Positions 1 to 64,000 of a DNA stretch of 64,000 nt are shown in pieces. The notes beneath the pieces were generated by a model. It saw only the letters and a list, made by a program, of their open reading frames with translations, was not told where the DNA came from and made no database searches. Source of the stretch: Heterotrichella gracilis (taxonomy: Eukaryota; Sar; Xanthophyceae; Tribonematales; Xanthonemataceae); contig JAULBX010013207.1 in the NCBI GenBank assembly GCA_032358255.1, positions 5,342 through 69,341 of the forward strand. Reading direction: 5' to 3'. Numbering within the stretch: the first letter of the stretch is position 1; each line of letters starts with the position of its first letter. A program made the translations under genes and the position numbers.

Positions 1-432
1 TAAACCCTACACCACGTGGCATGCCGAGCGGTGATGATACCCCTATTTCGTAAGTAGATATGGACATCTGATAACCACTGATGAGACTCTTTGTGGGAAT
101 CTCTCTGAGCTCGTGCAATTGATTAACCCTTTCCCTCCCCTGTGTTCTACCCATACACATCTCTGCCCATCAAGCAGCAAATCATCGACATCAAACCCTA
201 AACTCTGTTCATGAACCCTAAAGCCTAAACCTAAAAAAACCTAAACCACCCCCCGCAGGTGGCCACATCATCGACACCGTGGACATCAAACCCTAGACAT
301 CAGCCATGAACCCTAAACCTTAAACCACCCCCCGCAGGCAGCCACATCATCAACACCGTCGACATCAAGCTGCACATCTTAAACCCTAAAGCATGGAACC
401 CTAAACCCTATATCCTAAACCACCCCTCGCAG
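1..432 (+). other. gyrA intron with acceptor echoes
   Basis: This is the intron upstream of the first readable gyrA exon. Two decayed copies of that exon's acceptor and first codons lie at about 243-289 and 322-369, each with a C-rich tract, a CAG and the ACATCATCGACACCGT-like exon start. The working AG is at 431-432 and the echo AGs at 257-258 and 336-337. CCCTAAA-type tracts fill the spaces between copies. The earlier part of gyrA lies outside the window. Confidence 0.75.
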
Positions 433-3400
433 GCGGCCACATCATCGACACTGTCGACATCAAGCAGGCGTACCGAGATGGCAAGGGGAGCATACGAGTG
501 CGGGGCAAGGTGACCATAGAGGATGGCACCAGCACCGGGCGCAAGGGAGGGAAGGCCAGCAAAAAGAGGAGCGAGCGGCCGCTGATCGTCATCACCGAGC
601 TGCCCTACCAGGTTAACAAGGTAGGGTTTCAGGAGGGTTTGCATCAGGCTTGGTGTAGGGCTTCAATATCGAGCTGCCTTACCAGATTAACAAGGTAGGG
701 ATTTGGGAATTGGATGAGGTATTCGATCAGGGTTTGCATTAGGGTTTGGGGCGGTGGCTGCTGATCGCTATGACCGAGCTGCTCTACCAGGTTAACAAGG
801 TAGGGATTACCATTGCATCAGGGTTTGCATTACTGAGCTGCCCTACCAGATTTGAAAGGTAGGGATTAGGGTGTTCGGATTATGCGTTGCGTTAGGGTTG
901 CCTGTATGGGTTTTATTAGGATTTGCATTAGGGTTTTGGGACGGTGACCCTGATGGCAGTAGTACCAAGGGTTTGCATAAGAGTTTGGGTCGCGCAGGAC
1001 AAACCCTTGTAACAATTGCTTGGCTGTTTGAACCACTGACAGCTCCCCTTGGTTCCTCCCCGCAGGCCGCCCTGGTTGAGACCATTGCCAAGCTTGTTGA
1101 CGCGGGCACCATCCTGGGTGTGAGCGACGTGAGGGACGAGAGTGATCGGGAGGGCATGCGGGTGGTGGTGGAGCCAAAGAGGGGGTTTGAGCCGCAGGTA
1201 TGGCTGAAAAACAAAAACGGTTGAGGGCTCGAAACATTATGGACAGGGCTTGAGAACGCTCTTGTTGGCCGCTGGCAACCCTTTGTAAGGGTACTCGTAT
1301 ACATGTAAGGCGTCACCCCCCTTGCTGTTCCGACTGTTTTTGGCCATCCTCTGATGTAAAATCAGTGAATGAAAATCATCTGTGATTGCGTTCTCATGTG
1401 ATCGTAGCCAACCTTAATTTAGCTCTAATTTGTGATCATGCACTCCCACTCTCGGCATTGACCCCCCCCAATTAGCCTCTGATCATCCTTTGATCGCCTC
1501 GTGCAGATAATCCTGGCCAATCTGTACCGCCACACCCCCCTCCAGACCCGATTCTCCGCAAACATGGTTGCGCTGGTGGGGGGGGTGCCCCAATCGCTCA
1601 CCCTCAAGGCATTCCTGCAGCATTTCCTGGATTTCAGGTGGGGCAGGGGGGCAGGTGCACACTTTATCTTCACAGCTGTTAGCTAGGGCAATAAAGCATA
1701 GTAGGACCCAACTTCAACCATTTTATCATCTTCATACTCATGTTGTTGTGCAATTACTTGCATTCTTGTCAAACAGCAAAGTTAGCAGTCAGCCCTGTAC
1801 ACACGACGCCAGCCAGGTCTGTCCTGACACTTCCAGGCCATCCTGGACCCTAAACCCTAAAAGTTGGACCTCTGCCCTACAGGATACCTAACATTGTGCT
1901 GGGAACCCGGGCATGCGCATGTAGCTGATACATATATCAAGTCATATATGTATACATTTCCGAACCCTAAACCTCAACCCTAAACGCAGGTGCGAGGTGA
2001 TTGAGCGGCGGGCAAAGTACGAGCTGGCGCGCGCATCCAAGCGCCTGCACCTGGTGGAGGGTTTCCTGAGGGCTTTGGAGGGTTTGGACGAGGTGGTGCG
2101 CATCATTCGCGCGGCAGACGACGCAGCGGCGGCATCCATAGCGCTGCAGGTGGGAGCGAAACCCTACCCAACCCTTTAAAACCCTAAATAAGCACCTCGA
2201 CAACCTGGGGTTCCTGGAAGACTTCAGAAACCTGATGGGGTTGGAAACACTACGTTGTTGTATGCTGGCTACAGAAGTGCCCTATGCTAGGCATGGGTGA
2301 TGCCTTGTTGCATTTGGCCCAGATTCCCTTTTGGATCCCCTGCAACCCTAAACAAAAAACCCTAACTGTTATACCCTTTAATTGCAGGAGCTCATCGGTT
2401 TGAGCCACGAGCAGTCTGAGGGTGTGCTCAACCTGTCCCTCAAAGCACTTTAAACCCTAATTTTCAAACCCTAAACCCCTCCCCTGCAGGAGCTCATCGG
2501 TTTGAGCCGGGAGCAGGCGGAAGGTGTGCTCAACCTGTCACTCAGGCGCCTGACAGGCATGGAGAAGGCCAAGCTGGAGGGGGAGAACAAGGAACTCAAC
2601 GCAAAGTAAGAGGGGAGGTTTTGGGCGGGCTTGAGAGGGGGTTAGGGTTAAGGGTTTAGGGCAGAGCTGGAGGGGGAGAACAAGGAACTCAACGCAAAGT
2701 GACAGGGGAGGGATTACGGGGGTAGGGTGGGGTGTGGACCACATGCGGTGCTTGTTTGCGCTATTGGAAGGGAATCCGTTGTCATGGCCAAACACAACAG
2801 TCATGAAATTGCCTGCCATGTTGTGCCATATGCCAGATCCCTTGGTGCCCTCCCCCCTCCCTTCTCCCCCCCTCCCCAGCTCACCCCGTCCCACTCCCCT
2901 TGTCAAGGATCTGCGACCTCGTTTCCCTCCTAGGCAGCCGTGACGCTATCCCCTCCTGGCTTAGGGTTCTAGGGCTCCATGACCAGGGTTTTTTTTTTAA
3001 CCCCTCCCCACCCCCCTTTCCCCAGGATCTCCGACCTTGGTTCCCTCCTAGGCAGCCGTGATCGTATTCTCTCCGTGGTGGCGTCAGAGGCGGATGAGCT
3101 GGTGGAGAAGTATGGCACGCCGCGCAGGTGGGGATTACTTTATGAAGGGGAATATAGTGAATCCCGTAGTAATTATCATTTAGGAAGTAATTACAGGCTG
3201 ATTACTCTGAAGCAGATGAGCTGGTGGAGCAGTATGGCATGCTGCGCAGGCGGGGATTTCTATTATATCAAGGAATTACTTGCTGACTTGCTGTAATGCT
3301 TAGAAACCTAAACCCTAAACCCTACATGGGGATGTTACTTGCGTCCACACGAATTTCGGGTTCGTCGCATCAGGTGTCCGGCCAAGGAGACTGGGAGCTT

Positions 3401-6400
3401 CTGGGGCTTGATTGGTGCCCTTCCTACGATACAAGTGAATGAAGGCATAAGTCCCCTGTTGGTGTATGTGCGCACCCTGTGTATTTCTGTGGGTGGTGCC
3501 TCGTGCTTCCAAGCTAGTTCCGCTAACGCCAAGCAAGGCGGCACTATTTTCAAAGCGCTGATTGCCATGTACACAAACGTTCAGGCATGCCACAGAGGGC
3601 CTTGCGTCTTCGTTCACCCTCTGATAATACACTAGCATGCTTCAGTAACGATCGTATCAACCAGCAGTCACGAAAAGCATGCAGCTGTATTTGTGTCCCG
3701 GCTTGCAACTACATATGTGCGTTTTGGTTGTAGAGCTGCATTAGCACGTCTATGTATGGGGATGTTGCATGCGTCAACCTGGATTCCACGGTGTCGCATC
3801 ACGTGCTAGGCCCAGGAGCCTGGAGTCCATGGGGTTAATGCGTCCCTCTGTGAAACAAGTGGTTGAAGGCACAAGTCTCCTGTTGGTGTATATGCGCACC
3901 CTGTATGGTTCTGTAGGAATGGTGATGGCTTCCAAGCTAGTGCCGCTAATGCCAAGCAAGGCGGCACTTTTTTCAGAGCTGTCATCATCATTACAGAAAC
4001 GTTCAGGCATGCCTATAGATGCCAGTAGGGGCTTTGCGCCCTCATTCACTTGCTAGTAAATCCCCAACAATGACAAATTAAACTACAATCACTCCTGCTG
4101 CGCAGGTCTCTGATCGCGCAATCTGCTCCCGCCATCACCGAGGAACACGTGATCCCCAACAATGACAAATTAAACTACAATCACTCCTGCTGTGCAGGTC
4201 TCTGATCGTGGAGTCTGCGCCCGCCATCACCGAGGAGGACGTGATCCCCAACGATGAGAGCATCCTGGTCTTCAGTCGCAAAGGGTTCATAAAACGCATG
4301 AGCGCCGATACGTTCACCGTGCAGGGGAGGGGAGGGAGAGGTGCGCACACCAAAACCCTGACACATAAACCCTACAACCCTACGTGTGCGATCACACCCT
4401 GTCAGGTGATGAACACAGTGAATGTACATGACAACCTTCACACCTCCCCCACCCCCCCCCCTACCTGCCTGACCATAAATGCCACCTTACAGGAGGTTGT
4501 TGTTGTGCCCTAAACCCTAGTAGGGTAAATGCCCCTCCACCCCCTTTTCCAGCTGGACCCCGCCTAGCCACCAATGACACCATAGAGGAGAAGATAGTGT
4601 CTGTTTGCAATTTCCACCCTTATGCTAATCCCAGTTTAGCGTACTCCCCTTTCCCTCAAGGAGACACCAGCGTCGTGAAGCGCGTAAGCAAACCCACGGA
4701 TCCAGAAACAAGATATGCAAAGCCCAAAAGGCAAACTCCCCACCCCTTCCACCCTCGCAGGCAAGGCCGGGGCCCGCCTGACCACCGATGACACCATAGA
4801 GGAGGTGGTGTCTGTTCGCAACCACGACCACATACTGTTCTTCACACAATCGGGCACAGCCTACGGGCTCAAGGCATACCAGGTGCCAGAGGCCGCGCGC
4901 ACTGCAATTGGCACAGCGATTACCTCGGTGCGCATCGAAAACCCTGAAAGCAAAACCCTAAACCCTAAACCCTAAAAGTGGGCTCAAGGCGTACCAGGTG
5001 CCGGAGGCCGTGCGCACTGCAATTGGCACAGCGATTACCTCGGTGCGCGCTCAGAAACCCTGGCAAAACCCTAAACCCTGGTGGCGTGGTCGCTTCACCC
5101 CAATTGGGCGCGGCGGTAGGCAGGAGGTTACGTGGGGATGCATCAAAACAAACGGCAAAACCCTAAATCCTAAACCCTAAAACTGGGTGCGGCAAAACCC
5201 TAAACCCATAATACTTGGCTGAAGACCTACTAGGTGCCGGAGGCCGCGCGTACTGCAATCGGCACAACCATAACCTTGGTGCGCACCCAAAAACCCTGGC
5301 CAAACCGTTAAACATGGTGGCGGTGCGCACAACCACAACGTGGTGCACACTAAAAAACCCTGGCAAGCCCCTGGCAAAACCCTAATCCCTGGTGGCGGTG
5401 GGCTTGCCATAAACCCTGGCAAAACCCCAGGCCCCATGTGGCGTGGGCTCAGCCTGTCAGGTGCATCCCTGCGTTCCTGTTGCCAACGCATACCACCAGC
5501 ACCCACAACCACCACCAACACCGACCACCCCCCGCAGGTGCTCCCCATCAGCAAAACCGACACCATCAGCGCCATCCTGCCAGTGTCCGAGTTCAAGCCC
5601 GAGGAGTATGTGGTGTTCCTGTCGCGGGACGGGTTCATCAAGAAGACCTCGCTGGAGGTGTTTTCGAACATTCGGTCATCGGGGATCAACGCCATGAAGA
5701 TTGGGGTAGGTGGAGGGGTGCGGGGTTGTTTTTCTGTGTTTGAAATCCCGTTGGGGTGGTGGGATGTGAGCGTGAATGAGAAACGGGGGAATAGTTTTGG
5801 CCGGAGGAGTGTGTGGTGTGTGCTATTCTAGTCATGGGTTTGTCAACAACACCGGGGCCCAGCTGTTCTCAAACATCATGTCGTGAGGACCAATGCTATG
5901 ACGATCGGGGTATGTGGATGGGGCGATGGTGGAGTGGGCCCTGTTTGGATTGTCTGAGACCCACTCTGGGTGCCCTGTAGGATGCCCTGTAGGGCGCTCA
6001 CATGTATTTCAGCCCCTGCTCATCTGACACCCGCAATACTCCCACGTCGCCCTTACCTCCAAAAATCCCATGCTCGCACCGCCAACTTCCCCACCCCCAC
6101 CCTCTACCCCTGCAGGCAGAGGACCGGCTGCAGTGGGTGTCCATATGCACGCTGGAGTGCTCCATATTGCTGGGGTCCTCCGAGGGAAATGCCATACATT
6201 TCCGGGCCGATGAGGAGCAGCTGAGGGCCTCAGGCAGGTAAGGGGTTCGGGTTTAGTTTTTGGAGTGGGGTTTAGGATCTAGAATGAGGAGCAGCAGAGA
6301 TCCTCGGCAGGAAAGGGTTTGGAGTGAAGGGTACCCGTTTTTATATCGAGCCAGTGTATCCTGGCCCTGCGCTGCTTCTGTCTTCCGTCATCCAGGTTTG

Positions 6401-7878
6401 GTTAGGGCTTAGGGTTTTGTCTGCTGGGCATTCTTGGTATCTCTCATCCTTTCTGGCCTGCCCCGGCAATGGGTTGGATAGAACTGATGTATGTATGCCT
6501 CTGTGTTTCTCCCAGGGCGGCCCGGGGTGTGCTCTCCATGGATCTGAAGAAGGGGGGGGTGCTGGTGGGCATGAGCGTGCTGCCAGGGGGGGTGATGGAG
6601 AACGCAGGGGAGGACACAGGGCCATGGGTGCTGCTGGTGACTGAAAAGGTGGGGGATTTTTGTGTGGTAAAATGGGTTGGATTATCGTGGGGTATGGTGG
6701 GGGGACAAAGCCATGAAGGGAAAATTAAGAGCTTAAAAGCAACCCCCTTTCATCATGGCAAAGAGGGTCTGCTAGTGGCTTCCAAGCACCCAATGGCATT
6801 GCTACTCATGAAGACACTTCCGGGTGGTAATAGGCATCACATGTGTTTGGAATTGCCCGCACATTTGGTCATTGATTTCCCGCACAAGGCGCTGGTATGC
6901 GGGTCACTGTGGCAGCATTCAAGGTCCAGCGAAGCAATCACCTTTGACCAGGACACAGTTCCACTGCCATTACTTACCAACAACACTATTCCCCCAGGGT
7001 AGATCACATTTTCCCCCACATTTGGTCTATTGTTTTCCCCCATAGGGCGTTGGCAAGCGGGTCCCTGTGTCGGCTTTCAAGGCCAGCTGCGGGGTGGCAA
7101 GGGGATGAAACAAATGGATTGTAGGACTACATCTGCATGAATAATGAGGAATAAAGTAATACACTTTAATGCCTCGTCCATAAACAATGCAGCACAATGC
7201 AAGATCCACGACATCTCCTCTTTGTTGCTCCCACAGGGCGCCGGCAAGCGGGTCCCCGTGTCTGCCTTCAAGGCCCAGCGGCGGGGTGGCAAGGGGATGA
7301 AAGCCATCACCATCGACCAGGGCAAGGAGGACAAGCTGGTGGCCCTGCACGTGGTGGGGTATAATAGCGAGGAGGGGTACGAGGAGGAAATCATCCTGGG
7401 CTCGTCCCAGGGGCTGCTGCAGCGTGTGGCCATGGCGGGGGTTCCCGTCTACTCACGGGCGGCCAAGGGGGTGAGGTTATTCAGGGTGCAGGTGAGGCGG
7501 CATGGCACGTGATGTTGAGTTGCGGAGCATGAGTTGGCCATGGGTCTTGCATGAGTTGGCCATGGGTCTGGTGGGCCGGGCCATTCCCTGCCGACACTGG
7601 TCCCTCCCATTCCTGCGAGCGTATGCAGGCAGTCAACCCCAGAAACCCTAAGCGCTAAACCCAAACCCTTTCGCTTGTGCAGGATGGCGACTCCGTGCAG
7701 GCTGGCACCCTCCTGAAACCCTTAAAGCTGAACCCTAAACCCTAAACTTGTTCCTGTGCAGGATGGCGACTCTGTGCAGGCAGTGACCCCCTTGAAGCTC
7801 AGTGGGGAGGACCTGACGGGGGAGGCAGATGATGCCAGCACCACCTCTGCAGCGGCACCCCAGGCGGCAACCGCGTGA
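433..7878 (+). CDS. GYRA: DNA gyrase subunit A, plastid type, 5' partial
   Basis: Subunit A of the type II topoisomerase that supercoils organelle DNA. Thirteen exons join in phase: 433-620, 1066-1197, 1507-1637, 1990-2149, 2490-2605, 3026-3127, 4198-4340, 4761-4927, 5538-5705, 6116-6237, 6516-6648, 7237-7491, 7762-7878 (TGA). They encode about 644 residues. Family landmarks in order: VITELPYQVNK, GVSDVRDESDREGMRVVVE, LYRHTPLQTRFSANMVALV, coiled-coil gate residues ending RRLTGMEKAKL, then the C-terminal beta-pinwheel with repeated blades (SRKGFIKRM, TQSGTAYGLKAYQVPEA, SRDGFIKKTSLEVF). A GyrA-box-like QGRGGRG opens the pinwheel and a perfect QRRGGKG occurs about 210 residues later. The active-site Tyr region lies upstream, outside the window. 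Nuclear introns show it is nucleus-encoded; plastid (possibly also mitochondrial) import is inferred from plant and algal homologues. Introns are full of exon echoes. Confidence 0.95.
621..1065 (+). repeat. Donor-site echoes of the gyrA 433-620 exon
   Basis: The exon end (codons for ELPYQVNK followed by GTAGGG) is working at 600-626. Decayed copies recur at about 669-700, 774-806 and 832-866, so GT donors sit at 621, 695, 801 and 859. Each copy keeps most of CTGCC(T)TACCAG-TTAACAAGGTAGGG. Fragments of TTAGGGTTTG separate them. Confidence 0.8.
2388..2451 (+). repeat. Echo of the start of gyrA exon 2490-2605
   Basis: A copy of GCAG plus about 60 bases encoding ELIGLS-EQ-EGVLNLSL precedes the working exon by about 100 bases. 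It ends in TTTAAACCCTAA. A copy of the other end of the same exon (GAGCTGGAGGGGGAGAACAAGG region) lies at about 2664-2701, just after a TTAGGGTTTAGGG tract. Confidence 0.8.
3329..4040. repeat. Diverged pair of about 270-base direct repeats in a gyrA intron
   Basis: The segments near 3329-3600 and 3757-4040 share a common order of blocks: GGGGATGTT, GCATCA-GTG, AAGTG-TGAAGGCA, CTGTTGGTGTAT-TGCGCACCCTGT, GCTTCCAAGCTAGT-CCGCTAA, GCCAAGCAAGGCGGCACT. They are clearly related but diverged. Neither encodes a gyrA-like peptide, so this is a separate intronic repeat rather than an exon echo. No terminal inverted repeat is obvious. Confidence 0.7.
4550..5290 (+). repeat. Echoes flanking gyrA exon 4761-4927
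   Basis: Three partial copies surround the working exon. About 4550-4615 copies its start (CGCCT-ACCA--GATGACACCATAGAGGAG). About 4979-5046 copies its end (CTCAAGGCGTACCAGGTGCCGGAGGCC to ATTACCTCGGTGCGC) and is nearly intact. About 5215-5285 is a third, more decayed copy of the same end. CCCTAAACCCTAAA tracts lie between them. Confidence 0.82.
6880..7107 (+). repeat. Two graded echoes of gyrA exon 7237-7491
   Basis: The exon start (GCCGGCAAGCGGGTCCC to the AAGGCCCAGCGGCGGGGTGGCAAG region) has a well-preserved copy at about 7037-7107 and a poorer copy at about 6880-6960, which still shows AAGGCGCTGGTATGCGGGTCA, TTCAAGGTCCAGCG and ATCACCTTTGACCAGG. Preservation falls with distance from the working exon. 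Confidence 0.8.
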
Positions 7879-9055
7879 GAGTGAATGGGGATGCATCTCG
7901 GGGGAATTATGTATGGGGACTAATGTTATGCGGCAGGGGATGCCAACGGGGCAGATGCGGGTGTGCCCGCTGCAGCGGCGCTCCTGGTGGCGAATGCATG
8001 AATTGGAGTGGGGGGAGGGAACAAGGGCGCTTGTGGGGTGGGCGATGGTGTGCCTGCTGCAGCGGCATCCCATGTGGCAACGGGTACCCGGCGGTTTGCG
8101 TGAGACATGCCGCATGCAGTGGTCAGGCTGATCTCATGCTGATGCCTGTACAAGCCTCCGAGAACTGGTGTACCATAGCTGTTCTTTTATATGGACATTT
8201 TTTAAATTAATCATGCACGCTGGGTCAGTTCTGCCGTTTGCCATGTGGGACAACCCAATGGGCTGATGAATTCATACTGGACCTGGTCCAGCGCCAATTG
8301 TTGGCCGGAACCGAGTGCCTCAGCAGTATTCAGGGTCTGCATGGGCGGTGGCCACGGGTACCCCCATCACGGCGTGTTAGGCCAAGGAGTTCCACTTTCA
8401 ACGAAGTTGTGATTGCAAGTTTTTAATATAAAGGTCACCATGCAATTCCTTGCCCAACGGGCATGCAAATTGTTGAACGGCATGGATCAGGATGGGCCCA
8501 ACTGCACATAAGTTGCCCTGGGCTGAGCTTGCCAGCTTGGGTGCCCGTCACTGTGGTCATCACAGCAAGCTTGATGACACTTCTTATTTGTGTACATGTG
8601 ACAAAGACAGTCTAAGACTTGGCTTGGCAGCATCAGCAGCCATGGGCCGGCCCTCAGGCTGCAGGCATTGCGTGCAAGTTGCACTTGTTGAACTTGCAAA
8701 TTTGGCACACCCCGCAAGGCTTGGCAATGCGCCAGTTGCTCATTGAGAGGGTTGCTACCCCTCAGGGTATGCAATCGTTGCTGTATACCTGCCAGGCAAT
8801 TCCTGCTGCAGAGGCCGCCCGTTGGCGCATGTTCACTGGTCCTGGAGTTTGTATGTGTGTGTGTGGTTCCAGTTACAGATACAGCTAAGCTACCAGTAGT
8901 GATACACGCTGCCGCCTGGGCAAGGGCCCCCGCTCGCCGCCGATGCCCCCCACAGCCCCAGCTAACAGTGACAACAAGAAACAGGGCGGGGCAGCCGCGA
9001 GGCCGCCCCGCCAGGGGGAAGTATTACTCTTCTCGGAAAATTGGGGTGGGGTGGC
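7879..9055. other. Convergent intergenic stretch with echoes of the gyrA last exon
   Basis: This lies between the gyrA stop and the psaH stop. Copies of the final gyrA segment (CTGCAGCGGCACCCCAGGCGGCAACCG) recur at about 7968-8010 and 8047-8080, beyond the stop codon. A further copy of the start of the last exon is upstream at about 7678-7722. From about 8150 to 9000 I see no gene or clear repeat. Confidence 0.6.
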
Positions 9056-10843
9056 TCACAGCCTGCCGCGTGGGCCTGGCTCCGCTGCCTTCTGTGGCCC
9101 CTTGGTGATGGGAAGGCTGACCGCCTTGGAGCCCAGGGCGCCCCACACCAGTGTGCCTGCGCCGAGGCCTGTACATGGCAATACTTTAGGGTTTAGGGTA
9201 TCTTCGAGTGAGGGGTTAGGGTCGAGGGTTTGTGGGTTTCAATGCCGCCCAGGCCTGCCCAGGTGGGGTTTAGAATTTGGAACCTGTCGAGTCGACAGTG
9301 TACCACGCACGTGCATGCGATGCTGATTAGACAGTGGCTGGTGGTGTGAGTGCACAGCCGACAGCTCCCCACCTCCCTCCCTCACCTAACTGATGTGCAA
9401 ATACATCCAACACAATTATTCCACTCTGACACCCGTAGGTATACCCCCCACCCGTAAGCACGTATGTGCATTCCAGACAGGAAGCCAGGTAGCTCATCTG
9501 GGTATGCCATACCCCACTTCATGCGCCAAGCCTTTGTCTGACACTGTTTCCAGTGTGGCAGATGGGGGCCACCCCCCATCCATACATGCAGGAAACTCCT
9601 GACCAGTACCCTAGTGCAAACCCTGGCCAACCAGTCATTTAACCAAAGTAATTTCGGGATTTTTCTTAACTCTCCACCCAGGCCACCCAACTGATAAATT
9701 ACCTGCAGCCACACAGGCCACCACCGCAGCAGGGTTTAGGATTTAGGGTTTCCTGCAGCCACAAAGGTGATCACCGCAACAGGGTTTAGGGTTTAGGAAT
9801 AGGGTTTAGGGTTTCCAGGCTGGTTACCTGCCAGCACGAAGCCGTACAGCGCCTCCCTGCGGGACAGGGGTCCTGCAGCGCGCTCAAAGAACTCTGACTG
9901 GAGGCCGTTGTACCTCTTGTCGTCGTCCTTGCCGTACATGTCCCAGGAACCAATGGTGTTCTCAAGGTCCTGCACAGGCACAGGTATAAAGGTGGCTGGG
10001 GTGGCGTTGAATAAAAAGGAGAACGATTTAATTTCTTGGTGGCCATTTTCATCCACATGTGAAGTCTTTTTTTTCATTGGGCCCTGGATGGCCAAAAATA
10101 TACCCAGAGTTCCCTAGGTTCCTAAATAAGCGCTCTTCTGCTATGAAGCGATCATACATCACGCTTGGCTGTTGACTAGGTGCTGCTTAGCTGGATAGGC
10201 ACTGCCTGGGCACAACTGTGCAGGTACAAGCTTGGTGCTGCTCAGCCATAGTTGCTGGGAGGACACTACACCATTCGATAGCTGGCCAACATTAGAGCCC
10301 ACCCATAAGCACTGCACTGCCCCTGCTTTAATCAAGTAGCTGACCCCCATTCTCTCCCACCCTGTTATCCCCAGTGGGGCTCAGAGCTTGCATTACTACT
10401 GCAATCAGGACTTGTACCACCCCACCACCCCAGCAAACGGGTCGATATGTGCTGCCTGTTCCTACCTCCAGGTCGAAGTACCGGCTGTCATCGCCGTACT
10501 TGGCCTGCGTCCTGCAAAACACAAAGCCCTCGACTTGGTACTGGGTACATTGGCGATGAGGTGGGTATAGTAGCACATGCCCAATGGATGGCTCCAACAC
10601 AGGCCCACTGGATCTAGCTGTTGTAACGGGCGACGCATCCTCCCAGGAAACGGCGCCACCCGCCATGGAGCCTGTCGTTGCGGTGATGCGCTGGACATAA
10701 GGCGTTTTATGGTCGCGGGGGATTGGCCAATCTGGAAATTACCTGACGGATGCGCGGCGGACGGTTGCCCGTGCGTTGGTGCGGCGCACGGGGGCGCCGC
10801 ACACGAAGGCGGAGGCCTTGGCAGCTGCAACGGTGGTAGCCAT
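9056..10843 (-). CDS. PSAH: Photosystem I reaction centre subunit VI (PsaH), precursor
   Basis: PsaH is the small stromal-side PSI subunit that docks LHCII in state transitions. Four exons: 10743-10843 (ATG at 10843), 10466-10511, 9828-9969, 9056-9168 (TGA). All phases close and give 133 residues. The N-terminus (MATTVAAAKASAF, then Arg- and Ala-rich) is a typical algal plastid transit peptide. The mature part starts near AKYGDDSRYFDLE and runs through ENTIGSWDMYG, YNGLQSEFFERAAGPLSRR, a hydrophobic GFVLAG-GLGAGTLVWGALG segment and the conserved C-terminal LPITKGPQ. Length and order match land-plant and Chlamydomonas PsaH. Introns carry TTTAGGG tracts, mainly next to the donor at 9827. Confidence 0.97.
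9705..9825. repeat. Tandem unit with TTTAGGG tracts in a psaH intron
   Basis: A unit of CCTGCAGCCACA-AGG--ACCACCGCA-CAGGGTTTAGG occurs twice, at about 9709-9757 and 9758-9799. It is followed by two more AGGGTTTAGGGTTT tracts that abut the donor of exon 9828-9969. Read on the gene strand the tract is AAACCCTAAACCCT. Confidence 0.75.
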
Positions 10844-11345
10844 GGTGAACGTGTGTGGGTGGAGGTGACGGCAATGAGGTTGCATCGGCGCCTATATGAA
10901 GGTGCAAGGTCGAGAAGGGGTTTGCCAGATCGTAGCCACACCCGGGCAGGATTGCCCTCTCAGTGGATTGGCTCAGGACTGTGGGACTGACACGTGGATA
11001 CAGAATCTGACGTGGCAAGGAGGGTATAATCCCTGGAATGGCATTGAGGTTTGTGAGGGATTGGCTAGCCCAGAATGGATCCCCAGGTTGCTACCTTGCG
11101 CTTTCTTGACAACGTTCGAGGAATGAGGCAAGGCAAACCGGTTAAAGAGAGCAAAACCTACATGCAAGGCGGTATGATGTGAACACGACCTGTTCAATCT
11201 GTCCAAACTTGGCCAAATTGGCTTGAGCTCACATTGTGAAAGTACTCGGCATGTGAACGTTGGCTGGTAAACGTTGGACTGGGCGATGGGTTGTCGCCCG
11301 GGCTGGGCGGTTCCCTCACCTTGAAAGGCAACTATGGGTCCAACT
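10844..11345. promoter_or_regulatory. Divergent intergenic region between psaH and the SPRING-like gene
   Basis: About 500 bases separate the two divergent start codons, so both promoters should be here. I see no convincing TATA box or other named element, and no gene. Confidence 0.4.
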
Positions 11346-13993
11346 ATGGTGCGACAGGCCCTCAACCCTCGCCTCCCCCTACTCTTCCTAGCCCTCTTGC
11401 TGGCTCTGCCAGGTTCACTGCAGGTGGAACTCAGGGGCAGGCGCCTGTTTATCAGGTAATTGAACGTACTGACTCCCCTCTGCGGGGTACAAGGACAGCA
11501 TGGTATAGCGCTGAATTGCAGTGGCTTGTGTACCAAGGAGGAGTGACCCTCGCTTGCACTGTGTGCAGGAAGCTCCCTGGGGAGGAGGAGGCACTGACAG
11601 CACCTCCAGAGACGTGTGAAAACACAGCACAGGGCAAGTACGTGGCACACCTAAGCAACCCTTCCATTCACCAGTCTTGTGCATCCAGATGTCGCACTGA
11701 CTTGCCTATATGCATGCATATGAGCTGCAGCTGACAGCGGGGATTGCCATATTCTGTAGTCCCTAGTCCCTTCTGACCCTCAGGCCCTTGTGCAGGTGGA
11801 TCCTTGCAGATGACAAGGGCTACGTGTGCTCCCGGGAGGAGTTCAAGTACCAGACGGGGTGCTGCGAGGGCGGGAAGCAGTTTGTGTGTGACACGTGAGT
11901 GGCTGGGAGCAGCACTTGGGTTACAACCGCCATTACATGCCCTGAACATGTAAACCTGGAATTGCGCGGCAGCGGTTTTCTGCTTTGCCTTGCTATAGGT
12001 AGATCTTGCCCTTACTGACCAACACGCAGTGCTTCGCCTAGTGTGCAGTATCGCTTAGAGTGCAGGAGGTCTCACAGCATGTCACCTGCGCAGGTGCACA
12101 GCTGAGGACAAGTGCTGTGTGGAGCTAGAGCAGTGCGTGTCCTGCTGCCTGGCGCCACACAACAACGCAAGCACGCTCATCACGGAGAGCTACCGCTCGT
12201 TCGGAAGGTAGGGCCGCACTCGCCCACTTGCGCAACACTGCATCTGGGTGCACCACTCCGGCATCACCTGTCGGTAGATCGGGTCTCATTACAACCAGCA
12301 AGGGAATAGCGACAGTCTGATGACATGCGCCTTCTATCACTTGATGCCGGTGCAGCCCTGGCAGCGATCACAGACCCCAGCAGCCACGCAAACCCTAAAC
12401 GGAACCCTAAACAGAACCCTGCCCCCACAGGCCTGAGACGGGCGTGTGGGAAACCCCCTTCCAGTACTGCCTGGGCCGCTGCCGCACCACCTCGCGCAGC
12501 ACTGTGCATGAAAATGCCTACCTCTCCACCCACCACCACTGCTTCTCGGACTCAGGTAGGGCTTAGGGCTAGGGTACCTGGGCATAGGGTTTGGGTATTT
12601 GGGCTTAGTACATGGCTGGGGCTAGCATAAGGCGTCCCTCTCCACCCACCACCCCTGCTTCTCGGACCCGAAAACAGTGTAGGGGTGGGTGGGTGCATGC
12701 AGCTGGGGTAGGACATGCCGGGGCCATGGGATCACTGGCATGGTTTAATACAAAGCGCGCCCACTGCCAGTGAGCTTTACTGCTGCATGCATGTTGAGGA
12801 ATGCCATGACATATTAAGAAGTTGATTTTTCTTGGCAAGGCCCGGCGCTGGCCTTCTGTTGGGCGGGGGTGCACCCATTGCAAGGTTGGGGACATGGGAT
12901 GCACCCGATCAACCAACCCCTCCCCAGCCTGGAGTCCATAACCCACGCCACACTAACCCCCACCAACCCCACCACCACTACACACCTCACACACCATTTG
13001 CGGAAAAAATGGTACACAATGATGGAAGCACGCATGTTCAGGTAGCCAGTGCGCTGTGCATTTCCCACATCACGAGGTTGCAGCCCACAACCCCCATCGC
13101 ACACCTTCGGCCTACAGGCCGCCCCCTGCTCCCCGAGCCGCCCCTCGGCCTCCTGGGCCCTCCATCACCCTCATCGCCGCACAGCCAGGCCAATCATGCT
13201 CCGGTGCCTGCTCAGTTGCTGGCGGCGCCTCTTCCCCCGCCACGCACTCCAACCTCATTCACCGCATTACCCCCTCTCCACACCACCATCGCACCACATC
13301 ACACATACCCCCCGCACCCCATAGGCCGCCCCCTGCTCCCGGAGCCGCCTGTGGGCCCCCTGGGCCCCTCAATCACCCTCATCGCCGCACAGCCTGGCCA
13401 ATCATGCTCAGTGGCTTGCTCAGCGTCGGGGGGCACCTGCGACGGCAACTCCTTCCCCGCCATGCACTCGTGCAACCTCATGCGCGCGCACTTTGGGTGC
13501 GAGGCGGGGTGCACAGTGCAGACAGCCATGGAGCACCCCGCCTACACAGTTGCGGCTGCGCCCAAGCACCAGGTAATGATTGTGCATCTTGAGAGTTACC
13601 TGTCCATGTGTCTGATTTCATTTCATTCTTTGGTTGTCTCATGTGTCTGATTTCATTTCATTCTTTGGTTGTCTCTTTCCTCCTTTGCACCGGTGCGCAG
13701 GGGATGACCTCCCGTGTTTATTGTCGATTTTTTCAGTTTTTGTATGTATCTAAAAATCTGATACTTTTAATATAATTTTAATAATTTCTCTTTCACCTAA
13801 GGCCAGTTTGACCCTATGGGGTGGGAGGACCCCCTGGGTTTTTGTATTTGCGCTGCCGCCAATGCAAGTTCCCTGCTTCCTGCCCCAGGTACCCACCATG
13901 TGCTTCGTTGGGAAGCCAGGCAGCTCGGTGGGGTGCGACGCGGCTGGCAATCTGCTGCGCAGGCTGTGCCCGTGCAGGCCCGCGGAGAGGTAG
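11346..13993 (+). CDS. SPRING / DUF2054 family Golgi membrane protein
   Basis: Homologue of the animal SREBP-regulating gene product SPRING (C12orf49) and its plant relatives, secretory-pathway proteins with a Cys-rich luminal domain. Six exons in phase: 11346-11455, 11796-11894, 12094-12207, 12431-12555, 13325-13572, 13889-13993 (TAG); 266 residues. The N-terminus is a signal anchor (PLLFLALLLALPG). The DUF2054 core follows: ADDKGYVCSREEF, TGCCEGGKQF, CCVELEQCVSCCLAP and FQYCLGRCRTTSRSTVHENAY. A second Cys-rich part (QPGQSC, AHFGCEAGC, final LLRRLCPC) is, as I recall it, present in plant homologues and resembles a segment of MGAT5-type proteins. Function in algae is unknown; a role in Golgi processing is inference. 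The intron at 12556-13324 holds an echo of exon 13325-13572. Confidence 0.9.
12625..13260 (+). repeat. Exon echoes inside the SPRING-like gene
   Basis: About 12628-12668 copies the end of exon 12431-12555 (CCTCTCCACCCACCACC-CTGCTTCTCGGAC). About 13110-13262 copies about 150 bases of exon 13325-13572 with its acceptor (TACAGGCCGCCCCCTGCTCC to GGCAACTCCTTCCCCGCCA-like sequence), but small indels destroy the frame. The real exon follows about 60 bases later. Confidence 0.8.
13606..13675. repeat. Perfect 35-base tandem duplication
   Basis: Two identical 35-base units, 13606-13640 and 13641-13675, lie just inside the last intron of the SPRING-like gene. The lack of any difference suggests a recent event. 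Confidence 0.95.
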
Positions 13994-14591
13994 CGGAGGT
14001 GGTTGGGTGGGGGATGCGGGCGGACCCTTAGGAGGGGTTTTTGTGTATGCAAGCTGTGGCGGGAATGCGACCTGATGGGGTGCAGGGTGACACGCTGTGC
14101 GTAGGCCCTTGGGAGGGCAGAGAGGGTGTTTTGGGGGTCCCTGGTTTTAGGGCAGGGTGAGAGCGAGGGGTGGTGTGGTGTGGTGTAACCTACTTTAGGC
14201 AGGTAGGTTAGTATTGGTACTGCACCACAGCGTCTGCATTTATACTTTATGCAGAGATTATTGTGAGCGTCTGCTGTGGAAGAGACATCGTATGTCCACA
14301 TACGTACGGCACCACCATGCCTAGGCGAGTTCCTATTTGTTTCATGTACCTTTGTCCTTTTCGTTTTAGTCTGCCAAATAAAGTACTCGTTGTATTTTCA
14401 ACACACGAGATAATCAGGCCTAAGTGCATGTGTTGCTGTTTAAAAGGGCTTAGAGAGTAAGGAGCTTCACGCAGTCAGCATGCGCATTTGTATATCACAT
14501 GATAGTGATGAGCCATGCTGGCGCACCAGTGGCCATGCCAACATGCGTATGCTGCTTTGCCATTCCCAACGAATGGAGAAGCAGTGCGCAC
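13994..14591. other. Convergent intergenic stretch; expected kinase C-lobe absent
   Basis: This lies between the SPRING-like stop and the last recognisable kinase exon. I searched both strands by eye for the missing kinase motifs (APE, DxWxxG) and found none. A TGTAA, the usual chlorophyte polyadenylation signal, is present at 14184-14188, about 190 bases after the SPRING stop. Confidence 0.5.
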
Positions 14592-17500
14592 CGTTCCCAT
14601 CGAGTTGGTGTGCATGTGCGAATGGCCATGGTCCACCATGCGCGCCAGCCCAAAATCGGCAATCTTGCAAATGAGCTGTCGCGAGGTCTCCATGGTTGAC
14701 TTGAGCAGCACGTTGTTTGGCTTGAGGTCACCGTGCAGGATGCCCTCTGATTGGAGGTACTGCATTCCGTTGGCGATGTCCAACAACGTGTGGTACACCT
14801 TCACCTGCACCATTCCATTCCACTGGTGTCAGTAATTCAACACGCTTTGATTATGATCCATCATTACCCCACACCACTGTACTCATCCACTCATAAAAGA
14901 CTGCAAAGCACATACAGATTTGGTATACTGGTGTGATGATTACACACAGTAGAATGCCATGGCGATGTCATGCGCAATCATGGACTGGTAATGCCATTTG
15001 CCCAAGGTATTGTGTACCAGAGCAATATGCGTCATGGCGCAGCTGACAGAGCATCATGAGTCATAGCGCAGCTGACAGAGCATGCGAATGCACGCTTGAC
15101 AGGGACGCCTTGGCTCACCATGTCAACACTTCCATCTGCTTGCTTGAACCTGCCCGCCTGGATTGCCTCTCCCAGTGACCCCTTGTCGCACCACTCCAGT
15201 ATCATGCAGGTCGCATACAGGCTGCTCTCAAGGCTCTCAGCTGCTGGCCCTGACCCAGGGCTCACATCAGGGGGATTCACCTGGCTCGCATCATGGCGCT
15301 TGGAACTGCCAGCTTCAGCAGCTGAATGGGCATTGGACAGAGCCAACTGCGCCTCTCGGGGACCAATTGAGGTTTCAGCTGGCAGCGAATGGAGCCTTTC
15401 TGCCTTGCTAGCTTCCGTTGGCTCACACGCTGCCCTCCTGTAGGCATCCTTGTAGGCCTCCATCTCTCCAGCCATGCGCTGACTGTTCAAACCCACTGGT
15501 GCCACTGCGCCTTCACCACTGCATGATGGCGTTGGCCGGGATGATTGCAGCTGCAAACGATCCCGGGTTTGCTCTGTGCGTTCCCGCGCTGAATCACCGG
15601 TGGCGCAATCCTGGCCAGGCCGGTCCAGCTGGCCCCCAGCTAGCTGCACTGTCCACACTCTGTATGTGCAGACAATGTTGGGGTGGCTGACTGAGGTGCT
15701 GAGGACGGACTCACGCAAGATGTTGGGAGGGAACTGCACCCTGTGTTGGATGAGCTTGACAGCCACCGTGGCACCCCTCCACTTGCCCTTGTACACCTAC
15801 AAGCAGCGAGGATAGCAGTGCATTATTATAACTCCCGGGAGGTACAGCAATAGACTGTAGTACACCTCACAATCACACATGCAAATCTTCTGTTCAGGTG
15901 TCGGTATGCCGCAATAAAAAATGCATATAAAATCTTAAATCATTATCCCATAAGCTGTAAAGATTTTCACACAAGTAGCTTTACTAGTATTATTACACTT
16001 AAAAGCAGTCACCATGTTGCTGTAGGTAGCTTTCCAACACACCTTCACAAATGCCCCCTTGCCAATGAGGGCCCCAACCTGCAGACCCTCGGCTGGGCAA
16101 TAGCGCAGGTGCAGCACGCTGTCAGTGGGCGCAGTTTTTGGTGAGGGTGGTTCCAAGATGTGGACGCTGGCATCACGTGCAGTGTCAGATGAAGATCGGG
16201 TCCTTGCTGCTGAGGAGGATGGCAGCACCTCCTTCAACTCCATGCCATTTGTAGTATCACCCTGCAAATATCGCAGACCAAGACCGATTTCAGATTTTGT
16301 ACGTTAGTCTTGTCAACTAAACGCATAGTATTCAGCTTTTGTTTGACTCGGCACCACATGCAGAATCATGGCCACCAGTGCCAAATTTTGTTCCAATGAC
16401 TGTTAACATCGGTTGCAGATGTATACAGCAGTGAATTCATGAATATAATACACAGTGCATGCATTATTAAGACAGCGCAGTGCACACAGAGCACACTTGC
16501 ATGTTACTACAGAGGTAGAACCTATGCTGCTACTGCTGTGTCAAATAATTGCCAACACTGCCAAATCTGTTCTTTTGAGAACAAGTCTCACTGACCGTGT
16601 CCAGTGGTGCCGCTGGCTCTGACATTGATGCACCACACGCGCCGTCAAAGAACATCCTCTGCCTTCTCCTGCGCACAACCAGCGCAAACCCGCCCAACAC
16701 GCACAGCACAGCAACAATACCCCCCACCAAGCCACCAACAAGAGCTGCGGAAGTGCTGTCACCATCGGATGTAGCTGCTGATGATGAATCTGGCTGCTGT
16801 GCTGAAGGTGGTAGTGCTATGGGTGAATCAGCTGTATCCAGTGACCCGAGCGTAGCGTCCTTGCAAAAGAAGGTGTTCACTCCAATGAACTCCAACTGCG
16901 CGTAGCCAACTGGAAGCAGATATTGTAGGTCAATTTTGATGCTGGTGCGATGTGCAAGCCACAAATAAAATGCACACCTTTTGCAGTTGTGTTGAAAGCA
17001 CGACACTTCATCAAAATGATTGCTTTTGCCAGCATGCTGTATACTGGGTGCCGTAGACGCCCTGTGCTTGCCAATCGTCGACATCACCATGCTAGCACAC
17101 TCCTGAATGAAATTGCGCACTGACCTGGAGTTGTTTATTCGTCATTGATAGCCACTGTTATTGTGAAGTTGTGAGGCGCCAGCACCGTTACAATGCGGGT
17201 GCTTGCATTGAAGACCACGTTTTCATCCCCCACAGCCGCGGTCAGTGTGGAGAACAGCGACTCCATGCCAGCAGGTGTGCAGGAGGCATCGTACGGGGCA
17301 AGGTACTCCCGTTCAGAATTGTTTTGTTCTACCTGCGCAACGTTGCGCCCACCGATAATTCAACATCTGGATGCCGTGAATCCCTAACTGGTGTCCCACC
17401 GTATTTAAATCAAATTGATGAACAAGTCAATTATTGCATCAGTGGATAATAGCTAAAGACACGTCAGTGTATTGCACTAGGTATCGGATTTCAAACCAAT

Positions 17501-18591
17501 CGGACGCTTGTAATTGTATCTTATTCACACCGTTTGCGATACAGGCATGCCACTGAATGATCCCTATGCACAGCGTCATCAGTCATCATGCCTGGCACTT
17601 ACATATGATCCTGGCATTTGATCAAGTCTTGGCCACAGCTGACTTGCAAGAGCACGGGTTTTGAAGTCTGCTGCTGGCAAAACCTGATCTGTCAAAGACA
17701 AGTTTGTCATTAGCACTCCTTCCAAATTCAAACGGCTGCCGTTGGCCAACCGAATGGCGCCAGGGAGTTGAGCAAAATCTATGACTGGCAGGCTGAACAA
17801 GGTGAAGGCATTACTATTAGCGCCGAGGGGAGGAGACACTGTGGGTTGCGCACCAATCCCTGAAACCACACCACCCATGATGGGGTCTTACTAAGCAGTC
17901 GCTGCTGAGTTCATAAGCATACTGATCAGAGCATACTCATGAGTCCACAAATCTATGAATTAGCTGGATTTCTTTACAATTTTCCAATAATTAACGGGTG
18001 CCGCAATGCGCTATATCTGCTTGGATGGTGACTGTGCGCCCACCAGCCAGCAGCACAGCTGGCGTTGTCGCCTGCCATTCCTGCCCATCCAGCCGGATTC
18101 TCATACCTGTAGGTTGCACCACACACACTGTCAGAGAGAATCAAAATGAATCAATGTGTGCTACCCTGCACACCAGTGGCATGCCATGTATATGCATTGG
18201 ACTGTTAGTCTACCACATATACAACATGGTACAGTTGCAGCCCGGGCTCGTGACAGCTATCCCACATACGCTCATGACTTTGTGGGCGCCTAGACCTAGG
18301 ATTGATATCCACAGCATGAAAACCCAAAGGGTATTGATGGAAACTCTTACCCGGGGGAATGGAGATATGCTCAACAGCAGGGTTGGCAAGGGCCCTGTGC
18401 AATTCCGCAGCAGAGGCAACCACCACCCCTTGCCCCACAGTGACTGAGCTATCCATGGCAGTTCCATGCTGGGCAGGTACTGGTGCTGGCGCTGGTGCTT
18501 GGTGTAGAGTGCGCTGCTTGTGGCATGAGACCACACACATCACCAGAAGCAGCAGTCTGAGGCCTTGGCACGCTTCCCTCCATGCATTCAT
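14592..18591 (-). pseudogene. TKL-type receptor-like kinase, interrupted and truncated
   Basis: Eight exons: 18351-18591, 17996-18106, 17603-17886, 17125-17332, 16596-16909, 16043-16261, 15119-15796, 14592-14804; about 756 codons, all phases consistent. ATG at 18591 opens a signal peptide (GLRLLLLVMCVVSC). The ectodomain (LAGGRTVTIQADIAHCG, N-glycosylation sites) is of an algal type I cannot name. One TM segment (ALVGGLVGGIVAVLCVLGG) is followed by Arg-rich sequence. Kinase motifs: glycine loop IGKGAFVK-VYKGKWRG split across an intron, ATVAVKLI (catalytic Lys), a roughly 130-residue Ser/Ala-rich insert, LHGDLKPNN (HGD for HRD) and ADFGLA. Two defects: TAA at 17135-17137 in the fourth exon, and no APE or later subdomains after NSMGT. 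Reading through the last donor reaches a stop near 14475. It may still make a secreted ectodomain. Confidence 0.75.
15034..15086. repeat. Short tandem duplication in a kinase intron
   Basis: The unit GTCAT-GCGCAGCTGACAGAGCATG/C occurs twice in a row at about 15031-15055 and 15060-15084, just past the donor of exon 15119-15796. Confidence 0.7.
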
Positions 18592-19034
18592 CAGGCAAGC
18601 TGGCAACGGTAGGCTATTCAGAAAGGAACAGGCCAGGTCTTTGGCTCTGTTAGCCCATGCCACGGTAGGTGGGCTCCATATTCATTGGTGAGCTGTCAGA
18701 CCAGGTATCTGAGGTGAGTGACCAACAAGTCGTTAGCAGAACAGTCCTTTACTGTAATAGCTTTTAAGTGTCAAAGTACAGGCAAGGAGCAGCGTCTACG
18801 ATGCTTTACGCACAAATTAACCACTTGCAGTTGTGTCTCGCGCTCTGACACAATAGGTAACAGGCTGCCCACGCACACACACAATCACAATACTACTCAG
18901 GTTTTGGTGGCCACACACAACGCCGGCGATAAGCAGCTTTGTTAACAAGACCAAGTTATGTAATTGGTTGTGGGTAGACTCTCCCTCCAACCACTGCTAT
19001 GAGAGGGTGCATGGTTTTAAGGTCCGTCCCGGGC

Positions 19035-19430
19035 CTAAGGCTTCTTTCCTTGGGAGCCAAGGAAATCCCACTGCACTGTTGACCACCAGTTGGTGGGAAT
19101 TTTAAAGGGGTGGTTGATATCAACACTCTGCACGGTGGGCACCTGCAAGAGATTGGGTAACCTGGTCACCACCGCTACCCCTGCCACCAGAGGCCATGTG
19201 GCTCGACACATATGTACACACATAATTCAGTTGCAGTGCACAGGACGATACATGTATTGCCTGATATGCAGGGACATTATGCATGCAAGGTACTGAAGTC
19301 GCGAGTTGCTGAGAGCTTACCGCCAAGCAGCCTCCTATCAGATATGTTGGATACTTGACGCCATACTCGGATTTGGCACTGGTCTCGATGTGCACCGTTT
19401 CATGGAGTTTGGCAAACTCCATGAAACCAG
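19035..19430 (-). pseudogene. Possible relict exons, unrecognised
   Basis: Two exon-like pieces on the minus strand: about 19319-19422 (MEFAKLHETVHIETS to YLIGGCL, then a GTAAGC donor) and about 19041-19147, which begins after CTCTTGCAG and reads VPTVQSVDINHPFKIPTNWW to SQGKKP with TAG. An open stretch at about 19484-19730 may be an earlier piece. The pieces do not assemble into a family I know. They may be relics or part of an expressed lineage-specific gene. Confidence 0.2.
19397..19427. repeat. Perfect 15-base-arm palindrome
   Basis: The arms 19397-19411 and 19413-19427 are exact reverse complements with a single-base loop. They overlap the exon-like piece above, where MEFAK is encoded by one arm. 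Confidence 0.9.
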
Positions 19431-20870
19431 CAAAGCTATGCCAACCCACTTAGTCTAGTGCTAGGAAGTTCCCGGTTGCAGGGTCACGGCTGGTGACTCA
19501 CAGGTTGAAAGTTGTCATTTATGTAGTTGCTCTCCATGCCTGCCCTGCCCTCGTCATACACGGGAAACAGCCCAGTCCAGCCTGGCTGGAAATTGGCCCA
19601 AGAATTGTAACAGCCAGGAGGTTCATTCCGGTGGGCACCCTCTTGGCCCCTTCCAGCCTCAGCAGTGTTCATCAGCAAGATAGTGCATTTGGATGTATTG
19701 ATGTAGTTACATGGGCATTCTAACAGGAGAGGTGCAGCGAGTGGGGCTGACCTAGTATAAGGGACCTTCAAGGGCGCAGGGTTCAGAAGTAGTACACGCA
19801 GTGTCAGACAGACTTGTGAGGAAAACCCTAGCGAAGGGTCTGGGGAAGGTGGCAGCAGTGAGACAATGGGGTGTGGTGAAGTCCGCAGGGGAAGTTTACG
19901 TAATTACAGCCTTTTAAGGCAACAGAGGCAGCAGTGGCCTGATGCACAGCGGGGTGTGGGTGGGAAACCCTAGGGAAGGGTTTGGGGCAACGTTGCCTGC
20001 CAGTGGAGAAGCACCAATGAAATGCAAATTGCACTGCAGTGGTTTTGCCAAGCGCAGTATGGCACGATGCCATTGGCTGCACATGTATGCATGATGTGCC
20101 ACAACCGATGACTGTCAACCAGCAGAGTCTAATGTTCAGGCTTTTGGCCTGTTGCAGCAAGGGCAACCCATCATCTCCTCCAATTTACCACCCTCGTCTC
20201 GTGCGTTTGAGGTATACCCAGTCCTTTGCTTGCCCGATGCATCGCAGATGCTGCATGTGCTGTGTCGCTGACAAAGTACCATGGCGGCGAAAGTACAGCC
20301 TGTCACGTTGGCATTTTCAAGTTGACCAGTGACGTTTTCATGTCTCACCAAATCATTACAAAGCACCAATTGGCTAGTACTATTCTATTGTGACAGTCTC
20401 CATAGAGCCTCTACCGGGTAGCAGTGCTGACCAGTGGTACTGCTACCGCTCAATACTCAGTACTCCGGGCCGGCTCATGTCACATGAGATGATCAGATCA
20501 ATGGTGACATCTCATTCTCTCCAATGCCTGACAGAAATCAAAGCAATCCGGCGGAAGGATTGCCAATAAGTGTCCGGGTCAATGGTGACTGCTGTTACAG
20601 ACTGAGTCATGACATTGTCTGAATCAGATCAATAGTACCCATTATATGTGTGCCGTACATTGACACCCACGATATCTGCATGTCGTATTTCTAATGAATG
20701 GTCCCTTTTTAAAATTCCAATGGACAACAAGCTGATCAGTAGGCACACACTGGAGCACCACCAACATGTTGCAACAGGATATGGCAGCTATGAAATGGCT
20801 TCAACTAAGCATTCAAACACTGTAATAGTAACTATTACTGTTAACAACAGCTACTCTTCTTGGACGGCAT

Positions 20871-20873
<3 letters not shown>

Positions 20874-20905
<32 letters not shown>
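20874..20905. repeat. TA dinucleotide microsatellite
   Basis: About 16 uninterrupted AT units within a gene-free stretch. Confidence 0.95.
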
Positions 20906-20909
<4 letters not shown>

Positions 20910-21990
20910 TGGCTGACTCAGAGCTACCCATTCAGTGCCCCTGTGTGTTCCATCTTGACTGGCCACTTCTTCCAGAGTAGACGTCCAGCGAGCGCCTCAG
21001 GCTGCGCAACTTACAGACGTCTGCCAAAACCACACAGATATCTAACGGAACCAAACAAAAACTTGCATAACTAGCACACTCGTCTCAATGCACAGGTAGC
21101 TACATGGAGCATTGAACATAACTCCGGGGATTACTAAACAGAAACATTAATGTCTAAATAAGGCAACTTGGAATAAGGTCTTAACTATTTTTAGGACAAG
21201 ATCCTTGGTGCTTGCAAAATGTAAAATTGCCATCAGAGTGTTAGCACCCTGCTTCTTGGATGGAACATGCGAAATCACCGAAACATAGCATACACCGAGG
21301 TCTCTGCCCCATCAGCAACCAGGCAGTAATAAATGATTCATAACATGGGCTCTTACCCAAATACGCTCCTCTTCCCTCCCCAGTCTTGACACAGCGCATC
21401 AAAAACACACCATCAAAATGTGCCGTTGCATTTGGCCGCCTGGCAAAATGCAACCGCACACGCAAGGCAAAACAAAATTCCCCCAAAAAACTAATATCGT
21501 ACATAGACAACCTTCCCTGGGAATTCCCCCATCCCAAACCACCAGTGTCCCAATCAGGCGCCATCACTGTCGCCTAGCGCCCACATGACCCAACCCACAT
21601 TAGTACAAGCCTCTTGTATCTCCATCCATTGCTCCTCAAGCCAGGCAATGCTGTGGCAGGCCCCCTGCCCCCGTCCCACGCGCTTGACCCATGGCGTCCA
21701 CTGAGGCCAGGTGGCCGCCCAACCCACAATGAGCAACAATCGCACCGTCCTCCTCCCCCCTCTTCTTCTCAGCTACGCCGGCCAGCATCAACCCACTGCG
21801 CCACATGCAGGAGCCTGTTGCAGCTCTAAACGCCGTGTGTACATAGCACCCCTCCCCGCCGCTGGACACAACTCAGACCCTCCGTCGACCTCCCATCCAC
21901 CGGCTGCGCACCAAATGCCGTCAGATAATCCGACCCCATCCGCGGCTCATAGCACAAAACTGCCGCAGAAGGTACCACCACACGCCTCTC

Positions 21991-24900
21991 TCACGCCGCC
22001 ACATGGAACAGGTTCTCCACCGCCCTGTCCACATTCCCCCCGCTGCGCCTCAGCTCCTGCACCACCATGTGCAGCGGGGCGTGCGGCACCACCTCCCTCA
22101 CCAGCATGACCTGGTGGGGGGTGAGGGGGGGCGGGCGCTGGGGCACCATCACCGAGGCCACGCAGGACAGCAGCCACGCAAACATGTGGAAGGGGGTCAT
22201 CACCTGAGGGAGGGGGTTGTTAGAGATTAAAAGTTGCAGTTGTTGACGACAGCAGCCAGGCGAACTTGGAAAGGGTCTTGAGCATTGATCGGCATGCACA
22301 ACCGGGGTAATGTACTGGTGTTGTCAGCGCGACCAGTGGTGGCCCAACCACTTGCACATGGGTCACCATAAATGGGTTGGTGTTGTCGGCACTTCCCATG
22401 CAGCCATGTCCCACCTACCACCCACCTGCAGCTGCGCCCCACCCAGCGCCCCATCGCTCCCATCCATATCCGAGGAAGTAGCCTGGGAATGGCCATAGGT
22501 GGCAGGCGGGTGGCCATAGGTGGCAAACGCTGCATCTCTAGGTCGGCCCCCCTGGCGTGGTCCCCTGCGCACCCGCACCATACGCCTCCCCTGCCCCCCC
22601 CACTGGGGCACCCCAGCACCCCACCCGCTCGACGCCGATCCCCCCCCTTGGGGGAGCCGCACGGGTGGGGGGCGGCTGCTTGCCCCACTGGTGGTGCGCG
22701 CACTGGTGTGGTGGGTGTTGTGGGTGGTGGGTGTGTGGGTGGCGTTCCTCTGGCGGCTGCAGGCAAGGGAGTCAACCTCGCTGTCACTGCCAGCATCATA
22801 CTCCGCTGCAGCGGTGGTGGTGGTGGTGGTGGGGTGGTGGGTGGCCAGGTGGTGGCTCAGGCTGCGCATGGAGTGGGTGGCAAGGCTGCTGGTGAAGGTG
22901 CGGCAGGGGTCGGGGGAGTGGGGGGTGGGGGCGCTGGCATCGGGGTGGGAACCCTCCGGATGGGTGCTAGGGTTTTCCGCCTGGGGAACCGAGCGGGCAG
23001 AGGTGGATGGGCGAGGGGGGAGCGGGTCCCACCCCCTTGACCCCAAATCTCCCACATCTTCCGCATTTTCCACCCCCCAGGGTCGGTGTCTACTCCCATG
23101 TGCGCGATGGGGCCCTTGCGGGAGGCCCCAGTCGGAATACTCCTGGGAATTTTGGTCGCTCTCCTCCCCACCCCCATGGCCCCCCTGGTAGCCCATGAAC
23201 ATAGCCAATGAGAGGCCAGCAAGGGGGAGCGCGTCATGGTCACCCCCTGTGAAGGCGGGCTGCTGGTGGTGGTGGTGGTGGCTGCCGGTGGGGCTCCCGG
23301 GGATGGGCTGCGAGAAAAGCGGGTCCCGGCAGATTGGGCAGGTGAAGTTGTCAGCACCTGACTGCTGCAGCCATGCGCGCAGGCACGCCAGGTGGAACAC
23401 ATGCTTGCAGGGGAGCATCTTGGCGGACTGCAGGGGGGAGAAGGGGGCGATGATGAAGTGGCAATGAGAGAAACAGATGATGGAGAGGGTGATCGATTGT
23501 TGCCCACATAGAGTGGTCATTTAATTTCAAGTATGTTGCAAGATCCTCATGCACCAATGCGACATAGATGAGCCACTGCTATAATGCATGCCATACTACA
23601 TGCATAGGGTATTAATCGGCATAGGTACAGACCTGGCTACAGCAACACATTCAGACGGCTCCAATATTACATTTGTGGCCTCAAAGGTGCGCACCTGCAT
23701 CGCCTCCCTGCAGATCGCGCAGTCATCATTCAGCGCCGCCAGGCGCTCGGGCTCCACGTCCGGGAACCGGTGGTTCAGATTGTGCGTGGCCGCCCGGTAG
23801 TGCATGTAGCCCTTGAGCCGTGAGTGCAAATTGAACCCCAGGGACCGCACATCCAGGAACAGGATGGCGTCGATGAGCTGGAAGCAGGGCCCGTGCAGGA
23901 ACCAGATGTGTAAGTAGTGCGCCAGGGTCATGGTCATGATGCACACGTCCGACAGCAGCTCGGTGTGGTACAGGATGGCGTCCTTGCCCTCCCAGGACTG
24001 CCACATGCCCGCGTTGCCCGAGGCGGCCTCGGCCTTGGCGGCGCGGATCTTGTCTGCCAGGTGCACGCCTGAGGAGGGAGGGGTGGGTTGGACTGGGTGG
24101 GGTTGTCATGCGTGTGTGTGTGGGGGGACATTTGCAGCGTGCAGCACAGGGAATTGTGGAGGGGGGCTAAAGGGGGGCGGGGGGTGAGGCGTGGTGGGGT
24201 TGGAGCTGGAACCGCACCACTCAACACCCATTTAGCAAAATTCATTCATTTATTTACATGAAGAATATCTAACTATATACATCACTATGGTGCAATAGCA
24301 CCATGAGCACGATGACCCCTGCCTCTGCCCCAAACCCTCACCCCTCCCTCCAATCCTCCTGACCCCCCTGGCCGCACCGTATTTGACCAGCGTCTGCACC
24401 GCCTCCACCACAATCACCGCCGTGTCAAACAGCCACAGCAGCATCTGGCCCAGCTCCGAGCCCCCATAGGTGTGCACCGTCAGCGCCACCCAGCAAATGT
24501 CGTTGGCAAGCACCAGCACCAGCAGCACCAGGTTGCGCAGGTGGTCGGTGACGGGGGCCAGAGGGGAGGAAAGGAGTGCCTCAAAGCGGTCCCGGGACAG
24601 GCCCACAAACATCTTCAAAAAGCCCATGACCGAGAACCTGGGGGCAGGGGGCGTTGAGGGGATTATAGCGAGCTGGGCGAACCCTTTTTTGGTTACTTGA
24701 CTGGATTCAGAGCTGCACAGCACCTGACTAGAAGATGCTATAGTTGCTTTGTGGATGCCTTAGCCTGTCTTTCAACTCGAAGGCTGCAGCAAGAGTCAAT
24801 GGGGTGGACGGCATGACATGAATAGGGCTACGGCGATGCCAAGTACATGAGTCAATGCTGGCACAAGTAAAAAGTCTTTGCCATGTCACACATATGGCCT

Positions 24901-25917
24901 GCCGCTGGGTGCTGTACCACGTACCACGCTATCCAGTGGCCCAGCTCCGCCATGTTGGGCGACACCACCGCCGCCACAAACACCACCTTGAGCATCACGT
25001 ACTTGATCAGGCGCTCGGTGAGCTTGGTGGTCTCCTGCGCGCTGAGGTTGCCCAGGAAAATGGACTGCAACCACAAGGGTTTTAGGTCAGGGGTAATGGT
25101 AGGGAAATAGTTGCAGGGAGAGCAGCGCCTTTCTCTTTGGTATGTCCCTCTTCCTTAGGTTAACACGCCTGTTCAAAAACAGGCTGCATAGCTAGTTATT
25201 CGCGTATTGCTTCAGGGATACAGTGGGAGCGAGTGGCAGTGGCGCTGGAGCCGAATGCATAGGAAAGCCGCTGAGGACTTGAACCATTGCACCTGTAAAG
25301 GACGGAGGTTAGGAGGGAAGTTGGGAATACCTTTGTGACCAGCGCTGCCAGGAGGTAGATCCCCGTCATCATGTTGACCGCTATGAACATGCTGAGGTGC
25401 GACTGCTGCAGGTGGCTCATCACAGCGGTGCTGGCTTCCTTGAGTTCCTTCTCGTCTGGAGGTTGCATGCTGCGCAAGACAGTGCAGGTATGTGAGGAGA
25501 GGGCTGGCACACCCATGCTGTGCCATGTGAGTGCCCCGAAAAGGACACAGTCTATGCCACATAGACAGCAAGTCGTCCACTTCCCCAGCCAGAATCCATG
25601 CGCACAATTCTGGTACTCCAAGGTCAAGACTCATGCCTTGCTAAAGTGGTACTCCAGGTTCAAGACTCATGCCTTAATATCAGTGGTACTCCAGGCTCAA
25701 GAGCCAAGCGGACTTTCACCAGCAATAGGACTGTGTAAAACAGAGTACTTTTGCAGAACCCAGCTGTGCAGGCATACCTCGTATACGTTTTGCTGAACAG
25801 GTTCTGTGTGTTCCCCAGGGACTCCATGAGCGCCTCATCCACCCTCCAATACAGGCTGAGGCTGCTGGCGGCAAGGTAACTTAGCACTGCTGCCCATACC
25901 TGGACCTGGCAGGGCAT
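21991..25917 (-). CDS. Membrane RING-H2 and CUE domain E3 ubiquitin ligase (gp78/AMFR, RIN2 type)
   Basis: Multi-pass ER-type ubiquitin ligase. Seven exons: 25778-25917 (ATG at 25917), 25331-25469, 24925-25064, 24378-24637, 23695-24068, 22426-23427, 21991-22203 (TGA); 755 residues, phases all close. The first half has several hydrophobic segments (VWAAVLSYLAASSLSLYW, MFIAVNMMTGIYLLAALV, LRNLVLLVLVLANDICWVAL). The RING-H2 finger, CAIC...CKHVFHLAC...CPIC, is split by an intron after CAICREAMQ. A disordered tail of about 280 residues rich in His, Thr, Pro and Arg comes next. The last exon is a CUE domain (MLVREVVPHAPLHMVVQEL, NVDRAVENLF), the ubiquitin-binding module that separates gp78/RIN2 from Hrd1. 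A role in ER-associated degradation is inferred from the family. The hydrophobic start of exon 1 suggests 25917 is the true ATG, but an upstream exon is not excluded. Confidence 0.92.
25611..25710. repeat. Three tandem units of about 36 bases
   Basis: Units starting TGGTACTCCA at 25611, 25647 and 25684 continue as AGG(T/C)TCAAGACTCATGCCTT and diverge slightly. They lie in the first intron of the ubiquitin ligase gene and do not resemble the flanking exons. Confidence 0.85.
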
Positions 25918-27237
25918 TGAGTAGGATGGGTTCACTGCCGTATGCTGAAATAGTGGGTGCAATAGATGGCCCCTCATTCAACTGGAGCTGCGTGTGTGGA
26001 GCAAGAGTGACAGAAGTGTACCGTGGCAGTTGTGACTTGGCATATATCACTCACCATCTTGTGGGTTTGGGCCCTGTTGGTGTGAGGCGGAGGTGCAGGT
26101 CAAAACTTCGACAGGGGTGATCCCAGTTAGTCACCGAGATGGGTACAATCCCGTTCCCTATGGATACAACAGTAGGTAAACGTGAGTTACAGCGACACAG
26201 TGGCTGTACTACGTGGCAACCTATGTTTGAGACAAGGAGACCTATTTTGCAAGCCCAGCAGCCCTACCAGCGTTGTGCAAGCACCATATGCATACAGGTG
26301 GAAAGATTCGGGTCAGCCACCGACAGTGGAAGGTTGCGGTACGAGCATTGGCGTAGTGGCTCAATAACTGCCCATTCCAACTCTGCTCAAAGTGTCGAGC
26401 TGGCCTTGCCTCAAAGCACAGGTCAACTCCCAAGTCCCCCCCCACATGGCATCCCACGTTTCGGAAACCTGTTGCCACCCACCTATTACTGCGGCTCTAA
26501 CCAGAGTGCCAATCTGAACGCTGAACTGTTCAATGATGCCTCCAAATAATATGGGAGGCCATCGAACTCATCAGGAACGGCACGTTGCACCGTCACTTGC
26601 TGAGAAGGTTGTACGAACGGGGTTCAAAAGCACCACGCCTGCAGAGGGCTGAAAGCAGGGCATGGGCAGCCAGGTACGATGTACGGTACTGCACAGGCAG
26701 AGCGTTGCAGCTATTATGGCGTAGCTTGGGTTGCCTCTTTGCACACAAACACACAAGGGCTGCACAAGGGACCCAGCCAGAACCCGCTGTGCATAATATT
26801 CGTGCATTTTCATTTTCCGTGGGAAATTATGCAACCCTAAACCCTGCCCTAAACCCTAAATTCATGTGAACAAATGTTGCCCATGAGAGGGAGTTGCAGA
26901 TGAAGGAACGGTGAAATGGACACTGGTGAAGAGAGCTGTGATAAAAAGAGTGTCCTGCTGATGAGCTGATGATGGCAAAGTTCAGCCCACAGTGGCTAGG
27001 TCACCAGCGCCTCCCCTGTTCAAAAATTATCATATGAATTTCAAGCACCCCACTGCATCGCGAAAGCTACAGCACATCCCAAACCCCGCTGCAGTTGCAA
27101 TTGACGAGCTCCATGGCTGCAGCTGGTCTGTCAGCCCAGCAAATTCCAACCGGCACTGCTGAAGCAACCCCGAGCCTTCCACAGCACGCTGGGGCAGTAA
27201 ATAACAGTTTGGGACTTTGGAAACCAACCTTCTTGCA
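25918..27237. other. Intergenic stretch
   Basis: This lies between the ubiquitin ligase start and the hydrolase stop. There is one CCCTAAACCCTGCCCTAAACCCTAAA tract at about 26833-26860. Open frames are short and look like noise. Confidence 0.5.
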
Positions 27238-29356
27238 CTACTTTCCTTGCAAGTGCTCCCGAATAAAACCCAGCCCAACATCCATCGCTTCTGCAGCAAC
27301 CTCAGGAGTCGCCTTGAACCTATGATCCCCCCCCTGCACCACGTGCAGCCTGCTGCCCACAATCAGCTCCCCAAACCTGGCCCCATCCTCCACAGGTATG
27401 GTCCTGTCATCGCTGCCATGCACCGTCAGCACCTGAGGGAGGCACGCCATTACTTTCAGAGAGAATACAAAAATGTAAGTAAGCCTTGTCGGCATTGTAC
27501 AGCAAACCACGTTCTTGATGTGGAACGCAATTGCACGTCCATCCTCAGGAGCAACAGCAATATTGGACTAGGGTATTATGCCCTTGGTAAGCAAGTTTTG
27601 GACACACCTTTGAGCGCTTGATGGCAGAGGCAGCGGCGGTCATGTCGGTCTGTACCCGCTCATCCATGCTCTGCATCACATACACATGGTTACTATTGCT
27701 TGATTTCATCCCAACCCCACCAGCCCTGCCACAACCCACAATCCTCACACATTCTCTTTGTGTGCATGCCCCTTGAATGCCATGCAACTACAATTCATCA
27801 TGTAATGCCCACCTTAGATCGACAGACCAACAGATGCTATGCCAGCATTGATGTGAAAGTGCCTTCCTGGCTGCGCGAGTGCAACGCTGACTGCCAATCT
27901 GGCAGTATTGATGTCACGCATCCATTTTACCTACCTACCTAATTAGTTTGCACTGCCTAACTATCTAGTATGAATTACAGAGCACATCGTGGCCCGCACC
28001 TCTTTTGTCAAATTCCATGTGAATTTTTGCATGGGCTCCAGCATCTTGATGCTCCCCTCGCGTTCCAGGCGCTCAAAGATGTCATCCCCAAAGCGCTCCT
28101 TGACCCCCGTCAGCATGTGGAATCGGCCGCAGTAGTTGATGACAAGGGGTGTGTCATCGTATTTTGCGGCATAGAGGACCACCACATTTCCCCCCTTGCT
28201 GTGGCCCACCACGCACAGCACCTCCAGTTCCAGGGAGGTGAGGTACTCGACTGCAGATCGTAGGTCACCAACCTGTGCTGCACCCAGGTTGGGGTCAGGC
28301 GGAGTCTTCCAGCCAGTATGCATAATCAGTGCTTAAGGTGTATTGTGCGCAGTTTGATCCATGCTAGGCTGACAACCGGCTGTGGATAACATGGACCTGA
28401 AAACATACTAAATCATGAAAAGCCTGCCGCACCCAGTAAGTGCCTGGGGATGCACATGCACCCGCAGCCCCCTACCCCCACTTTTCCACCTGGTCACCAC
28501 CCACATGCACACACATGTCTACTCTCCATGCAGGCAGAAGAAGGTCCTTACCTCCTTTTTGTAGTTTGCGTACTCAAACTCCCCCTCACTCTCCCCGTTG
28601 CCTGAGAAGTCGAAGCGTAGGCTGTTCACCTCCATGTCAGCCAAGCTGGCAGCAAACGCTGGGTAGCCACTGCCCATGCCCCGGTCCTTGCCTATAGGAG
28701 GGTATAGGGTTTCTCAAGGGTGCACTCTGAGTAGTGAGATCCCTAAACCCTGAAGCGCAAACCTTGATTTTCCCTGTAATGTGCCCACGTTGGTGCAAGG
28801 GCCGGGGCATGGGGGAGGCCGGGCTGCCCGGTGTGCATGGTAAAGTGCACACTTGGTGGTGAAAACCCTAAACCCTGGACCCTAAACCCTGGTTGCACAA
28901 ACGCACCCGACAAAAAGCAGTGGGCACACGTTCCTAGGGTTTTGTGACGCACTCTGGTGGCAAGAACTCTAAACCCTGACCCCAACACCCTGGTTGCGCA
29001 CACGCACCTGACACAAACCCGTGGCACAGCACCACCGCCTGGTTGCCGCTGCCCCGCCGCAGGATGCCAACCAGCTTCTCGCCAGCGCTGTTTGGGAACA
29101 CCACGCGCTCCTCCACACTCGTTTCTACTGCGCTGGTGGCCTCAGGAGCGCTGTGGGGCGCCATAGCGCCCTTCCGGTGGTGGCGGTGGTGGTGGTTGTG
29201 ATTGGGACTGGATACCCAGCTTTGGCGGGGAGGTTGGAAGGGTTTGCTAGGGGTGGCAGTGTTGTGGTAGCGAGATCTACTATGAAAAGGAGTTGTTTCT
29301 CTGCGGCAAGGCCCTGGGATGGTGTGCTGGGGAGGGCTGACCCTGGTGGATTGCAT
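27238..29356 (-). CDS. Alpha/beta hydrolase (serine hydrolase), plant-type
   Basis: Single-domain alpha/beta-fold hydrolase; substrate unknown. Five exons: 29008-29356, 28552-28691, 28000-28272, 27608-27670, 27238-27432 (TAG); 339 residues. Motifs: VVLCHGF (oxyanion-hole HG), GMGSGYPAFA, SLRFDFSGNGESEG, nucleophile elbow GHSKGG (Ser), HGSDDRTIP (acid Asp), and GGDHRF (catalytic His). The triad is complete. Two starts are possible: ATG 29356 adds a Ser/Arg/Pro-rich leader that could be a transit peptide, while ATG 29164 (MAPHSAPEA) gives a cytosolic-looking protein. The first intron carries an echo of the exon 1 donor and TTTAGGG-type tracts on both sides. Confidence 0.9.
28865..28990 (-). repeat. 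Echo of the hydrolase exon 1 donor with CCCTAAA tracts
   Basis: Plus-strand sequence at about 28895-28945 repeats the exon-intron border at about 28990-29022 (GGTTGCACAAACGCACCCGACAAAAAGCAGTGGG versus GGTTGCGCACACGCACCTGACACAAACCCGTGG). AAACCCTAAACCCTGGACCCTAAACCCTGG precedes the copy. Confidence 0.8.
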
Positions 29357-30802
29357 TCAGCAACGGTGACCGGACGGTGTGTTACGTAGGGTTGCCTCCA
29401 GGGAGGAGGTAGCGCCTTGCTGAGTCAGTGACTTGTTTTTGTGGCTTGTGCAAGGCAGTAAGAGTGACAGAACGAGGGTCCTATGCCACCTTGATGGCCA
29501 CGCTATATGCATGCATGTCGTCACATGTGGGGAGACATAAAAGCACTTTGGACTAGTATAGAATGTCGACACAATTAAGGGCGGGGTTGGATAGTACCAC
29601 CCTGATGTGCGTGCTGTCACGTAGTTAAAGAGGGCAGGGGCACAAACTATGCCTATAGGCAGTCACTCGAAAGTCCCCGGGACGACCGGTTGGGCATCAC
29701 AACGTGCTCACCACCCGTCCTGACCAGTACAGATCAAGTTCCCGTCACAGTGCTGCAGGTCAACGCAAATTCGTCAGAGCAATTTGCATCCCGCTGGGTT
29801 GTACCCCGCTCGCTTCGTAGTCGGCATCCGGGTGCATGCCGGATTTTCCAATGACTTCAACAACACCTACAGTAGTTTCAAACTGACGTACAGCGTATTG
29901 GAAGACGACTGTGGAGACACATGTGTGTGTACCACTGGCACCAGTAGGCACAATTAACGTGCATAGGCATGGGTTCAGGTACTGGCCACTGCCTGGCATG
30001 GGTTCAAATATGGCCATTCCAGGCCACTGCCTGAACCCATAGGCTCAGGCTATGTGTGTGGGGTTCTGTAACCTATATTGGTTACAGCACAAGCGCGTCA
30101 TCATACAAGCACCATACAATCACGTCACCCAAATTGTTTATTAAACCGTACTAGAGCTACAGCTGGCTGTTTCAGAAAATCTTCACCCCACTAAGGAGCG
30201 GTGTGCAGCATACCTTGTATCCTATCATACACACTTAACGAGCAAGATGTCGTGTATTGCAAACAAAACACTCTTGAGTACCCTGAAAATGTATTCATTC
30301 AGCAACGGAGTCAACACAAGCACCAACCAAAGCACTGAAACGGAAGGGAAAACAGCGCCGCAGGCGTAGACAGGGGGGAATAGCAGCTACCCCTAGCCGT
30401 TGGACATGCACCAATAGCTACACAGCAACCTCAAGCGAATTGACTTGTTGCTTACTTGTCGGCAAGGCACACAGCGGCCCGCTCAGCGCCAATGCTATAC
30501 ACACACAGTATGCACATACCCTACCTGTACAAGCCGGGCCATATAGTCTCAAATAAGGGGCCTTATCGCAGATTTAGGTTCAAAGTGTGTTCAGAATGTG
30601 GTTCAGCGCGTTGGGTTCCGCAGCAGGAGCCCACCTGCGAATCCCTCCGCCACCGTCATCTCGTGGATTTCCTCCAGGCAGTGCGCGGCAACACCTGACG
30701 CCATGGCCCACCAGCTAGTGAAGAAAGTAGAGGAAGGGAAGGTGCATCAAGGCACAAACATCGCCTGGAGTACCTCCTACCCTTCCTCTCTGGTGTCCAA
30801 AT
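29357..30802. other. Intergenic stretch with an echo of the next gene's last exon
   Basis: No gene recognised. About 30605-30720 is a decayed copy of the MBL gene's last exon (GATTTCCTCCAGGCAGTGCGCGGCA, GCCATGGCCC-CAGC). A short GGCATGGGTTCA/GGCCACTGCCTG shuffle lies at about 29965-30045. Confidence 0.55.
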
Positions 30803-33800
30803 CTAGGCCGCCCCCTCCGCCACCATCATCTCGTGGATCTCCTTCAAGCAGTGCGCGGCATCCCTGAAGGATCGCCTGGCGCCATGGCCCGGCAGCACGT
30901 GCAGGAAGGGGTGGTGCATCATGGCGCGAACACTGGCCAGCTGGGTGTCAACATCGTACCAGTTGACGGTCCTGCAGGGCGGGGTGGGTGCCGAGTGTTC
31001 AAGGGCATGCTGCATTTTACATGATAGAAGGTGGAGGGTGGCCCTAAACCCTTAACATTTAGAGGGGTGGTGCACCATACCAGTGGACGTTCCTGCATTG
31101 GTGGGGGTGGCGACTGTTCAAGGGCATGTGCCTGGTCTATTTCTAGGAGGACTCCATGCGCGTGCATTTCCATGATGGCAGGTGGACGGTGGCCATAAAC
31201 CCCAAACCCTAAGCAGCCAGAGGGGTGGTGCTTCATGGCGAGGACACGTGTCAACTGGTACCATCCCCGGTAATCATGGCCAGGTTGGGATGATGCTACA
31301 GGCTGATGCAGCCGCCACATGTAAAAAATGGTCCTCAGATGATTTTAGGCTCGCCAAGACAGAGATGGACGGCGGAGGCTGTGCACATTACCCCTATGAA
31401 CACCTAAGCACCTAATCCACCAAAAACTCCTCACCTGAAGATGCTCATCCTGCCTAGGCGCTGTGAGTATGCCAGGTGATCCCCTGTGAACATGGCCAGG
31501 GTGGGCTGGTGGTACAGCGTGATGCAGCCGCGGGTGTGGCCGGGGGTGAACAGGATTTTCAGATCCCCGTCGCCATTCGGCCAGTCCCAGGGCCCCTCGC
31601 CCTCCAGCTGGATCTCACAATCCCTGCACCAGACAATGAATTGTCACCCCCAGGATCCTTGCTTCACCTTGTAGACCTGCTGATTACCGGTACATGATGC
31701 GGGTGGAGCCTAAGAGAGACGCGCGCGGTGCACATTTATCAAAAACAAATGCGGAAGTACGCACATAATGCTCTGCATTCTGCACTTTACAGGACTAACA
31801 GCACGATGCAAGCTGATTGTGGCTGCAGAAGGAATATATCTTGCAACATACAGCACCAGCCTACCCCCACAGTCTGTACGTACGTTGTGCCCTGGCGAGT
31901 GTTCGCCTCCAGCCTGTAGATGCTGCTCATGCTTTTGCATCGTTATGCATCACCCGCAGATGAAAATAGGCGAAAAAGTACAGATAGAGCTGAATGCAGC
32001 ATTACGCAAGCCGCTGTAATCAGCGACACCTGCCAGGTGCGACGCAAAGCACAGCTTGCTTTCAACCTAAAGCCGCCACGTACATTGTGCCCTGGCGCTT
32101 GTTAGCCTCCAGCTTGTGGATGATGCGTGTGCAGCCCAGCGCCTGCGCCCACTGCGCGTGGTCGCTCACGTCGTCCCGGTGCGTGAGGAACATGTAGCGC
32201 ACACCGCCCTGTGCCTGCAACAAAACCACAGGAAATGTAAGTGAAACTACAGAAAACAAAGAAGCAAAAGTGGAGAATTCTCCCATTAATTCTCCCATTC
32301 TCCCATTTGTGGTGGGTGGGAAACAGGTGATGCACATCGCCTGCAACAAAACCATACGATTGCCACAATGGGTTGCTACTGCACCTGATTAACCTGACCA
32401 AGATTGCTAGTGGTGTACGGTACCAGGGTGATTAGAGGACATGACTAACCTTTTCAGGATATAATTTTGACATGACTAATTCCGATCTGTCATTGCAAAT
32501 GACCACATCAGTTTGATGTACTCCATGTACCGATTTCGTTGTTGTAGATGCGTCATGACCATCCAAGTTTGATGTACACTCGATGTACCAGCAGCACAGG
32601 CAATGCACTACAAATGGTGCATCTTGTTTACTATACCACGCTGGGTTTTCACCTGAAGGTTGACAGGACCTGATTGACAGTGTGGCACCCACCTGATTTG
32701 ATGCACCCAGTATGCAGGAATGATGTACATAATCTACAAGATCAGGCGCCTGTGCAGAAAATCACGAGTCCCCAATTACGCCAGAGTACACAGTTCATGC
32801 GCTCGGGTGCAGTGACAGCGCACAAACCTCCGCACCATACACACTAGTCCATGCACCTAAGTTGATGGAGGATCTGGGAGGTGCACAGCATTGCTGATCC
32901 TCAAGAGATACAGGGTAGGGATCAAGGGGTTGAACGGCTAATGAAGGCAGCCCCCATCTACAGCTTCTGTGCAAGTTTAGGGTTTAGGGTTTGAAGGGCT
33001 ATGAAGGGCAGACCCCACCTGTAGCTTCTGTGCTAGCTGGGGGTTGAATCGCGGCACGTCAACCATAACATTCCCCCCTGGCCTCTGTACCAGGTAGGGG
33101 GTGGCGCCAAAGGACTTCTCCGAATGGAACCCAAGGTGGAAAACCCCTGGCAAGCCCTCAACGGGGAGGGGGAAGCTGTCGTGCGCTGCTTTCAGCTCGC
33201 CCTTGTCGCGATTGGACACGTGGATGGAATACCTGCAGGCAGTGTCCTTAAGGCTTAATGTATACCTATATCAAGCAAAACCTAAGATTACCCTACACTT
33301 TAGCACCTTGACAACCGTGAACCCTACAGCTGAGGTTGAAGACGCGGATTTAAATAACCTGCACAGCCATGCAGGTTATTTCTCATGGGTTCTGTGAAGT
33401 GCAATCCTCTCCCCCCTCAGCCTGGGCGGAGAGGATTGCACTTCAGTTACTCTGCAGGCAGGCTTATTAGAGGTTTAGGTTCAATGATTTAAACCCTAAA
33501 CCCTACACATGCGTTTGGGCGTGTACATGCTGAACGGCCATGCAGGTACCATACTTGCAGCCTTGCTGGCGTATGCTAGCCATGTATGCGGTCAGGTACC
33601 ACACATGCTGTCTGGAGTCCTACGCTGGCCATGTATAGGACCATAGTTCCATTGTACCAAATTGATGTATGGCCTTCACCGGGTGCACCCATGGCCTTCA
33701 CTACATGGACATGACTGCATTCTAGCGGTGGATGCGGCCATGTATTACCGCCATGCCTGACAAGCAATGTGAACAGTCAACTCCCAGTGTGTATGCTGGC

Positions 33801-34962
33801 CATGATGACACCAGCCCTACACTTTATCACATTGACCCATGCGGTCACAAAGGTCACAATGTATGCTGGTGGTATTGCTGATGGTGCGGGACGGTGCCAC
33901 TCTGTCACTGGCAGTCTGGTCAATGCAACAGCCTTCGAAACTCGTGAGCATGTGACAAGATTTGCATATATATAACGAGAGACCTCTGCAGCTGCGCAAG
34001 GTTAGTCAGGCGGCAGGCGGGGGGCAAGCAAGAGCGGGGCCATACACACCCACACTGGGTGCATACACACTACAGCTATTTTAGCTACTTGCTAAGGAGT
34101 CACTTCGAAAATGGGTCAGAGAGGCCCTGGATACTCATTATGGTAGTTTACGCAATGCGGTTAACAGAACGTATGTATACTGCATACTGTATACACAGGT
34201 CGAACACACTGGTATAGAGTGCTGATACTGATACTCACGTTGGGCACGCCAGCAGTGCTTGCAACGCCTCTCGCCTGTCGTCTGGCGTTTGTGGCTGTCG
34301 CAGCACCGCCGATTGCCCACCGGCAGACTTGAAAAACTCTGGAGCCATCCAACGGCAGGTCGCGCAGTCTGGCAACAAAAGAAACGACAAGTGGGATGAT
34401 CGGTGTTGGAAAACTGTAACAAAACACAGTTGAGTGCTGTGCTCTGTGTCGAGACCTCGACAAGACAGTACACTTGGCTTTGTTTCTCTTCGGTACACAA
34501 GAAACCGCTGATCACGGTATGCATGCATGGGCATAGAGCATGCAATACATATGCATGCATTGGCATTCGATACGCATGCATGCGTACAATCACAAACCTT
34601 GGACGCTTACAGGTAAAGCCATAATGAATAGTTTCGAAGCGACGAATCCATAAAACACCACCACAGCAGTTCCAAACCGAATGAAGTGGGTCATCTTCAA
34701 TGCACGAACATGCATGCACCTGCAAAAATTTACCGATACAAGAGTGGTCCACGAAGAAATCGCCCGAAACGTTCTCTGGTCGGGCTGCTCGCAGCTCTTG
34801 CCTCGACTGCGCGGTGTAAGCAGACACCGCCACCGCTTTGGGCCTTTTTATTGACCTTCGCTGAACGGAACTTGCGGGCAGATGCAAAGCACTGAACTGC
34901 CTCGCAAGACTCGAAGAACAGTCCATCGTCAACGTGACACCGGTTGCTTTTCGCGCCCACAT
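30803..34962 (-). CDS. Plastid 4Fe-4S ferredoxin-like plus metallo-beta-lactamase fold protein
   Basis: Fusion known from plants and cyanobacteria-related lineages; precise reaction not established. Six exons: 34734-34962, 34239-34368, 33019-33232, 32084-32214, 31435-31623, 30803-30971 (TAG); 353 residues. ATG 34962 or the in-frame ATG 34926 (MDCSSSLARQFSALHLP) gives a Ser/Arg-rich leader, probably a plastid transit peptide. The single-cluster ferredoxin domain reads FFVDHSCI-DCATCRWMAPEFF with a distal ALQALLACPT Cys. The MBL part has FHLGFHSEKSFGATPYLV, the metal motif FLTHRDDVSDHAQW, FTPGHTRGC, FTGDHLAYS and LPGHGARRSF. All metal ligands expected of the family are present. An intron splits CI from DC inside the cluster motif. 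Confidence 0.93.
31035..31330 (-). repeat. Echoes of two MBL exon edges in one intron
   Basis: About 31062-31126 repeats the acceptor border of exon 30803-30971 (GTGGTGCA-CATA, CAGT-GACGTTCCTGCA, GACTGTTCAAGGGCATG). About 31225-31310 mixes a copy of that exon (GTGGTGCTTCATGGCGAGGACACGTGTCAACTGGTACCA) with a copy of exon 31435-31623 (ATCATGGCCAGGTTGGGATG-T-CAGGCTGATGCAGCCGCC). CCCTAAAC tracts sit between them. Confidence 0.75.
33395..33445. repeat. Perfect 18-base-pair hairpin
   Basis: The arms 33395-33412 and 33428-33445 are exact reverse complements with a 15-base loop. It sits in the 1-kb intron between the ferredoxin and MBL parts. It could be a small mobile-element relic or a structured intronic RNA. 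Confidence 0.93.
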
Positions 34963-36736
34963 GAGGTTGAATAGAGCGGATGGAGCTGCAGATAGCTCTG
35001 CTGGGTTGTGGTGCAACAACTATATCGAGGTTGGTTCAATGGACTGGGCAGCAATGAATGCACACCTCTCGAAGGACATGTGTTGTGTAGACTGGTTGTT
35101 TCCTCCATAGTACTTTCATAGCCCGAGGTGGGCATACAGCATGGACAGCCACTGGTGCCTCTGCGATAGGGTTATACCTGGATGAGGTAACCCCCTTATT
35201 TGTTAGCATGCTGCAGCACCACAACCGTAAAAAACCCTAAAACCAAAATTTACCCTAGCTGCATCCCAGAGATCTCGAACCCCATTGCTGCACCAACCGG
35301 TTTGGCATTGGATAGCTGCAGCAGATGCCACCAGCACCAACTGAAGAGTAAAGTTACAGTGCAAGGCACTCGATGGCAAGCCGCCAGCGCTGCATTGCCA
35401 AGTCCAATGCTATGGGTGTACTATGCGACATGGCGAGGGATCTCCAGATCAAAGTCGTACCGAAGCCCTTCATAAAACCTCGGCAAGGGTTCCACGTTGA
35501 GGAATGCGGTCAAAATTTAAACCCTCAACCCTACCCACTCCTCCCCTGAGGCATCGTAACACTGTCCTATGTTTTAGGCGTTTCACCAGGCATTAGTGTG
35601 GTTCCATTCTACCCATTCAGCTGCGGCTGCGGCTTGCTGAGGCATTGGGAGGAAACAAGGATCAAAGGAGGTAAAAAAAGTGGATAAGGAAAATGCGGAT
35701 TGATGAATGGAAAATGATGATAATGGAGCGACCGAAGGAAAGTAGTGAAAGGGCTCATGACCAAACTATCAATGGCAGCGCTGCGACAAAATTTCATCGA
35801 CAAAATATACAGGTACAGGTAAAGGTTAATCAACAGCTGCATATAGGAGACTGCTGCATATTTTGGTAAGTGCAGGCTCACGTGCCAACCACCAGGTTGA
35901 AAGGGCCTGAAAGCCTGGAAAAATGGGGGTGGGGAGGGGGACATACAACCTATTGCCACAAGTGTACAACAACTATGCCACCTGAAGCCAACTGGGGATA
36001 AGTGTAGTGTCCAAAAACCCTAAACCCAGAACCTGAACCCTAGGATATTCCTGGTGCGTTCATAAGCCGCAGGGATTTTGATACGAGGGGTGGTAAGTGG
36101 GGTGGAAGTGGTATATGGGCTCATGCACAACGTAGGACTGTTAATTTTGATCTAATGCAAAGCCTCACCCAAAACCCTTCAAAACAATATGTTAAACAAT
36201 TGCTCCCCTTTCAGGGCACAGCTGGTGCAGAAATGTTGGTCATATAGGGGGGCGCAGCAAAACTGCACCTGGGGTACTATACAGAAACGACGGCAGAAAC
36301 GACAAAAGGATAAGGGTTGGTGTGCTCTTCATATGCAGTTGTCACAACTACATATGACTGAATTCGAAACCAATTCAAACTCAGTTGACGAATATCAGTC
36401 TGCATTTTGAACTGAAGTAAAAAGGTGTGTTGCAGGAAAAGGATCGACATGCCTTTTTGTGCTAATATGCAATGATGAATGCCACACCATGCGCTTATTA
36501 TCAAAAAAGGAATGTCGCGCTAGGCTACAGTGCCAAGTGATGCAGTGCGATGAGCTCACAATCCCACAGGCAAGAGCAGAGGAAAAAACACAAATAACTC
36601 TATATTGATCGCTGGCTACCCCGCACAGCAGTTGCTGTGATAGTGGGTGCTCGCACACTGCTACACTACCCAGGTACCATTTTATTTTCCAAGGCTGTGA
36701 CTGCTTTTCAAGACCTTGTGCGGCCATCGATGTCCC
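34963..36736. other. Intergenic stretch
   Basis: This lies between the MBL start and the AP2 gene's last exon. I see no gene. Small CCCTAAA-type tracts occur near 35231, 35519 and 36015. Confidence 0.45.
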
Positions 36737-39700
36737 TTAGCACGTGACCCCGCCCAGCTCCAGATTGCCAGATGGTAGTATGATAGCTGTGTGGGGATCA
36801 CGCCCATCCCCGCATGGGACTAGTGCAGCTTGGGAAGCTTTGCCAGGGGACAATATTAGGGATTCCAGTCCCCCTGCCATTGCTCCAATTGCTTGCAGTG
36901 GGGTCCATGCATTTGCCCCCCTCGCCTTGAACCCATCGACATCGGCTGAGTCACCCAAACAAATTGTTGCATCTCCTGAGGCTTCCTTCTGCCCCTCAGC
37001 GGGTGCTGCGCTTGGTGGGTGGCGGCGGGTAGCGCACGATGGGTGGGCAGCGCTGGCGCTCGTGGGTGGGTGGCGGCGCTGGTGGTGGTGGGCGGCGCCG
37101 CGCATGGTGGGTGGTGGCGGTGCGGGCCATGGTTGATGGTGGCCATGACTGTGCTGCTAGTGCGGCTGATGGTGAGACTATGGGAAATGACTCCCCCTCC
37201 TCCACATCGCTCCCGTACTCCTCATCCCCTTGGCCCCCTCTTGATGCAACCCCGGGTGGGGGGTGGGGGTTGCAGCCACAGGGTGTGGATGCTCTCGCAT
37301 CCCACACCCCCTCCACAGCAGCGGCGGTGTCCCACTGGTGGATGAAGCCAGGGTTTCTTCCAGGGTTTCTTGGAGACGTCCCCGCCGCTGCATTCATTTG
37401 GAGGAATGGAGGAATAATTTGGAGGATTATCTAATGGCTGCCTGATGGGTGGCTGCCACGTGCCGCACGTGCACCACCCGGCGCGTGAACTTGCCGCCCT
37501 AGGGTACATGTAGGAGGGCCATGCTGCTGGTGGTGGTGGTGACGCCGCGTGGGTCGTCGTGTGGGGCGGGTCAGCGGTGGTGGTGGTGGCGGTGGTGGTG
37601 GCATCCATCTAGTGGTGCAATAGGTGCAATGTGCCTCACCCATGGCCCCATGGAATGTCTCCAATGTCCTCTGCAGTAATGGTATCTGCGTGGCTGGGGC
37701 TGGTGCTGGTGTTCTGGGTGCCGTCCTTGCCGCTGCTTGTAGGGCGGTGCGGCATCTGCATTGTCAAGGGGGAAACTTCTCTCAGTTTCCGGTGTGGATG
37801 CGAGTGGACACAAAGAGGCCCCGTGCCTGTATTGCCTCGCCTCAACTATAAGGGCGTTGGCCAAAGGAGGGACAGGTCTGCTACAGCAAGATCCCGCACC
37901 AAGATTAGAAGCAGCACAGCAGAGCAATGTGCTTTGCAGAAGATTTTTACCTTCAGGTTCTCGTACTCGTTTTACACATATGATCTTGTCCCAGTAGCCC
38001 GCGCTGGACCCCTGGCCAAGCCCGATGCCACCCCAGGCATCGGCGCAGATGGCAGGGATGGCACGGGCATGCCGAAGAGCACCCACCAATCATTTACAGT
38101 CCCCAGTACTGGTCAAAGGAGGGTGGGGGCAACATGCATGCAAAGCCCCTGGTGCTGGTGGCCACGACCCGCAAAAAAAGATAAAGGAGGATTTTGAAAC
38201 ACCTAAGGCTGCCAATGAAGCTGGATGGAGGGGCGGACCAAGGTGAGGCTGACAACACCAAGACAAGAAAAGGGCACCGAGGCCAGCAAGGATAGCTAGA
38301 CCAGTTTCAATTCTTGTGGGTGTTGATGGCATTCATTTGGGTTTTCGTTAGCAGCCGTGAGTGAAATGGCATCCTGCAGCAGGTGGTTACTAGGCTACCA
38401 GCAACACACACAGAGCAGGTGCCTGCCTAGACTGCCCTAAATGCCTTGCACCAGCCAGCCATATTCCTGGCAAAGTAGGCAAGGCTATGCCCGTCCCCGC
38501 ACTGGTGGCTTCCATATATGGCCGTCTCCGCACTGGTGGCTTTCAGAGCAGCTCAAGCAAGGTTCACGTGGTGACGCAAGGTCAGCCCATGCGGCTCTGG
38601 GCCTTCTAAATACTAAATATCCCAATTTATTACATTACCCCATTGCCCGCAGCACGCCGCTATGGGTGCACCCTCTATGCCGCCATGCACTTAATTGCCA
38701 CTCCTCTTTGCTGCAGTTTGAACCCCTATCCCTCGACCCTTACTCGACCCTTCTCGCCCCCGGCAAATATAATTAATTTCAAAGTAACATAAGCCACATG
38801 GTCAGTGCAATTTTCATTTTACTCAGGCGCATGTTTGAGGACAGGGAGTGCATGCTTCTAAGACCTAAAGGGGACAACCTAAAGGGGTCCAACCTGATTG
38901 TAATGATACTGGAAGGGAACTGATGATCTGAGGGGGAAAGTGAGGAATTGGCTCTTAGGCAGTCTGCCATTCTATCTCTCCTTGAACAAAAGTCCTCGGT
39001 TATAGATGAGGGAGAACAGCTGTGTACTTTTACTTTCTATTATGTATATTTTCTAACCATTATATTATGGTTACACACCCACCAGCTTGTTTACAGCCAA
39101 GGGGAGCTAATTCATTTCTTTATTTTGTTTTACAATTAAATAATTTTGTGTGCACACATTTATCAAACTGACTCACAGCAGCACCTGCCAGTGTGTAGCC
39201 TGCGGCACGCAATTTGTTACATTTTTTGTTATTTAAGTCTTTGGCAATTAAATCGATTGCCTCAAGACGTTTCTAAAAAGAGACAAGCGGTTAAGCCTGA
39301 ATAAATCTGGCTAATGGCTGGAATGCCCATATGATAATTTATAATTATAATTTATTTTTTATAATTTATAACGCAATTATGGAAGCCACCGCCCTGCAAA
39401 TGGCCTCCTATTGCATATTATTTTATGGCCTTTTCATTTATGAGTAAATGCGAAATTGAATCACCTCATACAGCAGCCTTTGCCCTGAGTATTCTTTATT
39501 ATTTTGACTATTTACACCTTCGCCAGCTTTTCCACTGCGAACCTCCAAGTGACTTTCTGCACAGGCCTCTCACTGTACATTATTGTTAATCATTTTGCAC
39601 ACGAGCTCATCAATAAATTACATAGATATGGATGATTAACAAGCCATGTTGTTGTACAGCAACCTCTGCCAAAAAAACGTTACGACAGCCTTTTACTCTG

Positions 39701-42700
39701 CTTTAATTATTATTTTTACTTTAATTTTGCAAAATTTTCATATGCACCCACCAGCTTGTTCACAGCAGCCTCTGCCCTGCAAATGGCCTCCTACACATTC
39801 TCAGGCACCCCACGCTCGGCATCCAACCACCCTCCGCCCAATGTGCGCCACAAGGGCAACTCTACCCCCTAATAAATTATAACGGCTTTTGAACTCTGCT
39901 TCGATTCAGTATTTTTTGGTGTTTTCGCAATTTTTCATACTCACGCACCAGCTTGTCCACAGCAGCCTCTGCCCTGCGAATGGCCTCCTGCACCCGCCGC
40001 TTGGCATCAACCACCCAGGGACACTCCGGATCCCCACCGGTGGCCCCCTCGCCGCCTTCCGCCCGCCCCCAATGGGACAAAAGTGCGTGCGCTGCAGCTT
40101 GGCGGGACAGGTAGGCGCGCGTATCGGAGCTGGGGAAGTTGATGGCCCCGCCCCCGCCCTGGCCCTGTGCGGGGGGGTGAAAGCATTGATTAGAGTAGAG
40201 AAATTAGAAGAAAAAAATGGAATTTTGGAGGGTCAGGGCTGTCTGGCGCAAGGACTGTAGCCTGTACACTGGCTGGCACCATCTAATTAATGTGAAGTTA
40301 CAAATGCGCCAGGCACAGCAACCATATCAAACACAGGCACCACAGCAAGCCAACTAGGCAGCCCCCGCAGCACCAATTTCAGTAAATCACAGCAGCCACC
40401 ACACCACCGCCACAGCCACGGCAGCCATCACACCGCCACCACACACAGCAGCCACAGCCACCACAGCATCTACACCATCCATCAACCCACCACCCATACA
40501 CAGCAACCACCACAAGTGCCCACCGCTGCAACAAGGCCCAGCAGCTGCCAGAGGCTGTCTGGCGCAAGGACTGGATAGACTGGAGGCTGGCACGAGGTAA
40601 TACAGCAACAAACATGCAAGGCACACTGTGGCAACCACGGTAAACACAGTCAACACAGAAAGCCAACCAATGCAGCCTCCGCTCCGCCAGCAGAGCAGGC
40701 CGCCACACCCATACATATATGTATATATACATATACGTATATACCCAGCAGTCACCCATAAATATACGTATATACACAGCAGTCACCGCAGCAGCACAGC
40801 TGCGACCCCCACAGCGACACAGTAGGCACACCATCTAACCCATATATCAACCCACCACCCGTACACAGCAGCCAGCGCAAGCGCAAATGCAGCCACCACA
40901 ACTTCCTCTGCCACCACACCATCTACACCATCCATCAAACCCACCACCCGTACACAGCAGCCACCACAACTTCCTCTGCCACCACACCATCTACACCATC
41001 CATCAAACTCACACCATCTACACCGCAACCACCGCAGTTGCCCACCGCTACAGCACGGCACAGCAGCTGCCACCACCGCAACAGCAGCCCACCACCACAG
41101 CCACCAACAACCGCAGCAACCACCACACACAGCACGGCATGCTCAGCACAATGGCCACAGGAGCCATAGCAGCCTTCAAAAAGGAACCCAAAACCTTTGT
41201 ATATTCTATGTTAGGCTAGGGCGTACTAGGCGATATACTAGGCTAGGGGGGCGTACACCGGCATCCAGTCCTAAAGGTATCATCCCCTCACCATGCCCTA
41301 GGCCAGTTGGGACTAGTGGCACAAGGGGGGCAAACAGCTAGAAGGCAAAGCTTTAGAGGGGGAGGGAGTCCCTGGGTTTATATGTTCACAATCCCCCCAC
41401 ACCCACTCCAGGCATACAGCCCTGACCACGGCGTCAGTCGCCACAGCTGCCTCCACTGGGGCGTACACATAGACTGGCGTAGCAATGCATGAATGGCGGG
41501 GGAAACAGTGGACGGAAGGGCACAATGCTCTTCTCTTCGTTTGATCCTCCTCCTTAACTAACGCGCCTGTCCAAGGGCAGGCTGTGTAGATATTTATTTA
41601 TATATGTATTTAGCAATACATGACCCATCAATCATGCCACCCAGGTCTTCCTTGCCTGTTGAAACACACACAATTAACTTTTGCAGGGGCCCAAAGGTTG
41701 AAATGATCAAAAAAGGGTGTGTCAAGCTTCATCCTAGGATTGACCAAGAAGGGCATTGCCCTAAATTCAATATTTGCTCCAAGGGGAACACACTCACCAG
41801 GCACATCATGGCCATGACATCAGCCGCCACAGCCGCCTCCACCGGGGTGTCAAAAGCACCCAGGCGGCACTCATGTGGGGGGTCAGAGGGCAGGCCGCGC
41901 GCAGCAGCCCCATCCCCCAGCGGCACCGCAGCGCACCACCCCGCCCGCCCGCGCTCGCGGCTCACATACCTGCGGCACAGGGGGTGTAGGGTTCAGTGTC
42001 TAGGGCTATTGGGGAACCCTTCAAAGGTGGTGCGCGAGAAACACGAGAGACGCGCATGCTGCGGCTACTGCAGTGCATAAAGGTTAGGGTCAGGGTTGAA
42101 GCTTAAGGTTCAGGCCACGCTCGGCAGCGGCGTTCCCCAGCGGCACCGCAGCGCACCACCCCGCCCGCCCCGCTTGCGACTCACATACCTGCGGCACAGG
42201 GGGTGCAGGGTTCAGTGTTTAGGGCTATTGGGGAACCCTTCAAAGGTGGTGCGCGAGAAATGCGAGAGATGTGCATGGCTGTGGTTACTGCGGTGCATGA
42301 AGTTTAGGGTCAGGGTTGAAGCTTAAGGTTTAGGCCACGCTCGGCAGCGGCGTTCCCCAGCGGCACTGCAGCGCACCACCCCGCCCGCCCCGCTTGCGAC
42401 TCACATACCTGCGGCACAGGGGGTGCAGGGTTCAGGGGGAGGCTTTGGGGGCCTGGATTGGTGTGGTGGCTGCGCTTTTCAGGGCGTGGGGTGCGTGTGG
42501 GGTTGGGGCGCTGGATGCACTCGCAGCACTCGCAGCACCCATGCCTGTGCAGACAGACTTTGGGGGCAGGGGTTGTGGTGTCAGCCGCCTGACGTATGGG
42601 GAGTGAACACCTAGGCCATCAGTGCCTCAGGGTACATCCCGGGTACAGGGTGCATAAGTACATTGTATACTGTGTGCGTGGTTAACAGTATGTTCTGTAT

Positions 42701-45700
42701 GTTGTGCTGCATATGTGTGGCTGGCAGGGGGTGGCACCAAATAACTTGAATAGTATGCACTGCGAAGCTGAGGTGCGTGTGGTGTGCAGCTATGATGTGC
42801 TGATTTCTTATTGTTAGAAGATATACCATGCTGGCACTAGTCACATAATACATATTGTGCAGGGTAAATTGTACAGGCGACACCCAAAATTCAAGGATAT
42901 TTTTTAAAACTAGTATTACATTTAATATAAAATAATATTATATAATTCAATTTAATTTCAATTTAATGAAATATCTGATTTGCATTTATTTCTACGTTTT
43001 TTCAGTCATTGCAGGCACTTCCCTGCACCGTTTGGTCCTGTTTGTGCTTTGCCTGCTGCTGCTTGGTTCTACCCCCTCTGCTTCCGTTCCTTTCCCATTT
43101 TACCCATCTGCACTTTTCTCAGAGGCACTTCCTAGGGCCTAGTGAGCTGCACGCATGTCAGCCATATAGCCAGCTCTTTTCAGCAGAAAGCCCTAATGCC
43201 TTGTGCCAGCCACCCTATATATAAAAGCTAGCAAAGCCCTACCCTTGACCCGCCCAGGTCTGCTGAAACCGACACCAAAAAATTTAATAAATAAATATAT
43301 CTACGCAGCCTGTCTAAACCCTAGGGCCACCAGGGTATCGGGCAACAAAAAGGGTACAGAAAGGGTACACGGGTATTGAAAGGGTACAGAAGGTAAACAC
43401 ATAGGGTACAACAAATAGGGTATGGGGTGTTGGGGGGCACAAAACAGGGTACAGAACGGGTACGCAGAAGGGTGCAAAATAATGGTTTGGAGGCCACCCA
43501 AGGCGGCATGGGCTTACCTGGTCACTATGGTAACTAATTTCAAAATATAATATAATTAATCAGCATGCAAGGGTGTGATGTATGCATGCAAGGTAGCGAT
43601 TGTAGTTCTATGCCCAAGGACTTTGACAGGTTGCACAAGAAGTCTGCCCCGCAACTTATATGCTAATTTCAAAATATAATATAATTATATTATAAAAATA
43701 TATTATTATAATAAGCGTCTTACCTCACAGACCCCGCAAGAGGCGTACCTGAGCACAGCTGGGCGGCTTAACCTGTGCAAGCCTGAACGCATGCACTTGA
43801 CTGGCTGCTGCAGAGGTCAGCTCACACCCAGACTCCATAGATATAAATGCCCCGGGTGTCCTTGTAACTTTGGCGCCGCGAAAAAATAAATAAATATAAA
43901 TACACAGCTTATCTAATGTAGCCACTACATGCACACATCCACCAGCAACGGGGGTACAGGGTCATGCAGGGTATTTAGGGTTTACCAAAGGGTATGTAGG
44001 GTTTACCACGCACCGGTACCACCAGCGCCCCGCGCCCCGCTGCTTCACCGCCCTCCCATGCCCTCCACCCCTTCCCTCCACTTCCCACCCTGGCCCTCGC
44101 TTCCTCTTGCTCCCCTTGTTCTGCAGATGGGTGCGCGCCTTGTGCAGGGAAGCAAGGACCCGTGCCTCCGCTGCCTGGCGGGAGATGCCGAGGTCCTTAG
44201 CTAGGGTTTCCGCGGCCCACGCCACGTCCACTGCGGCGTTGCTGAGGGTAGGGGTTGACTTCCCCTTGGGGAAGTTTATCGCGCCTCCCTGCAAATGGGG
44301 AGGTCAGGGGCATGTCAGTAGGTTGGGAGATTGTATTCCATCAGCACAGCCATTTAAGCCATGTCACACTTTTGCAACCCTCCCCTGGGCGCCCTGCCAG
44401 GCATCCACCATTACAGGACACACAGCATGCGCAAGCCACCTTTCACATCCACATTAAACCCCAAGGGTCAGCAACCTTTTGTATACTACGTCTACCCTAG
44501 GGCTACATGGGCTTCCAGTCACACACAAGCACCCCTCCCTGAGCGCCCCTCTACGCATCCACCGCCACTGCTCCACCGCACTTGTTAGCTACAGTGGCTA
44601 CTGCCGGAACCTGATTGGCCCCCATTGGACCAGAGACACACTTATGCACAGCACACACCCAACAACCCCATCACTCGCCACGCCAATGACAACCCACTAA
44701 ACCACACAGCCCACACAACCACCGAAGGGTTCCTAGGGTTTCTAGGGCTCCCAGCCGCACACACGCACCCCTCCCTGTGCCCCGCCAGGTAACCACCACC
44801 ACACTACGACAACCCACACTCAAACCCAACAACCACCCAAGGGTTTTCAGGGTTTTCACGCACCCCTCCCTGTGCGCCCCGCCAGGCATCCACCGCCACC
44901 GCCGCCTCAACAGCGCTGACTAGCTTGAGCTGGCACCGGATTGACCCAAGCTGTACCAGGGCTCTGTACCCATTGGCTCCCCAGGGGGACACACCACTGC
45001 AAGGGGGAGGAGAGGGGGGGGTGAGACTGGGTGGGGGGATGTGAGGGGATGCGGGATGGGGGGAGGGGCGCGCGGGGCAGTGGAGGGCATGTGAGGTCCC
45101 ACCTGGAGTGGAGAGGGGCGGATGGGTGGGGGAATGGCCAGGGGTGGCGTGCACAGAGCGCGAATGATATGCCCGCACAAACCCTCCACCCACCCTCCGC
45201 ACACGCACACACTGCCACCACCACCCATACCAGCGCATGGGCTCTTAACACACACACACATCAAGCAGCAAAACCTTTATAATTAGAAAATAAAACGTTA
45301 GTTTCACCACCGGCACCACCGCGGACACCCACCACCAGCAACTCACATGTCATGCGCTCTAAACCCTAAACTCTATACCCTAAACCCTAAACTCACATGT
45401 ACGTGCGCCCCTTGCCGCCCCTCCCCGCCCCCGGCGCCAGTCCCTGCCCTGCCTCTGGCCCCATCCCCGGCCCAGCCAACTCCTGCGCCATCAAAATATT
45501 CAAATAAGTGAACAATAATATAAAGTGAATACATTAAATGAATAAGAAAGCGGACAAGCACGTGCACAGCCTGCGCAGCCAGTCCTTGAAGCATGGAAAC
45601 AGCGTCTCACACCTTACATGCAGAACACAGGAAAAACAGCGTTTCCAAAGTAGTACAGAAAAGCACCCCCTACCATGTAATGCATCACCTGCACCATCAT

Positions 45701-46909
45701 CTTCCCTTGCTGCAGAACCTCCAAATACTCCTCCTGGCTTCCCAAACCTAGGGCAGACAGCAGGGTGGGGGGGACCTTGGGGGCTGGAGCTCCAAACGGC
45801 ACCAGCGCCATGCTATTTAGGGTCTGCGGGAGGGCTGCGGTTAGGGTTTCCATGGTGCCAAGCCCATCCCCTTGGTGGGTGTGCCGCGTCACGCCCGCGT
45901 GGGTCATCAGGGTAACGGGCTGCGCAGCCTCTCCACCCTCACCACCCCCACTGGTGGTGGTGGTGGTGGTGGTGGTGGTGGTCGTTGTGGTGGTGCGGGG
46001 GTGGGAGGTGCCCCCCACCCCCCTCTCCCTCTGCCATGCGTCGTATATCTCCCCCCCTGGCAGGTACCTAGGGTCACCAGTGGCCTCTGCACGCTCCAGC
46101 AGCACAGCCACGCACGCGCTGAAAACTGCCTCGTAGAGGTTTTCTGATCCCAGCTGGCCCCCGGGTTGGGTCCCCGTAGTCCCCGGTGCACCCGGGGAGG
46201 GGTTCTGGAGGGATGGGCTGCGAGGTGGGGTGGGGGTGCGGGTGGTTCTGATGGGGGGGAGGCCTGCGGGAATGCCCGCCACGGACTGTATGCTGGCAGC
46301 AACCCCTGGGGGGCGGTGCTGGTAGGGGACTAGCTGCCTGCTGTTGTCGATCCCGGGGGTTAGATGGCCATGGCTGGCAGCCAAATCTGGCAGGAATGGG
46401 TGCCCAGCTGCAGCCCTTGCGGCGGGGCATGGGAGGTCAGGGGTGCGAACCTGAGGCAGGGGGGCTCTGGTGATAGCTTGGGGCCACCCCATGGGAACCT
46501 GTGACGCCATCAGCCCCGGCCATGCTATCCCAGGGGCTGCTGATTGCTGGCCAAAAAGGCTGAACCTGTGCTCGTGCTGCACCAGCTGCTGTCCCCAGGT
46601 ACTGACCACCCGTGGCCATATTCGTGGAAACCCTAAAAGGTTGCCGTAACTGTCACGGGGCAGGCGCATCCAGTCGTGCTGCCCTGTGCTGCTGAGCGCC
46701 GGGTGGGTGGGCCAGGGTTCGGTCCCCGAGGGGGCTTGGGGACTGTTGGGGTGCTGCTGGCGGGGGCACTGGGGGTGCGCGCTGGTGGGCGTGGCTGGGT
46801 TGTATGGTGGACGCTGCTCGCTCCGCCAGTGGGGATCGTCCCCCAGGGAGGGCCAGGGCTCGATCCCCCCGTCGCACGCCGCAGACCGCTTGCCGGCACT
46901 GGTCATCAT
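36737..46909 (-). CDS. Double AP2-domain transcription factor (3' part uncertain)
   Basis: DNA-binding protein of the AP2/ERF superfamily. Firm exons: 45689-46909 (ATG at 46909; 45674 is an alternative donor), 45397-45482, 44864-44996, 44288 down to about 44060, 41798-41969, 39945-40164. The first exon is a Pro/Ser/Gly-rich region of about 407 residues. AP2 repeat 1 spans three exons: GRTYIGVSPWGANGYRALV, CQLKLVSAVEAAVAVDAW, GGAINFP. A linker helix and a KRKR basic patch follow. AP2 repeat 2: YVSRERGRAGWCAAV, CRLGAFDTPVEAAVAADVM, then GGGAINFPSSDTRAYLSRQ, with a charged helix DAKRRVQEAIRRAEAAVDKLV. Likely later exons near 37640-37760, 37190-37340 and 36737-36990 (ending GGVTC, TGA) do not join cleanly, so a frameshift or missed intron remains. 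A nuclear role is inferred from the domains. Confidence 0.75.
39050..39860 (-). repeat. Ladder of decayed copies of AP2-gene exon 39945-40164
   Basis: The exon end on the plus strand reads CACCAGCTTGTCCACAGCAGCCTCTGCCCTGCGAATGGCCTCC (given here in two parts: CACCAGCTTGTCCACAGCAG, then CCTCTGCCCTGCGAATGG). Clear copy at about 39748-39835. Fainter fragments near 39070 (CCACCAGCTTGTTTACAG), 39388 (CCGCCCTGCAAATGGCCTCC), 39465 (CAGCAGCCTTTGCCCTG), 39520 (CGCCAGCTTTTCCAC) and 39650 (CAGCAACCTCTGCC). AT-rich sequence lies between them. Confidence 0.72.
40700..41120. repeat. CCACCA/ACCATC-rich low-complexity tract and TATA palindromes
   Basis: The plus strand is dominated by CCACCACC, CATCTACACCATCCATCAA and ACACAGCAGCCACC units, several repeated almost exactly (for example near 40917 and 40977). 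ATATATGTATATATACATATACGTATATAC lies at about 40715-40744 (two alternating palindromic cores). It is intronic in the AP2 gene. Confidence 0.7.
41395..41500 (-). repeat. Echo of the AP2 repeat 2 exon
   Basis: The minus strand encodes APVEAAVATDAVVRAV, a degraded version of TPVEAAVAADVMAM from exon 41798-41969. It lies downstream of that exon in the same intron. Confidence 0.75.
41918..42440 (-). repeat. Tandem 220-base repeat carrying a splice acceptor
   Basis: The block CAGCGGCACCGCAGCGCACC starts at 41918, 42138 and 42358, an exact 220-base period. Each copy includes the acceptor and first roughly 50 bases of AP2-gene exon 41798-41969 plus intron sequence with TTTAGGG-like tracts. Only the 41918 copy continues into the full exon. 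The copies at 42138 and 42358 are very similar to each other. Confidence 0.92.
44375..44910 (-). repeat. Echoes of the AP2 repeat 1 exon donor
   Basis: The working border (CCCTCCCTGTGCGCCCCGCCAGGCATCCACCGCC in two overlapping parts at 44864-44897) is echoed at about 44768-44800, 44528-44575 and 44384-44415. The nearest copy is the best preserved. AAGGGTTTTCAGGGTTTTC or CCTAGGGTTTCTAGGG joins the copies. Confidence 0.8.
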
Positions 46910-49587
46910 GATTCGGATGGGTTACCCTGGGGTATGGGTTCGATCGATCAGGATGCTATCGCGTGGTGCCGAAGCTGGGACCGGGCTGGATATGGCTGTG
47001 GCAGGCCAGCTGATGTCGCTGCCGTCAAGCTTGGCTACTTGATGGTGGGATATATTGGGTGGGAAAGGAGGTGTTCTACCGGTGTGTCGTCAGGACCCGC
47101 ATGGCCCCTTCGAGATCTGCACATGTGGGGCGGTTGTCACGGCTACACAGGCACTGCATCGGTGGAGCAAAGCGAGATAGGTACACGGAGGAAGTAGCTT
47201 GGCTATTGGTGGCACACCTCGCCGCGAGCACTGTACACCGTCAACGTACCAGTGGTGACCGTACAGGTTCCTGATGACAGGTATACGCAAAGGTAACGGG
47301 CTATTAGCATGGCCTATACCGGCTCCGAACTACTCAGGTTTCACTGGAACGTGCTCATCGCCACCCCGGGGTTCCGTACCACCACAGGTCCGGCTGTGAC
47401 GTTCGAATGTGCCAAGAAAGCAAAGCAGTACGGGGCATTAACGATCGTCACCACAAAGTACGCTGCTTTTGTCACTGATAGCGCGGCAGGGCTTGCCGCG
47501 TATATCGATAACGGAGAAGGGCAGGGCACATAGACACATTCCCGGGTTCTTAGGTCTGGTTGAGTGTCGATGCCAAACGCCAGGAGAGAGGTGAGCATGC
47601 ATGCGACCTACGCAGTGTGACAGTGTTCGACGCGTTGTCTCGGGTTTTGTTACCTGAGAGTTGACGGCAACGCGCGGGATGGGCATCCCGAGCCCGGCGA
47701 TGCATGGTGGGCAGAGCATTGCAGCGCGCACAGTGAGTTTTGAGTACAACCGACTTCTACCACTGTCTTTTGTGCCCCAGCAGGCGAGTCGGTCCGAGGC
47801 TCCAGTCCAAGAGACCAACTTGCCAGTTCGCATTATCTGGCAGCTCCAGTCGAGGAGACCAACATGGTACAATATGGTGATCAGCTTTTGGATCAAACCA
47901 AGATGTCCATTTATTATTTAATTTGACATCCTCGCGTTCAGTTGCAATAGCAAAAAGCTACTACCCCTTGTTCTCGTACTCAATCAGATCGCCATACGAT
48001 CATAACTAATTCACGGCAACAAAATCACACTAGGTTTCCACAGGTATTCGTACCAGCAAAAACGTACCAGCAAAGCAGAATTGTACCGTTTAGAAACGTA
48101 ATCCCACCTCGACTGACGTACCACAGGAAGCGAGAGGTTTCAAGCACACTCTGCGGGACACCTCGATGGCACAAAACATCGCCGCACTATCGCCGCAGCT
48201 ATCGCTAGCGACCCGAGTGTATTTTCTGTTGTTATGGCCACTTGCATCTTGATCGCTGCGGTTTTGTCACGATTGTCCTCACGTGAATTATAAACCCTTG
48301 CGTGTATATACGAGAGCCGTTTGGGTTGGTAGCCAGTGGGTTGTGGGGGTCTTGTGCCATATGCAAGCGGTGGCAACCGCTCAAGCCAATGTTTCACCAT
48401 GTAATATGACGACAAGTTTTTATTGCCGAGTTGAAGCGTCATGTTGTTCTCCACCCTGGGTGCCCTGCCATGGTTCCGTAACCCTGTGCGTGACACAAGC
48501 AGCGGTGTAGGTAGGGTACGGCTGTTGCATATCTCCCGTAGAAGGCTGCTTTTAAGAGGGCCTTTGGTACCGGTACTTGGTTCTACCGTGAGAGTGTTAT
48601 AACGCTGACCCATCTACCCCGCACATGGCGCCAACTTGCCACGACCGTGCAGTCCCTCATGAGCATATAATAACCGCTGAGCGTACAAATGCAGTGCTAC
48701 GTGGTCAAGTTCATACATAATAATAATACAACCGGGTTGTTAATGCACCGGCAACCCGGTACACGGTTGGCTTGAAAGCTAATTGTTAAACAGTGTTAAC
48801 CATCTGAGAAGCAAGTCGAATACAAACAGGGGAAAAGGACAAAAACCAAAACCTGCAATCAGCTGCAAACGGAAGTATGATCGTTCAGAACAATGTGCAG
48901 CCCACTCCCATACAAATCCCAAAAAAGGGTTTGGATAACCCTGTCCATGAATAGCATCAGAGCAAGCTGGTGCACACCTGTCACTGAGGAGAACTGTTGT
49001 GCACCAAATCGTTGAGCCACAGATCAGCAGTCAAGGCCACAAGAGTGTTGCAAGGGTTGCAAGGGTCTGCCTGCCCTCAAAACCCTAATTCTTATTAAGG
49101 TGGCCCAAACACAGCGCTCACGCACGGGACATGGTGAGCAAGCCCCCCCCTACCACCCCCCACCCCCCCGGTTCAGCACCAGCCTCCTCGAACTGCTCTT
49201 GCTTGAAGCATCCCACGTGGAACTGCACCGCAGATGTGAAACTGCATCGGCACCCATGACCACCAGATATGCAGGCCCCGTCTCCCGCTCCAGCGCAAGC
49301 CCCCCCCGCTGGGCCCCAAACCCTTATGTAGGTTCCAGCGCCTCTGCCAACTCCAGTCCCCAGCACACACACCCTTGTAGGGTGTGCACGCGTGCCCCAG
49401 CCCGCCGCCATGCCCAGCCGCCGCCCGGCGGCTGGGCCAGCCGCCGCCGCCAGGAGCATGTCGGGACCGAAAGCTAGCAACTGGCGGTGCGGACCAACCC
49501 CACACACACTGGCCCTGGCAGCTGGACGCCGCAGCCCACCCAGCACCCACCAGCCCCTCTCTTCAGCGCTCCTCCCCCCGCGCCCAC
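46910..49587. other. Intergenic stretch with one small unrecognised ORF
   Basis: Apart from the small ORF at 47309-47533 I see no gene. The part from 47 to 48.9 kb lacks exon echoes and CCCTAAA tracts. The downstream end of the TBC gene (final exon) probably lies between 49120 and 49480 but could not be fixed. Confidence 0.45.
47309..47533 (+). CDS. Small ORF, 74 residues, unknown
   Basis: ATG-started frame reading MAYTGSELLRFHWNV, then a Thr/Ala-rich body and TAG-terminated end near NGEGQGT. It has no signal peptide or motif I recognise, and no neighbouring exon obviously joins it. It may be chance. Confidence 0.2.
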   Translation: MAYTGSELLRFHWNVLIATPGFRTTTGPAVTFECAKKAKQYGALTIVTTKYAAFVTDSAAGLAAYIDNGEGQGT

Positions 49588-52500
49588 CTGCCCGCCGCCT
49601 CCGCCAACCCCGGCCCCACATCGAACGCCGCAGCGGCTGCCAGCAGCTGGTCGGGGGTGAAATCCAGCGCCGCCAGGTGTCGCCCGTTGAGCGTTGCCAG
49701 CAGGTGCTCGAATGGCTGCGCCAGGAGCTGGTCCTGGGAGCATTGGAGTAGTGCCAGGCCCACCTGGAACACCGCCTGTGGGGGGTTGGGGAGAGGGGTG
49801 GGTGAGACGGGGAGAAAGGGAGGGTGGGGGCTAATCACAATTCAAAAAATATGTGTATAATATACGGTATGTGTATAGTGTAGGGGCTGAACCAACCTGC
49901 CCTGGCCAGCTGCAACAGAATGGCCCTTGCCACCCTTGGGTTAGGGTTAAGGGTTGCGCCCTGCCCCAGCCTGCCATAGCCACCAGCCCTGCCCCATGCT
50001 GCCCTCCCCACCACCCCGATTGCACATACATACCCTGCCAGCCCAGCACACTGGTGCGCCCACCCCCGTCTTCACCCCACCACCACCACCGACGCACCTG
50101 TATGCCCGCCGCATCACCACCGCCGCAGCGCACCTGTATGCCTGCCACATCGCCACCACCACCACCCCCACCGCCACCGCTGCGGCACACCTATATGCTC
50201 TCAACGCAGCCCACGCCTACCCCCCCAACCCCACCACCCGTCCGCCGTACGGCGCACCTGTACTCCCTTGCACCATGACTACGTCCCACATGCGCAGCGG
50301 CAGGGTGTAGGCCATGAGCATGATGAACCACTGGCTGCAGTGCAAGCCCCTAAACCCTAAACCTAAACCCCAAGCAGCCGCAGGGTGCAAGTGCAGTGCA
50401 GGTCCGTACTCCTTCCACCCAAATGCAAACCCAACCCCCCGATCACCCCCCACCCCACCCGCTGCGCACCTGTATCCCCTGCATCATCACCACGTCCCAC
50501 ACCCGCAGCAGCAGGTGCAGCGGCAGGGTGTAGGCCATGAGCGTGATGAACCACTGGCTGCAGTACAGGTGCGCGCTCACGTGCTCCCCCGCAAGGTGCG
50601 CGGCCAGGGGGGGCAGCCATTGGGCAACCAGGAAGTCAAACTGGGGGGGGGGCAGGGGGAGGGGAATGGGTCAGTGGCAGGCGGGGAGCATGTGGGGCTC
50701 AAACTGAGGACTGTGCGTGCACATTTCCAACAGCAGGCTTTGACCCTATGCCCAAGCGCACACCCACTCCGCAGTCGAGGCCTGGCGAATGACGACCGCT
50801 GCCGCCGGACAAAAAAGAAGACACTGATTAAAAAACTAAAAAGGTGTCCATAGTACCCACTGACCCATTCACTTGGTGGGACAAAGAGCTCTTGGCCATG
50901 CATGAAGAGCAGAATGATCAAGACATGCCGGGCAAAATATCGCAGGGACTTGCACCACGCCACACTGGCCTGGCATGCTGGGCAGGCGGGAGGCCGCTGT
51001 GGGGGTATGCCACTGCATGTATGCAATAGACAGTGTCTGCGGCTGTGCAGGCGGAATATCCCCACCATGGCAGGAGCCCAAAAGCTCAAACCCGAGCCCT
51101 GCGCCCCACCCCACCCCACCTGGAAAATGAAAGCCGCCGCAGCAGCAGCCCCTCCTAACCTGCTGTGCCACCCCCCCTTGAGCAGCGCCACCGCCACAAA
51201 CTCTACCCCCTAACCTCCTTAACCCTATGTGGTTTTCCTTCCTTGCATTCAAAGCCCCAAAATCCGGTCCTACGCCTCACTCACACGCACCTGGAACATG
51301 CACAGCCTCAGCAGCGGCAGCCCCTCCTGGTACATCCCCTCCATTGGCGGGCTGTGCCGCTCCCCCTTGAGCAGCGCCACCAGGGTCCAGAAGGCATCCT
51401 CCTCGCTCATGTACAGCAGCAGCAGGCCCGCGATGAAGCCCATGCCCTGCACATACCCCACCTGCGGGGGTGGCCAAGAGACGGGTGAAGTGAAGGGGGG
51501 AGGGGAGAGGGGAGAGGGGGATGGGGAGAGGGGAGAGGGGCCCCTGGCTGTGCACGCTGAAGGTGTGAGCAATCCCCGTGTATTTTCAGCTTGCAAAGTT
51601 TGTGCACAAGGAGGAGAGAGAGAATCTTCCTCGCTCATGTCCAGCAGCAGCAGGCCCGGAATGAAGCCCTTGCCCTGTATGTACCCCACCTGCGGGGGGG
51701 GTGAAGCGGCAGGGTGAAGGGAGGTGGTTGCGCCTGGTATGTTGCGTGCTGTGCAAGGGCGGGACTGCTAGTTGGCCAAGTTATAGGAACCCACGTAGCC
51801 GTCTGGCTATGGTGGGTTAAAGTGCTTGGTAGAGGCAGGTGGGACAGCATTATGCAAGAATGGGAGCTAGTTGCTGCGAATGGCTACCTTGCCATGGAGG
51901 TGGCCATCGAACGCCAGGTAGGCCTTGGAGCACGCTGAACAGGTAGGGCAAACCCTAAACCCTAAACGTTAACCAAGGTAGGAGCTAGTTGCTGCAGGCG
52001 GCACTTTGTCACTGCACGCCAGATAGGCCTTTTGTAGGGTTAAGGGTTTAGGGCCGGCACCCTGACATCGTACGCCAGGTAGATTGTTGAGGGGTTTAGG
52101 ATTTAGGGCCGGCACCTTGTCTTCGTACGCCAGACAGGCGTTTTGTAGGGTTTAGGGTTTAGGGCCGGCACCTTGTCGTCGTACGCCAGGTATGCCTTGA
52201 GTACGTTGAACAGCGAGCGCTGCCCCGGCCCCTGCTGCTTGGAGTAGAACACGTGGTGCGGGTAGGTCCTGCTCAGGTCACGGACTATCTCCAAGTCCCG
52301 GTGGGTGGCTTCTTGCAGTACTAGCTGGTCAAACAGGCCTGCACAAACAGGGGAGGTGTGTGTGGGAGAAACCCTAAACCCTAACCAGGGTGCTTGGACA
52401 GGAACACCTTGGTTTCCTGCCCCTGTCACCCAGCTGTTGGGGACACTCCAGTCAGGCGGGGCTGGAAGGTGCCGTCGGTATGCAGTAAAGTTCTTCAGCA

Positions 52501-53455
52501 CTAACCCCAACAGGATCTAAGCAGAAACGGTGTAAGCTTAAGGCTGAGCATCTGATGACCATAGCCCAGCAAAGCAGTGTTGAGCTCTATTGCTGTCTAG
52601 GTGCAGGCAGGCTATGGTGCGAGCCACGCCAGTTCAACTGTGGCAGTTGGCAATAGTGGAAAGCCACTGCACTGCGTCCCACCTTCGTTTCGGAGGAGCA
52701 TGTCTCGCCCTCCAGACAGCAGTTGCCAGGCCCTGCCACGCAGTTGGTCGGGAATCCCCGTCAACACCCGGCGTCGAACTGTGCCCTCGTTGGCAGACCG
52801 AAATTTGGCAAAATCAGCGATGCAGAGACCTGTGGCACGCAAGCGTCTGCCTTAAATATGATTCCCTCGAGCCTACGTGTTGCAGAACTGGCAAGGGCTT
52901 GAGTGAGTGAGGTGAGGTGGGAGGTGACATCTTTGTGCATGCATGCGAGAAACCCTGACAGATGCTATACAGTCACGATGCACAAGAACAGGCACCCTGA
53001 GGTCAAGATGCTGCTTGAAAAGTTCGCACTTAAGTGTGCATATTCTTACCAAGCATACTCCGCCACTCCGCGAGGCTGTGCTGCAGGTTTTCTGGGTGGT
53101 GTTGGGTTTCTGGGGTTTCAGCGCTTGTGGACCCATTCTGCCCGTCCCTCTCGTCATCGTCCAACTTGCTATTTCCCAGCAGAACAGTGGACGGAGACCT
53201 TCCACACCCATCAGTTGCACCAGCCAGGTCTGTTGCGAGCTGTCCTGACTTGGCCCTGGCATCTGGAAGCTCCGCAGCACCTGATTTTGTGGAATTTGTG
53301 TGGAATTTCTTGAATAGCAGAATTACTTGGTCACACGACGCTGTGCGGCCCTGGACCGTGGTCTCCACCTGACAAGGGCTCGACGTGGTCATGGTGGCAG
53401 CCTGGCTGGACGCAGTGGCTCCTGACGCGCTGCTAGGTGGAGACCAAGCCTCCAT
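49588..53455 (-). CDS. TBC-domain Rab GTPase-activating protein (3' end unresolved)
   Basis: Stimulates GTP hydrolysis on Rab-family GTPases in membrane traffic. Exons: 53050-53455 (ATG at 53455), 52683-52829, 52172-52338, 51291-51461, 50470-50640, 49588-49775; all phases close, and a last short exon should follow below 49588. The N-terminus is Ser/Thr-rich, followed by [12 protein letters not shown] landmarks: [17 protein letters not shown], arginine-finger motif [24 protein letters not shown], glutamine-finger motif [35 protein letters not shown] and FQVGLALLQ. Both catalytic fingers are intact, so it should be active. The target Rab is unknown. Four of its introns contain exon echoes, one with a copy of the glutamine-finger exon. 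Confidence 0.92.
50095..50360 (-). repeat. Echoes of TBC exon 50470-50640
   Basis: About 50253-50342 is a long copy of the exon's end, still encoding [19 protein letters not shown] on the minus strand but missing a few codons. Shorter GCGCACCTGTATGCC-GCC fragments recur at about 50132-50160 and 50093-50112. CCCTAAACCTAAACCC follows the long copy. Confidence 0.82.
51622..51689 (-). repeat. In-frame copy of the TBC glutamine-finger exon
   Basis: Upstream of exon 51291-51461 lies a copy with its own CCGCAG acceptor that reads [20 protein letters not shown], compared with [20 protein letters not shown] in the working exon. It lacks the rest of the exon and any clear donor. It is the only echo here that keeps an open, motif-bearing frame. 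Confidence 0.85.
51880..52171 (-). repeat. Donor-echo ladder joined by TTTAGGG tracts
   Basis: The working border at 52165-52200 (GGCCGGCACCTTGTCGTCGT, then ACGCCAGGTATGCC on the plus strand) is repeated at about 52102-52142, 52055-52085, 51998-52032 and 51885-51925. Each unit is about 45-70 bases and most carry GGGTTTAGGGTTTAGGG or a worn version. Similarity falls with distance from the exon. Confidence 0.88.
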
Positions 53456-54336
53456 AGTCCTCAGCCCTGGTCAACATGCTGGTTACAGTGGCAGCTACAT
53501 CACGGCGACAGCGACAGTCGATAGGTGGTACACTCAGGTCCGTCAAGAACCCTGGAACAAGTGCAATGGACACGAAATTAAAGGAACGTTTGACAAGCCG
53601 CGAAACCCTTTATATTGCATGCAGGGGGAAGTGGGGATTGCACATTTTGCTTTCAATCCCCAACCTGTCATTGCCACTCCCCAGCTTTGAAGGCTCGACT
53701 GGAGGTGAAGGCTACAAAACAGTGAGAAGCAACCCACACGGGTTATTCCCGCCTGAAGCCGTGCAACCTGTCTTCCCACTGTTGCGTTTGGACAGATCGT
53801 GTTCTGAGCACTGCACTGCGCCATCCCCACGGCATCCTTCCTTCTGAGGGCTCAGATACGAACGGTCTTTTACGAATAGAGCAGAACAGTAGCCTTTACA
53901 CACCAGCTCACCTCGTGACATCACAACGAGGCTCTTATCAACGTTGTAACGCTGCTGGTGTGGCAAGCCAGTGGGTAGACCGTAGCAGCACCCTCGCTGA
54001 ACCATAGCTTCCTCTCACAATGCTGGTGACATCGGCAAGGCTCGCAGACTGCCGTTCCGTGCAGGCGTCTACTTCCTGTCAGGTGTGTAGGATAACCATA
54101 TCTGCTACCTGCATGTGTTGCCTTGTTGAGCTGGTTTGGTTCCGCAACAAGTGCGAAAGAACCCTCTGGGCAACGTGGCTGGCCTGAAAGCCACAATGTG
54201 GCAAGAGGCACTGGGAGGTGGAGGAAACAGGTTGTTTCCTGTGGGCAAGCACTGTCTGTTAATGCTGTCAAATTGTACGGCTTCGGGATCTCCCAGCACA
54301 GCTGCTGTGGTATTCAAGGGTGTGGCATCAACACCC
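53456..54336. other. Divergent intergenic stretch
   Basis: This lies between the TBC start and the proposed SRPBCC start. I see no gene or strong repeat. Promoters of both genes should be here. Confidence 0.4.
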
Positions 54337-57300
54337 ATGCCATGTGCCCTACTGCTCCTTGCACAACCCAACAAGGGAGTGCAGATACGCAATTCACGTC
54401 TGTATGCTGCCAGACGCAGTGTTAACCTTCTGCCACAACTCCAGCCCTCCTCCACTCCCATTGCCATCCAAACAGCCTGCCACATGTGCATGAGCCTGGC
54501 AATATTTACCCTCCTCCTCCACCTCCCCTGCACCCTTTCCCACCTTGCCCCACAACCACACCACCACCTTCGCAGTCCCTCCCCTGCGTGGCATCCCCCC
54601 GCCAGCAGCCACCCCACCGCAGACACCCCACCACCCTGTCAGCCAGGACCAGCCGAAACCCCGCACCCCGCGCCTTCTTCACCGGCGCAACCCAGCTGTC
54701 GGCAATCGCACCCACCAACGGGGCCAGGTGGACAGCGGCGCAATGGCTAGAGAACAGGTGAGTGAAGAAAAAGACTGGCCCATGCCATGTATGCACGCAT
54801 AAGCAAGGCGCACACCAATGCGGCCAGGTCACCTGGCAGGTGGGCAGCGGCGCAACGGCTAGAGAACAGGTACCGTGAAAGGGAAATTGTCGCGCAGGCC
54901 ATGTATGCATGCATATGCAACGCACGCACTAAGGGGTAAGGTGGACAGCAGCGCAATGGCTTGAAAAAAGGTAGGGCAAAGGGGTTGGTTCATGCCATGT
55001 ATGCACGCATATGCAACGCACATGACTGGAATTTTTGGTGAGCTTTTTTACCATTGGCCACAAGTACTGTATTAATACACCAGGTTCAATAAGGCACACC
55101 ACAGTAGCACCTTCGGCCGCAATCGTAACGCAGCTTTTCCCTCTCCTTTTGCAGTGCCGAGGCCGAGGTGCCTGTGCCCCTTGAGGAGGCCTGGCGCCTG
55201 TGGGAGGATCGGGAGCTCATCCCGCAGTGGATGCCCTGGATCAGCAGTGTGAAGGTGCAGGAGCAGGACACAACCATGTCACGGTGAGAGGCACAGCATG
55301 GTGAATTAGGGTTCTGTAGGGTTTTAGACTGGTTGCCGGGCTTAGCACCACATCTTTAGGGTGCAGGCGGAGGCCACAACCATGTCACGGTGAGGACCGT
55401 CATTAGGATTTCAGGTTAAGGATAGGGTTCAAATCACTCGGTCAAGGTGCAGGCGGGAGAAACAATTGTGTCACGGTGAGGACCACATCAAGGTTTGCAG
55501 GCGGCCAACAGGGTTGCAGACCGGTGCTAGGGTTTCAGTCCGATGGTAGGGTTTTCCTTGGTGATAGGGCGTGGACCACCGTGTTAAGTGCAGATGAGAA
55601 TATGTACGTTGGCAAAGCCACTATCATATCACTTAATGATGCAAAGCCCGCTGCAGTACTACCTCATGGGATTATCACTGGGATTATCTGACATCAGTTC
55701 TCACCCTCCTGTGTTCCCTCCCCTTCCAGCTGGACCCTCTCCACCTACCAGTTCAACCGCCAGTGGCAGTTCTCGTGGCTGGCAAAGAACCTGACGCCCG
55801 TCAAGTACCAAAAGGTGAAACTTTAAACTCTCACCCTAGAACTTAAAGCCTTAACACTTCTCGTGCCTGGCAAAGAATCTGACGCCTGTCAAGTACCAAC
55901 AGGTAAACCTATAATGGCTTTGCTACGGTGTTCGCAGCTGTGGTGCAACCCCATTTACCTACAGCACGTTGTGTGCTGGTGGCCGATGGACATGTTCGGC
56001 ATGCACTTGAATGCACACGCACAATATGAATGTGCGTATAGGGTGTACCGAGTGGTAAGTCAGGAAATCATGCTAATGTGTCAGTGGAACAGGTAAACCA
56101 CTGAACGTAGAGTGGTACGTACATAAATAATACCTAAAAACCACCTTTTGCCATTTTCTAGACAAGCTTTTTTGTTGTTGTTGGTTAACAAGGGAGTGCA
56201 CGCTTCTTGCCTGGCACGGGGGGCTGACATGTGCATTGGGAAGGATGGGAATGGGTCACGGGCATGGGCATGTTGCTGAGGAGGGCCATCGCTGTCTTGG
56301 AGTCGGCTGTGCGAGCCCTGACCATGGCTGGGTTTGGCGGGTATGCATGTGTGATTCGTGTGCATGTTCTCGGTGCCAGGCATGGCCAAGTGCAGACATG
56401 TTTGCCCTTGAGCGTTTGCACAAGAATTACACATGCATACCCACCAACCCCGCCATGGGGAGGACTGCACAGCGGACTCCAACGCGTTGGTCACCCTTAC
56501 CCACTGATCCTACCCCAGCACCCCCATTTGTAGTCGATGCTGCATGCCCTGCCATGTCCCAAGGGTTTTGGATTAAGGGTTCAGGGCGCGTACTTGCATC
56601 CAGCTGGTACAGTGTAGCCCACGCAGCCGATGTTGTATTCCAAATACCCCAGCAAGGTGGTTTAGGGTTCATATAGGTGCATGGGCATGCTGGGTGCGGC
56701 ACGTCATGAGACTCAGACAAGCGCGGCGCGAGATGCCTTGCCATGCACTCGCCGCTAGCGTGGGTGGGTCAACCCTTGGTGAGGGTTTGGGCCACCTGTG
56801 TGCAGGCATGGTAGCTCCTACCCATACTGGCGCGGGCGGTAGAACAGCGATTCATCGTTGGAAATGAGTAAGAACATCGCAAGGACTCCTTGCCACCCGA
56901 TATCGCTATCGACCACTTGTTCTCACCTTCCCTTCCACTGCCTGCAGATCCACTGGCGCTCGGTGGATGGCTCAGTGTCAGGCAGCATCGGATCTGCGAT
57001 AGAGGTGCCAAACAGGCAAGTAGCAGGAACTAGCATGGGTACCTGCACTGCTAGTCTAGGCGTGACAGGGGTGAAGGCAGGATGCAGGGACCAGGGGAAT
57101 GTGTGGTAGTGGAGTGGTTAGATGGACCCCAAACCCTAAATGCGGAAGGGCCTGGCTTCCCAACAGCATGCATGTTTAATAGTAATTGAACCGGGTTGGA
57201 ACCGCTTAATAGGGATGGAAACGTTTTCCATCCCATTTCCCCCACCCTACACCCGTGCAACAGGGCCAGATCCGCGTCCCACCCAACGAAATTACCAACC

Positions 57301-58454
57301 CTACGTTCAAACCCTTTGGGTTTAGGCCAGATCTGCCGGATAAGTTGCTAGATCACCCAAAACCCTACAAATACCTGGGTTGTCTACAAAGCCTGTGACC
57401 CTGCCAAATCCTTTGCGTGCAGGGGCCAGATCCGCTTCTACCGCAAGACGCCCACCTCCTGCGGCGTGAAGCTCACAATATCCTACCAGGTGCCTGGCGG
57501 GCTGGCGCCTTTTGCAAACGTGCGCACCTTACACCCTACAATTTGCATCCTGCACGCCTGCCCTGTACCCTACATGCCATACCCCGCTTCATGGACCCTA
57601 CACCCAGCACAAAAAGCACACCAGGGCACCATGAAATGTGCATGCTGCAGTATGCCCTGCACACCCTGGCGCTGGGTCCTACACGTCACACCCCATGTTA
57701 TGCACCCTGCACCTGGCCACACCCCACTCACCAGCAGGCTACGCCCTGCACACCTGTAGACCCTGCATACTTTACCTCGCACCCCGCACCATCCACACCA
57801 TGCACCGTACAGGCAGATCCTGGTGGGTCTTGAGCGATGTATGGATTTGTAAGCTGCGTCTGTGAGCCACAACCATGTGCACACGCAGCGCGCTGGGCGT
57901 GGGGGCCCGATTGCGCTGTTGTTGGGTTTCACATAAACACCTGGGAACTGATAGAAACATGGCGCATGGGCATGCGTGCCTCATAGCAAGGGGCATGGTG
58001 TGCAATCACACTCATTTACCCTATCTCAAAATCAGAGATGCTCCATTCTTAGACATCCAGTGCATCCTCTTAATCGTATTGATGCAACGCCTGATTGCCC
58101 CTTACCCCCATGTGCACCTCTCACTGCTGACATCACGCGGTTCCCCACCCTTGGCTGAGCCACAATCATGTGCACTCAACAGTGAATGGGGGGCGCATGT
58201 CGACACTGCTGTGCAATTACACTGCAGGTGCACAGGCGTTCCATGCTCATCCAAACACCTCCTGCTCCTAGTCGTATCGATACATTACCTGATACCCTTC
58301 CTCCTCCATGTCACCTCTCACCACTGACCTCCTACGTTTCTCCCCCTCCCCGCAGCTGCTTACCCCCCTTGTGGAGGGCATCCTTTCGGCAGACATGAAG
58401 CGATTCTCCGATTACGCCACACAGCGCACAGGCATGGCCTCAAAGGCGCAGTGA
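54337..58454 (+). CDS. Plastid-type SRPBCC (polyketide cyclase/COQ10-like) protein
   Basis: Member of the START-like lipid-binding fold, plastid family of plants and cyanobacteria; ligand unknown. Firm exons: one ending at 54757 (…AAQWLEN), then 55155-55283, 55730-55814, 56948-57015, 57423-57489, 58356-58454 (TGA). Motifs: AEVPVPLEEAWRLWEDRELI, PQWMPWISSVKV, WTLSTYQFNRQWQFSWLAKN, HWRSVDGS, IRFYRKTPTSCGVKLTISY and ILSADMKRFSDYA. The 5' end is not settled. The exon ending at 54757 is open back to 54426 but has no ATG, so an upstream exon is needed. ATG 54337 (MPCALLLLAQPNKGVQIRNS) looks like a transit peptide and could supply it. The donor after 57015 is GC (AACAG|GCAAGT). Echoes occur in nearly every intron. 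Confidence 0.85.
54720..55010 (+). repeat. Donor-echo ladder in the SRPBCC first intron
   Basis: The working border GGTGGACAGCGGCGCAATGG, CTAGAGAACAGGTGAG at 54727-54763 is repeated at about 54839-54875 and 54938-54973. Each copy is followed by a CATGCCATGTATGCACGCATA-GCAA block (near 54781, 54900 and 54994), giving three tandem units of roughly 100-115 bases. Confidence 0.88.
55360..55910 (+). repeat. Further SRPBCC exon echoes
   Basis: Copies of the exon 55155-55283 border (ACAACCATGTCACGGTGAG) lie at about 55374-55396 and 55447-55484. A nearly intact copy of the exon 55730-55814 end (CTGGCAAAGAATCTGACGCC, TGTCAAGTACCAACAGGTAAA) lies at about 55859-55907. Copies of exon 57423-57489's start occur near 57262-57290 and 57327-57345. 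Confidence 0.82.
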
Positions 58455-60204
58455 TGCCAGAAATCACAGAATAAACGACAAGCCCGCCGCAGTTTGATAG
58501 GAGTAAGGCAGCTATCGTGCAGAGCATTTTTCATCCCGGAGAGGCTTGCAATCTCAAAGGCGCAGTGACAGGGATGGAGCGAACCCTCGTTCCGCTTTTT
58601 TCCCTGTCCACCCGTCTGCCTCCAAAGCATGGCATGAGCTGGTGGTGGGCCTGTCGGCTTGATTTTTTTCTTGCAATCATGATTTTGACAGGAGGGAACT
58701 AGGGTTCAGCTGGAATAAGGGTTTTAACCATGCGCGTTCAGCATGCTGCTTTGGGCACCACTGCTTGGCAAGGGTTTTGACTGATATCCAGCTAGGTTTT
58801 ATCTAGGGTTTGGCGGCGCATGCTGCACAACGTTCAGCCAGCACACTGGCGGGCTAGGGCTCAGCTGGTGTACAGCTAGGGCCCAGCTAGGGTATAGGTA
58901 GAGATGTGGAGGGGGACAGTGGCCAGCACTTTCCACCCTGGTATATGCAGCAAGCTGGCATAGCCAGGAGGGCGCAGCTGACATGTCTAGGGTTTGGCTA
59001 GGGTTTCTAGCGAGGGCCATCCCCGACTGGCAAGGAGCGTTGGTGAGGACAGTGGGTTTATCTGCAGAGATGGTGTAGAATTTGTTTTTGGGCTGTTGTG
59101 TGGAGGCTTGGTGTATGGTTTAGGTTTATGAACTGGTGCTCAGGGGCTGTCTGGCGCAGCATTTGTAGGCGCGGTGCGCTGGGAGAGGATGGGGGTAGGG
59201 TGTGTGGAGGGTTTCGCTGTACAGCGCACCGCCCCGCCTCGGCCAAGGACTTGAGGTTTGTACATCATTTTTTTTGTCAACGTGCACTGCGGTTTGTTTG
59301 ATCAATGTTTTCGCTCCGGTAGTTGCTACATGCATATTACAATAGGCTAGCAGGATGAGTCCATCTTTTCTCATCAGAACTGATGGTGCACATGCCATCC
59401 AGCACTGGACAGGCTGAGCCTTTTTGCTTGTACAATGTCATGCATGAATTTTCTGGCCAGTGAAGGTGGCACAGGATGTTACGATGGGCCATGGCTGAGC
59501 AATGATTGTCCGTCGATAGTCTCATGAAATTCAATTATCATCAGTGACACATGAAGGTGGCCAGTACTCGTAGCCCCCATTCATTTTGTAAGAACATCTT
59601 CTTGAACCTCAGGTTGGGCTGGAAATAGTCTATAGATATCCACATAAAAGTCTTCACAATGAGGCTTGCCAATCATTGCAACTGTTGCGGACATTGCAAT
59701 GTCCGCTGATAATAAACACAACATATCATGAAATGCACATGTCGTGTCGCATTGGACTCCAGAATCTGAGGCAAGGCGAGACAAAAGGAAAAAGGGAATG
59801 AATCCAGCGCGCTCAGTAGGCGAATAGTATTATGCCAAGTCTTGGAGGCTTAAAGTCCATGCAAGATAAATGCCTATGTGAAATTTAAAAAATTTCACGT
59901 CAAAGTTGCCCCCGTCTGCGTGCAGTGCAAATTTCCGGCAATAGGAGAATTTCGTAAAGCACCAATGATGTTCTCATCCAAACGCAGAGAACCCACACTA
60001 GCTTGAGGCATCCCAGGTCCAACTTTGGCAGCCACACATGCCCCTTGTTTAGGATACCAAATAACCTCAGCGCCACCGTTGGCAAACATATAACATCCTT
60101 GCTTCTAAAGGGCATCAGTGGATTCAGAGGACTCCATTGCGAGCGCACAAAACCCTTACTTAGGGTACCGGTGGATTAAGAGGTCGAGACCCTTGCTTAG
60201 GGTT
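58455..60204. other. Intergenic stretch
   Basis: This lies between the SRPBCC and cupredoxin stops. Near the SRPBCC stop, CTCAAAGGCGCAGTGA recurs at about 58553-58568, an echo of the last codons. TAGGGTTTGGC and CAGCTAGGGT repeats occur at 58800-59010. No gene recognised. Confidence 0.5.
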
Positions 60205-62410
60205 TCAGCACGCCACCTCAGCGCAGAAGTGCATGCCAGCCACGCAGTGTCCGTCCACGGGGCAGCCGTAGCAGTGCTGCGGGGGTGGGGTGGGGGGTGT
60301 GACAGTCAGGAGGGGGCTGTGCGGCACCACGGAGAGGGGTAGGGGGCCCTGTGAGGGCAACAGGGAAAAGAGGGGGTTCATGTGTAGGCAAAAACCCTAA
60401 AACCCTACAACCCAGGGGGCTGTGCGGCACCAGGGAGAGGGGCAGGGGGCCCTATGAAGGCAACGGGCGAAGGGGAGGGGTTATGCGAGGGCAATTTTTA
60501 TGTTTCAAAACCCTAAAACCCTTAAACCCAGGGAGAGGGGCCCTGTGAGGGCAACGGGGAAAATGGGAAGGGTGTCAGGGTTATGTGATGCAAAACCCTG
60601 ACACCCTTCAAACCCAAAACCCAGGGAGAAATGGCAGGGGACCTGTGAAAGCAACAAGGGGACAGGGTGGAATATTTCTAAGAAAGAAATAAGAAAAAAC
60701 AGAACGCCTCCACAAGCTGCGGCACACTACCAACCAGAATTGTGTTTAATTAAGGGCACCGGATGCGGGGTTGGGGAGGGGGGGGTATGTGAGGGCCACT
60801 GGGGTAGAGGAAGGGGTGCGTGAGCAGGTGGCTATATGAGATTGAGAGGTTGGGGGGTGGGGTGGGAAGGCACACCCTAGACCAACACCACTGACGATGA
60901 TGACTCATTGGCATGTGACAAAGAGCATAGGTTGCTGGCGGTCGCTGCGTTTGAGGCTAGGCGGCTTTGCGTGGCACAGATGTTGTTGCAGCACCGGGGC
61001 ACGCATGGCAACAGCTGTTTCAGTCGAAGCCGCAAAAACCTCAAACGCTCGCAACTGTCAGCAAACTACGTTCTTTATCACATGCCAGTTAAGCACCATT
61101 GCCAGTGGTATCGGCCGGCAAAACCTGTACTTTAGATCATAGCGTCATGAAAGTTTAGGGTTTTTAGGGTTTTTGGGTTTTAGGGTGTTGCTCACCAGGT
61201 CGCATGTGTCCAGTGTCACCGAGGGGCTGGCAGTCTCCACGGGGGCCTGAATCTGCACCAAGTTTGGCTCATTTGGGATGGCCACAAACTGCGCAGGGCA
61301 AGTGTAGGAGGGGATGCGCCACAGGCCATGCACCAAATTTGGAATTGTGGGCCACACCCAGGTGATTGTGCCCCCCTTGCAGACGGTCACATTTGGGTAG
61401 ATGTTGCCCAGGCCCCAGGGGTCGATTTTCACGGCGTTCTGGCATCCCGAAGGGCCAGGGGATTCTGAACCGGCTTGCGTGCCTGCCTGCGCCTGCGTGC
61501 CTGCCTGCGCCTGTGTGGTGGAGCCTACGGGGCGGGAACGAGGGTTTGGTCAATTTTTTGGTTCCAGAGCTGCCCGGGGCTGGGCATTTCAAGGGCAGCA
61601 CCCTGTCCATGGTTTAGCGTTTAGGTTTTACAGTGTAGGGTGTTTCCCAGATCCCAGGGGTCGATATATAGGGTGTGGCATCCTGAACAATCCTGCGTTG
61701 TGGAGCCTGCGGGGAGGGAAAGGAGGGGTCATTTCAGTATCATTTTCCACTGGAGGGCGGAGGCGGGGGCAAACCCCGTGTAATGCTGTGCATCTCAGAG
61801 GTGGACGCCTGTCTAGAGTTTAGAGTTTACAGTATAAGGTGTGCCATCCTGGTGGAGGCGGGGACAGCATGCGCTTGCGTTGAGGAACTCCATGAGGTGC
61901 CCTCCAAGGGCTCAGCTGCACCAGCATTGGCTCTGGCACTCACAGGCAATTAAACTTTACGCACGGTACATGCACCTACTAGACTAGTACTACTGTGACC
62001 CCATATTGCTACCTTTGAGGAAAGGTCAATCTTTAGGCTAGCATGCGTGTACTAGTGTGCATGTGCAGAACATCTGAGACAGGGTTCAGGAACTGCAGAC
62101 AGGGTTAGCTCAACCTTTACTACGAGTATGTTCCATGCATACATACATGTCAAACCCCAAAGGCTTGTACACATCAAATGGGGCACACTAGCGTTGCTCA
62201 TTCGCCAGGTGGATCACAGGGCGAAAGATGGTCGTGCACTGCACTGAGAGGTCAACCAAGTCCAGCCGGTTCCGTCAGTGTCCCTCACGCACCATTAGAG
62301 CCGAGATAATTACCCCCACCCTGGGGCTGTGCGAGGGCGCCCCCCACCACCGCCGCCACCGCCACCAGGGCCACCAGGAACCCGGTCCTGTTGCTCGAAA
62401 GGGTCTGCAT
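60205..62410 (-). CDS. Secreted blue-copper (cupredoxin) protein
   Basis: Small extracytoplasmic type 1 copper protein, presumably an electron carrier. Three exons: 62410 (ATG) down to 62314 (62320 is an equally in-phase donor), 61196-61524, 60205-60276 (TGA); about 165 residues. A clear signal peptide, FLVALVAVAAVVGGALA before Q, is followed by a Gln/Ala/Gly/Thr linker with AQAGTQ repeats. The cupredoxin barrel reads NVTVCKGGTITWVWPTIPN and LVHGLWRIPS, with the first His ligand. The last exon, HCYGCPVDGHCVAGMHF, carries the Cys-(x)-His-(x)-Met cluster. All four type 1 ligands are therefore present. The closest named families are phytocyanin/plastocyanin-like. The 0.8-kb first intron holds an echo of exon 61196-61524. 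Confidence 0.85.
60350..60640 (-). repeat. Repeated AACCCTAAAACCC / CAGGGGGCCCTGTGAGGGCAACGGG units
   Basis: A unit of GGGAGAGGGGCAGGGGGCCC, TGTGAGGGCAACGGGGAAAA recurs about five times between 60331 and 60660. Each is joined to CAAAACCCTAAAACCC or worn forms. It lies in the second cupredoxin intron next to the acceptor of the last exon. Confidence 0.8.
61585..61710 (-). repeat. Echo of the cupredoxin middle exon
   Basis: On the minus strand a copy begins with CCGCAG and GCTCCACAACGCAGGATTG and reads GSTTQDCSGCH-IDPWDLGN, matching GSTTQAQ..GCQ..IDPWGLGN of the working exon. It lacks the repeat linker and ends in TTTAGGTTTTACAG-type sequence. Confidence 0.83.
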
Positions 62411-63173
62411 GGTGGTGTGTGCTGCTGACAAAGAAGGTTGAACGCTGCTCCTGTGTCAACTTCGTGGGGATGGGTCAGTACTGTCGTCAAAGGCTAGGGC
62501 TTGTATCTTATAGTCAACGTTGGTTTGACCTTGGACACGTATGGCTACCAACAAACCAGGAATGCTATGCCTCGACAAAAAGCGGCGACTTGCTTCAAGG
62601 CATCAGACTCCTTTCTGGTCCGGAACACTTGTTTGGCCACTTCTTTTAGATTGGGTATGCCTTGAAGCTCTGACGCTGCTTGCGAGAAGTGTACGAGTGT
62701 ACGAGCCTCAAGACATCGGATGGGTTCCCCTCAGCCATGCCAATGCATGTGTTTCATCTGATGTGGTCCAACTGGCAGGGTTCCCATCTGGAGGCAAATG
62801 CCATTTTTTTGAAAATTTAATTTGGCAGCTTTTTTCAAGTAAACTGCAAAGACAGCGGCAAACGGCGACCGCTGTTAACAGGCTGAGCTGCACCAAGGAG
62901 GCAACACACAAGTCGTGTGTTGAACATGCTATGCTATGATACCCTATAACCTAAACATGCCCTAAACATGCTATGTCTCAATAAGGTATAACCTCAGTGT
63001 CATATCCGACTTCGGACTTGAAGAGATAATCCAGAGTTCTGACATGGCGTGGTTTGTAGTGTAATGTTGCTGTACAGTATGCTAGGACTGTCACAATGCA
63101 ATGCCTGTTCAAAGTCCATGTGTGACCAAGTTGGACAGAGGTTGTTGAACAGAGGTTGCTGAACAGAGGTTGA
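62411..63173. other. Intergenic stretch
   Basis: This lies between the cupredoxin ATG and the stop of the next minus-strand gene. I see no gene. TTGAACAGAGGTTG is doubled at about 63144-63171. Confidence 0.45.
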
Positions 63174-63916
63174 TCATGTGCACTGCGCGTGGTCAATCCA
63201 CAGCCTGAACATGTAATCTTTGTCCGGCTGTGCGTCGGTCCCCAACCAGTAGCCATTCCCCGGGATGACGTCTGGGCAGTAGGAGAATCCGCCGACATTA
63301 TCGTTGGATGTCCTCACCATCTTCCATGCATACATCTGCCCGGCGTGAACTGGGGCAGAGGTGCCGGCAATGGTGAAAGACACCCTGCAAACCACGGATG
63401 GCGCTGGTAAAGTCTAACTTGCACACACCATGATTCACTGCAGTCTCCACAGCATGTGCTTCTGTTAAGTTGTCTACGTGTGGAATGGAATAACAAGGCA
63501 TTTATTTTTACAAACGCCGTTGCCATATCTTCCCATGATGAAATCCTTCTTCCTGAACGAAGTTATGGGGCATCCTTTGGATGCCACACCTACTACCCTT
63601 AACATACACATCAATGCATGGCACTAGCGCATGCACCGGTGGGTCGATGGCCAATGATTTACGCACCAATATGCAGACTGAGAGGGAGCAACATCCACCA
63701 CATTGGAGGTGGCCAACAGGGTCCCTCCAGGGTTGTCAAGGTGCACCTCCAGCTTGTAGGAAATGGGGAATTCTGCATCAGGCGTGACCCACACATTGAT
63801 CTTGTTCACCTACAGGTTGGCCAGGGTGCTGAGCGGGGTGAAGGTCTGGCCGATGGCGTTATTGATGGCAAGGCTCACGGAGTTGGGGCAGGTGACCACC
63901 ACATCAAGCGCCGGAC
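63174..63916 (-). CDS. 3' part of an extracellular-type gene, unknown, possibly broken
   Basis: Two exons: 63667-63916 and 63174-63384 (TGA); the gene continues past the right edge. The first reads DVVVTCPNSVSLAINNAIGQ, then a TAG at 63810-63812, then VNKINVWVTPDAEF and LEVHLDNPGGTLLATSNVV. The second reads VSFTIAGTSAPVHAGQMYAW to FRLWIDHAQCT. Beta-rich, Cys-poor sequence without basic patches suggests a secreted or surface domain, but I do not recognise the family. The TAG can be avoided if 63810-63878 (GTGAGC...CTGTAG, 69 bases, a multiple of three) is a tiny intron; otherwise this is a nonsense allele or pseudogene. Confidence 0.5.
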
Positions 63917-64000
63917 CTGTACATTGTGCAAACAAGGTTACCATTCTGTCATTGCTGAAATATTAATTGCTGGATTAATGCTCAAGGGATTGGTCCAACA

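Follow-up and report, generated by a model that had tools for sequence, protein, structure and literature searches.

gyrA and other copy-bearing genes of the window

The stretch of DNA analysed here (64,000 nt, hereafter the window) begins with a gyrA gene on the plus strand (433..7878), for which our HMM model gives exons at 433-620, 1066-1197, 1507-1637, 1990-2149, 2490-2605, 3026-3127, 4198-4340, 4761-4927, 5538-5705, 6116-6237, 6516-6648, 7237-7491 and 7762-7878. Its product aligns to DNA gyrase A chains (best E 5e-106), and the 5' part of the gene must lie to the left of the window; a 10-nt exon that the model placed at 21-30 was taken as an edge artefact. All 12 junctions among the 13 exons from 433 on fall in ungapped alignment to a solved GyrA chain, which supports the outer splice sites of this gene. 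The original prediction held that the outermost splice site of each border is the working one. Protein homology bears this out for gyrA; for the other genes we infer it.

The introns of gyrA contain copies of the edges of their neighbouring exons, all on the plus strand. Exon 433-620 has two acceptor-edge copies with AG and CCCTAAA-rich flanks (261-289 and 338-370, within 261..370). Acceptor-edge copies in which AG is kept were also found for exons 2490-2605 (2388..2442, 49/55 matching, with a CCCTAAA tract near the joint), 3026-3127 (2908..2959, 44/53), 7237-7491 (7046..7110, 59/66) and 7762-7878 (7683..7717, 29/35), and an acceptor-side copy from exon 4761-4927 lies at 4552..4670 (82/119). 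Donor-edge copies with GT kept belong to exons 433-620 (748..799, 45/53), 2490-2605 (2658..2698, 39/41, TTTAGGG tract at the joint), 4761-4927 (4980..5042, 60/63, CCCTAAA tract at the joint) and 5538-5705 (5793..5909, 80/117), and in that of exon 3026-3127 (3206..3249, 38/44) GC replaces GT. A 92-bp tandem array of 2.2 copies (92%) runs across the acceptor of exon 4198-4340 (4060..4257), and one duplication is internal to an intron (3326..4049, pairing 3326-3617 with 3756-4049 at 75%).

Elsewhere in the window, where gene names are putative readings of the translations, the plus strand carries a donor-side copy from exon 12431-12555 (12629..12667, 35/39), a donor-edge copy of exon 54576-54757 (54917..54970, 46/56, GT kept) and a copy of most of exon 55730-55814 together with its donor (55828..55902, 61/78, GT kept). 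On the minus strand lie donor-edge copies of exons 32084-32214 (31885..31926, 36/42) and 44864-44996 (44533..44633, 70/101), both with GT kept, and an acceptor-edge copy of exon 60205-60348 (60414..60451, 36/38, AG kept) with a TTTAGGG tract near the joint. The same strand has two tandem arrays, one with a 220-bp unit in 2.4 copies at 94%, each containing GCAG|GTATGT (41891..42435), and one with a 56-bp unit in 3.6 copies, comprising exon end, donor and CCCTAAA tract (51999..52198). The putative 'hydrolase' gene (21991-29164), which had been listed among the copy-bearing genes, has 0/11 introns above threshold; it shows only a 100-bp repeat, about 20 nt of which lie in the first exon. More than 25 partial exon-edge copies had been noted in adjoining introns, and this holds for the window, where we found 28 matching exon-intron pairs, 12 of them in gyrA.

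Exon-edge copies and their controls

The data comprised the window and two 100-kb blocks of the same algal genome (C2 and C13), with 39 predicted genes and 313 introns. Exons and gene ends were predicted by a self-trained HMM, with a homology check for gyrA only; earlier parameters, under which introns were too cheap (1946 introns, median exon 18 nt), were dropped for the final model. The exon-intron scans used 312/313 introns and 342 exons, omitting introns longer than 2500 nt and exons shorter than 20-30 nt, and adjacent exons and introns were counted as matching at a score of at least 10.

At this threshold, 54/609 adjacent exon-intron pairs matched, as compared to 1/1165 when non-adjacent exons were sampled from the same gene, 1/1194 for exons of other genes, 1/609 for reverse complements and 0/609 for shuffled exons. 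Thus, as the original prediction expected, non-adjacent exons did not match as often as adjacent ones. The contrast with exons two to five away was seen in the window (28/125 vs 3/324) and was replicated in C2 (16/231 vs 0/667) and C13 (10/253 vs 0/763), or 26/484 vs 0/1430 for the two outside blocks together; over all three, 3/1754 of these more distant exons matched. Copies were present in 44/313 introns (23/68 in the window, 13/118 in C2 and 8/127 in C13). The repeats are local and direct: self-comparison yielded 80 alignments of direct repeats whose copies lie within 2.5 kb of each other (45 in the window, 19 in C2 and 16 in C13), not all independent since several come from one array, and no inverted repeat less than 1 kb apart in the window, C2 or C13. 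Young arrays are true tandems (4060-4257 and 41891-42435), and many other pairs have unaligned gaps, often of 50-150 nt.

The junction was reached to within 2 nt by 42/63 matches (4.7 expected). GT or AG usually lies within the copies, as had been claimed, being retained in 28/36 of those that reach the junction exactly; squared identity predicts 0.71, so retention is close to neutral decay. Mismatch rates of.132/.130/.211 at the three codon positions of the exon are consistent with a free copy paired with an exon under constraint. The proposed drop of identity with distance from the junction was not significant: the nearest copy was the better one in 9/17 cases (mean difference +0.038, p=0.28), and among best copies identity and distance showed no significant correlation (rho=-0.10, p=0.45).

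A junction was spanned by 53/68 repeat matches, where geometry alone (unit size and intron size) gives 41.4. The bias toward junctions is therefore mostly geometry, with exon borders mildly over-represented beyond it; this excess may be a true preference or a detection bias, a copy being easier to detect when its partner is a conserved exon. Matches wholly within introns outnumbered wholly intergenic ones (15 vs 3, p=0.008). Last exons were copied in 4/71 terminal flanks at a score of at least 10, all four of them 3' (control 0/69), and among the six last-exon alignments listed, three extend to the exon's final base, and in two of these the stop codon is included. These copies in 3' flanks indicate that splice sites are not required for duplication.

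A genome-wide regime of great regularity had been proposed. Copies do occur in both outside blocks, but they are not uniform, being over-dispersed among genes (chi2 115 vs 39 expected; 0/5000 simulations as extreme): 10/13 introns of gyrA carry them and 21/39 genes have none. At the gene level they correlated with GC3 (rho 0.48; one-intron genes were left out of gene-level correlations, 36/39 genes being kept).

Telomere-like tracts near splice sites and duplication joints

Among 110 telomere-like tracts of at least 10 bp, 100 were intronic, 1 exonic and 9 intergenic; when these bases were put in the 19 other cyclic orders, each gave 0-11 tracts. Tract density was 0.79/kb in introns, 0.10/kb in 3' flanks and 0 in 5' flanks, and the low 3'-flank value argues against transcription alone as the source of the tracts. 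CCCTAAA occurred within 40 nt of splice sites 31 times (11.2 expected), tracts that share an intron not being independent. It led TTTAGGG at both intron ends (13 vs 6 introns at donors, 12 vs 3 at acceptors), and a telomerase-style polarity along introns, with TTTAGGG at the donor end and CCCTAAA at the acceptor end, was not found.

Joints were compared with tracts using only copies that scored at least 10 and ended within 2 nt of the junction (36/63 kept). A tract of at least 8 bp lay within 25 nt of 13/36 joints (5.0 expected), and one of at least 10 bp at 8/36 (2.3 expected). The excess was also present without gyrA (6/25 vs 2.58, p=0.028) and in the outside blocks (5/16 vs 1.35, p=0.006). 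Copies and tracts correlated per gene (rho 0.70; outside blocks 0.62), with partial rho of 0.48 (outside blocks 0.31). The link to telomere motifs in the original prediction was thus found at joints and across genes, but at the intron level it was not independent of length and GC3 (z=1.73; 0.43 without gyrA).

The array at C75 was found by pattern search and is therefore a biased example. It holds an exon end followed by four further repeats of it, and the same donor and CCCTAAA tract come after the original and after each of the first three repeats. In this hand-picked example, the exon also contains ACACCCTACC, and similar sequence opens two of the four exon copies. Genome-wide, CAG|GTGNG was followed by AACCCTAAAC within 30 nt at 486 places and 300-330 nt away at 242, an only two-fold excess in which overlapping tracts were counted repeatedly.

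The tracts might drive the process, each acting as a weak point or break-healing addition near a splice site, where fill-in or re-priming by telomerase or CST-Pol alpha-primase would duplicate the adjacent exon edge. Their intronic location and clustering near splice sites, the excess at joints in and outside the window, the gene-level correlation and the C75 array are consistent with this, as are the small tandem duplications that CST-Pol alpha produces in mouse cells (PMC8355091). Against it, 23/36 joints have no tract, the intron-level link weakens once length and GC3 are considered and the gene-level correlation is lower as a partial rho, joint polarity only leans the predicted way (10/15), and on their exon side the joints showed no telomere-like microhomology (3.20 vs 3.01); a CTC1 model found no match here, but likewise none in any control. 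We regard this role as possible but doubtful. Selection for splicing, which would keep CCCTAAAC as a branch point near the acceptor and GGG runs near the donor, appears rather unlikely. It would account for the density of tracts in introns relative to flanks and for the placement of CCCTAAAC, since of 14 occurrences within 60 nt of the intron end 13 lie at 14-38 nt, one at 5 and none at 40-60. In contrast, tract-free introns are enriched for CTGAC as a branch-point-like word (23/218 vs 2/150) and not for CTAAA (3/218 vs 2/150), and CCCTAAA is equally common near the donor (13 introns vs 12 at the acceptor), where no branch point is expected. A further speculation, which we consider unlikely, is that tracts beside splice sites are break-repair hot spots at which telomerase or CST-Pol alpha-primase keeps re-copying the exon edge, so that telomere maintenance enzymes would continually drive intron growth in this lineage, most strongly in high-GC3 genes.

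Origin of the copies and comparison with known systems

Two further explanations are both very improbable. Copies could be functional, mutually exclusive exons, and some are long and recent, such as a 57-bp exon piece (54/57) in C13 gene 35 that was modelled as a further exon. Most, however, are mere edges; 29/54 are frameshifted and 9/54 have in-frame stops, unlike the open, selected frames expected of such exons, and the first two codon positions each show about 13% differences. Insertion of introners or transposons would fit the one small dispersed repeat present in a few sampled introns, but near-identical dispersed copies across many genes were not found in the sampled introns: of the 26 cross-gene intron matches, we read 16 as short and telomeric, 6 as a single dispersed repeat and 2 as belonging to a pair of paralogous genes, which leaves 2 others, and the one unit sought in the whole genome, the intron-internal 294-bp unit of gyrA, occurs at its own two places only. 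Assembly artefacts hardly fare better, as copies at 68-90% identity should not arise by assembly stutter.

We consider it likely that the copies arose by local short tandem duplication in gene bodies, tolerated where the outer splice site still works. Duplications of mostly about 90-230 bp would keep arising in this alga, probably through error-prone repair of DNA breaks. A duplicated piece that spans an exon border would be tolerated while splicing uses the outer, original site, leaving the mRNA unchanged and the intron one unit longer, with a spare exon edge and splice site that then decay free of constraint. Repetition of this step would turn some introns into stacks of their own border, and the same event at the end of a last exon would place a copy in the 3' flank. 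Of this picture, the data demonstrate locality, direct orientation, adjacency, junction reach, unconstrained decay, lack of dispersal and replication outside the window; we infer break repair as the cause, use of the outer site in genes besides gyrA, and neutrality. The original prediction that tandem duplications across exon borders lengthen introns, with the outer site kept and the old one left to decay, is supported in and outside the window, and we also count in favour of local duplication that the genome encodes Ku, TERT and a POLQ domain. Several observations stand against it. Plain neutrality does not predict the excess of intron-internal over intergenic matches, unless breaks are commoner in gene bodies or constraint is stronger between genes; it does not account for the strong heterogeneity among genes or for the GC3 correlation; and 3/324 non-adjacent exons match in the window.

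Single introns hold a readable record of stepwise growth by copying of their own borders, often enough (44/313 sampled introns) to measure rates, sizes and joints. They connect telomeric DNA and break repair with gene structure in a way that can be tested, and their naturally occurring decoy splice sites could be used to study how the spliceosome picks the outer one. To our knowledge, intron lengthening outside transposon-rich genomes is poorly documented. Introners are dispersed families that serve as a source of new intron sequence; the exon-edge copies of the alga likewise supply new intron sequence but are local.

Intron gain by AGGT duplication, as it has been outlined, resembles the present case in that a short tandem duplication arises in a gene, splicing leaves the mRNA intact and the duplicate ends up within the intron. 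As described there, it makes a new intron inside an exon, whereas nearly all cases here extend an existing intron by its own border; a new intron between two exonic AGGT copies was not found in our data, the array at 41891-42435 being the sole candidate that could be one. In the portrayal of the potato RdRp gene (PMC4974935), the duplicated stretch also crosses an intron-exon boundary and carries splicing signals, but it is a single case with a new intron, while here 44/313 introns carry copies without any new intron having to form. Mammalian interstitial telomeric sequences, according to the account considered (PMC2246262), were inserted at double-strand breaks, a minority with duplication of flanking sequence. 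Like them, the tracts of the alga are short telomeric stretches inside chromosomes; unlike them as there depicted, they occur almost exclusively in introns, near the splice sites, and at some joints of roughly 90-230 bp duplications. In mouse cells, CST/Pol alpha-primase, the complex responsible for telomere fill-in, is described as generating Ku80-dependent tandem duplications of less than 100 bp from breaks with 3' overhangs (PMC8355091). These resemble the duplications of the alga in being short and tandem; that the alga uses this pathway is conjectural.

Copies of adjoining exons in introns

To assess exon borders, we used a self-trained gene model covering 39 genes and 313 introns in the window (C133:5342-69341) and in two independent 100-kb check blocks, C2:20001-120000 and C13:50001-150000, from a genome of 68.5 Mb in 903 contigs. 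A green alga would be suggested by its TTTAGGG motif together with spliceosomal introns, a light-harvesting family and a gyrA of bacterial type. The predicted introns had a median of 316 nt, with sharp donors, (C/A)AG|GT(G/A), and GCAG|G acceptors. For the predicted gyrA protein, alignment with a solved chain of DNA gyrase A (E 5e-106) spanned residues 2-637, and each of the 12 junctions among its 13 exons from position 433 on lay in a part of this alignment that has no gaps. Therefore, as judged from the alignment, the working splice sites of gyrA are the outer ones, joined to the intact exon. The model's 10-nt first exon (21-30) was rejected as an edge artefact, leaving the leftmost of the 13 gyrA introns known at its acceptor only.

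The original prediction held that introns contain decaying copies of their own exon-intron junctions. Adjacent exon-intron pairs matched at a score of at least 10 in 54 of 609 cases over the window and both blocks, as compared to 1/1165 for sampled non-adjacent exons of the same gene, 1/1194 for exons of other genes, 1/609 for reverse complements and 0/609 for shuffled exons. Matches to adjacent exons versus exons two to five away were 28/125 and 3/324 in the window, 16/231 and 0/667 in C2, and 10/253 and 0/763 in C13. Equal matching by non-adjacent exons, which would have refuted the prediction, was therefore far from observed. Of the 313 introns, 44 contained a copy. Self-comparison gave 80 direct repeat alignments with copy starts less than 2.5 kb apart (window 45, C2 19, C13 16), some being part of one array and not separate events, and no inverted ones within 1 kb in the same three stretches. 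Window positions 13491-28849 had no self-comparison match under 2.5 kb over 15 kb, only short tandem arrays, with match-rich genes on both sides.

Of 63 cases scoring at least 8, 42 had a matched exon stretch that came to 2 nt or less from the junction (4.7 under random placement). As had also been predicted, copies reaching the junction exactly usually included the GT or AG (28/36). This is close to the 0.71 predicted by the mean squared identity and gives no hint of selection to keep or remove the spare sites. Copies scoring at least 10 were 68-100% identical to their exons (median 85%); 29/54 carried a frameshift and 9/54 an in-frame stop. Over exon codon positions 1, 2 and 3, the two mismatched at rates of.132,.130 and.211, the pattern of a free copy set against an exon under constraint, and the copies look like dead duplicates, not alternative exons. 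Duplications of very recent origin (identity up to 98.7%) were seen at C13:104476-105255 (block positions 54476-55255), in a gene that, to judge from its translation, may encode an acetolactate synthase small subunit; one copy of an exon end there was modelled as an additional exon.

Telomeric tracts and duplication joints

Runs of CCCTAAA/TTTAGGG of at least 10 bp in telomere phase numbered 110, whereas each of the 19 remaining cyclic orders of these bases gave 0 to 11. The tracts lay in introns (100), an exon (1) and between genes (9); per kb, introns had 0.79 of them, 3' flanks 0.10, 5' flanks 0 and DNA further out 0.20. Near splice sites (40 nt or less), CCCTAAA occurred 31 times against 11.2 expected (0/2000 simulations) and TTTAGGG 11 times against 7.0 (p=0.06). 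In introns without tracts, CTGAC was enriched 12-45 nt before acceptors (23/218 introns, versus 2/150 for a control stretch), and CTCAC and CTAAC less so; this type of word is a likely branch-point consensus.

The predicted association of copies with tracts was borne out in part. A tract of at least 8 bp lay within 25 nt of the duplication joint in 13 of 36 cases versus 5.0 expected in the same introns; with gyrA left out this was 6/25 versus 2.58, and outside the window 5/16 versus 1.35 (p=0.006). However, the majority of joints had no tract, at the intron level tract presence added little beyond length and GC3 (z=1.73, or 0.43 without gyrA), and the gene-level partial correlation between copies and tracts was 0.48 (0.31 outside the window). 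Tract polarity at joints leaned the expected way (10/15) but was not decisive, and no microhomology was found on the exon side of joints. The link is illustrated at C75:85001-86300, picked by pattern search and not drawn at random, where four further repeats follow the end of a putative exon; after the original and after each of the first three repeats stands GTGAGCAAACCCTAAAC, the same donor and CCCTAAA tract every time, which the last repeat lacks.

Local duplication and its distribution

Offsets between copies had a median of 197 and a 5-95% range of 100-500 (n=80), with 61/80 between 75 and 250 and few larger; the small end is set by detection. A whole-genome search with a 294-bp duplication in a gyrA intron (3756-4049) found only its partner, and introns of different sampled genes shared little beyond telomeric words and one small repeat, so the copies are taken as local duplicates and not as an introner. 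That dispersed repeat (matches of 42-112 bp, 83-89% identity), a possible introner or short interspersed element, occurs in introns g16_i6, g18_i6, g19_i3 and g37_i14 of four predicted genes in C2 and C13. Separately, a low-complexity CCACCA-rich field occupies 40237-41135 in a 1633-nt intron of an AP2-like gene.

Given units of this size, and ancestral introns of one to three hundred bases, overlap with a border is to be expected for most units. Border-spanning matches were 53 of the 68 touching introns, versus 41.4 (sd 3.4) by random placement. The remaining excess may be a detection effect, as conservation of the exon would let its pairing with a copy be recognised for longer. Last exons behave alike: pieces of them were copied in 4 of 71 terminal flanks, 3' and 5', all four being 3' (control 0/69; score at least 10, predicted gene ends). 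By the same predicted ends, alignments in genes 10, 12 and 19 extend to the last exon base, and in the latter two the stop codon is retained. Such copies involve no splice site, and a common rule would be that duplications persist where the outer copy still gives an unchanged message.

Plain neutrality does not fit several observations. Wholly intronic matches outnumbered wholly intergenic ones 15 to 3, with position pairs equally available (p=0.008). Genes varied strongly (chi2 115 vs 39): 10 of 13 gyrA introns had a copy, and 21 of 39 genes had none. Across 36 genes, copy frequency rose with GC3 (rho 0.48), mean intron length (0.48) and telomeric tracts (0.70); in the C2 and C13 blocks alone the values were 0.57 for GC3 and 0.62 for tracts.

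Probable break repair and known systems

Error-prone break repair would be the most likely source of the short tandem duplications. CST is the telomere fill-in complex, and its action would tie tract and duplication in a single step. In mouse cells, such duplications are reported to arise at 3'-overhang breaks via CST-guided Pol alpha-primase and Ku80 (PMC8355091), and insertions of telomeric tracts at breaks occur in mammals, sometimes with the flank duplicated (PMC2246262). Genes for Ku (matches on two contigs), for TERT and for a POLQ domain are present in the genome; neither these nor the published cases prove such a pathway in the alga.

In the titles and abstract openings of the open-access literature, a scope that leaves out most subscription papers, we found no report of frequent intron lengthening by repeated border copying or of its tie to telomeric tracts. 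Tandem duplication as an origin of new introns is established (PMC3443670, PMC2891723), and one duplication crossing an intron-exon boundary is described in potato (PMC4974935).
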